From positions 248,001 through 312,000 of the forward strand of contig JAFCMP010000346.1 of assembly GCA_017506865.1 (NCBI GenBank): a stretch of DNA of 64,000 nucleotides. The letters run 5' to 3'. The DNA is from Tribonema minus. Lineage: Eukaryota; Sar; Xanthophyceae; Tribonematales; Tribonemataceae. Below, in pieces: positions 1-64,000 of this stretch. The notes beneath the pieces are model-generated. The model was not told where the DNA came from. It did not search any database and saw only the letters and a program-made list of their open reading frames with translations. Position numbers and translations under genes: made by a program. Position 1 is the stretch's first letter. Each line of letters begins with the position of its first letter.

Positions 1-2155
1 CGGGGTGCGCCGTGTACGAGTGGCCGTGCAGCAGCGCGGCGGCCTTGGAGTCGCCGGCGAACGCGTCGAAGACGCGCTCCGCAGCGAGCGTCGCGCACAG
101 CGGCAGCAGCCCGCCGGTGAGCAGCTTGGCGTAGACGGCGACGTCGGGGTCGCGCCGCAGCGCCGCGCGGCACGACTCCACGCCGAGGCGCCACAGTCCG
201 CTGAAGACCTCGTCGTAGACGACGGGGAGCGCGCGCGCGCGCGCCGCGTCCACGAGTGCGCGCTGCCACAGCGGGTCCGCCAGGTGCATGCCGCCCGCGC
301 CCAGCAGCAGCGGCTCGATGACGAGCGCGCCGAGCACCACTCTCGCGCCGTCCGGCGCTGCCGCCGCCGCCTCGTGCGCCTCGATGGCGGCGTGCGCGGC
401 CGCTTCGTACGCGCGCGCGAGCGCCGCGCCCTCTGTAGTGCTCAGCCTCGCCTCGAGGTCGAACGCGGCGGCGCGGTCCGCAAACACGGGCAGCGCTGGC
501 GGCGCGCCCGCCGCCGCGAACGCCGCCGCCGCTGCCGGCGACGCGCGCAGCGCATAGCGCCCGCCGCGCCACGCGAGCGTCGGCGGCTCGAGGAAGAGGC
601 CGCGCGGCGCGTACCACGGGTGCTGCCGCGCGTTGAACACGCTCGGCTCGGCGACGTCCATGACGCCGAGCGTGTCGCCGTGGTAGCAGCCGGCCTGCGC
701 GATAACTTCAAGTTTGAAGTTGGGCGGCGCGCCGTCCGCGCCCCAGCGGTCCAGCGCGAATCGCCGCAGCGCCATCTTGATGGCGACCTCCATGCCCGTA
801 GAGCCATCGTCCGTGAAGAACGCGCGCGCCGCCCAGCCCGCGCCCGGGCCGCGCTCCACGAGCTCCTCCGCGAGACGCAGCGCCGGCGCGTGCGTCGTCC
901 CCGGGAACAGCAGGTGGCCGTAGCGCCCCGCCGCCTCCGCGACCGCGAGCCCTAGCTCCGGGTTGCCGTGCCCTAGGCCTTGCGTCCACCAGCTGGCGGG
1001 GGCGTCGTGCAGCGGCAGAATGCGCCCGCTCATGCGCGCTGCCGGCGCCGCGGCGTCGTTTGATTGAGCGCCGTCCTCCTCTGCAGCGGCGGCGCCGGCA
1101 GCGGACTCCAGCGAGTGGAAGTAGTTGCCATACGCGGAGTCGACGTTGGTGACGCCGTCGCGCGGCAGCGTCGCGTGCTGCGTGAAGGGCCACCACAGGC
1201 GCCGGCGCGCGCGCGCCGCGTGCGTGAGCGCGTCCGCGAGCTCGCGACGCCACTGCGCGCGCAGCGCCGCCACCACCTCATCGAAGTCGCGCGCGCTAGC
1301 GGCATGCCAGGCGTGCAGCGGCGCGTCCGGGCGCGGCAGCGCGCCGCCTATTCTGAAGACGGGGATGCCCAGGGTCGCGACTTCGCGCTCCACGGCGTCG
1401 GCGTTGCCGCAGGCGAACTTCAAGTCCTCGTCGGGCTGCGCCACCTCTGGCCCGCTGCCGGCGCCCATGAAGGCCACGCCCGCGACCGTGTAGCCGCGGA
1501 TGCGCAGCGACTCGAGCACCGAGAGCGTCGTCCCGATGCCTCCCAGGTGCGGATCGCCCACTAGGAGCACCGGCAGCCGCAGGGGTCGGAACAGGTCAGC
1601 TTGAAGTGTGCCACTGGGGCCGGGGCTGAGGACGCCACCTGATGTTTCGATGAGGCTGAAGGAGCCCTGCTGACTGGAGCTGGTGCTGATGGACTTGTCC
1701 AGCTGCGCCACCAGTGCCTGCAGCACCTCCGCGTCAGACACGACGCGGTTGTCCTCCAGCGCCGCCAGGTGAGGTGAAGTTGGTGACGTGAAGCTGAAGA
1801 GGGTGGCCGCCTGCAGCGCAGCGCGCGCATCTGGCCCTATGATGCGTGCGACAGCATCTGCATCGGTTTCTGCACCCGTCTGCACTGGTTTGATGTATGA
1901 TGTATGTAGCGTGGCGCGGAGGGCGGCACTGCACAGGCCTGTGCCCACGACAGTCTTGCCCACCCCCGTGTTGGCGCCGTACACCTGGATGACGACGTCA
2001 TTGTCTTTGCGAGGCACTGTTATTGCGAAGTGGCCGTTGCCTGCTGCCGCATAGCCGCTCACTGCTCGCCGTGCGGTGTTGACGTAGCAGCTGCAGCTGG
2101 TACACCTGCCGGATTTTGCTGCCAGTCTGCCCAACGCCGTCAGGCAGAAGGGCAT
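1..2155 (-). CDS. BIO3-BIO1: Bifunctional dethiobiotin synthetase / DAPA aminotransferase (biotin synthesis), C-terminus beyond left edge
   Basis: One open frame of about 718 codons with no intron, starting at the ATG at 2155 (MPFCLTALGRL), an Arg/Ser/Ala-rich leader of mitochondrial transit-peptide type. The N-terminal dethiobiotin synthetase half shows the P-loop GANTGVGKT (about residue 70), KPVQTG, ETSGGVLSPGPSGT and VGDPHLGGIGTT. The C-terminal half is a class-III PLP aminotransferase: WWPFTQH, SWWTQGLGHGNPELG, FFTDDGSTGMEVAIKMALRR, CYHGDTLGVMDV, VYDEVFSGLWRLG and YAKLLTGG, whose Lys should carry PLP. The frame is still open at base 1 at HGHSYTAHP, so roughly the last 100 residues lie outside. 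By family knowledge the protein makes dethiobiotin from 7-keto-8-aminopelargonic acid in two steps; the same fusion occurs in plants and fungi. It is divergent from the Derlin gene, with 187 bp between the starts. It is intronless beside intron-rich neighbours. Confidence 0.93.
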   Translation of the reverse strand, partial: MPFCLTALGRLAAKSGRCTSCSCYVNTARRAVSGYAAAGNGHFAITVPRKDNDVVIQVYGANTGVGKTVVGTGLCSAALRATLHTSYIKPVQTGAETDADAVARIIGPDARAALQAATLFSFTSPTSPHLAALEDNRVVSDAEVLQALVAQLDKSISTSSSQQGSFSLIETSGGVLSPGPSGTLQADLFRPLRLPVLLVGDPHLGGIGTTLSVLESLRIRGYTVAGVAFMGAGSGPEVAQPDEDLKFACGNADAVEREVATLGIPVFRIGGALPRPDAPLHAWHAASARDFDEVVAALRAQWRRELADALTHAARARRRLWWPFTQHATLPRDGVTNVDSAYGNYFHSLESAAGAAAAEEDGAQSNDAAAPAARMSGRILPLHDAPASWWTQGLGHGNPELGLAVAEAAGRYGHLLFPGTTHAPALRLAEELVERGPGAGWAARAFFTDDGSTGMEVAIKMALRRFALDRWGADGAPPNFKLEVIAQAGCYHGDTLGVMDVAEPSVFNARQHPWYAPRGLFLEPPTLAWRGGRYALRASPAAAAAFAAAGAPPALPVFADRAAAFDLEARLSTTEGAALARAYEAAAHAAIEAHEAAAAAPDGARVVLGALVIEPLLLGAGGMHLADPLWQRALVDAARARALPVVYDEVFSGLWRLGVESCRAALRRDPDVAVYAKLLTGGLLPLCATLAAERVFDAFAGDSKAAALLHGHSYTAHP

Positions 2156-2342
2156 CGGCCCTGCGCACGTCTTGTATCAGTCACTGGGAATCAGTGTTCG
2201 CTGTTGCCATGCCTGGAGTACGTGTCTGCCTCAACATGGCTGGTAGGCTGAAAGTGCCGTTGAAGTTGCTTCAAGTTCAACAATCTGGAACTGCCTTATT
2301 TGCGACATGCACCACGAACGACAAGTGGCAGCATAACAGGCC
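2156..2342. promoter_or_regulatory. Divergent intergenic region shared by the biotin gene and the Derlin gene
   Basis: Only 187 bp separate the two start codons, so both 5' UTRs and core promoters must lie here or overlap the neighbouring gene. I see no clear TATA box. A short inverted motif built from TTGAAGTT and CTTCAAGTT sits near 2263-2280. The shared-promoter role is inferred from spacing alone. Confidence 0.4.
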
Positions 2343-5300
2343 ATGAGGCGTAGCGCGCGCGGCTTCGTGCTGCTTTTCGCAGCACTGCTGCTGTGCATCA
2401 GTCTGGCATGCTCTGCAGCGCGGCAAGCTCCGCAGCTGGGACAAGTAAGTGCTTTGAGATTGTTCAACCACAGGCGACCAAAAACACATACAAAATCCTT
2501 GCTAACAGCGGTGGGGGCCTGCTTGCTTTCTGCTGTCATCTTATCCAGGCATTGCGATTGCAACGAAGAAGAGGGGGTGATGGAGTGCAAATCGATCAGG
2601 GACTGTCAAAGGTATGACCTGCTTGACGACAGAAGGAAAAACAGCAGGCTCTTCTGCTTTGTCATCGGCAGCTACTGCTGCTGCTGCACCTTTAAAGCTT
2701 ACGTGGCAGTGCATCGATGAAACCCACATACGCTTGCAACGCCATCACTTCTTCACAAGCTTTGATTCGTCGTATACCATGGCTCTACATGAGCACGCTA
2801 AGTGTGCGCGTCACAGGCTCTCTTCTGAAGCCATTGGTGCAGCAGTGCACTATCGATTGGAAAGGAGTTCCAGTGACCGCCTGGAGTGATCTCTTGATAA
2901 CACAGGGAATACTGAGCTGCAGCACTGCTGTGCCTCTTTTGCCAGGTGCTGGCGCTGCGGGGGGGGGTACGGAAAGCCGCGCTGCCGGATGCGGCGGAGG
3001 ACAGCGAGCTGTCGGAGGACGCGCCCAAGAAGCAGAGCGCGGGGCAGCTGGTGAAGGAGTCGCTGTTGAAGTTGCAGCCCGCGACGCGCACGTGAGTCGG
3101 CGCTCTGCGTTCTGTGTGCTGAGCGTTGGTGCATGAGTACGGCATGAGCACGTCTGATGCGATGACAACGGAGGAGACAGCGGCGCAGCTGGTGGCGCAC
3201 ACGCATGACAGGCGCCGCAATAGTGGATAGCATCAGCACTGGTCGGATGAATTGCATCAACACCTGACTTCAGCGCTGCGCCAATACTGCATCAGGAAGG
3301 CGCTGCTGGTATGGCTGTGTAGCAGTGACTGCTCAGGTGGCAGCGCGCAATGTATGTGTGAGTAACGCAAGCTCTGGGCCCCGACAGTGGCACAGGCAAC
3401 TCAGTCAATGACAGCGTCGCATCTGATTCACAAGCAGAGTCTCAGTCCAAGTCCACGACAGCACCGTATTTGACTTCACAAGTAGAGTCTCAGTCAATTG
3501 ACAGCGTCGCAGTTGACTTTGAAGAACAGTTTCAGGGGCTGATACAACGATAGTGATTAGGCGGCGCCGCTGCTGGCGATGCTGCGCGTGATGAGGTCGA
3601 TCCAGCAGCAGCTGGTGTGCAAACTTCAAGTACGTGCTTCAAGTACGGTATGGTCACCATGGACTCCTTTACATGGCATGCTGCAAGTGACAGTCAGCTC
3701 TTGATGGCTCAGCACTGTGCGCACCTTCATCCGTATGAATGGCGCTGCCGTCCGATAATGGCTGCTGGCATCAAAATCAGTTCTGCAAGCCGCACAACAA
3801 CTTGGTCATGTGCAGGAAAGTAAAAAACATACTCGGCCAAGCTCTGTGCTCGTGTGACGAGACTGCCACAGATGCGTTTGTGCGTTCTGACACCATCAAA
3901 CTGCACCAGCGAGCATGCTTTCCCATCAGACCCGTGTAAGTCTGCAACGCGCTAGCTATCATTGCAACCAAGAATCGCAGCAAAAGCAACAATGAGTGTA
4001 CTTCATTCACATGATAGTGCCAGCGGCGTCGGCACATGTGCGCGCGTCTCAAGTTGAAGTGAAGTTATGAGCCGCCAGTGATGTAACGCACCAAACCATG
4101 CACATTGTGGAATGCTGGTGCAATGGCTGCTGCTAGCTGCACTGATTGGGAGTGATGGTGTGAAGAATGGGGCTCGTCATTAGCTACATAGTAACTGCCC
4201 AGAGTGACAGTTGCAGTTGGCGAGAGATGTTGCGTTTTAATGTCTCAATGCCACAAGTGTTTGCATGCACCAGTGCACACAGTAATAGCCAATGTACCAT
4301 CGCGCACCGTGTTGACTTCACCACCAGTGCAGCACGCCCGTGTATACCCAAATACCTATACAGCCATACCGGCAGACAGCGCAATCTGATCCGGTCCCTC
4401 TCTCTCAACCTTGCCGCTACCCAGGTTTCTGCTGCTGGTGCTCTCGGCCAACGTGCTGGAGCTGGCGATGGGGGCCCTGCTGGGGGTGGACGCGAAGGAG
4501 GTGTTCGTGGCGAGCTGGCCGAGAACGATATTGAATCTGGAGCTGTGGCGGCCGCTGACCGCTGCCTTGTATCTGGGGCCCATCTCCATGCACTGGGCAA
4601 CGAACGTGTACTTCCTCATCACGTACGGGTCGCACCTGGAGGCGGTGAACGGGTACGTGCAGAGTGTGTCGTCTTTTCATCATTGTATGTGGAGGTAGCT
4701 AAGCGTAGTTAATGATGGTGGAAGGGGTGCGTCCAGTGGGCGTCATTGCTCAATGTGTCAAGCCACACGTAGAGCATGACGGTGATAGTTGAGTTGTTTG
4801 AGATTGGCCTGGAGCCAATGTCTGCATGCACTTGGCGACCAATGTGTACTTCCTCATCAGGAATGGGTCGTACCTGAAGGCGATGAACGGGTGCGTGCAG
4901 TGCGTGTCGTCTTCATCGTTGTATTGGTGCAGGTAGCTACGCACTGTCATTTGAATCATTTTATTGACACAGCTATGCATAGTTCATGATGATGGGATGG
5001 ATGCGTCCAGTGTGTGGCATTGCTCAATGTGTTGCAGCCACATACTTTACTTTAGTAGAGCATGTAATGGTGGATATTGATGCGCCTGAGATCGGCTGGG
5101 AGTCGATGTATGCGTACGCTACGGCCATTACGAACGCTCTGACCGCGCATTGGTCGCACCTGGATGCAGTCGGTGTGCAAGCTCATTGGGCATGATCGCG
5201 ATGCACAGCACTTGTGGTGGCCACAGCGCGCATGTAGGTCATCATCACACCACATTACATTCATGCATGGATCTAGTTGGTAATCGTGGTTGTCAGAGCT

Positions 5301-7821
5301 TTAATCAATATGGATGGTCACTGAACCATCGTGAAACACACGTGTGCACTGTCATGTTGAAGAGTAGCATCACTGTACTTGAAGGTGATCACGCATGACC
5401 TAGGTGCGGGGCAGACATCTCAGGGCCATGTTCGTACCCATGCTTGCGCGACACGTCAACCATGCCTCACCAACGTTCATGTTGTCTGCATCCAAACCGC
5501 CGCTTCAAAAGCTATGCGTTGGACAGTACAGCGGTGCGCGTACCAAGTATCTCTGCTCGCCCAAATTGCTGCCATTTTGTGTGTTTGCAAAATGGTGCCG
5601 ATGTACATACGCCTATGTCGCCTCGACCGCACACCAACTTCACTGTCGCCTGCGCTTTGCATGCGTGCCGTCGCTTTGCTCTCCTTCCATGCCACCCCAC
5701 AGCACGGCAGAGCAGATAGTCTTTCTGCTCACGGCGTTTGTGTGCGTCACCATCCTGGGGGCCCTCATCAGTCTGCCGGTCGTGTCGACGAGCCTCATAT
5801 CGGCCTGCGTCTACGGGAGCGCGAGGGTGGACCCGCTGGGCTCCGTGCCATTCCAGTTTGGGCTGCAGGTACAGAACCCTGTCTGATTCCTTTTTTCATA
5901 CAGAAGTGGCACCATACTGGTACATCCATGCCGCCGAATCCAACGCTATCCAGCTCACCGGCAGCGCAGCCGTGTGTCTCTTCGCGTATGGATCACGCGT
6001 CGACCATTTGTTTCGGGGGCCCCCGTCCGGCCGCCGGCGTTGTCAGGGTGAAGGTTAGGGTTAGGCCAAACCCTAAGGTTAGGGTTAGCAGGTACGGTGT
6101 CCCGCTGTCAGCACATTTCGAATGGCACACTGGCGCTTGAATGCCTCGCATGTGTATCCGGCCCTATCTACAGCGAGGACTACTTCAACGTTGACACCCG
6201 TGCGTCTGGCAGTCCTCCCACCCGCTATGTACACCCCCCACCCCGCAACACTACCCGCCACTCACAGTGGTCTGGCCGCCACGTCGGGTTCACATTGGCG
6301 CATTTATGCCGCCTCTTTCAACGCTATTCAGCTCGCTGGCAGCGCAGCAGTGTGTCTGTTTGCGTGTGGCATATGTGTCGAATGCTAGTTTTGGAGGCCC
6401 TCGTTGGTCTGTCGGTGGTGTCAACGGTCTCGTGATCACCAGCAGCAGCACCAGAGGTTTGGGTTAGGGTTAAACGCGATGCCGTCCAGGCACTGGCACC
6501 AGCTGCGCAACAAGTGTCGCGGCTGTGGTGCGAGACAAGGCAAGCGCCGGTGCCAGCAAAGCAGCATAGATCGCCGACTGAGGGACCGTCTGGTGAGGGC
6601 AGGCAGCGGGCAATAGCGAGCGAGTGCTCCGTGCGCTTCCGCCTAAGAAGCTTCATGTGTCCGCCTTCAACCTCAACTTCAGCTGTGCATGGTTTTAGCA
6701 TAGCACCCCCGGCAGACGCGGAAGTGACTGCTGCCTTGCGGCTTCAAGGTCGCTGGTGTCATGCAGGCGGGCGACATGGAGTGAGCGATCACGGCGCTCA
6801 CACTCTCAACTTCACGTCTCTGGTGCCAACTGCAACCCCCCCCCCCAATGCTCACGACGTCCATAACTCCAACCTCGCGCCCCCCGGCAGATGCCGCGGT
6901 GGCTGCTGCCGTACGGCCTCGCGGTCCTGGACTTCCTGCAGGCGAAGGCAGCATTGACCACCACCCTTCACTCGGGCCTTCCGTCTCTACACTCACGCCC
7001 CCCCCCCCCTCCCCATGCATCCCCTCCCCCGCAGATGCCGCGGTGGCTGTTGCCGTACGGCCTCGCCGTCGTGGACTTCCTGCAGGCGGGCAAGATCGAG
7101 GCGGCGATACCGCACGCCGTGGGCATCCTCGCGGGCCACTTCTACACGTTCAACCGCAACACACTGCCGCTCATGGGCGGGCGCGACTGGCTGCGCGCGC
7201 CGGGGTGGCTGCAGCGGCGCGTGGACGGCGGCGGCGGCGCGACCAACTTCATGGAGAAGCCCAAGAAGACCGCCGGTGGGTTTGGCAACAATGTACTACC
7301 TTCCACCCCGCACTTGTTAACACCACTGATTCCAGAGACTTGCGCAGTGTGTGTAGTGTCTAATGCGCGACAAACTTCATGGAGAAGCCCAAGAAGACTG
7401 CCGGTGGGTGTTTGTCACAGGTTTGGTTATGCAGCGTGTGTAGTGTCCAGCGCACCCCCATTCGAATGGTGATGCGGGCACATATGGAGGAGCTGTTTTA
7501 GCGTGAGTTGTACTGCGCAGTGCACCCCCATCCGATTGGTGATGTGTGCACACGTGGCGGGAGCCGAAACGCGAGTCGTGGTTGAATTGTGTGGTCGCTG
7601 TCTGTCGAGTGTGAGCGTGTGACGCCTAGCCTGCAGACTCCCACGCGCACTTGGCTGCAAGGAATAATGTGGCACCACCTGCAAGCATTGTGCGTACTGA
7701 CATACCTACCGCTGTATGCCTGCGCTTGCTGCCACGTTGCGCTGTGTGCCACGCTGCAGCAGCCAAGAAGAAGACTGCCACGCGCGCCAAGGCAGAAGAG
7801 AATGAGGCATCAGAAGAGTAG
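2343..7821 (+). CDS. DER1: Derlin (Der1-like) with N-terminal signal peptide; candidate complex-plastid (SELMA-type) Derlin
   Basis: Six exons with consistent phase: 2343-2444, 2946-3091, 4425-4652, 5703-5868, 7035-7275 and 7760-7821, giving about 314 aa. Residues 1-25 (MRRSARGFVLLFAALLLCIS...) look like a cleavable signal peptide. About 55 polar residues follow before the Derlin core begins at PATRTFLLLVLSANV. Family hallmarks are LELWRPLTAALYLGPISMHW, NVYFLITYGSHLEAVNG, TAEQIVFLLTAF and PRWLLPYGLAVVDFLQAGK, with a Lys/Glu-rich tail. Derlins are rhomboid pseudoproteases that move misfolded proteins out of the ER for degradation. ER Derlins normally lack a cleaved signal peptide and are about 240 aa, so the extra leader suggests the symbiont-derived Der1 used for import into a four-membrane plastid. 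That targeting is inference; the family assignment is firm. Introns 3, 4 and 5 hold copies of exon edges. Confidence 0.85.
4845..5185 (+). repeat. Decayed copies of the 3' end of Derlin exon 3 (with donor) inside intron 3
   Basis: Exon 3 ends around 4609-4652. About 57 bp of that end with its donor recur at about 4848-4905, with clear base-for-base similarity including the GGGT..GTGCAG junction. A poorer copy lies near 5152-5182. The copies get worse with distance from the exon. Confidence 0.65.
5925..6440 (+). repeat. Two decayed copies of part of Derlin exon 4 inside intron 4, with telomere-like repeats
   Basis: Blocks at about 5928-6055 and 6303-6430 are similar to each other over about 120 bp. 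Both resemble exon 4 around 5715-5800, for example the GGGGGCCC...GTCTG..GGT stretch. TTAGGG-type motifs sit at 6053-6088 and 6463-6475. Confidence 0.5.
6707..6950 (+). repeat. Two upstream copies of the acceptor and 5' start of Derlin exon 5
   Basis: The real exon 5 begins at 7035 after CCCCCGCAG. A near-identical copy starts at 6891, encodes PRWLLPYGLAVLDFLQA, and has its own CGGCAG acceptor. A decayed copy starts near 6707. A copy of the exon's 3' end with donor lies downstream at about 7366-7405. The 6891 copy could act as an alternative 3' splice site. Confidence 0.75.
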
Positions 7822-8365
7822 GGATACTGAACATGGGGGGCGGTAAATGTATGGCACACGCTCTCTACTGCACCTGGCTCATGATTAATGGTTCTGGCTT
7901 TGCCGGTGCATGCCCTCTGCCTGTTCTCGTTGATTGCTGATGCTGATTGGGCGTCATTGCTGCGAGCTGGCCCCCTCAGCCTGAGGCATCAGTGGCATAG
8001 CAGTTGTGTATAGTGCAGTACAATCTTGAGGATCAACTTCAAGTTGTGTAACAAGACAACGGCTCTCCTTAGGGCGCGAAGAAGCTCAAACCATCGTCGG
8101 AGGGGGAGGGGGGGAATTGTTGCGCAGCACCATCGTGTTGGAGGCGCATACATGTATACATGTTACAGAACACAGCCATAACTGCTGTAGCATACCGTTA
8201 CGTCTGAGCTGAGCGTCACATCCCATAGTTCTTCCTTCCAGACCCCGCTTAATTACAATCTCATCTCAGGAACGTCACGACTTGTGGCCGTTGTGGAAGT
8301 CATTGAGATTGTGGACAGCAACTGTTTGCGACAAAAAGGGGGGGCGCGGTGCACGCTGCGTCATC
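7822..8365. other. Intergenic region between Derlin and sideroflexin
   Basis: No coding region recognised. It should hold the Derlin 3' end and the sideroflexin promoter. In-frame codons run upstream of the sideroflexin ATG at 8366 back to 8282, but nothing in them resembles the family. Confidence 0.5.
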
Positions 8366-9388
8366 ATGGGCGCAGACCTGAGCAAGCAGCTGAAGGCTGC
8401 TGAAGCCACCCCTCCCTTCAGCTTGGAGAAGCCGCGGTACGACCTCGACAGCTTCGTAGGCCGCTCCCTCCACTTCTACTCGGTGAACGACCCTCGCACC
8501 TTGCTCTGCTCCAGCGATGACCTCAAGGCATCGATGGCGTTGCTGGAGAGCTACAAGGCAGGAACTCTGCCTGCAGGAATCGGGGACCAGCAGCTCTGGG
8601 CGGCTCGGAGGCTGATCGAGAGCGCAATACACCCAGACACGAAGCAGCCCATCCCACCCTACCTGCGTTTCAGCGCCTTCGTTCCCATCAACATGTTCAT
8701 AGTGACAGCCACTCTGGCCCCGGCGGTCATAGGGTCCTTCGCCGCCACGGGCTGCATCCACCTCGTCAACCAGACCTACAACGCCGCCATCAACTACGCC
8801 AACCGCAACGCCTCCAACCCCGTCTCCACACAGCGCCTCATGGAAGGGTACGCCGGCGCCGTGGCGACGTCGCTCACCATAGGCCTGTCTGCGACGGCGC
8901 TCACCAGAAGGGCGTCACGGTGGACACCCTTGGCTGCGGGGCTCATCCGCTCCACCCTGCCCTTCCTGGCGACGGCGGGGGCGGGCTTCGCCAACGTGGC
9001 CCTCATGCGGCGCAACGAGCTGGTGGAGGGCGTGGACATGTTCGACGCGGAGGGGAACATGCGCGGCAAGAGCAAGATCGCGGGCCAGACGGGCATCGCG
9101 AAGTGCGCCGCGGCGCGCCTCATCTGGAACGTCCCCATCATGATGTTCCCCCCCCTCCTCATGACGCACCTCGAGAGGACGGGGCCGCTGCGGCGCAACC
9201 CGCGCCTCAAGATGGCGGTCGAGGTCGGCGTCATCACGTCGTGCCTGCTCGGCGCCGTGTCGCCGTCGCTAGCCGTCTTTCCGCAGCGCGACGCTCTCCG
9301 CGCGGAGACCCTGGAGCCGGAGTTCAGGGGCCTGACGGACAGCGCGGGGCGGCCGGTTACGACGCTTTACTACAACAAGGGGTTATAG
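8366..9388 (+). CDS. SFXN: Sideroflexin, mitochondrial inner-membrane amino-acid (serine) carrier
   Basis: Uninterrupted 340-codon reading frame with no intron. I chose ATG 8366 (MGADLSKQL) over an upstream non-ATG extension because the family signature starts shortly after it. Markers in order: PRYDLDSFVGRSLHFYSVND, DPRTLL, HPDTKQPIPPYLRFSAFVP, NQTYNAAINYANRNAS, several hydrophobic membrane spans, an internal LIWNVPIMMFPPLLM span, and the family-typical C-terminus TTLYYNKGL. Length fits the usual 320-335 aa. Sideroflexins import serine into mitochondria for one-carbon metabolism. The gene sits alone between two intron-rich genes and lacks the exon-edge arrays seen in them. Confidence 0.95.
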   Translation: MGADLSKQLKAAEATPPFSLEKPRYDLDSFVGRSLHFYSVNDPRTLLCSSDDLKASMALLESYKAGTLPAGIGDQQLWAARRLIESAIHPDTKQPIPPYLRFSAFVPINMFIVTATLAPAVIGSFAATGCIHLVNQTYNAAINYANRNASNPVSTQRLMEGYAGAVATSLTIGLSATALTRRASRWTPLAAGLIRSTLPFLATAGAGFANVALMRRNELVEGVDMFDAEGNMRGKSKIAGQTGIAKCAAARLIWNVPIMMFPPLLMTHLERTGPLRRNPRLKMAVEVGVITSCLLGAVSPSLAVFPQRDALRAETLEPEFRGLTDSAGRPVTTLYYNKGL

Positions 9389-11305
9389 GGGGGGGGCAGC
9401 GAAGGCGGTAGGAGGGGAATCACTCATAACCGTAGCTGGAGTCAATGGCGCTGCTGGTGCTGCTGCCGCCGCTGCTGCGGCGCAGCGGGGGTCACAGGTG
9501 CGCGCCTGCCGCTGCCGCGGTACGCCTCTTTTTCTTGAGCGTTCTCTGCGCGCAGAAGAAGCGCGCGCGCGCAGCTGTCTGCGTGGCAGCGCTCAGCGTC
9601 TTCCGTTGCCGTTCTGCAGCACGAGAACAGGGACAACTCGCAGTTGGCGGCGGCGGCGGCCGCAAGATCTCGTTAGTATGGCTATGTGTTGCAGTGTGCA
9701 GCGGTGGCTATAGCTTGCGTTTGCAGGACCGGGGCAGGGCGGGTCGGTCAGGCATCTGTCGTTCGCGTGCGCGTCGAAGTTGAAGTTTCCGCAGAAACTG
9801 CGGCTGGCGAGCAGCCGCCGATCCCCCTCGTTTTTGACACCGATGACCACAGCAGAGGGCGCGCGCGGCGCTTACCGCTTGCTTGCGCCGGCGCAGTCGT
9901 GCCGCCCACCCACATGTTTCCCAGTTGTGTCTTTACATAGACTTGTTGTTGACGTGAAACTGCGCGGGGCTGCTTGTGCTTATTTTTTGATGTTTTTGTC
10001 GGGGGCTGCAGTTCACTTGTCAGGCCACGTACCCTCAGACTAAAGCCTGGTGCTAGTAGTGAGCAGGTGTGTAACTTGCACACGCCCCTTGAAAATGTGT
10101 TGACACTCTAAATTGGTGCTACAGTGTAGTGATACACGGCCCTTGACACTGGTGCAATGAGGTAAGTGAAGTGCTGTGCTTATGAATGTATTACAAAAAA
10201 ATGTCTCAGTGTGGGCTTACACTCCGAGATACGCAGTTCAGACCATGTCAGATGTGCAACTTTTGAGATGTGAACGGCAACGCCATTTGTGTGCACCACC
10301 TATTTGTATGAGCCAGTTCTTATTTTGTGTCGTTTGTCTTTCATCAGTCCACGTCGCTATCTCGGGGTGTTTCTGAGCAGTACATTAGTTAACAAGCATG
10401 GTCATGGGTAAGATCATGGTATCACACACGGCCATGATCAGCACTTTTGTACGTGCGCCGCTCCCTTATCGACCTCAGCATTTTGTACTCAACTCTACGC
10501 ATTGATGTAAACCAGCTCATGAGCAACTAATAACTGTTCCTTCAGCTTAGCCGTCTTGAAAGCGCTACATGGTAGTGTTGGAGAGGAACTCGGCGTGGTG
10601 ACTATTGGAGTATCACCTGACTGTTACATTACTTTTGGTCGAGGATGCTTAGTCTGGTGGCAGGTACGACACATCTTGTTGGTTCGGTCACTGGCTCAAA
10701 TGACAAAAGCGGCTCCTACAACTCATGTCGTGCAGTAGCACCACACTGGCATGCAGCTGACAGCTTCCAGCAGGACCTTCGATCTTTAAAGTGTGTCGTC
10801 AGAGCGTACATGACTGCTGTTGTGTTTCAGGTTATGGTGAGGGTGACGAAATGCGATCTTGTTTCTCATAACTTTTCACAAGTCCCACTCGGTGTCATCT
10901 CGCATCATAGACTTGAAGAGTGGCTTATGTTTACGATGGCATTGATGTGCGGCTGCCTGTTGACTTGTTCAAACATAGACTATTGGTTTGCATTACTTCC
11001 ACATTGTGAATCCAAAAGTCAACTTTTCATGCCACCTTGCACGACAGACATGATGAGCGGTTGAAGTGGTAGATCAGCTTTGCCAGCGGAGGAGTATTCT
11101 ATTCGGTGGCCGCAGGGAGCAGCGAGTGCTGCGTTTACGAAATGTAGGCCTTGGTCGTTATATTCGACACCCGCCGCGTTGTTGTCAACTTATCGAGCAT
11201 GAGCGTGGCAGATGGCCAGAGGATTGAAGTTGAAGTTGTCGAGTGAACTTGTGTGTTGAAGGTGGTGTGAAAGAGAACAACCTTTAGAGGTCCAGCAGGG
11301 CTTTC
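9389..11305. other. Intergenic region without a recognisable gene
   Basis: About 1.9 kb. The short open frames have no family resemblance and no coherent exon chain. From about 9950 to 11300 the base composition is noticeably more A/T-rich than the coding parts. Short ACTTCAA/TTGAAGT motifs occur near 9776 and 11222. The tRNA-guanine transglycosylase promoter should lie at the right end. Confidence 0.5.
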
Positions 11306-14300
11306 ATGCCGTACAGAATTGCAGTAGTCATGGTTTGCCTGCTGCAAGCCGCGCAATGCATAATGCCTCGACCAGCAACTATTCAAAGGCATACGTGTGG
11401 CCTAGGCGGAGTGCCAGCAGCCGTACGTCAACATCGTCGATTAAGCATGGCAACAGACGGCCATGCAGCAGAACCATTGGTAGAACATAAGCCTCGAGGT
11501 CCAAATCTGAAGAATCCGCCTCTATTGCCAGAAGATCAGTGGCCAACATATCCTGGCTTCAACTTCGAGATTCTACACCGGGACCAGGGTGATTCTGATG
11601 CGAGGACAGGGCGGCTGACGACCCCTCATGGCGTAGTGGAGACACCTGCCTTCATCTTCTGTGCCACGAAAGCTGCTATCAAAGGGCTCACGATGGAGCA
11701 GATGAAGGCCTGCGATACGCAAATAGTGAGTTTCTGGGCCAGACTGCGTGTGTGCGTGCTTTCTGTAGTCTGTTGCTGCGTGGTGGCAGAGTTTGTGCGT
11801 TGCGTGACTGAGGCCTAGGAAATGTGATAGGCTGATTTTGTTCTTGCGGCACTGCTTTAGCCTTTGCGATGCGACGAGCTATCAAGTGGTGCGGTTTCCC
11901 CGTGTGCGCCACCCATGTTGAAATTCGACTCACCGGTGTTGGTGAACGAGGCTTATCTGGGCGCAGTGAGTTTTCTATGAAACCTCTTGCACCGTCCAGA
12001 CGGAGGTGCGCGTTTCTTCTCCCTCACCACCCATCCTCCGCTGCACATGGGCATCATGCGTAAGGGCGATGCATACCCTAGCCGGCACTGCACATGCAGC
12101 TAGTTAACCACATGCATTTGCACTTGCACCCTCCACGCAGGTGCTGAGTAACACGTACCATCTACACGTGCAACCCGGGAGCGAGGCCATCAGAGATATG
12201 GGGGGCCTTCAGAAGGCGACCAACTGGCGGGGGCCCATGCTAACCGACTCTGGGGGGTATCAGGTGACGCAAACATTGCTGCAGTTGTGCGCCCGCGTGC
12301 TGTCAATACAACGCATCTCGGTACCTATACAACGACTCATGCACCATGGACCCATGCTGACCGACTCTGGGGGGTATCAGGTTACGCAAACACTGCCGCG
12401 GTCGGTGTGCCTTCACCTTCAAGGCCTGTGACATGTTTTTGTCGTCAGGCGCAGAGACAGCGACTCATGCACCAAGGGCCCATACTGACCGACTCAGGGG
12501 GGTATCAGGTGACGCAACACTGCTGCAGTCGGTGCGCCTTCACCCTCGCCCACACCGTTCATCAATCACTACGCACATGAGCATTGCGGGCAGGTTCCGT
12601 CTTACGGACTCAGAGGGGTCTCAGGTGACGCAGCGCTGTTGCGTTCGGTGCATCATGTGGTATCGCTTGTGGTGACGGTTTGCCTAAGGCGCTGGTTGTG
12701 CTGGCAATCGGCGCGCCGCGCAACTGGCAGCTCGAGGTCGCACGGTGGCACACTGTGTCAGATCCCTCCGAGCTGCTTGCCAACAATCTACACGCACATT
12801 CGCGCCGGCACATCGGTCAGATATGGCCGAGCGAATGTGCACCACTCAATAATGTGAGTGTCTCTCTGCATCGCTTACCCTTTTCAACACATGCAGATAT
12901 TCAGCATGGGCCACGGATCCGTGAGCGATGAGATAAAGGGGCGGCGCGGAGCGACGGACGCCAATCCAAATCCCCCCAGCCTGCTAAGCATTGGGGAGAA
13001 GGGGGCACGCTTCAAGAGCTATCATGACGGGAGCATCAAGGTGACCAGAAAAGTAGTTGTTCTGGTGCTTGCCATGTCAAGACGACAGTTTTCGTGGCGT
13101 TCGTTCCATTGGGAATCTCCCATAGTGGCTCAAAGCGCGCAGCTGACCGGAGAAACACAGATGTTACAGCACTTGCCAGCTGTTGAGCATTAAGATGACG
13201 GGTTTCGTGACGCCTGTTAGCTGTGAGGAATCCCCGCATGTACAGAGTGGCTCGAAAGCGCGTGGCCAAGTGGAGAGCCGGCGCTGAGCTCGCAAGCGCG
13301 CACCAGAATCGCGCTCAAGTGCGTAGCGTGGTGAGCCGTCCTGTCGGCTTGTCAAGCGCGACAGAGTGCTGTTTCGGCGCGCCGTCTGATTGAAGTCAGG
13401 GCTGGAATCGGTGCCAGACGGTTGAGCGCTATGAGGCTATTGAGCGCTGCCGCCAGTTGTGCACACCGACGGTGTGCGTAAAGGTCGTTGGCGTTTGTTC
13501 TGATTCTGGCGCAACATGATTAGGGAGCACGGACAAGTGCAAGTCCTTCTCCTGTGCTCCATGCCATAGTTGCGGCCGCCACTACCGACGTCATGTTGGT
13601 TTGAGATGACACTGAGACATGTGGTGTTAACTTTGAATGCTTTGTCATTTACGTCAGTGCTGACTCTTGAAATATGGACATGGTCAAGGCACCTGTTCAA
13701 CTGCTGTTGCGGTCAGTATGCAGGCAGCTTCAGAGAGCAGGCATGCTGGCAGTATGGCTCAGCCCTGGCAGCTGCTGCCTGTGTGTTGCTGATGCATAGC
13801 TCCAAGCTAACACATGGGCAGCTGCGTCACTTGAGCCCTCACGCAACCACTTTCATACATGCCCATATACCATACATACCCCTGCACAATAATGCACAGC
13901 TCCGGGCTGCCATCCATTGCTGAGGGCCAAGTTGCCACTGCCAAATGGACTGCTGCTCTCCATCCGGCATTTTCACATCCAGAAGCACGGCACGCGCAGT
14001 TCTGTCCGGCCACAATGTAAGGTCCATGCCCACATTCAATGGTGAGCATGAACCTGGGGTTGGGGTTCAAAATAAGGGTTAGGGTTGATCTTAGGCTGCA
14101 GGCCCCCCATGCGCTGACTCGAATTAATCGCCTGCAAGGCTACCCTTGCTAAGAACGTGCCAATGGCGGTTTTTCAAACAGAGAATACCCCCCCCCCGCC
14201 TTTGCACTGCCAAATGTGACGTTGCTCTACGCCGCAGCAACTCAGCCCGGAGACGTCCATCCAAATACAGCGTGACCTGGGCGCGGATCTGATACTGGTG

Positions 14301-16226
14301 CTCGACGAATGCACCCCCTTTCATGTCGACAAGGAGTACACGGCGGCGAGCACGCGGCGCAGTCACAGGTCAGAGTCATGAGCCAGAGTCATGAGTGAGA
14401 GTCACAAGTCAAAGGTCACATTCACAGGTCAGGGTCACGAGTTGGAGACATGAGTGAGAGACACAAGTCAGTGCCACAGTCACAAGCCAAACCGCCCCTG
14501 AGAACCCCCCCAACTTGCTGCCTGCACGCGTTGCACGCACACCACACTGCGCATCGCGGCACGGCTACTGCACTCCAGCTGGGACGTGCACTCGGTACCA
14601 TCGAGGCAGTGGAAACTCTGGCCCACCCATGCCACTGAACCCCCCTCCCCCCCCCCCCCCCCATCCCCCTTCAGGTGGGCGCTGCGCTCCCTGAACGAGT
14701 TTGTGCGCACCGCCAACGAAGGCGCGCAGCAGCAGGCGCTCTACGGCATCATCCAGGGCGGCGTCTACCGCGACCTGCGCGCGGAGAGCGCCGCCTTTGT
14801 CAACGCGCAGCCGTTCTTCGGCATCGCCGTCGGCGGCAGCCTCGGCGCGAGCGCGGCCGACATGTACCGCGTCGTGGACATGACGATGGCCATGGTGCGG
14901 CGCGACCGCCCCGTGCACCTGCTCGGCATCGGCGGCGTCGCCGACATCTTCAACGGCGTCAGGTGCGCGCTGCTGCCGCCGCTGCTGCTGCTGCTGCTGC
15001 TGCTGATAGTACTTGCGTCTGCTTGGCGTCGGCGGCGTCGCCGACATCTTCAATGGCGTCAAGTGCGCGCTGCTGCTGCCGCCGCCGATGTTGCTGCCGC
15101 TGTCGCTGCTGCTGCTGCTGCTGCTGCCGCTACTGCTGCTGCTGCTGCCGCTGCTGCTGCTGCTGCCGCCTCCGCTGCTGCTGCTGGTGGTTCTTGTATC
15201 TGCTCGGCATCGGCGCCGCGCGTGCATCGTCAACGGCGTCAGGGCCGCACTGCTGCTGCTGCCGCCGCCACCGATGCTGCTGCAGTCACGGCATCGGCAC
15301 GTTTGACTGCGTGCACCCGACGCGCCTCGGCCGCCACGGCGGCGCGCTCGTGCGCGTGCGCCACTGGCCAAAATCAGCATGCTCACTCGCCGTGCAGTCC
15401 TCCCCTCCCGTTCACACCAACCCGTGGCTGTCACTTATCATCATGCCCTCCCACATGACACGCGTGCCGGCAGGCGTGGCATCGACACGTTCGACTGCGT
15501 GCTACACGACGCGCCTCGGCCGCCACGGCGGCGCGCGACCCGTCACTGCCCCACCCACCATACTGACCTCCTCTCTTGTTCGCTCTGCACACTCACCAAC
15601 TCGTCATGCCCTCCTCCTGTCATCCTGGGGTACCCACCGGCAGGCGTGGCATCGACACGTTCGACTGCGTGCACCCGACGCGCCTCGGCCGCCACGGCGG
15701 CGCGCTCGTGCGCGCGCGCCACTGGTCGCGTGGCGGCGGCGAGGGCCAGGTCCCGCGCGCCTCCATCCAGCTCGCCAAGGGCCAGTTCCGCGGCGACGCG
15801 CGCCCGGTAGACGCCGAGTGCGGCTGCCCCACGTGCGCCGCGGGGTACTCGCGCGCGTACCTGCACCACTGCGTGCGCGCGGGCGAGCTCGTCGGCGGCG
15901 CGCTCCTCACGCAGCACAACGTCTGGACGATGAACGCGCTCATGGCGGACGTGCGCGCCGCGATCGCCGCGGGGACCCCGCTCGAACAGGTTGAAGATCA
16001 TTGGCTCGCGCCCGGACTGCGCTCCGCGGACATTGTCGCCGCCGACGCGATGCGGCGCGGCGGCGCCGCCGCTGCTGCTGCCGGCGACGGCGGCGATGGA
16101 AGTGTCGCAGCAACGCACGCCACGGGCGTCGCCGCCGCCGCAGGAGGGCGCAGTGACGGCGGCGGCGCTGGCGGCGGCAGCGGCGATGCGGCCGATGATG
16201 GCAGCATCACGGCGGCGGCCTTGTGA
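11306..16226 (+). CDS. tgt: tRNA-guanine transglycosylase (queuosine tRNA modification) with a hydrophobic N-terminal leader
   Basis: Six exons with matching phases: 11306-11725, 12141-12263, 12897-13040, 14238-14368, 14675-14962 and 15644-16226 (562 aa). Hallmarks: [39 protein letters not shown] with the substrate-binding Asp, [27 protein letters not shown] with the nucleophilic Asp, [41 protein letters not shown], and the zinc site [17 protein letters not shown]. It exchanges guanine 34 of certain tRNAs for a queuosine base. The first 20 residues ([18 protein letters not shown]) look like a signal peptide followed by a basic stretch, so plastid targeting is possible; that part is inference. 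The C-terminal tail is long, low-complexity Ala/Gly. Introns 2, 5 and the intron before exon 6 carry exon-edge copies. Confidence 0.92.
12345..12640 (+). repeat. Three tandem copies of the 3' end of TGT exon 2 with donor
   Basis: The true exon end is at 12233-12263 (GGCCCATGCTAACCGACTC.. ending TATCAG before GTGACG). The same edge plus donor recurs near 12350, 12477 and 12593, spaced about 115-125 bp. The last copy is the most diverged. Each copy ends in CAG followed by GTGACG or GTTACG, so each looks like a usable 5' splice site. Confidence 0.85.
14963..15275 (+). repeat. Copies of the 3' end of TGT exon 5 with CTG-rich intron sequence
   Basis: The exon end encoding [10 protein letters not shown] (to 14962) recurs at about 15016-15065, nearly intact, and in decayed form at about 15197-15250. 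Each copy is followed by a (CTG/CCG)n block like that after the real donor. So the unit contains exon edge, donor and intron start. Confidence 0.75.
15284..15545 (+). repeat. Two upstream copies of the acceptor and 5' start of TGT exon 6
   Basis: The real exon 6 starts at 15644 after CCGGCAG. The same start, encoding [17 protein letters not shown], recurs at about 15474 with an intact GCCGGCAG acceptor and a changed codon after TTCGACTGCGTG. It recurs again at about 15290, where the acceptor is degraded. Spacing is about 170-185 bp. Confidence 0.85.
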
Positions 16227-17388
16227 CAGAGGCTGCTTTGATTGCGCTGCAGATATATCGCTGCCGCTGATGGGCACAGCCATGGCTCCGGTGGGCCTGT
16301 GCTGGCAGCGGCGGATGTCAATGTCACTGGCTGCGGGCTGGCTGTCAGCAGCATCCTGCAGAACTGCAGCGGCATGCGCGTCGGATGCAAGAAGCAAGCT
16401 TCGCGCCTACGCCTGATGTGGCACCTAGCGATGCTGCTGATGCGCTGCTTGGCACCGCTGCTATGGTCATCAGTGGCGGCAGCCACAGTGATGGAGGCTG
16501 AGCCAGCGCTGCACAGGGGCTGCGATGCGGCATGCATGTGTGGCGCAGGTTGTGAGGTCAATAGTGTGCAACGGCGGCGTCGCCGCCGCTGTGCGCAGAG
16601 TGGCAGCAGTGAGGCTGAACACATGACAATGTGCTCACAGCTTGCGCCGAAGTGCCGCAGACCTGTTGCGGTGGCGCGCACACCGCCTGCGCAGAGCGCT
16701 TTTGTTTGGTCAAAACATTGTTGTGTGCCAACACGTTGCGAACTTGTGCTGGTCATCTGTCCGTAATCGTCGCAACAGCACATTGCGTCAATGATATAAG
16801 TAATACGTTGCTGGAGTTTTCCTGGTGTAGCATGTGTGATGGTAATGCAACATATCTGCCCTGCCAATTCCCCACTGTCAATGAAGCATACAAGTTTACT
16901 GTTCTGGCGTCTTCACACTCCAAATGATGAATGCTTGTTGCATGCACCGTGTGGGCTGATCCAAAGCTGGTTTGCATACTTTATCTCTTTGGCTTTCAAG
17001 GTTTTTGCATGCCCACAATTCGGCTCAGTGGCAGCTGAATGAGTTGCGACGCCTATTCAACTTGCACCATGAGCTGGCACCAGAACGGCGTCGACGTCCT
17101 GCATGTGCTGTCAAGCAAAATGAGTCAACCCTTGCCGGTTGAAGTGCCTTAGGCTTTCATGACGATATCTGTTGGGAGTACCTAGGCTATACCTACCTAA
17201 TATTATCCTGGCGCTGCCACGAACTCAGCAGGCACCGCTCCATGAAGTCGCCGAGTACGATTTGCCTGTCGCAGTAGTAAGTCCAGCTGGCGCCTATACC
17301 AAAGGTTTCTTTGGCTCTCTGGCGCCCAGCATCAGCTGCTTCTCTGTCTCTGGCATCGGCCTCCTTGGTGTCCTGATCATGAGGTGCC
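16227..17388. other. Intergenic region without a recognisable gene
   Basis: About 1.16 kb between the stop of TGT and the chitin-binding fragment. GC-rich at first, then A/T-richer after about 16700. No open frame here resembles a known family and no exon chain with consistent phase was found. Confidence 0.45.
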
Positions 17389-17681
17389 TCAGCCGCCCTC
17401 GAAGCAGGAGCCGCACGCAGCCATGGCGGCGCAGATGCCGGTGAGGGCCCCGACCAGCGAGACAACCGTGGACCGGGCCGCAAAGTTTGTGTTCGAATTG
17501 CACAGGAAAGGGCAGTATCCATAGGCCGGTTGACAGCCCACACAGTAATCGGAGGTCGTGCCGCAATTCCCAAACTCGCTGCAGCAGTCTCACATTTGTC
17601 AAATTGCTGGGAGGTGTTCGGGTCGACTCCGCACTTGTCAATCGCTTGACACAGTGTTCCAGCTGCCAGCAGCAGGGCCAT
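17389..17681 (-). CDS. Small secreted hevein-like (chitin-binding type 1) protein, reading frame broken
   Basis: ATG at 17681 opens a frame starting MALLLAAGTLCQA, a short signal-peptide-like stretch, then DKCGVDPNTSQQFDKC. In the next frame the sequence continues as CCSEFGNCGTTSDYC and GCQPAYGYC, which is the Cys pattern of the hevein/ChtBD1 domain. A hydrophobic stretch follows (VVSLVGALTGICAAMAACGS), ending at TGA 17389-17391. The two halves join only if one base is added near 17583-17585, or if a real intron is misread there (a 15-nt GTGAGA...CAG stretch is too short). So this is either a frameshifted pseudogene, a sequence error, or an unusual exon junction. The domain typically binds chitin or related polymers outside the cell. 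Confidence 0.45.
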
Positions 17682-17876
17682 AAAAAGGCTGTCGTGAGCA
17701 TGGACCGTCTGTACCTGAGTGCACCACCATCGGCAGTTGAATATAAGCTGGAGAGTCACCCCCTTGCCTAAAGCTAGAGTTCGTTCTATTCATAAGAGCG
17801 CAAAGCCACTAAGGAGTTCTCGTAACCAAGCCGACGTTGACGTTGCTGCCAACACCGGACTACCGCTTGCAGCTGC

Positions 17877-19259
17877 ATGAAACTTGTACGCGCTCTGCGA
17901 AAGATGCTCCATCATGAGGCGGCCAAGGACGTCAATGACATAGGCTTCCATGTTGCACAGGGCATCACAAGCAACGAGGACGATGGGCCGGGCGGCACTC
18001 AGCAGGGCAGCGACAGCGGCAACGCGACACAAGATCCAAATGAGCAGCTGCAGCAACAGCGATCAAGTGATCATGCGACAGTGCAACATCCCCAGTCGCA
18101 GAAGGACGCTCCCTCACTGCAGCTGGGACGTGACGTGTGTCACGGCGCTCTTGAGGTGGTGATGCAGGAACACATTGCGGAGCAGCTGGCAAAGGATGTA
18201 GCCACCGCTGGGTGGTCGGCCGTGTACCAGCGCCTCACAGGTTAGCAGCCCTTCGCGGCACCATTTATTGCAATCAGTGTTCCAGCTCGAAGACTTGCTA
18301 CGACAGTCTCATGCATGCTGCATAAGCGCGCGCCATACAGTAAGCGCTCGTGCATTCGTCACTTGTGTTCCCCAGTCAGCAGGCCACAACAATACAATTT
18401 GAAAAGCTGTGTTGCTGGCGGCTGCTGCTGATGGAATAGCCACACTGGGCTTGTGCTTCAAGTCAGATGCTTGACAATGTGCATAGTTGCCGTGCCTATA
18501 CAATTTACCACAAGCTCAAGTTGCTGCTATGTACCGGGTGTTATCTGACTCAATTATGGGTCTGACCCGTAGGCCAAGTTTGCATGCTGGCAGCAATTCA
18601 CATACAGCACCTGAAAGGGCAGCCAGCTGCTGCTAACGCGGACTCCCGACCAGTGCAATGACGACGTTGAAGTGCGGCGTTGAAGTTGGGAGCTGTGGCC
18701 GTGTGGAACCGTCTACTGGCTTCTTGTGATGGTCTTCCACACCCATCCATTCAATCGCTCTGTGTCATCCATAGGCCCCAGCCTCCAGATTTCATTGCCA
18801 TCAGTAGCAGCGGATACCACGCGCCACCAGTGGCACATTACCAGCATCTTCATTGCTGGCATACCAGAGGATCTCTAAGGTGTACGATCCATTCGTTCAA
18901 TCTCTTCCGCGTCATCCACAGGTCCCAGTCTGCCGGAGACCATAGCCATCAGCGCGCTGGCAGCGGCCGCCGCCGCCACCGGCTGGCACATCGCCAGCAT
19001 TTTCATTGCTGGCACGCTCGAGGACCTCTACGGCACTTGCTGCCCTCCTGGCTCGTCCACCGGCCGCAGCATAGGCTGCCGCATGCTGGTGGTGGGGTTC
19101 GGTCTGCTGGCGGCTGTGGGGGGCGGGGGGGGGGTGCTGCTGCGGTGGCGCCGCCGAAAGGCAACGTCCGTTGACTCGGACTCTGAGTCAGGTGCATCGC
19201 CAGAGGGGGCCTTTGGCGGTCAGAACGGTGCAGCAAAAGGAACAGCTGGCGCGTTTTAG
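17877..19259 (+). CDS. Two-exon membrane protein of unknown function
   Basis: Exon 1 17877-18240 and exon 2 18922-19259 join in phase at a Gly codon (CTCACAG|GTCCC), giving 233 aa. Exon 1 encodes a polar Gln/Ser/Asp-rich region with EVVMQEHIAEQLAKDV. Exon 2 encodes two probable membrane spans (TIAISALAAAAAATGWHIAS and MLVVGFGLLAAVGGGGG) separated by a Cys-containing loop (GTCCPPG), a basic RWRRRK stop-transfer, and a Ser/Asp/Glu then Gly-rich tail. I do not recognise the family. The start could instead be an internal exon, because CTTGCAG directly precedes the region. A decayed copy of the intron 3' end and exon 2 start lies at 18738-18890, which supports the acceptor. Confidence 0.5.
18738..18895 (+). 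repeat. Decayed copy of the acceptor and 5' part of exon 2 of the membrane-protein gene
   Basis: Aligns over about 150 bp to 18896-19050, including the TTCAATC...TCATCCA(T/C)AG acceptor, the GCATCTTCATTGCTGGCA core and the GAGGATCTCTA end. The copy has an in-frame stop and many changes. It sits immediately upstream of the functional edge. Confidence 0.75.
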
Positions 19260-21686
19260 AGGAGCGCGATAGCGCACGGGCGACTTCAACATCTTCTTCA
19301 ACTTCCGGTGCAGCAGGCAGAAAGTAGCAACTTTCTGCGAAGCTGCTGACCGGATCGTGGTGCTAGAGAGCCCTGCTCACGTGACAGCTCTGCCCTGCGT
19401 ACAGCACCTCACGTTTTGAAGAGCACGCAATGATGAGCGTCCTCGTGCCAATGGAGCTTCGCCTCACATTTGACGGCTGCCGTCTAGCATGACCTGGCGT
19501 GTGTCTTGGTACCCTTCACACCCTCACACTCAGAGACAGGAGGTACCATGGGCTAGAATTCTTTCGTAACGGGGCGCTTGGCGCAGCCTGCCTGCAGGTT
19601 TACAAAACCCTGCGCACAACAAGCCACTGGTTCGGAAGCCCGTTTAGTGAGCTTCTTGATGCCCTCAAGTGACCGATATGGTGCATGTTGGTGCATACTT
19701 GTATGTTCGATCAGCTTCTAGGGCCCTTGCCTGCAGGCCTGCAAACGCTATTGCTGGGGCAGCCCGCTCGGGCGGCAGGTTAAAGCTACTGAAACTGCCT
19801 GCCCGGTGCGTGCATGATATATCGGCCGCGCGCCCCAGCGTTGAGGGCTGACAGCAGCCGTGATGCCCCAAGTTGTCGCTCGTGCGCACAAGTGGCTGCA
19901 ACCAGGTGGCCTCCTGCACACTTATTCATGTATGCTCAGATGGACAAGGTATTGCATTTGCATCCGACCCGCTGTTGGAGGGTGGCGACTATATAGAGCT
20001 TGCACGTGTCATATATGTGTGTGTCGTGGTACAGACCACTCAGCTTTCTTTCAAGCTGTGCATGTTGTACACCAGTCGGCAGACATTGCGTTGTAAAGCT
20101 CAACGCACAACCAGGCCTTGTCATCCGTGTTTTGAAGGAATGGCAATGCTTGTTAAGTGTACCAGGCTGCCCAAGGCCAATCACGCATTACGATCATTCT
20201 CTCTACAAAGTGTTAATGATCAACATACCCTACAACTGGCCTCCGCTAGTAGCTCGCCATGGATGGTGATCATTAATCGGTCAAGCTAAACATTTTTGCT
20301 GCATCATGCTGTTCCCACAAGCAATGCATGCCTGCATTGACGCCACGTCGCGTTTGCTGCAATGGTATCGGTTGCCAATGTTGCCTGGCCGAGACTCCAT
20401 ACCGCATACGTTGGTGCAAAGGCACCGTGTGCACTGCCAGCCCGTCGAATTGTGCGTGTCTTGCACATCACTTCGAAGTACATGTATTGCGCGTGTGTGT
20501 GCACTTCGATCGACTGCCTTGACACTGGGTGGACACCTCACTCGCCATAGAGCAAGCGCTGTCACTTGCACGTGACCAGCTCGAAGCAGTTTCCATGCGT
20601 GTTTTGCAAGCTGTCCTTCACCTCCAAATGGTCATTTGTGCTCTGCAAGCAGTTTTTACCAACCAATGGTCATACGCACGTTCAAGACACTGCCACACTT
20701 GCATGAGAAGCGTCAGAGAACTGAATCTTTAAACAAACCTGAACATACAGGCAGTCATGATCATGCTCACCCCAGGCCTTGTTCGTAGCAGCTCCTCGGT
20801 GCCTGTACAGACCTGTTGTCGCACACGCATCAAGACGTACACATTGCATGGCCATTACATGGCAATGCCAATACCAGGATGCACAATCAAAGCATGGCGC
20901 AAACTTGTTGTCGCACAGGCATAAGACGTACGCATTGCATGGCCATTGCATGGCAATGACAACACCTGGACGCACAATCAGAGCAGGATGCTGAGTGAGA
21001 CAACTTCATTGGTGCTGCTGCCGCTGCTGCCTGAGCTCGCTGCGCTGCGGAGAGGCTGCCACCACACCGCAGCCTCTCCAGCCGTCAAAACACGCCTCTG
21101 AAGGATGCAACGAGATGCGTCCTCTGAAAACCCTGTTTCGGCGACTGGACGTACATCAAGCCGCACACACACGGGTGATGCACCCCAAGGCGCACACGCC
21201 ACAGCCATTACTGGTCCTGGGAAAACTAGCGGCTGCCGACAGCGGCTGCTGAGGAATGCGGTGGCAGTGGCAGCGGCGGTGGCCACGGCGGTGCCGGCAG
21301 CAGCTAACAGCGGCGGCGGTGGCGCAAGCGTGAGGCAGTTCAGTAGCAGCGACTGGCAGCAGCAGCGTGCCTTGCAGCCCCCTCCCTGCAGAAGCCATTG
21401 CGTGCTGCACCCACGGTGAAAACATCTGCTGCACGTACGACGCAACAAGCTCATTATTCAATATCGCGCCACTTTTGACCCCCCCCCAGAAGCCCTGCGC
21501 GCCGCTGCAGCAGCAGGCCCAGCGTTGGCAGACACGCACACACCCCACGCACTGCCATCATGCCCACCGACGGATCACGCCAGAAAACTGCTGCTGCTGC
21601 GCCGGAAGCGCGGTGGCGGTCGCCTTGCCTCGGCGCCCGGGGGTCAACGCTACCTCTAGCCCAGAAATCGCGACGCTCTGCAGAGG
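19260..21686. other. Intergenic region without a recognisable gene; contains a two-unit tandem repeat
   Basis: About 2.4 kb between the stop of the membrane-protein gene (+) and the stop of the FAIM-like gene (-), so both genes end here. No coding chain found. The segment 20813-20995 holds two copies of a roughly 95-bp unit (GTTGTCGCACA...CATTGCATGGCCATT...CAATCA). Confidence 0.5.
20813..20995 (+). repeat. Two-unit tandem repeat, about 95 bp
   Basis: Unit 1 about 20813-20898 and unit 2 about 20910-20992 share GTTGTCGCACA, AAGACGTAC, CATTGCATGGCCATT and GCACAATCA blocks in the same order. No coding content seen. Confidence 0.7.
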
Positions 21687-24600
21687 TTACATCATGCGGC
21701 TACCCTGCTGCCCCTGCTGCTGAGGCATGCCCCCCGGGTAGCCCCCCCAGTTGCCCCCCGTTTGCTGGGGGTACTGCTGTTGCTGCGGGGCAAAGCCGCC
21801 CATGCCGGTCGCGTTCGGCGCGCCCATGGTCGCAAACGGGCCTCCGCCGCCCTGTGGCAGCAGCGCAGGAGCGAGGCCTCGTGAGTGCATGCGGGAGTAA
21901 GTGAGTCCTAAGTAAGGTCGGTGCGCCCATGGTCGTTACCGGGCCACCACTGCCCTGCGGCGGCAGCGCCGGAGCGAGGACTCGTGAGTGTATGCATGAG
22001 TGAGTGAGTCATGGGTAAATGTGCGTGTGAGTCACAGTCAGCCTGGAAGCTAGGTAGTGTACACACTCTACTGTGCTTCGGCCCCCGTGTCGTGACGCTG
22101 ATTCCAATGACATCATCATCTGCTGCTGCTGCCGCACCTGCCTGGGCACCCCCCCCTGTGCTGAACAGTGCAAGAATTTTGAAGTGAGAACATCGACGGT
22201 GCAGCTGCATGGGCAAAGCGTCAACGCGATGCAAGCGCTCGCTACAGTCTCCGCCCGCGCCTGCAATCCACCACAAAAGATGCACCGCACTTCTCCCACC
22301 ATCATGCGGTGCTGCCTAGCTTGCGTGAAGGCGCGACCCAACTTCAGCTGTGAGCAACCCGACTTCGACTGTGAGCACATCCTGGCACCAGCCAACTCAA
22401 CCTGAACCCTAACCCTAGCTTTGACGACTGAGCCGCGCCGCCTAATATATTTCACCCTCATTGCAGCCCTCGAACCAGGCCCACTCCCCCCCCCCGTCCC
22501 CCCTACCTTCCTCACCAACATCGTCATCTACCGCTGCTGCGCCTGCACGTGCGCGTCGTCTGCTGTTGAGGAAGGCAACTTCAACCCTAGCCACAACCTC
22601 TCCAGCTGCTGCGCCAGCATGGGCGTTGTCTGCTGCTGCTGCCGAGCGCAACTTCAACCCTAGCTACACCTCTCCCATCCCCCTAGCTCACCGTCATTAT
22701 CGTTTGGTGCTGCTGCGCCTGCTCGCATGAGCATCATCTGCTGCTGAGTGCAACTTCAACCCTAGCTACAACGTCCCACCCCCACGCCTCACCATCATCA
22801 TCATCTGCTGCTGCTGCGCCTGCATGAGCATCATCTGCTGCGCGGCGGCCTGCTGCTGCATCGCCGCGACCCTCTCCGCGGGGCTCTGGAACGCCGCGTC
22901 GATGCTCAGCCGCGGCGCCACCGCCATTGGCCCCGTCCCCTGCGCCACCCCCATCATGCTGATGCCCATGGCGCCCATGCCGCCCTGCTGCGGCGCCGCC
23001 GTCGCGTAGACCATGCCCTACGAGGATAAACAGGGGGGAGGGGAGTTGAGTGCGGCATGCGCGTTGTGAGTGCCGCGTGATTGCGTGTGAGCTTGAGCTT
23101 GAGGTTAGGCCCATCGTGCTGATGCCCATGGCACGCACCACGCCGCCCTGCTGCGGCGCCGCTGTCGTATTCAACGTGCCCTGTGAGGATATCGGGGGGG
23201 TCCGAGAGGCGGGTGTGTGTGGGGGGGGGGAGGGGGCGTATGCAGCACGTCTGAGCGCCTTGTAAAGTGCGTGCTGCATCACGCCGCTGATGGGTTCATG
23301 ATGTGCGATAAGCGCCGTATTGGCGCCCGCACCCGTGTATGCGTACTGGCGCATGGGGACAAAGTGTCAGGTTGAATCACAGAAGCGCTGCATCGGAGGT
23401 CAGCCGCAGCAGCGCCGCCGCCGCATCACGCGTTTCCTCCGCGGAGGGCGCGCTGCAGCTGCGATTCTCCGCAACGCTCCTGCTCCACTCTCTGAACAAC
23501 GCTCATACACCCATACTTCAACGATGAGCTTCCACACTCTAACTTGGGGGCGTCTCTCACCGGCGGAGGCGCGTACCCCCCCATCATCGGCATCATCTGC
23601 TGCTGCGGCAGCGGCTGCTGCTGCTGCTGCGCCGCCGCCGCGCCGCGCGGCATCATGGCCGGCTTCCGGTCCGGCGACGTCGCGCCGCCTGGCGGCGGGC
23701 TGAGCTCGGACAGGGGGCGCTGATCCTGCGTCATAGGGCGGATCGCGGGCTTCTTGGTGCCTGTGATGTCGTCAATATTGATAAACTCCTTGGAGGTGGC
23801 CACCTTCCACAGGTCCTGCGGCGGCTGCTGCTGCTGCTGCTGCTGCTGCGGCTGCTGCTGCTGCTGCGCCTGCTGCGGCAGGGGCTGCTGCGTCTGGTAC
23901 TGCTGCTGCGGCGGCTGCTGCGTCTGGTACTGCTGCTGCGGCGGCTGCTGTGTCTGGAACTGCTGCTGCTGCGGCGGCTGCGTTTGGAACTGCTGCTGCT
24001 GCGGCGGCTGCGTTTGGAACTGCTGCTGCTGCTGCGGCTGGAACTGCTGCTGCTGCGGTTGGAACTGCTGCTGCTGCGGTTGAAACTGCTGCTGCGGCGG
24101 CTGGAACTGCTGCTGCGGCGACGGCGCCATGCCGCCGTCTCCAAATGCGCCGCCGGGGTACCCGCCGCCGTACGCCCCCCCCTGCTGCTGCGGCTGCTGC
24201 TGCTGCTCCCCCTGGTACCCCCCGGCCACCCCCATGCTCGAGAACTGCATGCCGAGCTGCAGCAGCATGGCGGCGTCGTTCGATGCAGAACTTGACTGCG
24301 CAGACGGCGCGCCCGATGGCGCGAACGGGTCGAAGTTGCCCTGCTGCTGCGGAGGCGGCGGCAGATCCGTGTTGAGAATGTCCACCGCCGCCGCCACCGC
24401 CGCCGCCGCTGGCGCCTTGCCCGTGCTCTTCCGCCGCGAGGGACCGGTCCCGGAACTGGAGCGCCGTCCCGCGGAACCGGAACCGTCCGCGCTGCTGTCC
24501 TTGGAGCGGCGGCGCTCGACTGAGCCGTGCTGTCACGGGGTGGATGACGTTGCAAAGGGCGCAGTGGTGACGCACCAGCTTCAACAGTGTGTCTGTAGGC

Positions 24601-27600
24601 CCCGTCGCCTGGTCTTATTTGCTACGTCGTTCTTGTCTTGAGTGTGCGCTTGTGTGTGCGTTACAGCAACCCTAACCCTAACCCTAACCCTAACCCTGAC
24701 CCGCAGGGCGCGCGCTGGCGGTTCGTTACATTGATCAAAGCTTCGACTCTTGACGGTGCAGCTCTCAGCGCCTCTTAATGACATACTGCAAGTAGGTGTG
24801 ATTTTTAATACATCAGTACTTGAAGTTGCAGAAGAAAGCCTCCACATGTCATTCTTTACAAGATGTACGTCGAACACTTCAGATACACACTTCTAGTACA
24901 TAAAGTGCGAACCTTCTCATTTGCCACGTCGTCCTTGCGCAGCCCTACATCATGTCAAGCGCCGCCGCTCGTTGACCCAATGATCAATTGACGGTTCTGA
25001 AGCACACACTTCAAGTACTTGAAGTACTTGTGTTGCAGCTTCTCGTTTGCCATGTCGTACTTTTTATTAATTAGAAGTATTAATTCTCGCTCAGGGCGCG
25101 AAAAAGCCCCGATGAATGGCATCCAACATGAAGCTTGCTGTACGAATCTACATGTCGTGTGACAGTCTGAAAGTGTCTCAACGAAAACCACTCAAACGCC
25201 GCCGCCGCCAAAGGACATCACGCCAGCTCACGAGCACCGTGTCAGTCAGTGTGCACACCATAGAAATGGTGGGCTCAAGCAGCCACACGTGCTCGTGAGT
25301 TGACGTCGTGCAAAAATTGAGGCCTCCGAATCGGGGAATCGAACCCCGGCCGTCTCAGCGACAATGAGAAATCCTACCACTGGACCAATTCGGACCAACA
25401 TGAAAATTGGTAATTTCGCTGCCCCTGTATCACGTCGAAGCGCCGCTTCCACCCAGTGAGACACTTGAAGCACATACTTCACCAGTGAAGTACTTGCGAC
25501 GCACATTCTCGTTCGCCATGTCGCACTTGCGCTGCTCCTGTGTCATGTCGAAGCGCCGCTGCTCGTCCACACAGCGTGCGCTGCGAGACGCGCTTCGTGG
25601 CAAAAACTGAAGCACACACTTCAAGTCCTTTAAGTAAGCGACACACACCTTCTCGTTCGCCATGTCGTACTTGCGCTGCTCCTGAATCATGTCGAGGCGC
25701 CGCTGCTCGTCCACCCAACGGTAAACTGAATCACAACTTTAACAAGTAGTTGAAGCGCGCAACGCATCTTTTCTTTCGCCATCTTTACTTGCGCTGCTCT
25801 GTATCATGTCGAAGCGCCACTGCTCATTGACCCAATGATGACCTGCACGTTCAAGCACAAACTTCAACTACCTGAAGAGAGCAACGCACACCTTCTCGAT
25901 CGCCATATCGTACTTGCGCTGCTCCTGGGTCATGCCAAAGCGCCGCTGCTCGTCCACGCGCAGCGTGCGCTCGGAATCGCGCTTGGCGGTCAAAAACTGC
26001 AGCACGCACTTCAAGTGCACACTTCAAGTATTTGAAGTGAGTGACGCACCTCCCCGTTCGACATGTCGTACTTGCGCTGCTCCTGGATCATGTTGAAGCG
26101 CCGCTGCTCATCCACCCAAAGATAAAACTGCGCAGTTGAAGCACGCACTTCTAGTACTTGAAGTACTTGCCACACGCACCTTCTCGTTCGCCATATCGTA
26201 CTTGCGCTGCTCCTGTATCATGTCGAAGCGCCGCTGCTCGTCCACGCGCAGCGTGCGCTCGGAGTCGCGCTTGGCAGCGGCGAGCTGCGCCGCGAGGCCG
26301 GGATCGACGCGCGGCCAGCGGCTGAACGGGCGCGCATCGATCGTGAGCTCGTAGTTGCCCTCGCCCATGATGTCGCAGCGGCACACGTGGTTGCCCATCG
26401 GCCAGCCGTGGCTCCAGTCAAAGTTCGCCACCTGCGCGACCGAGTTGGCATGGCGCGAAGGGAGGTGTTGAAGTTTACCGCTCTGGGGAAAGTGCTCGCG
26501 CAAACACCTGGAGCACGGAGCCTTGTGTACAAGGCATGCAGAACTGCCCTATCTTCCACACACAGTGCAGAACATGACACACACACACACACACACACAC
26601 AGCCTTCTTGTTTCGTTTTCTGTCACGCGCCTTCTAGGCCTCTAACACCTGCTCACCGCCATCATACAACGCTCTTGTTGCCTCATCAAAGGCACAGTTG
26701 AGCAACGCTTCCGACTTTTTGCAAAAAAAAAAAGCGCACCTTCTGGACTCGAACACCTGCTCGCCGTTGACGTAGAGCTTGACCGCTGAGCACTCCACAA
26801 ATGTTGATTTATTTCCGCCTGCTCACCGTCGTCATACAACGCTCTTGGCCTTTTCTCAGGGCAGAGTGTGTTGCAATGTTGCCACTGTATTGGAGAAAAA
26901 AAAAAGCAGCGCGCGCACCTTCTGGGACTCGAACACCTGCTCGCCGTTGACGTAGAGCTTCTTCTTGCCGCTCAGCGTGGAGTGCTCCAGCACGACCTCG
27001 TGCTCGTCGCCCTCCTCGCCGAAGCTGAAGCGCCAGCAGATGCGCTTCTTGCTCGACTCCACCGTCTTGCCAATGTTGGCGACCTCCTTGTAGATCTGGA
27101 ACGGCTGGCCGGGGCCCACCTGCGCACGCCGGGGAGAGGGGGGTAGGCAAGGGTATATTTGGCAGGGGGTATGTTGGGTACAGGTCAGCACCGGTCGGCG
27201 CCTTAGCGTGCGTATGCGTGTGATAGCTCAATGTTGGCGACCTCACAGTAGCTCTGGAACGGCTGGCCGGGGCCAACCTGTGCACGCCGGGTGGGGGTGG
27301 GGGGGATAGGTAAGGGTAATATTTGGCAGGGCATGTAGTGTATAGGCCAGATAGGGTTTGGCACCGGTTCCTTTTGTAGATCTGGAACGGCTGGCCCAGG
27401 CCGACCTGCACAGGGGGGTAGGTAAGGGTATAGTCGGCAAGGGTATGTATGTAGAATATAAGTCAGATGGGGGGTATAGCAATGGTTGTTGGCGCCCTTT
27501 GTTTGCATATACTGTATGTATGATCAACCGCAGCAGCAACACGTTTAGGCCAGCGCGTACTGACGGCCTCTGGGTAGCCTCATTCGTCGCAGCTCTCTTG

Positions 27601-28929
27601 ACCAACGGCTCGAGTGGCAAGAACCGGCCCAGAGCTTAAAAATTCATCGCCGTCTGTCGTCACATGCACTGGCCGATAATGAACCGCACGTTGCGGTTCA
27701 CAAGAAAAAGTGTCGGCGGCTGGGAGCATGGCCCCTCAGCTCATGCTTCACGGCATGAGCGGTGGTGGACAATGTGCGCCGAGGTTGAACCGTGGCACAT
27801 CACAGTTGCTGCCATAACACATAGTGTACAGACCTGCCACATGTCGGAAAGCGTAAGCAGGTGCTCGGCTGTGGTTGACGTTGCACAACACGCGCTGCCA
27901 ACGCACTTTCTCATACTTCGAAGTACATGATGCCGATCCCGCATGACACTGCCCGGCATTCACAAGCTGAGTGTTAGGTATGACTTCAGTGTGTGAATGT
28001 CAGCAAGCAAGATTGTTCTCTGCTCCTCTTGACTTCAAGTTGATGTAAGCCTGATTCATCGAAGGGGCTGGACCAGCATGCCGTGCGCGAATGGTCAACC
28101 GCAACAAGTAGGGTTAGGGTTGGGATAGCGGCTGGGATCAGCACGCACACAACGAGCGCCTCGAAAGCAGCCGCACTTCAGCAGCTCGATGGTCACGTTG
28201 AATTTGATGTGTGTGTGATATCCTAGAAGACAAAGAAGTGTGGCTACGACATTGCTACGAGACGTCAGTAACCAGGACATCGCCATCAACACACTGTGCC
28301 GATTTTTTGACCTGGGCCAGTAACTCAGCACGGCAGGTGGTCAACAAAGAAACGCATCTGGCGTCAAGAGCTGCGCTGCCACTGCTGTATGTGCCACACC
28401 AGAGCGCCTTGCGAAACACTTTGTGCTAATGCACAGAATGTTTCTAGTACTTGAGCGTAACGATGTCGCCGAGTCATGTGCGGAAAAGTGTGTTCGGCCC
28501 TGGCTCCTGCAACCTTGCCGACATGAGTTGGCACGCATTTGCAGGCAGCCACTCTGACTTCTGCCACCTTACGAGCACCTTACGAGCCTGGTGCTCAAAT
28601 CCACTCCTGGGATCATCGTAGATGCGCTGTAAGTAGCTAGCAGCGCCGACTGATGCAGACAGGTGAAAGTGTCACAATGTGTGTGACTGCTTGCAGGAGA
28701 TCAGAACGACATTCGCAGCAATCTGCATTTGCCTCAGAGCGAGAAACGCAAGATGCCGGCACACCCCGAGGGTGAGAACAAGCTCATCCGATGCACTGAA
28801 TGTCTTCATGATTCCCGCTTGAGAGCTTGCCTGGGGTTGCGGGCCGCCGCGACGCATGCCTCCTCCTCGTGCGCCACTGCTGCTGCCATTCCAGTCTTCC
28901 CTATCGCCATTAGCATACCCCCCGTACAT
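21687..28929 (-). CDS. FAIM-like domain protein with charged linker and Gln/Pro/Met-rich tail
   Basis: Six exons, all joining in phase 0: 28765-28929, 26919-27119, 26180-26431, 23561-24529, 22793-23017 and 21687-21851; 658 aa. Residues about 1-55 are a Gly/Ser-rich start (MYGGYANGDREDWNG). About 56-165 resembles the beta-sandwich of Fas apoptotic inhibitory molecule 1: RICWRFSFGEEGDEHEVVLE, LSGKKKLYVNGEQVFES, NYELTIDARPFSRW. A charged, probably helical segment follows (DEQRRFDMIQEQRKYDMANE), then an RRRS/RRKS Ser-rich linker, DILNTDLPPPP, NFDPFAPSG, and a long Gln-rich low-complexity region to the end. The DPF and Gln-rich tail recall endocytic adaptor tails, but I cannot assign a function. 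It is divergent from the BAR-RhoGAP gene. Introns carry exon-edge arrays, a tRNA-Asp and a retrotransposon fragment. Confidence 0.7.
21900..21995 (-). repeat. Copy of the acceptor and start of the last exon of the FAIM-like gene
   Basis: About 75 bp at 21920-21995 matches 21810-21895 (GCGCCCATGGTCG...GGGCC.CC...CCTG.GGC.GCAGCGC.GGAGCGAGG.CTCGTGAGTG). It includes the splice acceptor and the intron part before it. Lies upstream in the transcript, as the acceptor-type rule predicts. Confidence 0.8.
22520..22760 (-). repeat. Tandem decayed copies of the 3' edge of exon 5 of the FAIM-like gene
   Basis: The blocks TGCGCCTGC.TG.GC.TCATCTGCTG followed by CAACTTCAACCCTAGC recur near 22540, 22630 and 22725. 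They echo the real exon end (CTGCGCCTGCATGAGCATC at about 22815) and the intron start. Spacing is about 90-100 bp. Confidence 0.6.
23060..23200 (-). repeat. Copy of the acceptor and start of exon 5 of the FAIM-like gene
   Basis: The segment 23105-23190 matches 22945-23030: CATGCTGATGCCCATGG, CCGCCCTGCTGCGGCGCCGC and the CGAGGATA intron part. The copy carries an inserted ACC-rich stretch and a damaged acceptor. Confidence 0.8.
24669..24702. repeat. Interstitial telomere-type repeat inside an intron
   Basis: Five consecutive CCCTAA-type units followed by CCCTGACCC, in intron 3 of the FAIM-like gene. Since unique sequence continues on both sides, this is not a chromosome end. Confidence 0.9.
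25061..25218 (-). mobile_element. 5'-truncated 3' end of the RLE-type non-LTR retrotransposon
   Basis: The 158-bp segment matches the 3' ends of the large elements at 50371 and 55086: AT-rich tail (TTTTTATTAATT), the hairpin block TTCTCGCTCAGGGCGCGAAA, the ATCTACATGTCGT.TGACAG stretch and the CCACTCAAACGCCGCCGCC end of the coding region. It is more diverged than the large copies, so older. It interrupts a copy of the exon edge encoding YDMANEK, hence that array existed before the insertion. Confidence 0.85.
25325..25394 (-). tRNA. trnD-GUC: tRNA-Asp (GUC)
   Basis: Cloverleaf read on the minus strand: acceptor stem TCCGAAT/ATTCGGA pairs fully, D-arm GTCC-AGTGGTA-GGAT, anticodon arm TCTCA-TTGTCGC-TGAGA with anticodon GTC, four-base variable loop, and T-arm CGGGG-TTCGATT-CCCCG. 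The discriminator base (25324) is G, as expected for tRNA-Asp. There is no intron and no encoded CCA. A TTTTT run at 25312-25316 on the transcribed strand is a likely Pol III terminator. The gene lies inside intron 3 of the FAIM-like gene, on the same strand. A short inverted repeat (CTCACGAGCAC) lies just beyond at 25227-25237 and 25289-25299. Confidence 0.93.
26576..26602. repeat. (CA)n microsatellite
   Basis: About 12 consecutive CA units in intron 2 of the FAIM-like gene. Confidence 0.95.
26640..26850 (-). repeat. Copies of the 3' edge of exon 2 of the FAIM-like gene
   Basis: The true edge (LYVNGEQVFESQK, exon end at 26919) recurs at about 26740-26790 (CACCTTCTGGACTCGAACACCTGCTCGCC). Eroded forms lie near 26641-26675 and 26815-26850, which share CACC...CATCATACAACGCTCTTG-type text with each other. 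Copies run downstream in the transcript. Confidence 0.7.
27230..27420 (-). repeat. Two upstream copies of the acceptor and 5' start of exon 2 of the FAIM-like gene
   Basis: The true exon start is at 27119 (VGPGQPFQIYKEV). Copies of GATCTGGAACGGCTGGCC..GGCC.ACCTG with the following intron part (GGTAAGGGTATA...GGCAGGG) lie near 27245-27345 and 27375-27460, spaced about 130 bp. Confidence 0.85.
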
Positions 28930-29492
28930 GGCTAGCTCCCCTGTAAGCTGCCTCTCTGCAGCGCGCAAAAAGAGTCGTGACGATAGGCGACACACAGGCA
29001 GTACTCAGGTCAGGACCAGAAGACGTCGCCGTTGTGAAGCATAATCTCAAAAGCTGCCCACACTCAAGAGCCGCTGCATGATCCAGCTGCAGCACCGATG
29101 CCGTGTGTTGTCGACTTCAGAAGAAGTCGGTGGGACATACAGGTCAGTTTGCGGATTATTTGCGTCTCTTGCCTGTGGCGACAGCAGCAGCTGCCCGTGG
29201 CGTGTGTGTCTCGGGCACTCCCCAGCTCTGCTGGCGCGCTGCTGGCACTGCACCCCTATCCGAACTGTGGTTTCTGCCAATTGCCACTTCACGAGGTCGC
29301 TGAAACAGCTTTTTTATCTGCCGTTCCGCTTTGGCACTCCGCGATCGCTGACAGAGGCAAAAACCCGCAGCGCGTGCGTGATAGGGAAGACAGAGACGCA
29401 ACCAAATCACCAGGCTGCACGCTGCATGGCCTCTGAAGCAGGTGTATCACAACCCCCAACGTTTTCTTATTGAAGACTCAACACAAAACACG
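28930..29492. promoter_or_regulatory. Divergent intergenic region between FAIM-like and BAR-RhoGAP genes
   Basis: 563 bp between the two start codons. Both promoters should lie here. No clear core element or coding region seen. Confidence 0.4.
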
Positions 29493-32400
29493 ATGCTGAA
29501 GCGCAGGAGTTCCGCCAACACGCCTGCGCCAGGCACGATCTCACATGTTCACAACTCTGGATCGGCGCCCGCCAGCATCTTGGAGCAGAGTCCGAACTCG
29601 CTGCTGTCGGCTGAGTACAACTCTAGAGAAGGCGACAAGGCAGCACACACCATCATGGGCTCCCCCCAATCGCCAGGAGCCACAGCAGCACATGGGCGCA
29701 AATTCAAGGACTGGAAGCGGAGGGTGGGGGAGACGGCATTGCAGAAAATCGGTGGGTAACACTTTGGAGGCTTGATAATTCAGCTTGTGTGAGAAGTTGA
29801 AGTAGCAAGTGTTCTGGTTACATGTGCTTTCTGGGTATATTATACTTCCTTGTTTCCAGCGAGGTCGGGGGTGTGGGGTGATCGCAACGGGCCGCCGTGA
29901 CCCATGCGGACATGGGAACCAGTGTCTTCGAGGTCGCACCGTGGAGCAGCGCTGCCAAGGCTGCACCCCGGACACGCATGTGCTTCGCACAAGAGGCGGG
30001 CACTACCACCTCTGCCGAACCGATGCGGGTGCTCTGAAGCTCCAGTGTTGAACTCCTGTTTCAAGCGTTCCGCTTAGAGCCTTCGCGACATCGCACCCCA
30101 TTTCGTCAGCCGTTCATTGTAAACGAGCCGTGTGCAGTGAGAGCCCCCGGGTCTCATGGCAGAAGAGCGCGCCTGCGCTCCCGTGCACAGACACTTGCCA
30201 CACGTGGCGTCTGTAGGGTGCGCGCCTGATGCTGCGCGTGGACGAGGCCTTTTGAACTGTGGCGATCCTCGATCAGTAGCAGCAGATGGTGGTCAGCGTA
30301 CGATAAAGGAAACGACGCCCCCGCACCATCCTGCATGCACTACGCATTGAAGTGTCAACATGACATACTTGAAGTACTAGTAACTGCTCCTTCCGAAGTC
30401 TGTATATAGACTCCGAAGCGACTGCAGGCACACGCAAATGCGCGTGCCCCCGGCACCGCGTGGCACAACGAAGGCCCCCATACCACGCGTTGCAATGCCC
30501 GTGCTCGCACCTTCCCCCGTCCACCGCGCTTCAGCAGGTGAACGAGTCTCGATCCCGAGTCCAACTCGTGTCAACGGCGCCTGCCAATGCGCACGTGTCG
30601 CACACGCCTACTCACGATGACACCCGCGAAGGCGCGTCTCACGGCTGGCGGCAATGGAATGGGTTTCGGCGCTTCCGCAGTCCCTGAAAGTTCACGATTG
30701 CTCGCTTATCGAGCGCTTTCACTCCGGTGCGGTGGGCATGGCAATTCACTGAGCGTTGTTGAGACATGGGAAGAAGGGGGGGGGGGGGGGGCAGGGGGGG
30801 CGTTGGTGATGGGAATGCAGGGCGTACTAGTGAGGCATTGCTCAGGCGGCTCAGCCCCTTGCGCCGTCAGCTGTGCATTGCATTTGCGCGCAGGGCTGGT
30901 CGTCTGAGTCCAACGTAGGGCAGAACACGTAGGGAAGAACACATGAAGTTTTCGCTATGAAGTTTATGCTGGCACACAGCAAGGCCAGCGGAACCCCTTC
31001 TGCTCTGTGGGGGGTACCAGAATCTTCCAGAAACTGCCCTCCCTGAACCGACTGAGAGTAAGGCGCTTAGTCCCTGACCCTTGCTCTGAAGCTGTCGCCA
31101 GCCTCACTGTCACCCCAACCCCTGGACTTCTACGCCTCAGCCCCCCCCCCATTCCGGGCGGCGTTGACGTAACCACAATCCGGGTTCGACAACGCATACT
31201 TGGCGTGACCTCAATCCAATTCCTCCGTTGCGCAGATTGGCTCATCGCTATGCAGTAGCGGTTCGCGGCTTGGCATGAATGATATGCTTACACCCCCCTC
31301 CCCCCTGCCCCCCCCCCCCCGCCCCCCCTCCCGGCCAAAATGCGTCATCTTCCCCCGCAGGCCTCACCAACCCCAGCAACGACGAGAACTCGGGCAACAT
31401 CGACGCGCCGCTGGCCGAGTTTGCGCGCCTGCGCGACGATCTGAGCCTCATGCAGAGCCAGATCGCGGCGTACGTGGGCGCGACGGAGGCGGAGTTCGTC
31501 GCGGCGCGCCAGCTGACGTTCCTGCACGCGCCGCGCGCGGGCGACGCCGCCAAGCACGTCAAGGCCGCGCTGTGCACGAGCTGCGTGCACGACGCCGTCA
31601 TTCGAGGGGTGCGTTTTGCCATCTACTTCAAGCACTTGAAGTAGATTTGTACACGTTCCTGCACGAGCCGCGCGCGGGCGACGCAGCGAAGCACGTCAAG
31701 GCCGCGCTGTGCACGAGCTGCGTGCACGACGCTGTGATTCGAGGGGTGCGTTTGGTGATATATATTGGTATAATGCAGTACTTGTCTGTATTCCTCATGA
31801 ACCTAGGAGTACGTATTTATAGTGGCGACGCCGCCAAGCACGTCAAGGCCGCGCTGTGCTCGTGCTGCGTGCACGATGCCGTCATCCGAGGGGGGCGTCA
31901 TTCTATCATCTGTATTACTTCAAGGTGGTGTGCATACTTGAAGTAATTTGTGCGGGTGACGCCGCCAAGCACGTCAAGGAGGCTGCGCTGTGCACGAGCT
32001 GCGCACACGACGCCGTCATCCGAGGGGTGCGTTTTGCCTATATTGTATACTTGAAGTATACTTCAAAGAAGTATGTGTAGTTGAAGCCACCGAGCACGGC
32101 AAGGCCGTGCTGTGCACCAGCTGCGTGCACGATGCCGTCATTCGAAGGGTGCGTTTTGCCATAAACTTCAAGTATATTTGGAGTAGATTTGTACACGTTC
32201 TTGCACGCGCCGCGCGCGGGCGACGCCGCCAGGCACGTCAAGGTCGCGCTGTGCACGAGCTGCGTGCACGACGCTGTGAGTCGAGGGGCGCGTTTGGCTT
32301 TATATACTTAGACCTGTATACTTGAAGTATATGTATAGTCAGGGGGTTAGGGTCAGGCGACGCCGCCAAGCACATCAAGGCCGCGCTGTGCACGAGCTGC

Positions 32401-35400
32401 GTCCACGATGCCGTCATCAGAGGGGTATGTGTTTCCATATTGCCTGTACAAGTGGTATTGATAACGCAGTGCATTTCTGTACTCTTCGTGAACCTTGGAG
32501 TACGTATTTATAAATAGTTTTGACGCCGCCAAGCACGTCAAGGCCGCGCTGTGCACGAGCTGCGTTCACGACGCCATCATCCGAGGGGTGCGTTTGGCCA
32601 TATTCTTGAAGTAGATCTGTGCACTTGAAGTATATGCATGCGGGCGACGCCGCCAGGCACGTCAAGGCCGCACTGTGCGCCAGCTGCATGCAAGGTACCG
32701 TCATCCGAGGGGTGCATGTGTGTGACGCATACTGATTTTGCGTGATCTGTGTCACGTGTGTATGCTTGAAGTAAACGCGCGCGGGCGACGCCGCCAAGCA
32801 CATCAAGGCCGTGCTGTGCACGAGCTGCGTACACGACGCCGTCGTGTTCGCGGGGTGCGTGTTGTGACACGTTCTAGTGTGTTATGATCTGTTGCACGTA
32901 GTATACACTTGAAGTAGATGTAGAAGTGTATACTGGAAGCATACGTGTACTGTTGATGCCGTCACGAGCGCGTCCAGGCCACAATTGATGATGCTCATCG
33001 CCCCTCGAGCGTCACCCCCCTCCTGGCCGTTCCTGTCTCTGTAACTGCCGTAACTGCAGATGCGAGAACACCTCTGCGCGCCACTGCGCGCGGTGCTGCT
33101 GTCATTGGCAGTGACACGCAATTGCTGCACCTCCGGGCAACCACATTTGATGTTGCTCTTCGCCCCTCGAGCCTCACTCATTCGTTCGGCCGTTTCTGTT
33201 TCTGTAACTGCCGTAAGTGCAGATGCAAGAGCACCTCTGCGCGCCGCTGCGGGCGGTGCTGCAGTGGTGTGACACCACGGACGCGCTGGCCAAGCGCCGC
33301 GCCGCGCTGGTTCTCGACTATGATCACCACAAACGGAAGGTGAGGTGCAAGTTGCAATTGGGTAGAGATGATTTAAGAACGTCACAGCAGTAGCATTATT
33401 TGATGACATGTATATGACGCATTCACCTGGAAACAGTAGCATGATATGATTAGCGTATACGTGATGTTGTGGTAGTGGATGCGTGACTTTCACACATGAT
33501 TACGATCACCACAAACGCAGGGTGAGGAACAGTTTGTCATTTCAAGTGCATGCAGTTTGCTGCTGCCAAGTATTCAATTGTTACCTGTGGCAATACCGTC
33601 AGCTGATCGTCGCGAAAGCTTCAGCACGAGCAGACCGCTTTGGATAACCCAAGCCTTACCCTATGCACCAGGTGCCGCGGTATGCGTACAACATGAAGCC
33701 TATCGTACGCGCACATCTCAAGACATACCCCCCCCCCCCCCTGTTATCCCCCCCTGCCATTCAATGCCCAACACTTGCCACCGTCAGGCACGCCAACAGT
33801 ACATGTACTTGCGTTTAACTTTACTGAGCTTCAAAAGACGCACCTCAGAGCAGAAGTGTTGTATGTAGAGGCGCAGAACGATGCACGTTGCAATGACTTT
33901 GATGTATGTGTTTCCCGATGCATGTGCATGCTTTGGACTGTCTAGCGGTCAACTGCCTGGTGCATTGCACTGATGCAAGTTGCCATGAAGCGAGCGCTCC
34001 GCCCCCTGCTGTGTGCGCGCTTGGCTCTGATGAATGTGAAGAAAAACAAATGCGGCGCACGACAACCTCAGCATTGCACGTCCCTGGCAATGCACGTGCC
34101 ATGCGCCACTGCGCTTGAACGAGTCTTGTGATCACGCATTGCAGATGGACACCATATGTGCTGCCTGTCGCCAAGGCTTCTCATCAGAAAAGTCCAAGCG
34201 CGCGCTGATGATCCTGAATGACCCATCAGCTGCTGTACAACAGCGCGACTGGACTAATCATCCGCACGTGTCTCAACGCACGTGCCGCAACGCACATGCC
34301 TCCCCCCCCCCCGCCCCTCACCAACGCATGCCGCCCCCCCCCCGTCCCCCCCCCAACGCCTGCCGACGCCCGTCGCCTCATCCCACTCCCCCCCCCCCCC
34401 CCCCCTTCCCCCCGTGCTGCAGCTGGCGGCGGCGCAGCAGCGCGCCGCCGCGGCGCACGCGACGGGCCGCCGCGCCTCCGCCGACACGGACGAGCGCGAC
34501 GCCGCGCTGCGCCAGGCCAAGCTCGCCGCATCTACAAACGACCTGCGCGCCACCACCGCGGACCTGCTCGCGCACATCGCAGCGCTCAGCCGCGTCGAGC
34601 GCGCGCTGCGCGACGCCGTGTGCCGCGGCCTCGCGGCGGCGGCGGCGGCGCGCGCGCGCGCCGCGCGCTTGCGCCGCTGGACGCCGGCGGCGTGCTGCGC
34701 GACCCCGGCGTCGCCGAGTGCCTCGCGGCGATGGAGGCGGCGGCGGCGACGCGCGGCGGCGGCGGCGGCGGCGCGGCGGCGGCGGCGGCAGCGGCGGTGC
34801 CGGAGCAGGAGGCGGCGCTGCGCGAAGCGCTGGTGGCAGCCGCCGCGGAGGTGCGTGTGATTGCTGCTTGCGCTGAGCACTGCCGCTTTGTGCTTTGTGA
34901 AGGTGCTCATGTGTTGAGCCACGCTGCGTGGCGTGAGCAAAGGGCGCTGCTCGTGATGAGCGCCGCTGCTCCGTCCGTGCGCGCCGCCACGTCTGCCCCC
35001 GCACCGTCCCCCCTCAACGCTCCCAGCCTCCAAATTGCACACCCTTACGCGTACACACACACACGCGCGCATGCGCTGCGCAGGCCAGGGCGGAGGCGGA
35101 CGCCGCAGCCGCCGCCGCCGACGCCGCGGCGGCGGCGGAGGCGGCGGCCGCGGAGCTCGAGGCGCACCCGCCCGGCGCGCTGTTTGGGCGCTCGCTGGCG
35201 GCGTGGTCCGCGCCGCCGCCGCCGCTGCGCGAGTGGGTCGCGTACCTCGACGCGCACGGCCTCTACGTGCGCGGCCTGTTCCGCCTGCCCGCCGCGCTGG
35301 ACGACGTTTCGGACCTCAAGCGCCGCTACGACGCCGGCGAGGCCGTCGCGCTCGACGCCGTCAGCAGCAGCAGCGGCGGCAGCGGCGGCGGCAGCAGCCC

Positions 35401-35938
35401 TGGCGGCAGCACTGGCAGCGGCGGCAGCAGCGCGTCCGGCTTCGCGGCGCCACGGCTGCGCCACAGCGTCCACGACATCGCCGCGCTCCTCAAGATGTTC
35501 TTCCGCGAGCTGCCAGAGCCGCTCATACCCGCCGCCAGCTACCGCGCCGCGCTTGACGCCGCGGCGGCGCCGGCGCTGGCGGCGGCAGCGCCGGACGGCA
35601 GCGGCGCGGTGGCGGCGGTGCCGGCCGCGGCGGTGGCGGCGTTCGTGGCGGCGGCGCGGCCGCTGCTGGCGGCGCTGCCGCCGACGCCGCGCGCGTGCGC
35701 GCGCCTGCTGTTCGCGCTGCTCCACCGCGTGCACCTGTGCGCGGGCGACAACAAGATGACGGCGGAGAACCTGGGCATCGTCTTTGCGCCGAACCTCCTG
35801 CGCCCCGCGGAGGCGGGCCAGCCGACCATGGCGGAGCTGCAGCCGTGCATAATGTTCGTGCGGCGCGTCGTAGAGAGCGCGCCCGACGTCTTTGCCAACC
35901 TGTGGGACGGGTACCCGTCGAGCAGCGCCGCGGCATAG
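29493..35938 (+). CDS. BAR-domain RhoGAP (Rho GTPase-activating protein)
   Basis: Exons with matching phase: 29493-29751, 31361-31608, 33223-33339 and 33829-33903, possibly 34145-34232, then 34423-34850 and 35083-35938. The start is ATG 29493 (MLKRRSSANTP). The first exons form a BAR-like helical region (KFKDWKRRVGETALQKIG, PLAEFARLRDDLSLMQSQI, APLRAVLQWCDTTDALAKRR, LQKTHLRAEVLYVEAQND). The last exon is a RhoGAP domain: REWVAYLDAHGLYVRGLFRL with the catalytic Arg finger in GLFR, LLKMFFRELPEPLIP, and NKMTAENLGIVFAPNLLRP. It would switch off Rho-family GTPases at curved membranes. The exon at 34423 changes frame within a GCG/CGC run near 34630-34675, so a base is probably missing in the sequence or the allele is broken. 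Poly-Ser/Gly and poly-Ala insertions interrupt the GAP domain. Confidence 0.85.
31678..32860 (+). repeat. Nine extra copies of the 3' end of BAR-RhoGAP exon 2 with donor
   Basis: The real edge is 31541-31608 (GDAAKHVKAALCTSCVHDAV). Further copies start near 31678, 31824, 31957, 32081, 32220, 32357, 32520, 32645 and 32785, spaced 123-163 bp. Nearly all keep the CGAGGGGTGCGTTT-like donor. Between them lie CTTGAAGT/ACTTCAAG motifs and stop codons, so the array is intronic rather than a run of coding repeats. No acceptor precedes the copies, so they can act only as alternative 5' splice sites. Confidence 0.92.
33040..33125 (+). repeat. Upstream copy of the acceptor and start of BAR-RhoGAP exon 3
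   Basis: TGTAACTGCCGTAACTGCAG followed by an ATGC.AGA.CACCTCTGCGCGCC start at 33059 duplicates the real junction at 33203-33265. Spacing is about 164 bp. A copy of the exon's 3' end with donor (ATTACGATCACCACAAACG..GGTGAGG) lies downstream at 33497-33525. Confidence 0.9.
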
Positions 35939-36467
35939 CGCGCAGCGGCGGCGGCAGCGGCGGCGGCGGCGGCAGCGGCGGCGGCAGCAGCGGCGGCGGC
36001 AGCAGCGGCGGCGGTGGCGGCGGGTGTGCCTTCGCGCTCACCAGCGTCGGCGTCTGCGTGCGGCCCGCTGCTGCCCCAGGTGCCCGTCCCCCTGCCGTGC
36101 CCCGGGGTTTCCCCCCTGCTGATGCGACGTCAAAGTTGAGCATACACAGAGCGCGAGAGGCTCTGTACCAGCCGCAACTGCGGGTGCTCAGCTCGTGGGA
36201 CTGCGGCCCGTGTGTTGTGCGGCGGGGAAGCGACTCTGCGCTCGCGCAACCCGGGCAGCGGCATGCGCCTCTCTAAGTGTAATCGGTGTTGCGTCGTCCT
36301 GAGACATGTGCCGTGCCGTGCCGTTGTGGTAGAGGCAGCTGCGTGTAAAGCGCCTCCCCCTCCCCTCAGTTTTCGTGCCACGCGCGCGCCCGTGAGCGTA
36401 GAGAGCGATTGGGCTGCCCGACCATCGTTGAGCACTGCTGGCTGCCGGTAGTGCCCCCCCCCCTTGG

Positions 36468-36760
36468 CAACAGAGCGAACCTTCAGGCATGCTGTCATAT
36501 CATGCTTTGCGAGAAAGGACACGACATGAGCACGTCAGTGATACACTTGTACCGTAGTAGGTGGATCCATGCACGCAACACCACACTGTGGTGGGTTTTT
36601 CCTGAGTTGCGCTGCTGTTGACTCGGCTGGTGCAGGGATTAGCTCACATCATTGCAGCAGAGCGAACCTCCAGATGTGCTGTCATGCTTTGCGAAGGAGC
36701 CAGGACACGACGTAGGCACATCAGTGGTGTACAAGTAGGTAGGTGGAATCATACACGCAG
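36468..36760. repeat. Two-unit duplication in intergenic DNA, about 187-bp period
   Basis: The blocks CAGAGCGAACCT.CAG, GCTGTCAT, ATGCTTTGCGA, GGACACGAC and AGTAGGTGGA occur in the same order in both units (starts about 36468 and 36655). It shows that local duplication with a similar period also happens outside introns. Confidence 0.75.
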
Positions 36761-37554
36761 TGCTTCATCTGTCTAGAGTCGTACGCATCAATAGCAGCTT
36801 GCACTCTTGGTCTGCCAAGGTCCATATGAAGTGATGGTGCAAGAAGCAGCCAGACAATATGCTTGGCGTGATGGACAGTGCAGATGTCACATCATGGACA
36901 GTGCAGATGTCACATCACATGCTGAGCATCACCTTGAAAATCGTGGGCAAGCCAGGTTTGACAAAAGTAGCTGACAACAAGCCGTCAATGTTCTTGTTGG
37001 TCTCATTATGCAGTCAGCAGCTGCAAGTGTTAGCAGTGCACTCCTCAGCCAACGCTGAGCCCCGCAGAGACTGTGCCAGTGCCAGAAGCATAAGAACCGC
37101 ACAGCCCATAGCGTCTGACTTGAGACTTGGCGGTGCATGTGCTGCCGTCTTGCACTCCTTGTCCCCCCACCACCACCTACACAGGGCTAACTGAAGGCTG
37201 GTCGGTGCCAGGCCACTGTCGCCATAGAGCGGTAGGCGTTGTTTGTACGCGCAGGGGACCTTGACATGGACCCCCCCCCCCTTTCTGATACAATGGCCGC
37301 TTGGTGTCAGATCGCCATGTGCAATCAGGGACCCAGCGTGGCATCTCATGCTATCGCTGATGATGACCGTTCAACATGCGCATTTGCCATGCTGAGCTCG
37401 CGCCGTCTTGCAAGCGGCCGCTGCAGACCGAGGCGCAGCATGCATGCGCACCAGGTACACAGCCGTCGCTGAACTTGTCGCCAATTCCGCCACTGCGCGC
37501 TCGGATGGTCATGTTGTCTGTCGAAAAGGTGGCTGTGTTGTTCATCCGGAGTGT

Positions 37555-37665
37555 CGCAGCCGTCCACAGGCGTCACAGCTTGAAGATTTGTATTGAAGTA
37601 GGACGGCCCCTAGCGTCGCTTGCGCTTGGTGCCGACGTCGCCATCGTCCGCGGGCGTCACAGCTT
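37555..37665 (-). repeat. Copies of the last exon's C-terminal end beyond the stop codon
   Basis: The true end is 37695-37740, encoding GAKRKRR and stop. A copy at 37611-37660 still encodes DDGDVGTKRKRR and stop. An eroded copy of its CGTC..CAGGCGTCACAGCTTGAA part lies at about 37557-37585. These lie downstream of the functional stop codon. Confidence 0.75.
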
Positions 37666-37694
37666 GAACATGCATCTTGAAGTAGGAGAGTCCC

Positions 37695-40600
37695 CTAGCG
37701 GCGCTTGCGCTTTGCGCCAGTCTTGTCATCGTCCCCGTCCGCAGCCATCGCCAGGCAGTGGGCAATGGCGGGGCCCCTGAGCTCCCACACCTTGCGCTGC
37801 AGCTGCGCCGGTGTGCAGCGAGCGGCACCGTGGGAGAGAGGGGTAAGTCATATTCAACTGCGTGCATCTTCAACTGTGGGCAGGGGCTGCGCTGCGGTGC
37901 ACCGCGGTGCAACGAGGGGCGCCATGGGAGAGATGGCCAGTCAGATTCAACTGGGCACATTTCCAACTGTGGTTTGTGGGGGCTGCGCTGCGGTGCGCCG
38001 CGGTGCAGCGAATGGCGCCATGGGGAGAGGGGTAAGTCATATTCAACTGCGTGCATCTTCAACTGTGGTTTGTGGGGGCTGCGCTGCGGTGCGCCGCGGT
38101 GCAACGAACGGCGCAATGCGAGAGATGGCCAGTCAGATTCAACTGCATGCATCCTTCAACTGTACACGGCGCGCGAACACACGCCTGCGTAACCGGAACA
38201 CCTACATACCTGCCCCGATGCGCCACACTTCAAGAAAGTGCATAAAGCGTGCACGCCTCGAAGCGCACGCGCAGGACGACGCGGCGCGCGAACATGCCTA
38301 CGCAACTCAGATACATACCTACATACGCCAAACTTCAAGAAAGTGCGTACCACCGTACCTCAAAGCGCACGCGCAGGACGATGCGGCGCGCGAACACATG
38401 CCTATTTAACCGAAACGCCATGGATGCCTGCCCCTCAAGAAAAAGTGCATACCAACCTACCTCAAAGCGCACGCGCAGGACGATACGGCGCGCGAACGCG
38501 CCCGCGTCGGGCACGCCGCCGCCTCCCGCTGAGCGTTGCTGCTGCTGCTGCACGCCGATGTCCATCACCTCCATGAGCAGCGCCTCCCTCTCGAGTATCT
38601 CCATCGCGGCCTGGCGAAGCGCAACGCGATGCAGTGTAGCGGACAGACACATGCATAGGGTCAAGGCCAGGCGCTGCGCGTTACGCGGTATTGACGAGTG
38701 CATATCATACCTAGTTTGCAAAAGTGAGGGCCAGGAGTACACGTACTGTACAAGGATGTACTGGCCAGGACCAGCGCACTCCAAAAAGCGCCGCGCACGC
38801 CGTGGCAGTGGCGTCTGTGTCTTGTACCTGGTTTGCAAAGTGATGGCGAGGAGTACGCGGCGTACTGTACAATGATGGACTGTACTGTACAAGGATGTAC
38901 TGCAGCACGTCGTTTCAAGCATGCATGTGCACACCACGCGTGCGGTAATATGTCTGTCTTGTGTTGCACTTATTGGGCTGCGAAGTGATAGCATAACCAG
39001 CATCGATTGCGTCGCGGAACAAGATCTCGTGGGCGGAAACTGTATCTGCAACAAGATGATCACGTGACAGGGGCACGTATGCAGCGCTGTCGAGCGGTGC
39101 TGCTGCACTGGGCTCGTAGCCTCCGCTCACCCAACCTGCATACCCGTGCTGAGAGATGCTGCCACCTGAGCGCTGACGCCTCATGCATCTCGCCGCTCAA
39201 AGCAGGCTAATTGCGCGTGATCATGTGCAACGCCGAGCACTGCTGCCGCACTGGCACCAGCCCCTCTCAGACAGTGGCGCTGCGCGCAGCGACCCTAACC
39301 CTAAGACCAAGTGCCGGTCCGTCACCTGCAGCCGGCGAATCGCCAAGTCGATCTCCCGTCACACACTGTCCGCCACCGCGGCAGCACGACCATCGCTGCA
39401 CGCCCGTCTTACTTCAACCCCACCCCCAATCCTAACCCTGACATCAGCCCTCACCCTAACCCCGACCCTAACCCTCAGCGTCACCTCAGTCCCTACCTAA
39501 CGCAAATTCCAACCACCACCTGCAGCTGGCTAATCGCCGCATCGATATCCCGCCACACACTCTCCGCCACCGCGGCAGCAGCGTGGCCATCGCCGCACGC
39601 TCGTCTTACTTCAACCTCAATCTCAACCCTGACCCTACCCCCTAACCCTAACCATCACCTCAGCCCCTACCCCCCAACCCTAAGACCAATTCTCACCTGC
39701 AGCTGGTAAATCGCCGCGTCGATCTCCCGCCACACACCGTCCGCCACCGCGGCAGCAGCGTGGCCATCGCCGTACGCCTGCCTTACTTCAACGCTCACCT
39801 CAACCTAACCCTAACCCTAACCCTGATTCTAACCCCAAGTCCAATCGCCGGCCCGTCACCTGCAGCTGGCGAATCGCCGCGTTGATATCCCCCCACGCAC
39901 TGTCGGCAGCAGCGTGGCCACCGCCGCACGCCCGCCTTGAATCCAGAACCTCACAGCAACCCTAACCCTATCCTAACTTTGATGGCGAGCGCCTGACGTT
40001 ACCTGCAGCTGGCTAATCGCCACGTCGATTTCTCGCCACGCGCTGTCGGCAGCAGCGTGGCCATCGCCGCACGCGCGCCGCAGCCGGCCCGTATCAAGCG
40101 CCAGCGCCGCCGTCACCTCAGGCCGCGTCAATTGGTCCATGTCGACCAATGAGGTCGCGGCATCGATGACCGCGGCCGGCGATTGGCCGGGCCGGAGCCA
40201 CAGCGCGTGCAGGTCGGCGTCGCGCGCCACGAGGTGCGACAGCGGCGCTATCATCAGCTGCGCGCAGCAGCGTCGGCGGCAGCGGGGCAGGCGAGTGGGT
40301 CGCACGATTTTATGTACAACAGTGTACAGAAGTATAATTTGGGTGGTTTATGTATAAAGACCATAGGCATCATTTGAAAATGTACTTGATGCAAGGGTGC
40401 AGGTTGGCGTCGCGCGCGGCCAGTGCGACAGCGGCGCTATCATGATCTGCGCGCGCAGCGTCGGCGGCAGCGGCAGCGGCGGGGCAGGCAAATGGGTTAT
40501 GGGGGTATGAAAGTGGGTGTTTTCTATCGACCATAGGCAGCACTTATGTAGGTATGTGCTGCAAGGGTGCAGGTCGGCGTCGTGCGCGGCGAGGTGCGAC

Positions 40601-41789
40601 AGCGGCGCTCATGAGCTGCGCGCAGCAGCAGCGGCGGCAGCGGCAGCGGCGGGGGCAGGCAAGGGGATTGTGCGTGTACGTATTCACGTGGTGTTTTCAA
40701 ATTGCACGAAGTACGTGTTACCGATGCTCGAGTGTATACCGATGCCGCACGCAGCGTGGTGCGTCAGCGATAGTATCGCGAGCTGTGCGCACAAGTCGGC
40801 GGCGGCGGGGCAGGCGAAGGGGGTTGTGCGAATGGGGGTATCCACGTGGTGTTATCAAAACCGTACGCAGTACATTTCGCTGATGTTTGGGTGTATGCCA
40901 ACGTCACGTGCGGCGAGTGCGTCAGCGGCGCTTTCACGAGCTGCGCACAGAATCGACAGCGGCGGAGCAGGAGCAGAGCGCAAGAGTAGGGGGTTGACAG
41001 CAGGATTATACAGGCCATGCAGAAGCCCGTTGGCGCCAGACTATATCACGTTGGGGCGCATCATGCTGCGCAAGTAATTAAGAAGTTGAGATTGAACACT
41101 TCCTGGTCCTCTACCTCTCTCGTGCCAATGGCGATGACACATCCAGCAGCGGCGGCAGCATGCCCATTTCTGTGATCAAACGTGGACCCTCTTTGTTTGA
41201 CACTGTCTGCTACTTGTGGCATGTCAGTGCCAATGACCACTGCGCGACCCTTGTGATCACCAAGCGTCGGCGCACGAGCGCATGAGGGAGGTGCATCCAA
41301 CTTCAAGTTGAACTTGAATACCGCCGCCGCCGTCCTCTACATCTGTCGCGCCGACGCTGCTGACCCTTACCTGTGGCGGCGGCATATACTTGAAGTATAC
41401 ATGGAGAACTGCTACAGTGACGTTCAATTCGTGATATCACCGTGTCCTCTACACTACTTCTGCCGTGCCGCTGTCGATGATGCTTACCAGCGGTGGGCGT
41501 GGCAGGTTCTTGCGCTGTAACGGCTCGCCGCTGCGCCGGAGCGCCAACTTCAATTCCTTGTTCGTGCTGAACTTGACGTACAGGCGCCTCTCCATCTTCA
41601 ACTCGCCCTTTCTGAAGACCATGCCGATGCGCACGGCGCGCTCCGCGAGCTGCAGAGCGCGGGTAGGTAGGTAGTGTCAGGGTATGGTGTTGGCTTGATG
41701 CTGAAGGTTGCGCTACTGGCTCTCTTTGGTAACAATTGGAGTTAGGGTTCAGAGTTAGGAGTAAGGTTTGGGTCTTTCACTTTGCGTGA

Positions 41790-41833
<44 letters not shown>

Positions 41834-44552
41834 ATGAGTGAGTGTGTGTGCGTTTGTGTGTGTATTGAGGATATGTTGCGGCAAAGCACACTAGGTACAC
41901 CAACGTCAGTGTTGAAACCGGCGGGTTCCGTTCAGACGCCACCAAAACAACGCAAGCAGGTCGCAGAGCCATGGAACCTTAGCATAGTCCACTGTACAGA
42001 GGTGACAGACACAGGCAGCGAGCACACACACCAACCCTAGAGGTGCTTGCCTACGTGTATCTTCAACATATGCCAGTCATGACAGCGCACAACAACACGA
42101 GCGTAGTCGAAACTGGGCAAACCGCGGCGCGCTTTTGCACGAGAGCACAGGAGCTCCAGCAACCGGCATGCTGACAGTACACTACTGTCCTCTTGATACT
42201 AACGTGGCAGTGCTCTGTACTCGACGCCAGCCTGTCAGCACGTGCGCTGTACTGTGAATCAAGGTACCGCGCTGTCTGCTGCACACGCTTCTCGCCTCTA
42301 CGCAAATGGAGAAGTCCCGCAGCTTCATAGCACAGCCTGCCAAAGGGGTGTACGGTGTACTGCACTGTACTGCAGTTGCTGTACTGTTTTATGTACTTAC
42401 TCGGCAAAGAAGCCCCGCAGCTCTCTCCGTGATGCAGCCTGCCAGGCAGTACACTGCACTGTGAGTACTTCATGGTGCGGCTGCGGTAGCACAGCCAGAG
42501 AGTGCGCTGCACCCTACACATTACGCCGTCTCACACCTGCTCTACCGGCCTCGCAACGCGGCACCGTGCCGCAGCCTGTCACACGAGTACACTGCACGGT
42601 GCAGCAGTGTTCTGCACTGTACTCCTGCTGTACCGCTCATACACGCGCCTCTCACCTGTGTGAAGTTGAAAAACTCTCGCAGCTCCTTCACATAGTCCGT
42701 GTGCTCCTTGTGGCATATGACGCCCTCGCCGCTGAGCACTACTATCAGGTCCTCCGGCTCGTTGCGCGGCAGCAGCGCAGCAGGTTTGCGCGCGGGCGCC
42801 CGTTGCTGCTCCGCAGCGGCTGCCTCTTGCCTGTGATGCAATCATGCCAGGGAGTGGTGGTGAGGACAAAATCAATAGGGCATGTGAATGCGGAGGTGAC
42901 TTTGAATGGTGTCTTCCACCATTGTTTAGACGCTCCAACTTGTTTCTAAGGGTGTAGCATCAGAGCATAGTGTGAGCCGTATCAGCGGTAAAACCGTGCA
43001 CAGCGCTCAACTTACCTCGCAAGAGGCAGCGGCGGCGGCGGCAGCGGCGGCGGCTGCAGCGGCAGTACGCCAACCCCCTGCCCCCTGCGCCTTAGCTATT
43101 CTGTGTTCGTTGTACAAACGGCGCGCTCTGCCGTGGCAGGCTGCCTACCTTTGCAGGCTATACTTACCAATGGTTACCACTAGTTGAGTTACCATATATG
43201 CATACCTACCTACAGGTCTTGCACAGCACATCGCGCAGTGCAAGCAGTGTATAGCCCACAGTGCTGTGCCTGCAGCCATGCCGCCACCGCCCCCGGCACG
43301 GTGGTGCTGTTCACCAAATACAGCCGCGGTGCACCGCTGCAGTCTCGCGACGCCATCATCGCAACCCCGCAACGCGCGCGCTGCCACCGCGCACCCTCTT
43401 CCTCCACGGCACACCTTGCGGTCCGCGGCGGCGGCGGCGGCGGCGCTGGCAGCTGACCCTAACCCTAGCCCTGACCCTAGCCCTACGCCGCAAACGAATG
43501 GCTGCTGCAGCTTCAAGTCGCAGTGATGACGTAGGCGTCTGCGGCACCCGTGTCAGCACAATTCGGAACACACCTCGTGGGCGGCGGCGGCGGCGCTGGC
43601 AGCCGCCCCGCCGCCTGCACCTGGATGTGCGCGATCTGGTGCTCGCCATGCTTCGCGCGCGCCGCCGCGGTGCGCTGTCGCGAGCGCGCCGCCGCCGCGC
43701 TGTCGCTCGGGTTCGCAATGAGCTTCGACTCCACGGCGCCACAGTGGACGAGCGCGGGCGCGCCGCTGCCGCCGCCGCCGCTGCTGCCGCCGCTGCCGCC
43801 GCCGCCGCCGCCGCCACCGCCGCCGCCGCCGTTGTTGTCGCTGCCGCCATCCGCAGCAGCAGCAGTGCTCCGCAGCTGGTATACGTCGATGGTGTTCTTC
43901 TCGTCCAGCCGCCTGGTGTGCGGTTGAGACAGGGTCAGAGCGGCAAATGAGTCGACGGGCGCTTGCAGGCGGATTGAAGTCTGCAGTTGCAGTTGGTCAC
44001 TGCGGTGTATCCTCTGGCAGATCTGACATCTCAATCATCAGGCCCTGAAGCGCTAAGTGCAACACTCATTGCATGCCAGCGGAAAGCGCCCATCTCTTTA
44101 ATTAAAACATCAGTGCATGTGGTCATTCAATCTGCTGTTTTGGAGGTCCTGCATGAGCTATGGTGTGGTGGGCTGGACAGATGCTTGCGCACAGAACTAC
44201 AATGCCTGTAACATATGCGCAGGTGCCCTCGTCATGGCTTGGTGCTCCCTGATGAGTGACACTCATCGACCGTAGCCCAGTTAGGCATGTGCTAGGCTCA
44301 CTTGATGACAAAGAGGTCTCCATTCACGTAGAGCTGCACTTCCTTGCCATCCTTATCCTGACCGAACTCGATCCTGATGTCTGGCGGCGCCCCTGTCTTC
44401 GCAGCGTCCGCAGCTGCGGCCTCCAAAGCATCCTGCAAATCCACTGTCAGCTTCAGAGTCATCGCCGAGGGCGGCCCTAATTGCAGACCGCATGGCTGCA
44501 CAGGCACACGCTGCTGCGGCAGGCGCTTGCTGGGGCGCTCCTCATCGGACAT
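37695..44552 (-). CDS. Unrecognised, probably nuclear protein with basic C-terminus
   Basis: Seven exons with fully consistent phases: 44302-44552, 43574-43912, 42656-42830, 41488-41649, 40003-40257, 38461-38610 and 37695-37802; 479 aa. I chose ATG 44552 (MSDEERPSKR) for its AAAATGTCC context; an in-frame upstream Met exists. The apparent stop after LFVIK is a splice donor (AA|GTGAGC). Recognisable segments: DGKEVQLYVNGDLFVIKRLD, a poly-Gly tract of about 12 residues, EDLIVVLSGEGVICHKEHTD, MVFRKGELKMERRLYVKFST, a Leu-rich exon (MIAPLSHLVARDADLHALWL), AMEILEREALLMEVMDIGV, and the end KTGAKRKRR, a likely nuclear localisation signal. I do not recognise the family. Every internal exon is bordered by copies of its own edges, which independently supports the splice sites. 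Confidence 0.65.
37803..38160 (-). repeat. Copies of the acceptor region of the last exon of the nuclear-protein gene
   Basis: A roughly 90-bp unit (GCTGCGCTGCGGTGC.CCGCGGTGCA.CGA...GCGCCATGGGAGAG followed by TCA.ATTCAACTG and CTTCAACTGTGG) occurs about four times, near 37808, 37885, 37980 and 38070. It represents the intron 3' end plus a few exon bases. Spacing is about 75-95 bp. Confidence 0.85.
38160..38460 (-). repeat. Copies of the 3' edge and donor of exon 6 of the nuclear-protein gene
   Basis: The real edge at 38461-38500 (ARRIVLRVRFE, rich in GCGCACGCGCAGGACGA) recurs near 38359 and 38249, with an eroded copy near 38160. Spacing is about 100-110 bp. Each copy is followed in the transcript by a CTTTCTTGAAG-like motif. 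Confidence 0.88.
39320..39990 (-). repeat. Four copies of the 3' end and donor of exon 5 of the nuclear-protein gene, with CCCTAA repeats
   Basis: The true edge is 40003-40075 (CDS end DVAISQLQ). The block ACCTGCAGCTGG..AATCGCC...TCGAT recurs at about 39859, 39697, 39523 and 39326, spaced about 140-195 bp. The three distal copies share a nine-base, in-frame addition absent from the exon and its nearest copy. CCCTAA-type runs separate the copies. Confidence 0.9.
40395..40960 (-). repeat. Four copies of the acceptor and 5' start of exon 5 of the nuclear-protein gene
   Basis: The true start is at 40257 (LMIAPLSHLVARDADLH). Copies of GGTGCAGGTCGGCGTCGCGC...GCGACAGCGGCGCT.ATGAGCTGCGCGCAG occur near 40400-40450, 40565-40615, 40740-40790 and 40905-40945. 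Periods are about 160-186 bp. The far copies are the more diverged. Confidence 0.9.
41335..41480 (-). repeat. Eroded copies of the 3' edge of exon 4 of the nuclear-protein gene
   Basis: TCCTCTACA.CT...CTGCCG/CGCG.CG...TGCTTACC(A/T)G..G(T/C)GG text recurs at about 41331-41380 and 41447-41500. It includes the GTAAG-type donor (CTTAC on the plus strand) of the real exon at 41488. Confidence 0.5.
41793..41832. repeat. (GT)n microsatellite
   Basis: Nearly pure GT dinucleotide run in intron 3 of the nuclear-protein gene. Confidence 0.95.
42280..42620 (-). repeat. Eroded copies of the 3' edge of exon 3 of the nuclear-protein gene
   Basis: The true edge (KELREFFNFTQ, 42656-42700) is echoed at about 42290-42345 and 42400-42445 by AA...AGAAG(T/C)CCCGCAGCT text followed by GCAGCCTGCCA. 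A shared spacer rich in ACTGCACTGT occurs between units. These copies are weaker than those elsewhere. Confidence 0.5.
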
Positions 44553-45861
44553 TTTGGTGCTGGCTCGGAGTCTCACTTCTTCAACTGTGACTTCAACGTT
44601 TTTATTCTCTGGGATTTCCAGCAGTAACTGTCGACAGCTCTGGAGACATGGTCCGGTTCCCTTGGGACCATAGGCACATATGGTCATTCAACTGAATCTG
44701 ATGACCCTGTCATCCTACAGAAGCTTGAGCCACCATGTTTCTTTGAACTGAGCCTGACATCACTGAACCCATTGCACAAGCGAGTCCCGATGGTGAACCA
44801 TTGTAACAGGCATAGATAGGACATGCCTTGCAAGCATTTATCGAATGACCCGCAATACACCACTCACACGCTGCTGGCCTTCCTCTGCATGGTGATAAGG
44901 GCAGGTGGTGTTTCCTGGCTCAGGTGGTATTGGATCATCAGCTTTGCACAACCATGAGTCCTTTGGTTATTTGCACATGTGTGTTGAGTCCTGTTGATTT
45001 TCCAAGAAGACTTGAGGGTTGAAACAACAGCGCCACACTATCATTGTAGCCACCTTACATTGCCCCACCACGTGTTCATCAAACGCCCCAGAAGCCACCG
45101 GTGCCTTGGACCATAGCGTCTCTTTGTACACTGCATGCATGCGTAATGTAACCAGGCGAAGGCCACACCTGGCCGCTTTTGAGCTGCCCCTGTCATCAAA
45201 AGATGGCAGAACGTACAGTCAAACGCTTACGTACACACCGTGCCTGGTCGGGGGGGGGTCGGCAGGCACATATCGATTATGCATGCGGCTGACAAGTCCT
45301 AACTGTGTACAACAATGGTAAGTAAGAACATCATCACCAGGCAAGTTCCGTTGTGCAGACGTTCGACATGTACCCCCCGTCCCGCCTGCCATATCCTGCC
45401 CAGGCCGGCCCACCCGACCTGCCATGTGCACCCCCATTGTCAGTTGTGTGTTGCGCTGCACCTAATACTTACATGGCTCTGGACACAAGCAGCACAAAGT
45501 GTGCGCTACGGCAGAGAGGGGGCAGCTAGCACACAGAGGAGTGCAGGCCGTCAGGCCAAGCTGACATCCCAAGGGCAAGCGCGGTGGCGGAAGAACTGGC
45601 TGGTCGCCAAGATGAGAACGCGACAATTTTCCAAGCAGAAAGGCCTCCTGCCTCAGCACTGCTATCCCGCCTGTGGCCGGAAGGTGTGCACGCCTCTGTG
45701 TGCTCCTGGAGTCCTGTTACACTCCGTAACAAACTTCACAAACTTCAACTGTGAAAGTGAAACGGACAAAAAGATCAAACATCAACACCATCCCCATCGG
45801 GTACCAGAAGCTGAGCGAGACGGGAGCCGTATCTGGATAGCGCGTACTAGGGTGTCGCGCG
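44553..45861. other. Divergent intergenic region between the nuclear-protein gene and the dynein light chain gene
   Basis: About 1.3 kb. Upstream in-frame codons of the minus-strand gene continue to 44687 but look non-conserved. No other gene recognised. Confidence 0.45.
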
Positions 45862-47888
45862 ATGGAGAACAGCGGGGCGTCCAGCTCGGTGGTGTCAGAC
45901 AGTAAGTGCAAGTATCTCGAAGTTCCATGTTTTTTAGCTGTGGGGCGAGCGCTGCTGCTGTGGTTGCTGACTGAGTAGCTTGTGCGCGCAACAGCGCCTG
46001 TTTCAAATACTTTGTCCTGCGTTAAAGCCTCTTGGCCATTTCCTTCACGCACACATCACCATAAATGGCAGTTGTGGCGCAGCACTTTGCTGAGCACAAG
46101 GCACCTATGTGCCGTCCTTCCGCCACCTTTGCTGACAACGAAAGCTGAGATCGAAATGATGGGGCTACCTGCTTGAATGTGCAGTGGACGATCACAGCGA
46201 AATGCGGACAGATGCTCAGGCATGGGCGGCGGCTGCGATAGAATCACATGCGGAAGAGAAAGCAATATCAAAAGATATCAAGGTAAGCGGCGGACAACGA
46301 CGCCCTCTCTGAGCTGCTACCCGAGAATGCGTAGTAGTGCTCTGTCATGAAGTGCTTGATTTTAGTCAGATGCAAAGGCAAACACAGTATGACCGCACCT
46401 TTTACTGTCCTCAGAGTGCGGCATGTGCAACGAGTCGCAATAATGCTATATCCTGCCACAACTAGCAACTTGAAAAGCGTTTTGTCAGCCGCTGTTGGCA
46501 GCTGCAGCACAGATACAGCAAAATTGAGGGGGCTGTCAACCGCGCAACTACTGCTGTGCCGTGCGCACACAACTAAGGCCACACCTAGGCGACGTACAGC
46601 AATACAGGCACTGCACTACATGGCCTCTGCAGATCACTCTGGTTGACATAGTGAACTGCTTAGAAGTGAATGCGTCAGTTGCGACTGTGTCATCAGCAAA
46701 GACCAATGTGTAACATCAACCCCAACTTGACAACAGCAAGCAAGTCAATCTCTTGTGCCTAATCCGATGCGAGCCAGCCGCTCAGTCCGCACTAGTTGGC
46801 GCAAGGAAGGCACTCACTCTGCCCTAATTGGCGCAAGCAAGGCAACAGCGCATATACATAGCAAGCAAGCCCTATGATCAGTGCCACAAGCAGAAATGTG
46901 TGATGTCACAACGGGCTGTCTTGTCGCAAGGACGGCGCGTCACTCCCTGAAGTTCCACGCGGAGCAGTGGTGTGCCTGCTGCCACTGGTAAGGGGGTTTG
47001 TCAACATTTTTCAATGCGCCCGAATGTGTTTTCATGTGTTGTCATATCACTCACATGTAGCCGATACTTATGTAGTACATTGCTTCAGATCTCCGTCAAC
47101 ATGACCGTCAAAGGCGTCACATACCACCCCTGGCAGCCAATGCTGCCCGGAGAGAGGTAGCAGCAATGGCAGTAATTGTTCACTTGTTATGTGATGTACC
47201 ATTTTGTCCTTACTCATCAATGGTGGACTTGGTTTGCTAAGCTAGCTGAGCACTAGCAGACCCCCTTCACATGCGTACCTGCCACAGCTCCCCCCCCCCC
47301 CCCCTCTTATTTCTTTCAATGTTGCTGGCGTGCATCAGGGAAGAATGGACGACAAGTATGGGCCCACGTGGCACTGCATCGTTGGCACAGACTTCAAGGC
47401 ATATGTAACACACGAGGTGAGCCTGTTGCAGCAGCGCTCAAGCCACCACTTTGTATTGTGCAAAGTATATTGCTCCTGTTGTTGCGCACTGCGTGGCGTC
47501 TCGAGCGTCGCGAGGCTGGGTTTTGCATGCTTACGTGCATGTTGCTGTCCGCGGCATCAGGTGCGTCGTGAGGGTGAGTGTGAGGGTTAGGCACTCATCA
47601 CCCCCGCATGCCACATCAGTATGACCAGCGGTCGTAGGCGGCCAGGGGTATCATCCGCATGGTGCTGCCTCGTTAAATTGGCATGTGTCGGGGGCAACGT
47701 TTATGGCATGTTCCTTTCACCACGGCAAGACTCATCTGGCGCATCGCTGTGCTCAATCTGCTGCATCGTTGGTTTTACGTTGCCGTGCTCAATGTGCTGC
47801 CTTGTTGGTCTCGCCTGTGTCACAGACCAAGACATTCATGTTCTTCTACCACGGCAAAATGGCGATATGCCTCTACAAGGCGGGATAG
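45862..47888 (+). CDS. DYNLL: Dynein light chain, LC8/DYNLL type
   Basis: Exons 45862-45901, 46185-46282, 47339-47416 and 47826-47888 join in phase (92 aa; LC8 is usually about 89). Exon 1 starts MENSGASSSVVSD. Exon 2 encodes the N-terminal helix region (WAAAAIESHAEEKAISKDIK). Exon 3 carries the family core DKYGPTWHCIVG and FKAYVTHE. Exon 4 is TKTFMFFYHGKMAICLYKAG and stop. LC8 is a homodimeric hub in cytoplasmic and axonemal dyneins and many other complexes. Compared with LC8 there is a gap of about four to five residues at the exon 2/3 joint, so a short missed exon between 46283 and 47338 is possible. No strong exon-edge arrays are seen in this gene. Confidence 0.9.
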
Positions 47889-48773
47889 CGCTGAGTTTTG
47901 TAACAAAAAACTGGTATATGTACAGATGCTCCGTTGTTTCTTTCTGCCCCTTTCTCTCTCACTTGCGTGCTTCCTGATGACGTAAACATTGCATTCCCTG
48001 GCTGCCAACGTCTGCAGTACATCTCATGGCAGCTGTTGTTTAACCCCAGGTGGTCTGATGCAAGCAGTCGGGCTTGGCTGACACTACAGCTCTCGTGTGC
48101 CAGCAACGGCGGTGCACCTTTTTGAAACTGCTATTCAGATGCAGATATATGATGCGAGCTGCCATCTTGGCTGATACTACTTGAATCAGCATGAGAGGCA
48201 TGTAATGTTTTGCTGTGGACACGACCGTCATGTGTCAGGCGCTCAGCAGCTTTGTGCTGCTGCGCAGAAGCCCATGATATGCAATCAGGCCATTCCCATA
48301 CTGCGTGTGAGCACCAATTTTGATGTCAGCAAGCGATGGCATCAGCGATCGATCACGCATGCAGCAGCAAGTCACCGCGCTTGAGCATCACCACTTCGTG
48401 GCAGCTGGCAGGGGTAGGGTACATGCGCGCTCTCTCCCTCATACCACGTTCATGTCATGTATGCCGAGCCATGCCAAATACTGTATATGACACGACATGC
48501 TCGTGCTCACGCCCAAGAAAAACGTGCTAGGAAATGCGAGTTGCCAACAACCAGCGGGCGCACTTGCAGCAGATGATGTACATGTGCCTCTGACTGTCAC
48601 AGGCGACTGCTATCACTGCTCAACAATAACCGCTGCCAGAACCAAATCATCGCTGGCAGCCTTTGATATCTCAGACCATCACGGACGCGCACGGACAAAA
48701 CACCACGCCAAAATGGCAAACGACATGTACCAGTGAATGGCTCTGTAATATTTATACTTTGACAGGCACTGTG
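47889..48773. other. Convergent intergenic region between DYNLL and uS7m
   Basis: About 0.9 kb of 3' flanking sequence for both genes. No coding region recognised. Confidence 0.5.
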
Positions 48774-49205
48774 TCAGAACCACCTGAAATGCGCGAATGC
48801 CCTAGCTTCCAGGGCCACCTTCGCCATCTCCCGCTTCTGCTTGATGGCCTCCCCCTGCCCCTTGGACGCCGCCACCATCTCCTCCCCCAGCGCCTTGTGC
48901 ATGGGCTGCTTGCTCTTCCTGCTAGCTCGCACCAGCAGCCGCAGCCCCAGCGCCGTACTCCGTTGCTCACTGAGAGGCAGCGGCACCTGATATGACTGCC
49001 CCCGGACTCGTATGGTGCGCACCTCCACTAGTGGGCTGACTTTGGCGATGGCCGCGTACATGGACGCCAAGGCGTTCTCCTTTTTGACAACTCGTATGTG
49101 ATCCAGCGCGCCTAGGAGGACGTGCTCGGCCGTGTGCTTCTTGCCGTCGTGCATCATCAGCTTCACCAGCTTTTGAGCCACGGGCGTCCGCAGAACAGAG
49201 GACAT
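48774..49205 (-). CDS. MRPS7: Mitochondrial small-subunit ribosomal protein uS7m
   Basis: From ATG 49205 (MSSVLRTPVAQ) the frame gives 143 aa matching bacterial-type S7 along its length: QKLVKLMMHDGKKHTAEHVL, GALDHIRVVKKEN, SPLVEVRTIRVRGQSYQVPL, STALGLRLLVRASR, and the C-terminal ARAFAHFRW. S7 binds the 3' major domain of small-subunit rRNA near the exit site. The frame is open upstream of the ATG, and CATCTTCCAG directly precedes it, so an upstream exon with a mitochondrial presequence is possible. Mitochondrial rather than plastid is inferred, because plastid S7 is usually plastid-encoded. The retrotransposon cluster begins about 280 bp upstream. Confidence 0.9.
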   Translation of the reverse strand: MSSVLRTPVAQKLVKLMMHDGKKHTAEHVLLGALDHIRVVKKENALASMYAAIAKVSPLVEVRTIRVRGQSYQVPLPLSEQRSTALGLRLLVRASRKSKQPMHKALGEEMVAASKGQGEAIKQKREMAKVALEARAFAHFRWF

Positions 49206-49488
49206 GCTGCTACCTGGAAGATGCCAAGGCCCTGCTAGAGCTGGACGTGATGATTTATGGCCTAGTGTGTGTGTCTGTGCCTGGACTGCCTGTCCTTGTG
49301 GCGCTCTCAATCAAATGTACTGATATGGGCTCCGCGGCGCCGAGCGTGAGCAATACTGAGCGTTGGTGCTCGCTTTCTTCCACACACAGAGCTCGCCGAT
49401 GTGCACTCACCTAAACCTCAACTTTCGCCCATGAACTTCAACTTTTCAGGCTGGAAGTTTAAGTAAGACTCTAAGAATGGAGTTACAC

Positions 49489-49976
49489 ATGTACTTTTAT
49501 TATATGTACTTATTATTAATTCTCGCTCAGGGCGCGAAAAAGCCCAGATGATTGGCATCTAGCTGTAAGGAATCTACATGTCGTATGACAGTCTGAAAGT
49601 GTCGCAACAACAACCACTCAAACGCCGCCGCCGCCAAATGGCATCTCGGGGTCCTCCCCTACGTCCTCCTCCATGTGCCCCCCCCCCTGGATTCTGCCAT
49701 GTGTGTCATGACACGGCCAGAGTACGCCATGTGGAGCGCTGCCGACAGTGCCGAGCGTAAGGGCGCCAGGGCGATGCCCTTGAGAGCTTTAGGGCGCGCT
49801 CCTCCGGGCACTGACATCCTGCTGGCATACTCCGTCGCCACAGCCTCCAGCAGCTTCCGCCCCTGCTCCCCGATGCTGCCAAATGACCCTATTGCCAAAG
49901 TGGCAAGTTTGTAGCAATTCTGATCATAATGACCAGAATAGTGGGTAGTCTTGGCGGCCTCTTGGTCGCGGCAGCA
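49489..49976 (-). mobile_element. 5'-truncated copy of the RLE-type non-LTR retrotransposon (about 490 bp)
   Basis: Almost identical to the 3' ends of the two large copies: AT-rich GTACTTTTATTA tail, hairpin block, and the last 110 or so codons of the ORF (RDQEAAKTTHYSGHYDQNCY, LAIGSFGSIGEQGRKLLEAV). The match stops abruptly at GCGGCAGCA (49976), where a related but different element end begins. An intact C-terminal frame with few changes indicates a recent insertion. Confidence 0.9.
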
Positions 49977-50370
49977 CACATGTACTTTTATTACACATGT
50001 ACTTTTATTAATTTCGCTTCGCAAGGGGCGCGAAAAGCCCTCTCTTTGGATGTGCACTCAATGCAACATTCCTTCTCCGAAGAGAGACTCAAACGCAAAC
50101 AGGCTTCCCCCTCTTCACACTACCACCAACACCCCACAACCAAACCCTATTTAGGGTTGCCTAGCCGTGAGGCACACTTGTCCCGTCTTGAAAAAGATGT
50201 ATGCAGGCCTGGGTCGCCTTTGACAGCGCCCAGAACTGAGGACCATGCTGACACGTCTGAATCACGCCTCTAGGCAAAATGATCACTGGGCACCAGGCAC
50301 TGGTGCTAAGGGTATCAATGCTGTTGCTACGAAGAGTCCAACCCAACCCCAACAAACCCCACCCGAACCC
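49977..50370 (-). mobile_element. Fragment of a second, related retroelement family (3' end)
   Basis: It begins with two copies of CACATGTACTTTTATTA and a hairpin-like block TTTCGCTTCGCAAGGGGCGCGAAAAG. This is the same architecture as the main family's 3' end but a different sequence. The interior to about 50340 matches nothing else in the window, and its right boundary is unclear. The last part (50340-50370) is GGGTT-rich when read on the minus strand, resembling degenerate telomeric repeat. Confidence 0.5.
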
Positions 50371-53300
50371 CGATGTACTTTTTATTAATTCTCGCTCAGG
50401 GCGCGAAAAAGCCCAGATGATTGGCATCTAGCTGTAAGGAATCTACATGTCGTATGACAGTCTGAAAGTGTCGCAACGACAACCACTCAAACGCCGCCGC
50501 CGCCAAATGGCATCTCGGGGTCCTCCCCTACGTCCTCCTCCATGTGCCCCCCCCCCCTGGATTCTGCCATGTGTGTCATGACACGGCCAGAGTACGCCAT
50601 GTGGAGCGCTGCCGACAGTGCCGAGCGTAAGCGCGCCAGGGCGATGCCCTTGAGAGCTTTAGGGCGCGCTCCTCCGGGCACTGACATCCTGCTGGCATAC
50701 TCCGTCGCCACAGCCTCCAGCAGCTTCCGCCCCTGCTCCCCGATGCTGCCAAATGACCCTATTGCCAATGTGGCAAGTTTGTAGCAATTCTGATCATAAT
50801 GACCAGAATAGTGGGTAGTCTTGGCGGCCTCTTGGTCGCGGCAGCATCGCTCGGGGTCTGCTGCAGTCTTCGCCGCCCGCGACGCCACCTGTGCCTCGAA
50901 GCAGGTAACGTCCACCATGAGCGGTAGGTGGCGTGTCGGGTCGTCGTAGCCGGTCACCGGGAAGGCGTCGGCAGGCAGCACGATGTCCATCCTGCGACTC
51001 CCCGGCGGCCCGGCGGACCCCAGAAACGGCGTGTAGTCCTCGTCCACCAGTCCCGTTTTGAGGTATTGCCGCAGGAGGCGCTGCGTGGCCCTCTTGACGC
51101 TATTGTGGACAATGGTGTCGTGCGCCTTGACGCGTGGCGCTTGACACAGCCGTGCATGCAGGGTGCCGCCCGGCGACTTCCCGCACAGCTTGCAGCCTGC
51201 CGTCTGCTCCTCTACTCCGATGGTGCGTTTGACGGCCAGCTGCCAGGATAGGCCATCGAACGAAGCCGTTGTGGAGTACATGGGCTCGTTGAGGAATGCC
51301 ATGCCGATCGAGTGCATGTGGCGCTGCGACCGGAATCGAGCAAGTGCTTGCGTGCGTTGCGTGCCCTGCGGCAGCTGTTGCAGGTCCGCCTCCACCTTAT
51401 CTGCAAGCTCGGTAGCGACGGCATCTGCAAGCGCACTCTGATTGGGGCGCTTCAGGCTACACTGCAACTGCAGAGCACTGGCGTCAAGTACGCAAGCAGC
51501 ATCCGCACCAGTGCCACCACCTGCTGTCGGCCGCAGCGGCGGCTGCTGCGTAGGTGGTTGCTGCTGCAGTGGCGTTAGCGCTGGTGGCAGTATATGTTCC
51601 AGCTTGTCACCTGTTGCTGCACGTAGAGATGTGGCAGCTGTGGCGATCGTCCGCATGAGGGGCAGGCGCGCCACCTCTGCCGCTGCTGCGCCTTGTAGCA
51701 TTGCTGGTGTGGAACGCGCAGCGCCTGCATTGACGGCTGCCGCTGCTGCGTGCGCTGGTGCTGCAGCTGTGCCGCCTGCCGTTGCTGCTGCTGCCAGTGG
51801 TGTTGCTGCTGCCGCAGGTGTTGGTGCAGCACCTGCCGCATTGGCCGCTGCCACCGCCATTGCCGCTGTCGCAGCCGGCACGGTTGCGGCGCCGCCTGCC
51901 GACGCTGCTCCTGTTGCAGGTGCTGCAGCAGCCCTTAGGCTAGTAGGGCCTGTAGCAGCTGTATTGCCTATGCCCGCAGCCGCTGCTGTTGATGCTGCAG
52001 TTAGTGATGCCGCCGAGGCCACTTGAGGTGCAACATGTGCTGCCGCTGCTGCAGCAGCCTCTGATGCTGGAGCAGCTGCTGCTGCCGCCGCTGCTGCTGC
52101 CGCCGGAGTAGTTGCGCCGTGCGCCGCCGCTGCTGCTGCTGCCGCTGGTGCCGCCTGTGCTGCCGCCGCGGCCCCTGATCCAGCGGCAGCTGCGTCGTGT
52201 GTTGCCGGAATGGCTGCGCCATAAGCGCGGCCAGCCGCTGATGCAGTTGCCGCTGCCGGAGCGGTCGCGCCTCCACTGGCAACCGCCGCTGCCGCTGTAA
52301 CAGTTGCCGCTGCTGATGCTGCTGGTGCTGGTGCTGCTGCCGCTGCTGCCGGTGCCGCTTGTGTTGCCGCATCCTCAGCAGCGTTGTCTGCAGCCGCTTG
52401 AGGAGCCGCCTGCTGCAGCACCCCCGCCCATCCAGAGAGTGCTGGTTGCAGCGCTTGCAACGTGCCCGCCACATACGCAGCATCAGCGATGTCGCAGGCG
52501 CTGGTAATGCCAAGGCCGCCATGCCGTGTTGGGAGTCGCGCTTGCTGTAAGGCTGGGCCGTGCGCTGCCAGATGGAAGTGGGCCCCACTTTGATCAAACT
52601 GGCGCCAGGTCTGGCCTGGTGGCTGCAGGCCCATTGAGTGCTCAAGCACCCACTGCGTGACCCGATCCCACTCCTTGGCGGCTGGCGCTGTCTGCGTAGT
52701 GGGAATGGTGCGCAGGCAGTACGTCATGCGAGGCACCACGCAGTAGCGCAGTAACCTGAACATAGCCCTCGGAGATGTCAGGCGCGCGCATCGCTCTGCA
52801 AATCGAGCCCCTGCCCCGCCTGCACCCGCTTCCCTGCGCAGCCATGCGTCCACAAAGCTGCTGTGGCCCACCGGCACCCCCAGCAACACAGCTCCACGGT
52901 TCTGATTTTCATCCGTATCCCCCACTAGCTGAACGCCCAGCTGCTGCAGCAGTTGCCGCTCGTGGTCTGTCACCACATGCCCCCTGCCAGGCAGCGCGCG
53001 TGACTTGGTGAGGTTTAGCTCCAGCCCCACCTCCGCAAAGTGTTGTTTGAGCTGCGCCACCGCCTGTATGTCATCCTGAGTCAGCGTGCAAGCGCCTGTT
53101 CGGACGTTGGCATCGTCCATGTAGGCGCCCATCCGCCTCCGCGCGCGCTGCGCAGCCGCCGCCTCATTGAACCGTTTCAAGCACTGAGCAATGGCGCCGC
53201 AGAAGAGCATCGGTGCCGCGGGGTCCCCCTGCTTAAACCCGCGCTGAGACATGATGATGCGCGTGGAGCCGTCAACGTGCTGGAACAGCAGGCGTGGCCG

Positions 53301-55059
53301 AGTGCGAACGTATGTGCCGATGAAGTAGTCGAGGAAGTCCGGCAGCTGTGCTGCTACCCATTCCGCTGCCGCCAGGACGAACACCATGTTGAAGGCATTC
53401 TTGAGGTCCAGCATGAACTGCCAGTGACCGAGCTCATACGCGAGTTTGCCGGCCATGGCCGCTTTCTCCGCTCCTGCTGAGACGGCTACCCCATACTGCC
53501 CGTCTGGCTCAAGGAGCTCCGCCAGGAAGTCTTTGCGGTCTGCCACGTACACCGAAGTGCATAGTCGCTGCAGCACCTCGCCGCAAACGATGGGCCGCTG
53601 CTTAGCTGTACCATCTTCCTGTTGTTCTGCAAGTGGCGTCAGGCGCCCCGCGCCATGCAACTGCCAGAAGGCATCCGGCAGCCGCGCAGCCTCCCGCATA
53701 ACGGTCTGAAGCCACCGTGTGAGGACAGCAGCAAACTCATGCCGTCCCCAGCTTGTGCGTAGCGCATCCTGCAGGTGGCTGTAGCGCAGCCCCGATGGGC
53801 CTGCTCCACTGTAAGGGCTTGCTCGCTGGATGAGCTTGGCAACCGTCTCTGGCTCAATTCCCTCCCCCTGTAACAGGCTGAGTTCTGCTGGCATGTCGGC
53901 TGCTTTCGCCACAAGCTGATCAACCATGCCGGATAGCTCATGGAGTTGTTCCCCTGGCGCAGCGGGGGGGTGTTTGGACTGCATGGCGGCAAAGCAGTCA
54001 TCATCAGGTATCGCCACCGTTTTGGGCTGAAGGAAACGCGCTGCCTGCTGTAGCCCCCCCCGTGTGCCCATGCACTGTAGGACGTAGGCGTTGATCGCTG
54101 CCTCCGTTTGCTGGCGCGCGCGCCAGCGCCGGTGCGCACGCGCGTGTGCGAGGAGCGCTGGCACCAACCGGTCAAGCTCACCGCGTGCCAACATTCTGAT
54201 TCTGTCGGAGCGAGTGATGCCAGGTGCGCCATCGGTGGAGGTGATGAGTGATGGCATGAGGTGGTGTAGAACCGTGGATCTTTGCAGTCGCTGCACCCGC
54301 CCTGCAGAATCTGGCTCCCGCGCCGCATTGACGAACATCGTCATTGTGTGTGCCAACAGATGTGTTGCTGCGTTCTCCAGTGCAGCTCCCACATAGCGAC
54401 GATTGCGTGGTCTAGCAAGGCTTCTAGTTGTCGCGAACTGCAGCTTGCACAGCTCATCGAGGCTGATGCTGTCAAGCACTGCTGCGACTGCGGGGGTTGA
54501 GATGGTCCACGTGAAAAGCCCACCTGCCCCACCTGCTGCGCCTGCAGGGCCTGGCGCTGCCGCTGCTGTCGCCGCACCTGCCGCTCTGGGACCCCCTCCG
54601 CCGCCGCCGCGGCCGCCACGACCACAGCCTCGTCCGCCGCTGTCGCTGCTGCGACCGCTGCCACGGCCACCGCGGCCGTTTTGAGTTCGCGCGCCACTGC
54701 CGCTGTTGCTAGCACCGCCGCTGCGGCTGCTGGCATCACTGCTGCGGCCGTTGCCAGCGCCGCTGTCCTTAGTACCGGCTGCACTGCCGCCGCCGGCACC
54801 GCTGCTGCTGCCGCCTCCGGTTCTGCTGCCGCTAGTCGCTCTGCTACTGCTGATGTCTGCATCATTGCTGCCGCTGCGAACGCGTCCTCCATTGCCACGT
54901 CCGCGCCCTCCACTGCGACCCCGACCCCCTCGTGTAGCACTGCTGCCCCCGCGTTCCGGCCTCTTTGAGCTGCCGGAGGAGCTGCTGCCACCAGCCTGAG
55001 CAGCAGGTGCCTGCTGCGCGTGCGCTGGTCCCTTTGCGTAGGGGTTGCCGATGGGTGTG
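50371..55059 (-). mobile_element. Non-LTR retrotransposon, copy A, 5'-truncated at a telomeric repeat
   Basis: The ORF end is at 50487 and the frame is open without lesion up to the junction at 55059, where it meets TTAGGG repeats. The part from 54479 down encodes 1330 aa. Reverse transcriptase motifs: LDLKNAFNMV (A), GFKQGDPAAPMLFC (B), AYMDDANV (C, catalytic Asp pair). After a long Ala/Pro-rich spacer comes a CCHC-like knuckle (CKLCGKSPGGTLHARLC) and a restriction-like endonuclease core (SRRMDIVLP, PLMVDVTCFEAQ, KLATLAIGSFGSIGEQG). It differs from copy B at roughly ten residues over 1330. The N-terminal zinc-finger region is missing through truncation. Elements of this class copy by target-primed reverse transcription. 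Confidence 0.92.
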
Positions 55060-55085
55060 TAACCCTAACCCTAACCCTAACCCCC
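55060..55085. repeat. Telomeric repeat tract joining two head-to-tail retrotransposon copies
   Basis: On the minus strand copy B ends in AAAAGTACATC, then GGGGG(TTAGGG)3-type repeats, then the truncated start of copy A (CACACCCATCGGC). There is no other sequence between the two. Confidence 0.93.
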
Positions 55086-58000
55086 GATGTACTTTTATTA
55101 TATTCCACTTGTACTTTTTATCAATTCTCGCTCAGGGCGCGAAAAAGCCCAGATGATTGGCATCTAGCTGTAAGGAATCTACATGTCGTATGACAGTCTG
55201 AAAGTGTCGCAACGACAACCACTCAAACGCCGCCGCCGCCAAATGGCATCTCGGGGTCCTCCCCTACGTCCTCCTCCATGTGCCCCCCCCCCCTGGATTC
55301 TGCCATGTGTGTCATGACACGGCCAGAGTACGCCATGTGGAGCGCTGCCGACAGTGCCGAGCGTAAGCGCGCCAGGGCGATGCCCTTGAGAGCTTTAGGG
55401 CGCGCTCCTCCGGGCACTGACATCCTGCTGGCATACTCCGTCGCCACAGCCTCCAGCAGCTTCCGCCCCTGCTCCCCGATGCTGCCAAATGACCCTATTG
55501 CCAATGTGGCAAGTTTGTAGCAATTCTGATCATAATGACCAGAATAGTGGGTAGTCTTGGCGGCCTCTTGGTCGCGGCAGCATCGCTCGGGGTCTGCTGC
55601 AGTCTTCGCCGCCCGCGACGCCACCTGTGCCTCGAAGCAGGTAACGTCCACCATGAGCGGTAGGTGGCGTGTCGGGTCGTCGTAGCCGGTCACCGGGAAG
55701 GCGTCGGCAGGCAGCACGATGTCCATCCTGCGACTCCCCGGCGGCCCGGCGGACCCCAGAAACGGCGTGTAGTCCTCGTCCACCAGTCCCGTTTTGAGGT
55801 ATTGCCGCAGGAGGCGCTGCGTGGCCCTCTTGACGCTATTGTGGACAATGGTGTCGTGCGCCTTGACGCGTGGCGCTTGACACAGCCGTGCATGCAGGGT
55901 GCCGCCCGGCGACTTCCCGCACAGCTTGCAGCCTGCCGTCTGCTCCTCTACTCCGATGGCGCGTTTGACGGCCAGCTGCCAGGATAGGCCATCGAACGAA
56001 GCCGTTGTGGAGTACATGGGCTCGTTGAGGAATGCCATGCCGATCGAGTGCATGTGGCGCTGCGACCGGAATCGAGCAAGTGCTTGCGTGCGTTGCGTGC
56101 CCTGCGGCAGCTGTTGCAGGTCCGCCTCCACCTTATCTGCAAGCTCGGTAGCGACGGCATCTGCAAGCGCACTCTGATTGGGGCGCTTCAGGCTACACTG
56201 CAACTGCAGAGCACTGGCGTCAAGTACGCAAGCAGCATCCGCACCAGTGCCACCACCTGCTGTCGGCCGCAGCGGCGGCTGCTGCGTAGGTGGTTGCTGC
56301 TGCAGTGGCGTTAGCGCTGGTGGCAGTACATGTTCCACCTTGTCACCTGTTGCTGCACGTAGAGATGTGGCAGCTGTGGCGATCGTCCGCATGAGGGGCA
56401 GGCGTGCCACCTCTGCTGCTGCTGCGCCTTGTAGCATTGCTGGTGTGGAACGCGCAGCGCCTGCATTGACGGCTGCCGCTGCTGCGTGCGCTGGTGCTGC
56501 AGCTGTGCCGCCTGCCGTTGCTGCTGCTGCCAGTGGTGTTGCTGCTGCCGCAGGTGTTGGTGCAGCACCTGCCGCATTGGCCGCTGCCACCGCCATTGCC
56601 GCTGTCGCAGCCGGCACGGTTGCGGCGCCGCCTGCCGACGCTGCTCCTGTTGCAGGTGCTGCAGCAGCCCTTAGGCTAGTAGGGCCTGTAGCAGCTGTAT
56701 TGCCTATGCCCGCAGCCGCTGCTGTTGATGCTGCAGTTAGTGATGCCGCCGAGGCCACTTGAGGTGCAACATGTGCTGCCGCTGCTGCAGCAGCCTCTGA
56801 TGCTGGAGCAGCTGCTGCTGCCGCCGCTGCTGCTGCCGCCGGAGTAGTTGCGCCGTGCGCCGCCGCTGCTGCTGCTGCCGCTGGTGCCGCCTGTGCTGCC
56901 GCCGCGGCCCCTGATCCAGCGGCAGCTGCGTCGTGTGTTGCCGGAATGGCTGCGCCATAAACGCGGCCAGCCGCTGATGCAGTTGCCGCTGCCGGAGCGG
57001 TCGCGCCTCCACTGGCAACCGCCGCTGCCGCTGTAACAGTTGCCGCTGCTGATGCTGCTGGTGCTGGTGCTGCTGCCGCTGCTGCCGGTGTCGCTTGTGT
57101 TGCCGCATCCTCAGCAGCGTTGTCTGCAGCCGCTTGAGGAGCCGCCTGCTGCAGCACCCCCGCCCATCCAGAGAGTGCTGGTTGCAGCGCTTGCAACGTG
57201 CCCGCCACATACGCAGCATCAGCGATGTCGCAGGCGCTGGTAATGCCAAGGCCGCCATGCCGTGTTGGGAGTCGCGCTTGCTGTAAGGCTGGGCCGTGCG
57301 CTGCCAGATGGAAGTGGGCCCCACTTTGCTCAAACTGGCGCCAGGTCTGGCCTGGTGGCTGCAGGCCCATTGAGTGCTCAAGCACCCACTGCGTGACCCG
57401 ATCCCACTCCTTGGCGGCTGGCGCTGTCTGCGTAGTGGGAATGGTGCGCAGGCAGTACGTCATGCGAGGCACCACGCAGTAGCGCAGTAACCTGAACATA
57501 GCCCTCGGAGATGTCAGGCGCGCGCATCGCTCTGCAAATCGAGCCCCTGCCCCGCCTGCACCCGCTTCCCTGCGCAGCCATGCGTCCACAAAGCTGCTGT
57601 GGCCCACCGGCACCCCCAGCAACACAGCTCCACGGTTCTGATTTTCATCCGTATCCCCCACTAGCTGAACGCCCAGCTGCTGCAGCAGTTGCCGCTCGTG
57701 GTCTGTCACCACATGCCCCCTGCCAGGCAGCGTGCGTGACTTGGTGAGGTTTAGCTCCAGCCCCACCTCCGCAAAGTGTTGTTTGAGCTGCGCCACCGCC
57801 TGTATGTCATCCTGAGTCAGCGTGCAAGCGCCTGTTCGGACGTTGGCATCGTCCATGTAGGCGCCCATCCGCCTCCGCGCGCGCTGCGCAGCCGCCGCCT
57901 CATTGAACCGTTTCAAGCACTGAGCAATGGCGCCGCAGAAGAGCATCGGTGCCGCGGGGTCCCCCTGCTTAAACCCGCGCTGAGACATGATGATGCGCGT

Positions 58001-60562
58001 GGAGCCGTCAACGTGCTGGAACAGCAGGCGTGGCCGAGTGCGAACGTATGTGCCGATGAAGTAGTCGAGGAAGTCCGGCAGCTGTGCTGCTACCCATTCC
58101 GCTGCCGCCAGGACGAACACCATGTTGAAGGCATTCTTGAGGTCCAGCATGAACTGCCAGTGACCGAGCTCATACGCGAGTTTGCCGGCCATGGCCGCTT
58201 TCTCCGCTCCTGCTGAGACGGCTACCCCATACTGCCCGTCTGGCTCAAGGAGCTCCGCCAGGAAGTCTTTGCGGTCTGCCACGTACACCGAAGTGCATAG
58301 TCGCTGCAGCACCTCGCCGCAAACGATGGGCCGCTGCTTAGCTGTACCATCTTCCTGTTGTTCTGCAAGTGGCGTCAGGCGCCCCGCGCCATGCAACTGC
58401 CAGAAGGCATCCGGCAGCCGCGCAGCCTCCCGCATAACGGTCTGAAGCCACCGTGTGAGGACAGCAGCAAACTCATGCCGTCCCCAGCTTGTGCGTAGCG
58501 CATCCTGCAGGTGGCTGTAGCGCAGCCCCGATGGGCCTGCTCCACTGTAAGGGCTTGCTCGCTGGATGAGCTTGGCAACCGTCTCTGGCTCAATTCCCTC
58601 CCCCTGTAACAGGCTGAGTTCTGCTGGCATGTCGGCTGCTTTCGCCACAAGCTGATCAACCATGCCGGATAGCTCATGGAGTTGTTCCCCTGGCGCAGCG
58701 GGGGGGTGTTTGGACTGCATGGCGGCAAAGCAGTCATCATCAGGTATCGCCACCGTTTTGGGCTGAAGGAAACGCGCTGCCTGCTGTAGCCCCCCCCGTG
58801 TGCCCATGCACTGTAGGACGTAGGCGTTGATCGCTGCCTCCGTTTGCTGGCGCGCGCGCCAGCGCCGGTGCGCACGCGCGTGTGCGAGGAGCGCTGGCAC
58901 CAACCGGTCAAGCTCACCGCGTGCCAACATTCTGATTCTGTCGGAGCGAGTGATGCCAGGTGCGCCATCGGTGGAGGTGATGAGTGATGGCATGAGGTGG
59001 TGTAGAATCGTGGATCTTTGCAGTCGCTGCACCCGCCCTGCGGAATCTGGCTCCCGCGCCGCATTGACGAACATCGTCATTGTGTGTGCCAACAGATGTG
59101 TTGCTGCGTTCTCCAGTGCAGCTCCCACATAGCGACGATTGCGTGGTCTAGCAAGGCTTCTAGTTGTCGCGAACTGCAGCTTGCACAGCTCATCGAGGCT
59201 GATGCTGTCAAGCACTGCTGCGACTGCGGGGGTTGAGATGGTCCACGTGAAAAGCCCACCTGCCCCACCTGCTGCGCCTGCAGGGCCTGGCGCTGCCGCT
59301 GCTGTCGCCGCACCTGCCGCTCTGGGGCCCCCTCCGCCGCCGCCGCGGCCGCCACGACCACAGCCTCGTCCGCCGCTGTCGCTGCTGCGACCGCTGCCAC
59401 GGCCACCGCGGCCGTTTTGAGTTCGCGCGCCACTGCCGCTGTTGCTAGCACCGCCGCTGCGGCTGCTGGCATCACTGCTGCGGCCGTTGCCAGCGCCGCT
59501 GTCCTTAGTACCGGCTGCACTGCCGCCGCCAGCACTGCTGCTGCTGCCGCCTCCGGTTCTGCTGCCGCTAGTCGCTCTGCTACTGCTGATGTCTGCATCA
59601 TTGCTGCCGCTGCGAACGCGTCCTCCATTGCCACGTCCGCGCCCTCCACTGCGACCCCGACCCCCTCGTGTAGCACTGCTGCCCCCGCGTTCCGGCCTCT
59701 TTGAGCTGCCGGAGGAGCTGCTGCCACCAGCCTGAGCAGCAGGTGCCTGCTGCGCGTGCGCTGGTCCCTTTGCGTAGGGGTTGCCGATGGGTGTGCACGC
59801 CGGTTGCTGCTGTGGCAGCGACGTGGTAGCTGTTGCCGTCGATGCATCAGGTGCTAGCGGTGCTGCTGATGCTGTTGTTGACAATGTTGCCGCCACTGCA
59901 GCGGGTGAAGTGATAGGCCTGCATTTGCGGCAGTGCTTGCCCGCGCTGGCATCGCTGCTGTCCACTCTGAATGTCTTGTTGGCATGAAACAGGTTTTTGC
60001 ACAAGGCACACTCGGTGTAGATGGTTTGCAAGTGCGACGTGCTGAGGTCGGAGCGCTCCAGGAACGTTGTTGCTGTCCCACTGTGGTGTTTGCGCTGGTG
60101 CTTCGCCGCGATGTGGGCGTTTAACCTCTGCTGTAACGAGAGCAGCGACATGCCCTTCTTCACCACGAGGTCGCATAAGTTGCACTTGTACTCCGGGTCC
60201 GCACTGCCTCCACCTCCAGCTTCGTCGTCTAGCATCAGACGTTGCTGTTCCAGACTGTTATGACCTGTTCTAGAGCGCTTGACTGCACTTTGCCCGCCCG
60301 TGTGCTCCCCTTCGCCTGTTTGATCGGAAATTGACCAACCGTCATTCTGTACCCTCTTGCGTTTGTGCGCTGCGCGTCCGTCTCCAGTTGCTCTGCTGCT
60401 GCCACTCGTGCCATCGTCCTGTTGACAAGCGCCATTGCCATCTGCAGCACTGGTGCTAATATCCTGCGCTTGTGCGCACGCTAGATCGGATTCCTTGCAT
60501 TTCTGCGCTGATTCAGAGTTGGCAATACGGGCCTCCCGCCGCCGCCATGATATTCTTTTCAT
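55086..60562 (-). mobile_element. Non-LTR retrotransposon with restriction-like endonuclease, copy B, full-length ORF
   Basis: Single ORF 60562-55223, 1779 aa, no stop codons. N-terminus: MKRISWRRREARIANSES, then a C2H2-like finger (YKCNLCDLVV...LNAHIAAKHQRKHH, about 124-160), then a second Cys cluster (CALCKNLF...GKHCRKC, about 186-215). A Ser/Arg/Gly-rich low-complexity stretch (about 285-440) precedes the reverse transcriptase, with LDLKNAFNMV, GFKQGDPAAPML and AYMDDANV. A long Ala-rich linker follows, then the CCHC knuckle and the endonuclease (RRMDIVLP...MVDVTCF). No APE-type endonuclease is present. The 3' UTR has a hairpin and an ATAAAAAGTACA-type tail, followed by TTAGGG repeats. ORF integrity suggests it was recently active. 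The 5' end of the element lies somewhere above 60562 and was not located. Confidence 0.93.
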
Positions 60563-61332
60563 GATCTCTGCTACGCCATGGTGCTACATGCTACAGCTAC
60601 ATACCTATCCGCATCTCGTGGAGGCCTACTAGTTTGTACTTCTCATGTGCAGCTCAAACCCCATGGGGTCAAGATGCAATGCATTTGTTCTTTCTAGACT
60701 TTCCTTACCATGAAGTCGTTTATTGTTGGTCTGCCCACTGATAGTGACCAGGGGGGGAATACAGTGTAACGCTGTAGCGTACGCACCGCCCTGTTTCAAG
60801 GTGTTCAATTAGTTTTGTGTTAGGCAGCAAAACTTGAAGCAGCAATCGCCTCCCTCACTGGCCCCACTTCTTTGAACCGCCGACTTGACGGCAGCCCTGG
60901 TGCCCAGTACAGCAAAGCAATCAAGCAAGGTGTCCGCACAGGTCAATCGTCCCCTGCCTGGAGCGTGTGTGTATAAATTGTGGGAGACCTTCTGCGATCC
61001 AGTAATTGCGGAACCATCAACATGGCACCATGCGCACACCAGTACAGCAACGCAGGGCCACAACCAGCAGCACAAGTTGAAGCAGGTTCGTTCAGATGAC
61101 AGAGGCACGAGCGCGCTCGCAACTACGTTCAAATGAGGAACATAGCCTTTGCAGTTTTGGCGTCGACTCAATTGAATAAATGGCCCGTCTCACCACATGC
61201 ATGCGCACAGCAATGCTTTCCACAGGTGAATGCTTTTCACAATGTATTTGATTGTTGTGTCCACCAAAGTGCAGGCTGCTGCGGCACCTGAAGGGTCGTC
61301 GTGGCCCCGCACCAACTGCGGGTACATCGCAA
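60563..61332. other. Region upstream of retrotransposon copy B
   Basis: About 0.77 kb. It should include the 5' UTR of copy B; its boundary is not recognisable because no second full copy is present for comparison. No gene seen. Confidence 0.4.
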
Positions 61333-62222
61333 CTAGCGCACTGCATCCGACGTGGTGCCAAACCTGGCTGCGGCAGCAGTCAGCCTCACCATGGCGTCGA
61401 CCTGGTCTTCAAAGAACCTTCGCTGCGTGCGCCTCATGAGCGGGAAGATGGCAGCGCCCCACCAGCCGTGACCTCGCGACAGCGACCAAACTTCAAACCA
61501 CACATGGCCGTGCGAGTCGTGTTCCCACACCACGCGTACGCGCTCCTCTCCCTCAAACCAGTGCCCCCGCACCGTGCAGTAAGCAATGGCAGTTTGCATG
61601 CCTCTTGGTCTCCCTCGCTGCTGCCGCTGCCGCCGCCGTTGCTGGTGGTGCTCTTGCTGCGAAGAGTGACAAACATCGCACGGTACCGCCACAGCATCAG
61701 GGAAACGCTTGCGTACCTGCTGGCACTGCAAATTGCTGTTGGCACCGCTGCTGTCTGTGGCTTTGCTGCCCCTATTCACCACACACGTATACGGTGTGTC
61801 AGTGACTGCGTATTGTGTCAGGCATGGGTTCATGCACCACATGATTCCCCCCAGCGCCGCTGAAATGGTGCAGAGGTAGCCATTGTTTCCCGTGAAGATG
61901 GACGTTGCAGGCGAGCCCTCGTGCACAAGTGGCGCTTCGCCGTCTGATACACATTCCTCCCAGTGCCCAGCTTGCGCTTCAGCACCAACAGCTTGAAGCC
62001 AGGAGGTACCAGCTCGCATTCGGGCAGCAGATTTGGCTCAGAGATCCCTGCGTAGATGTGGTTGGGCGAAGGCTTGGCGTGTGCCAGTCTCAGAAGGTAT
62101 GCCGTTGCATCGTCGAAGGAAGGCCGCCGCAGAGGCAAAACGGTAGTGCTTTGGCTGTGACCGCTATGTACAGCTGCGTAAAGCAACAGGAACTTGAAGC
62201 AGGAGCTCAAGCAGGTGCTCAT
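61333..62222 (-). CDS. DUF1990/UPF0548 family protein with a probable internal lesion
   Basis: The reading starts at ATG 62222 (MSTCLSSCFKFLLLYAAVHS), a signal-peptide-like leader. Family segments follow: FDDATAYLLRLAHAKPSPNH, LVPPGFKLLVLKRKLGTGRN, VYQTAKRHL. It then must shift frame near 61910-61930 to continue as SPATSIFTGNNGYLCTISAA, MWCMNPCLTQYAV, AIAYCTVRGHWFEGEERVRV, VWEHDSHGHVWFEVWSLSRG and RRTQRRFFEDQVDAMVRLT, to the stop at 61333. The last block matches the conserved C-terminal part of UPF0548 proteins of plants and bacteria, whose function is unknown. About a dozen residues usual between VYQTAKRHL and the next block are absent, so a small out-of-frame deletion is likely. A Gln-rich stretch between NRGSKATDSS and TAIAYC may be an unrecognised short intron (GTACGC...TTCGCAG). 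Confidence 0.6.
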
Positions 62223-62634
62223 CCCCCGCAGAGACGATCTAACAAGGAGCGTGTTGAAGTTGACAAACTTCAAGCTGAACCTCAAGCTTGAAGTTATCCG
62301 TTCGCGAGTAAAAGCGCGCCCACCAGCAAGCAAAAGCATGAGCAGTTACGATCGTGTACTGCCATTCTTCAGAGCCCCGCCTCCACCTCTGCTCTGGCCA
62401 TCAGGTATTTACCGAGCAAACGTGCCTTCCAGTGCCGCAACACACCCCATGCTGCACTTGTCTTGGCGCGCATCGGCAAGCCATGGTGTTTTCTGTGATG
62501 GCTGAAAATCCAGACCATGTGGCTCGTGCAATTCAGCATATGTACGCCTTGCACCCATGACTTGCCTGTCGAGCTCTTCAGCTGATGTGTCACTGTTGCT
62601 TGCCTGGGCAGCGCTACTTGGCCCTGGAACATCA
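62223..62634. other. Short divergent intergenic region
   Basis: About 0.4 kb between the DUF1990-like gene (-) and the following plus-strand gene. No feature recognised. Confidence 0.4.
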
Positions 62635-63767
62635 ATGCCATCCGAGCCACAACACCACTGCTACTCCAACCAGGGCCAAGTGCCAGCCAACGACACCGAG
62701 CCAGCAACAGCAGCTGAGGAGGATACGTACACACAACAAGCTCACATGAATGAAGCAGGGCCGGATGAGTGCGTGCCCATACCATCAGATGAAGAAGTGG
62801 AGTATACGCTCGTGATGACAGAGGAGTGGGCGGAGCGCTTCCGAGAGTCAAAATCTGTGCAGGCCAAGTTCGGTCAGTAACACTCACAGCTGATCATGAT
62901 GATGAGAATGCCAGCTTCAGCAGCGTGCAAGGATTGGCCTAGACAAGGGTTACCACAGTATTGGTCAACCTGGTAGTCACAATCAGCTTCTGGCGTCCCA
63001 AGATTCAGTGTTGCTCATCAATGTTGGGTGCAGCACCCCTCACATGTGCACCGATGTGTGCTCGGTCGCCAGGGGGGAGTGGTGTGGGGTTGATTTGCTG
63101 ACCACCAACTAGCATGCGTTAAGCAGAGTCGTGTCCATCGACTTACACTTGCGCGGGCGGCAACTTTGCTGAGCTCCTGCCACCACAGCCAGCTGCCAGA
63201 AGTATTCAGCACCAGCGCAGCGCAACGTGTTCTGCACAGTGTGGTACCACCATGACAGCATTGCTGTCCAGGGCATCTACCCAGCAACCGCTCAGCTCAA
63301 GGTCTTGCGGCAGCCGTATGTACAATATTGAGACGCAATTGCTCGTGCGCTGCGTACACGGATGTGCCCGCGCTGCCTCAGGTGCTGGCGCTCTGAAACC
63401 CAAGCGCGGGCGCCGCGGCGGCAGGCAGGTGCGCGTGCGGCAGGAGCGGCTGCAGCGGGAGCAGCAGCAGCAGCAGCAGCAGCCGAGCGCTGCCGCGGTA
63501 GTGGACCTCGACAGCTTGCGCACCGCAGCTGCGGCGTACGCGCGCGCTAGGGACGCGTGCGTCGGTTCGCAGGGCGCTGCGAGCACGAGTACGGAGGCGG
63601 GCACAAACGCAGCACAGCAGCAGGGCGTCTGCGATTGTTTGCAACAGCACAGCGATGGCGCTCAGGAGCCGGCGTGCGCGCAGCAGGCGCCGGAAGCAGC
63701 TGCTGCAGCGCATGAACAGTCGACTCTGAATGTTTGTTCTGTGCATACGGAGGTTGTGCATACATAG
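62635..63767 (+). CDS. Unrecognised two-exon protein: acidic N-terminus, basic linker, Gln/Ala-rich tail
   Basis: Exon 1 62635-62872 and exon 2 63382-63767 join in phase (TTCG|GTGCT, giving FGAG); 207 aa. Exon 1 runs MPSEPQHHC... through an acidic region to VPIPSDEEVEYTLVMTEEWA and ERFRESKSVQAKFG. Exon 2 opens with the basic ALKPKRGRRGGRQVRVRQER, then a run of about eight Gln, a helical-looking VVDLDSLRTAAAAYARARDA, and a Gln/Ala-rich end at TGCATACATAG. Family not recognised. A non-ATG upstream extension is open but unsupported. The intron shows no obvious exon-edge copies. Confidence 0.5.
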
Positions 63768-63916
63768 ATTAATAGCACTTCGTGTATCAATAGGCCGCGC
63801 TCGCCGCCTTCACAGGTGCAAGCCGTTGTTGTCATCGGCATTGACCTATGTAGACTGTGCATCGTATTTCGTGTCTGCCGATGTGTTTCCCGAGTGTATC
63901 ATTACATGCCAGCGGT

Positions 63917-64000
63917 GCAGATGCTGGAGCTGCTGGGGTGTGGCGTGCAGTTTGAGCCATTTGCTGCACGCATCAGCAACGCTCCTTCGTGGACTCCCCA
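63917..64000 (+). CDS. Possible exon of a gene continuing beyond the right edge
   Basis: After ATTACATGCCAG an open stretch reads VQMLELLGCGVQFEPFAARI and SNAPSWTP to the last base. The acceptor-like sequence and the absence of stops in a protein-like frame are the only support. The family is not recognisable. Confidence 0.3.

Follow-up and report, generated by a model that had tools for sequence, protein, structure and literature searches.

Introns of Tribonema minus carry tandem copies of their own exon-intron junctions

Internal gene duplications that cross exon-intron boundaries reportedly arise at high frequency, as Gao and Lynch are said to have described in 2009, and intronic minisatellites are built of head-to-tail units. 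The arrays described here, from introns of the xanthophyte Tribonema minus, a member of the PX clade, resemble both. As in internal gene duplication, they are direct, local, head-to-tail repeats of segments of the same gene, and these segments often include an exon-intron boundary (29 arrays, 65 copies). Unlike it, they occur in half of the introns sampled, are often repeated at one junction, leave the exon unchanged and produce no new intron. They share head-to-tail units with the minisatellites (VNTRs), but are anchored on exon edges, appear to have the functional unit as their main parent, and are highly diverged. Two other systems can be compared through excerpts of published reports. In those of PMC3443670 and PMC4974935, tandem duplication supplies extra splice sites, a potato case having a duplicated intron-exon structure. 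Extra splice sites made by duplication are, as far as those excerpts go, common to both systems, but in Tribonema existing introns grow, and we saw no case of an intron arising out of a duplicated AGGT segment: homology between the upstream exon end and the downstream exon start, as in Rogers-type intron gain, was present in 0 of 41 introns (five introns of the tRNA-guanine transglycosylase gene were not classed). Introners, according to the excerpt of PMC9860276, likewise add intron sequence across a genome. The Tribonema copies differ in being local and derived from the host exon edge rather than from a dispersed element; the arrays of the window match only locally, and a 601-bp array, the single query used against the genome, matched its own place only. 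Among the matches listed, titles and abstract openings held no earlier description of junction-copy arrays.

The window, that is the whole stretch of 64,000 nucleotides analysed here (C346:248001-312000), belongs to a genome of which 158.2 Mb in 554 contigs were searched. Self-alignment of the window revealed short-distance direct repeats from about 4.5 to 41 kb and none inside the biotin fusion, sideroflexin and uS7m genes. That these single-exon genes are free of arrays had been taken as a sign that a splice junction is needed; the absence is true in the window, but would be expected under any model. A transcript-derived protein set (eukprot, with Trinity names), probably from another strain judging by small differences, contains near-identical Derlin and tRNA-guanine transglycosylase (TGT) proteins. 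Spliced alignment of one of them (P0001) placed the Derlin gene on the plus strand at 2343..7821, with coding exons 2343-2444, 2549-2611, 2946-3091, 4425-4652, 5703-5868, 7035-7275 and 7763-7821; the 63-base exon 2549-2611 is present in the transcript-derived protein. Exon 4425-4652 has a plus-strand donor array at 4573..5042, with the functional junction after 4652, a copy at 4890 and a period of 236-274. Exon 7035-7275, on the same strand, has arrays at both edges: an acceptor array at 6706..7088, with copies at 6716 and 6891 and the functional site at 7035, and a donor array at 7237..7409, with the functional junction after 7275 and a copy junction at 7403. Intron 5 of Derlin supplies a counter-example, a plus-strand array without a junction (5928..6423), linked to an exon-only match at -113..-78.

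The TGT gene lies on the plus strand at 11306..16226, and spliced alignment gave the exons 11306 (or 11447)-11725, 12141-12263, 12897-13040, 14238-14368, 14675-14962 and 15644-16226. Its arrays, all on the plus strand, comprise a donor array of exon 12141-12263 (12231..12651) with three copies, at junctions 12380, 12508 and 12624; a donor array of exon 14675-14962 (14919..15286) with copies at 15062 and 15242; and an acceptor array of exon 15644-16226 (15282..15725) with copies at 15286 and 15474. A short array at 14360..14484 touches the donor after 14368 and, having 9 exon bases, was counted as not junction-spanning. Spliced alignment and self-alignment thus confirmed, for Derlin and TGT, the claim of the initial annotation that introns hold tandem copies of an exon edge with its splice site and adjoining intron. 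Copies behind a donor consist of the exon end, a GT and intron sequence, and those ahead of an acceptor of intron sequence, an AG and the exon start.

That claim extended to six unrelated genes. For the remainder of the window we used a supervised gene finder, which was applied to the window and to two random blocks only and never entered the counts from the main sample of introns; a self-trained gene finder drifted to tiny exons and was discarded. On the plus strand, predicted junctions coincide with arrays at 18743..19033 (acceptor of exon 18922-19191) and at 31516..32916, a large multi-copy array at the donor predicted for exon 31361-31608, within a predicted gene with a RhoGAP domain by Pfam. 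On the minus strand, arrays lie at 21815..22018 (predicted acceptor of exon 21704-21851); at 22510..23200 (two, at both predicted edges of a single exon, donor 22793 and acceptor 23017); at 24875..26275 (multi-copy, predicted donor of exon 26180-26431) and 26648..27466 (two, again at both predicted edges of a single exon, donor 26919 and acceptor 27119), both in FAIM1-like sequence by Pfam; and, in uncharacterised genes, at 38164..38497 (predicted donor of exon 38461-38610) and 39293..40974 (both predicted edges of a single exon, donor 40003 and acceptor 40257). Besides Derlin and TGT, the FAIM1 and RhoGAP domains of the six genes were thus borne out by Pfam, but the BAR part had no match at E 0.001, and the membrane-protein and nuclear-protein genes are models of the supervised gene finder only.

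We then asked how often arrays coincide with splice edges by circular shift, over the window to 49.4 kb and two random 40-kb blocks (C100 and C20). Known or strongly predicted splice edges were overlapped by 29/63 arrays, versus 14.9 +/- 2.9 after shifting, and 0 of 2000 shifts reached the observed number. Taken separately, the window to 49.4 kb gave 18/28 arrays over a splice edge (P=0.0005), block C100 gave 7/23 (P=0.02), and block C20 gave 4/12, which was not significant (P=0.24).

The main sample consisted of 46 introns from 16 conserved genes: 35 from proteasome and chaperonin genes, six from Derlin and five from TGT. Loci were sought genome-wide with proteasome and TCP-1 family exons; 14 proteasome loci and four chaperonin genes were taken, and their GT-AG junctions were placed by exon phase, consensus and profile coordinates. 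The CCT-theta model built in this way was 100% identical to the public protein over the query, and spliced alignment of that protein gave the identical six introns. For Derlin, TGT and CCT-theta alike, public proteins bear out the junctions. Seven of the 41 candidate proteasome and chaperonin introns were left unplaced, and one of these (L017 intron 2) was then placed by hand. The six omitted introns are those of L014 and L020, L021 intron 1, that of L024, L028 intron 7 and L029 intron 2. Arrays extend to the exon cores in at least L014, L020 and L021, so leaving these out does not favour the finding of junction copies. L025 has a single exon core, and two introns of L017 were retained despite a stop in an over-long exon core. 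The TCP-1 profile itself matches array copies, at C5:353415-353558 (L029), C135:208473-208583 (L027) and C51:21979-22255, each of which shares the intron-facing exon edge.

The 46 introns contain 41 tandem arrays. An array was called junction-type when it ran from at least 10 bases of exon into the intron, and 31 were so called (18 donor and 13 acceptor, a share of 0.76). In 29 of them (16 donor, 13 acceptor) copies could be mapped across the junction; CCT-theta by itself supplies eight of these 29. The initial annotation had every unit spanning a junction, which was too sweeping: 10 arrays have fewer than 10 exon bases and are not junction-type, four of them touching a splice site with 0-9 exon bases, and two of the 31 are exon-only matches that stop 3 and 78 bases short of the junction (L026 intron 3 and Derlin intron 5). 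Arrays of any kind occur in 29/46 introns and junction copies in 23/46, from 11 of the 16 genes; junction arrays cover 10,041 of 35,081 intron bases (29%). We mapped 65 copies, and 17/29 arrays (0.59) have two or more. A draft claim that internal arrays never reach three copies was dropped, because several copies are present in the array of L029 intron 5, an array in contact with the donor. The exon part of the unit measures 13-135 bases (median 60). Copy spacing is 68-340 bp, with a median of 142 and quartiles of 120-177; the period first proposed was about 75-195 bp. Whole units, intron stretches included, align copy to copy in the seven arrays that we viewed. Most matches are 66-96% identical, so the copies are not assembly duplicates. 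The pattern is genuine and common, and is made up of ordinary tandem duplications.

The suggestion that such arrays are a mode of intron growth was supported. Introns with junction copies are longer than the others (median 938 versus 565 bp, P=0.004), and the more copies an intron holds, the longer it tends to be (rho 0.51, P=0.0003).

We next considered the fate of the copies. Mismatches between functional edge and copy at codon positions 1, 2 and 3 were 0.105, 0.103 and 0.182 with copies below 75% identity excluded, and those between copies were 0.219, 0.194 and 0.260 with such copies included, about two-fold higher at positions 1 and 2. This is expected if the copies are unconstrained and the functional exon undergoes mainly synonymous change, and it supports the idea that copies drift freely while functional exons change mainly at synonymous sites. 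Functional-copy identity falls sharply beyond +6/-5 of the junction, just past the splice consensus; in the window this concerns 12231-40974. We rejected this drop as a sign of selection on the copies, since the alignments and the codon positions suggest copying of whole units, with an intron part that decays on both sides. Identity in the intron part was 0.764, against a baseline of 0.69 for unrelated introns, and is below that of a plain neutral simulation (0.80-0.82). Intron parts are thus over-diverged relative to what the exon parts predict, which may reflect faster intron decay or refreshed exon parts in the copies.

Descent was measured by R, the copy-to-copy distance as a fraction of the summed distances of both copies from the functional edge. 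Sixteen arrays had two or more copies with 75% identity and 25 exon bases; in these R was 0.82 pooled, with a median of 0.92, indicating that most copies descend from the functional edge and not from one another. Another claim was that the nearest copy is the best preserved; this held in 10/17 arrays versus 6.2 expected, a weak tendency (P=0.044) which by our own reading of the listing applied to 6/8 acceptor and 4/9 donor arrays. Copies in CCT-theta intron 4 differ clearly in age (0.97 versus 0.84-0.85), and unequal ages of this kind within some arrays speak for serial events over a single burst.

On these grounds we lean, by a modest degree, towards intron growth by repeated tandem duplication of the exon edge with its junction, mostly from the functional junction. 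A segment beginning 13-135 bases inside the exon, crossing the junction and ending in the intron would be duplicated head-to-tail. The site beside the intact exon would stay in use and the extra copy would become part of the intron, lengthening it by one unit. Use of the site beside the intact exon is seen in Derlin and TGT; growth we infer from intron lengths. Copies would drift as unconstrained DNA while selection on the protein held the functional exon edge in place, and most new units would derive from the functional junction, not from older copies, as the descent pattern and the simulations below suggest. The arrays would be tolerated if splicing kept the outermost sites, and hence the shortest exon, as exon definition would do. 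More tentatively, active junctions could be hotspots of tandem duplication, with a transcription- or splicing-linked ratchet copying outward and leaving dated decoys that exon definition ignores. The polarity rule of the initial annotation, by which donor copies extend into the intron and acceptor copies upstream from the exon, is true but geometric, being what any tandem duplication leaves if the exon stays whole. A duplication within the exon disrupts the protein and is lost, which leaves those in the intron and those across a junction; the latter necessarily carry an exon edge and a splice site.

The same logic underlies a serious rival, in which tandem duplication is blind to junctions and survivorship does the rest: events inside exons are purged, pairs lying wholly in the intron lose similarity in both members and fade sooner, and introns were shorter when most events happened. 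We consider this possible, if rather doubtful. Blind duplication was simulated with substitutions and indels, under settings of our own choosing, and the results were passed through the search and counting rule that gave the observed 31/41. Even a blind process is biased towards junctions, given the harm done by exon-internal events and the two-sided decay of intronic pairs. When introns started at 300 bp, it gave 73-75% junction arrays, compared with 76% observed, and some array-free introns are indeed short (7/17 under 340 bp). The broad range of the exon part, without fixed phase, also suits it. The share fell to 59% from starts of 400 bp and to 46% from 500 bp. Residual intron lengths have a median of 481 bp, and blind growth from these gave a share of 0.43-0.57 (P at most 0.007), or, with three-fold faster intron decay, 0.65 (P=0.06), its best result from such lengths.

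Copy number and descent were compared in the same way. With uniform blind rates and residual lengths, the multi-copy fraction was 0.14-0.32 versus 0.59 observed. Blind rates that varied among introns raised it to 0.42-0.52 (P 0.07-0.27; one simulated intron was dropped for length in two of three settings), which explains the excess, but this model fails on the junction share (P 0.0003-0.007) and, for the most part, on the descent pattern (P 0.004-0.063). Pooled R was 0.66-0.76 in blind simulations, so that the observed value has P 0.004-0.09 depending on the settings. A junction-directed simulation gave a share of 0.83-0.85, a multi-copy fraction of 0.40-0.48 and an R of 0.85, compared with 0.57, 0.23 and 0.71 for its blind uniform counterpart. 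The directed model, with rates varying among junctions, thus yields too high a junction share and too low a copy number. None of the blind settings tried fits share, copy number and R all together. The junction-directed model came closest, and preferential re-copying of the functional junction is the better-fitting, although unproven, reading. The proposal that units are added at the functional junction thus receives moderate support from R and the simulations, tempered by the match of blind growth from 300 bp to the junction share; no motif, agent or breakpoint signature was noticed.

Could selection instead maintain the copies, for the useful isoforms that they would yield as alternative splice sites or exons? 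Decoy or alternative sites had been predicted, and they are present: the dinucleotide is intact in 31/38 GT and 27/27 AG cases, and 19/31 donor and 13/27 acceptor copies equal or exceed the functional site in our simple consensus score. Full AG retention was rejected as a sign of selection because the count is inflated by ascertainment, alignments that end short of the junction having been left uncounted. Further points in favour of selected isoforms are that the exon parts are more alike than the neutral simulation predicts relative to the intron parts, and that the public TGT model (P0006) includes the array copy 15286-15423 as an extra exon. The transcript-derived TGT protein (P0007) lacks it, and in the transcript-derived Derlin and TGT proteins, the two genes where use could be read, copy splice sites are unused and the outermost sites are used. 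Spacing is a multiple of three in 23/65 cases, the chance level, and positions 1 and 2 drift equally, neither of which fits alternative or mutually exclusive exons. We consider selected isoforms highly improbable. The TGT case is also a warning that gene models of the Tribonema genome can absorb copies as exons, as the public one appears to have done, and other models may carry the same error.

Very unlikely too is an expansion of the arrays, after a first duplication, by minisatellite-like unequal exchange or gene conversion among copies, for which the many multi-copy arrays (17/29) and a CCT-theta intron 2 copy at -140, with identities of 1.00 in the exon and 0.74 in the intron as short conversion tracts could leave, would speak, but which as copy-of-copy growth should give many shared derived changes where there are few (57 pair-sites, compared with 793 differences from the functional edge).

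With growth from the functional junction as the preferred reading, the layout of the arrays bears on how they are ignored by splicing. In all six introns with both kinds of array (6/6), no acceptor copy lies upstream of any donor copy. Donor copies upstream of acceptor copies leave no AG-to-GT pair within the arrays, so that array sites could only lengthen the true exon. Exon definition would ignore such sites, whereas intron definition would prefer the inner pair; the order of the copies and the use of outermost sites in two genes are consistent with exon definition. The arrays bear on two old questions, how introns become longer and how the spliceosome finds the right site among near-identical alternatives. 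Many genes here hold a natural series in which a working splice site, set in its own exon context, is accompanied by one to seven near-copies with a built-in clock, so that both questions are directly testable.

Two other kinds of repeat were seen in the window. Interstitial TTAGGG-type repeats, several of them intronic, lie at 6050-6090, 24668-24702, 43457-43485 and 55060-55083. At 50374-59795 a long minus-strand open frame, which reads like what we take to be a reverse transcriptase, is repeated in tandem; the two copies lie 4,736 bases apart and share 99.7% identity across 4,686 bases, and a further partial copy lies at 49489-49976.
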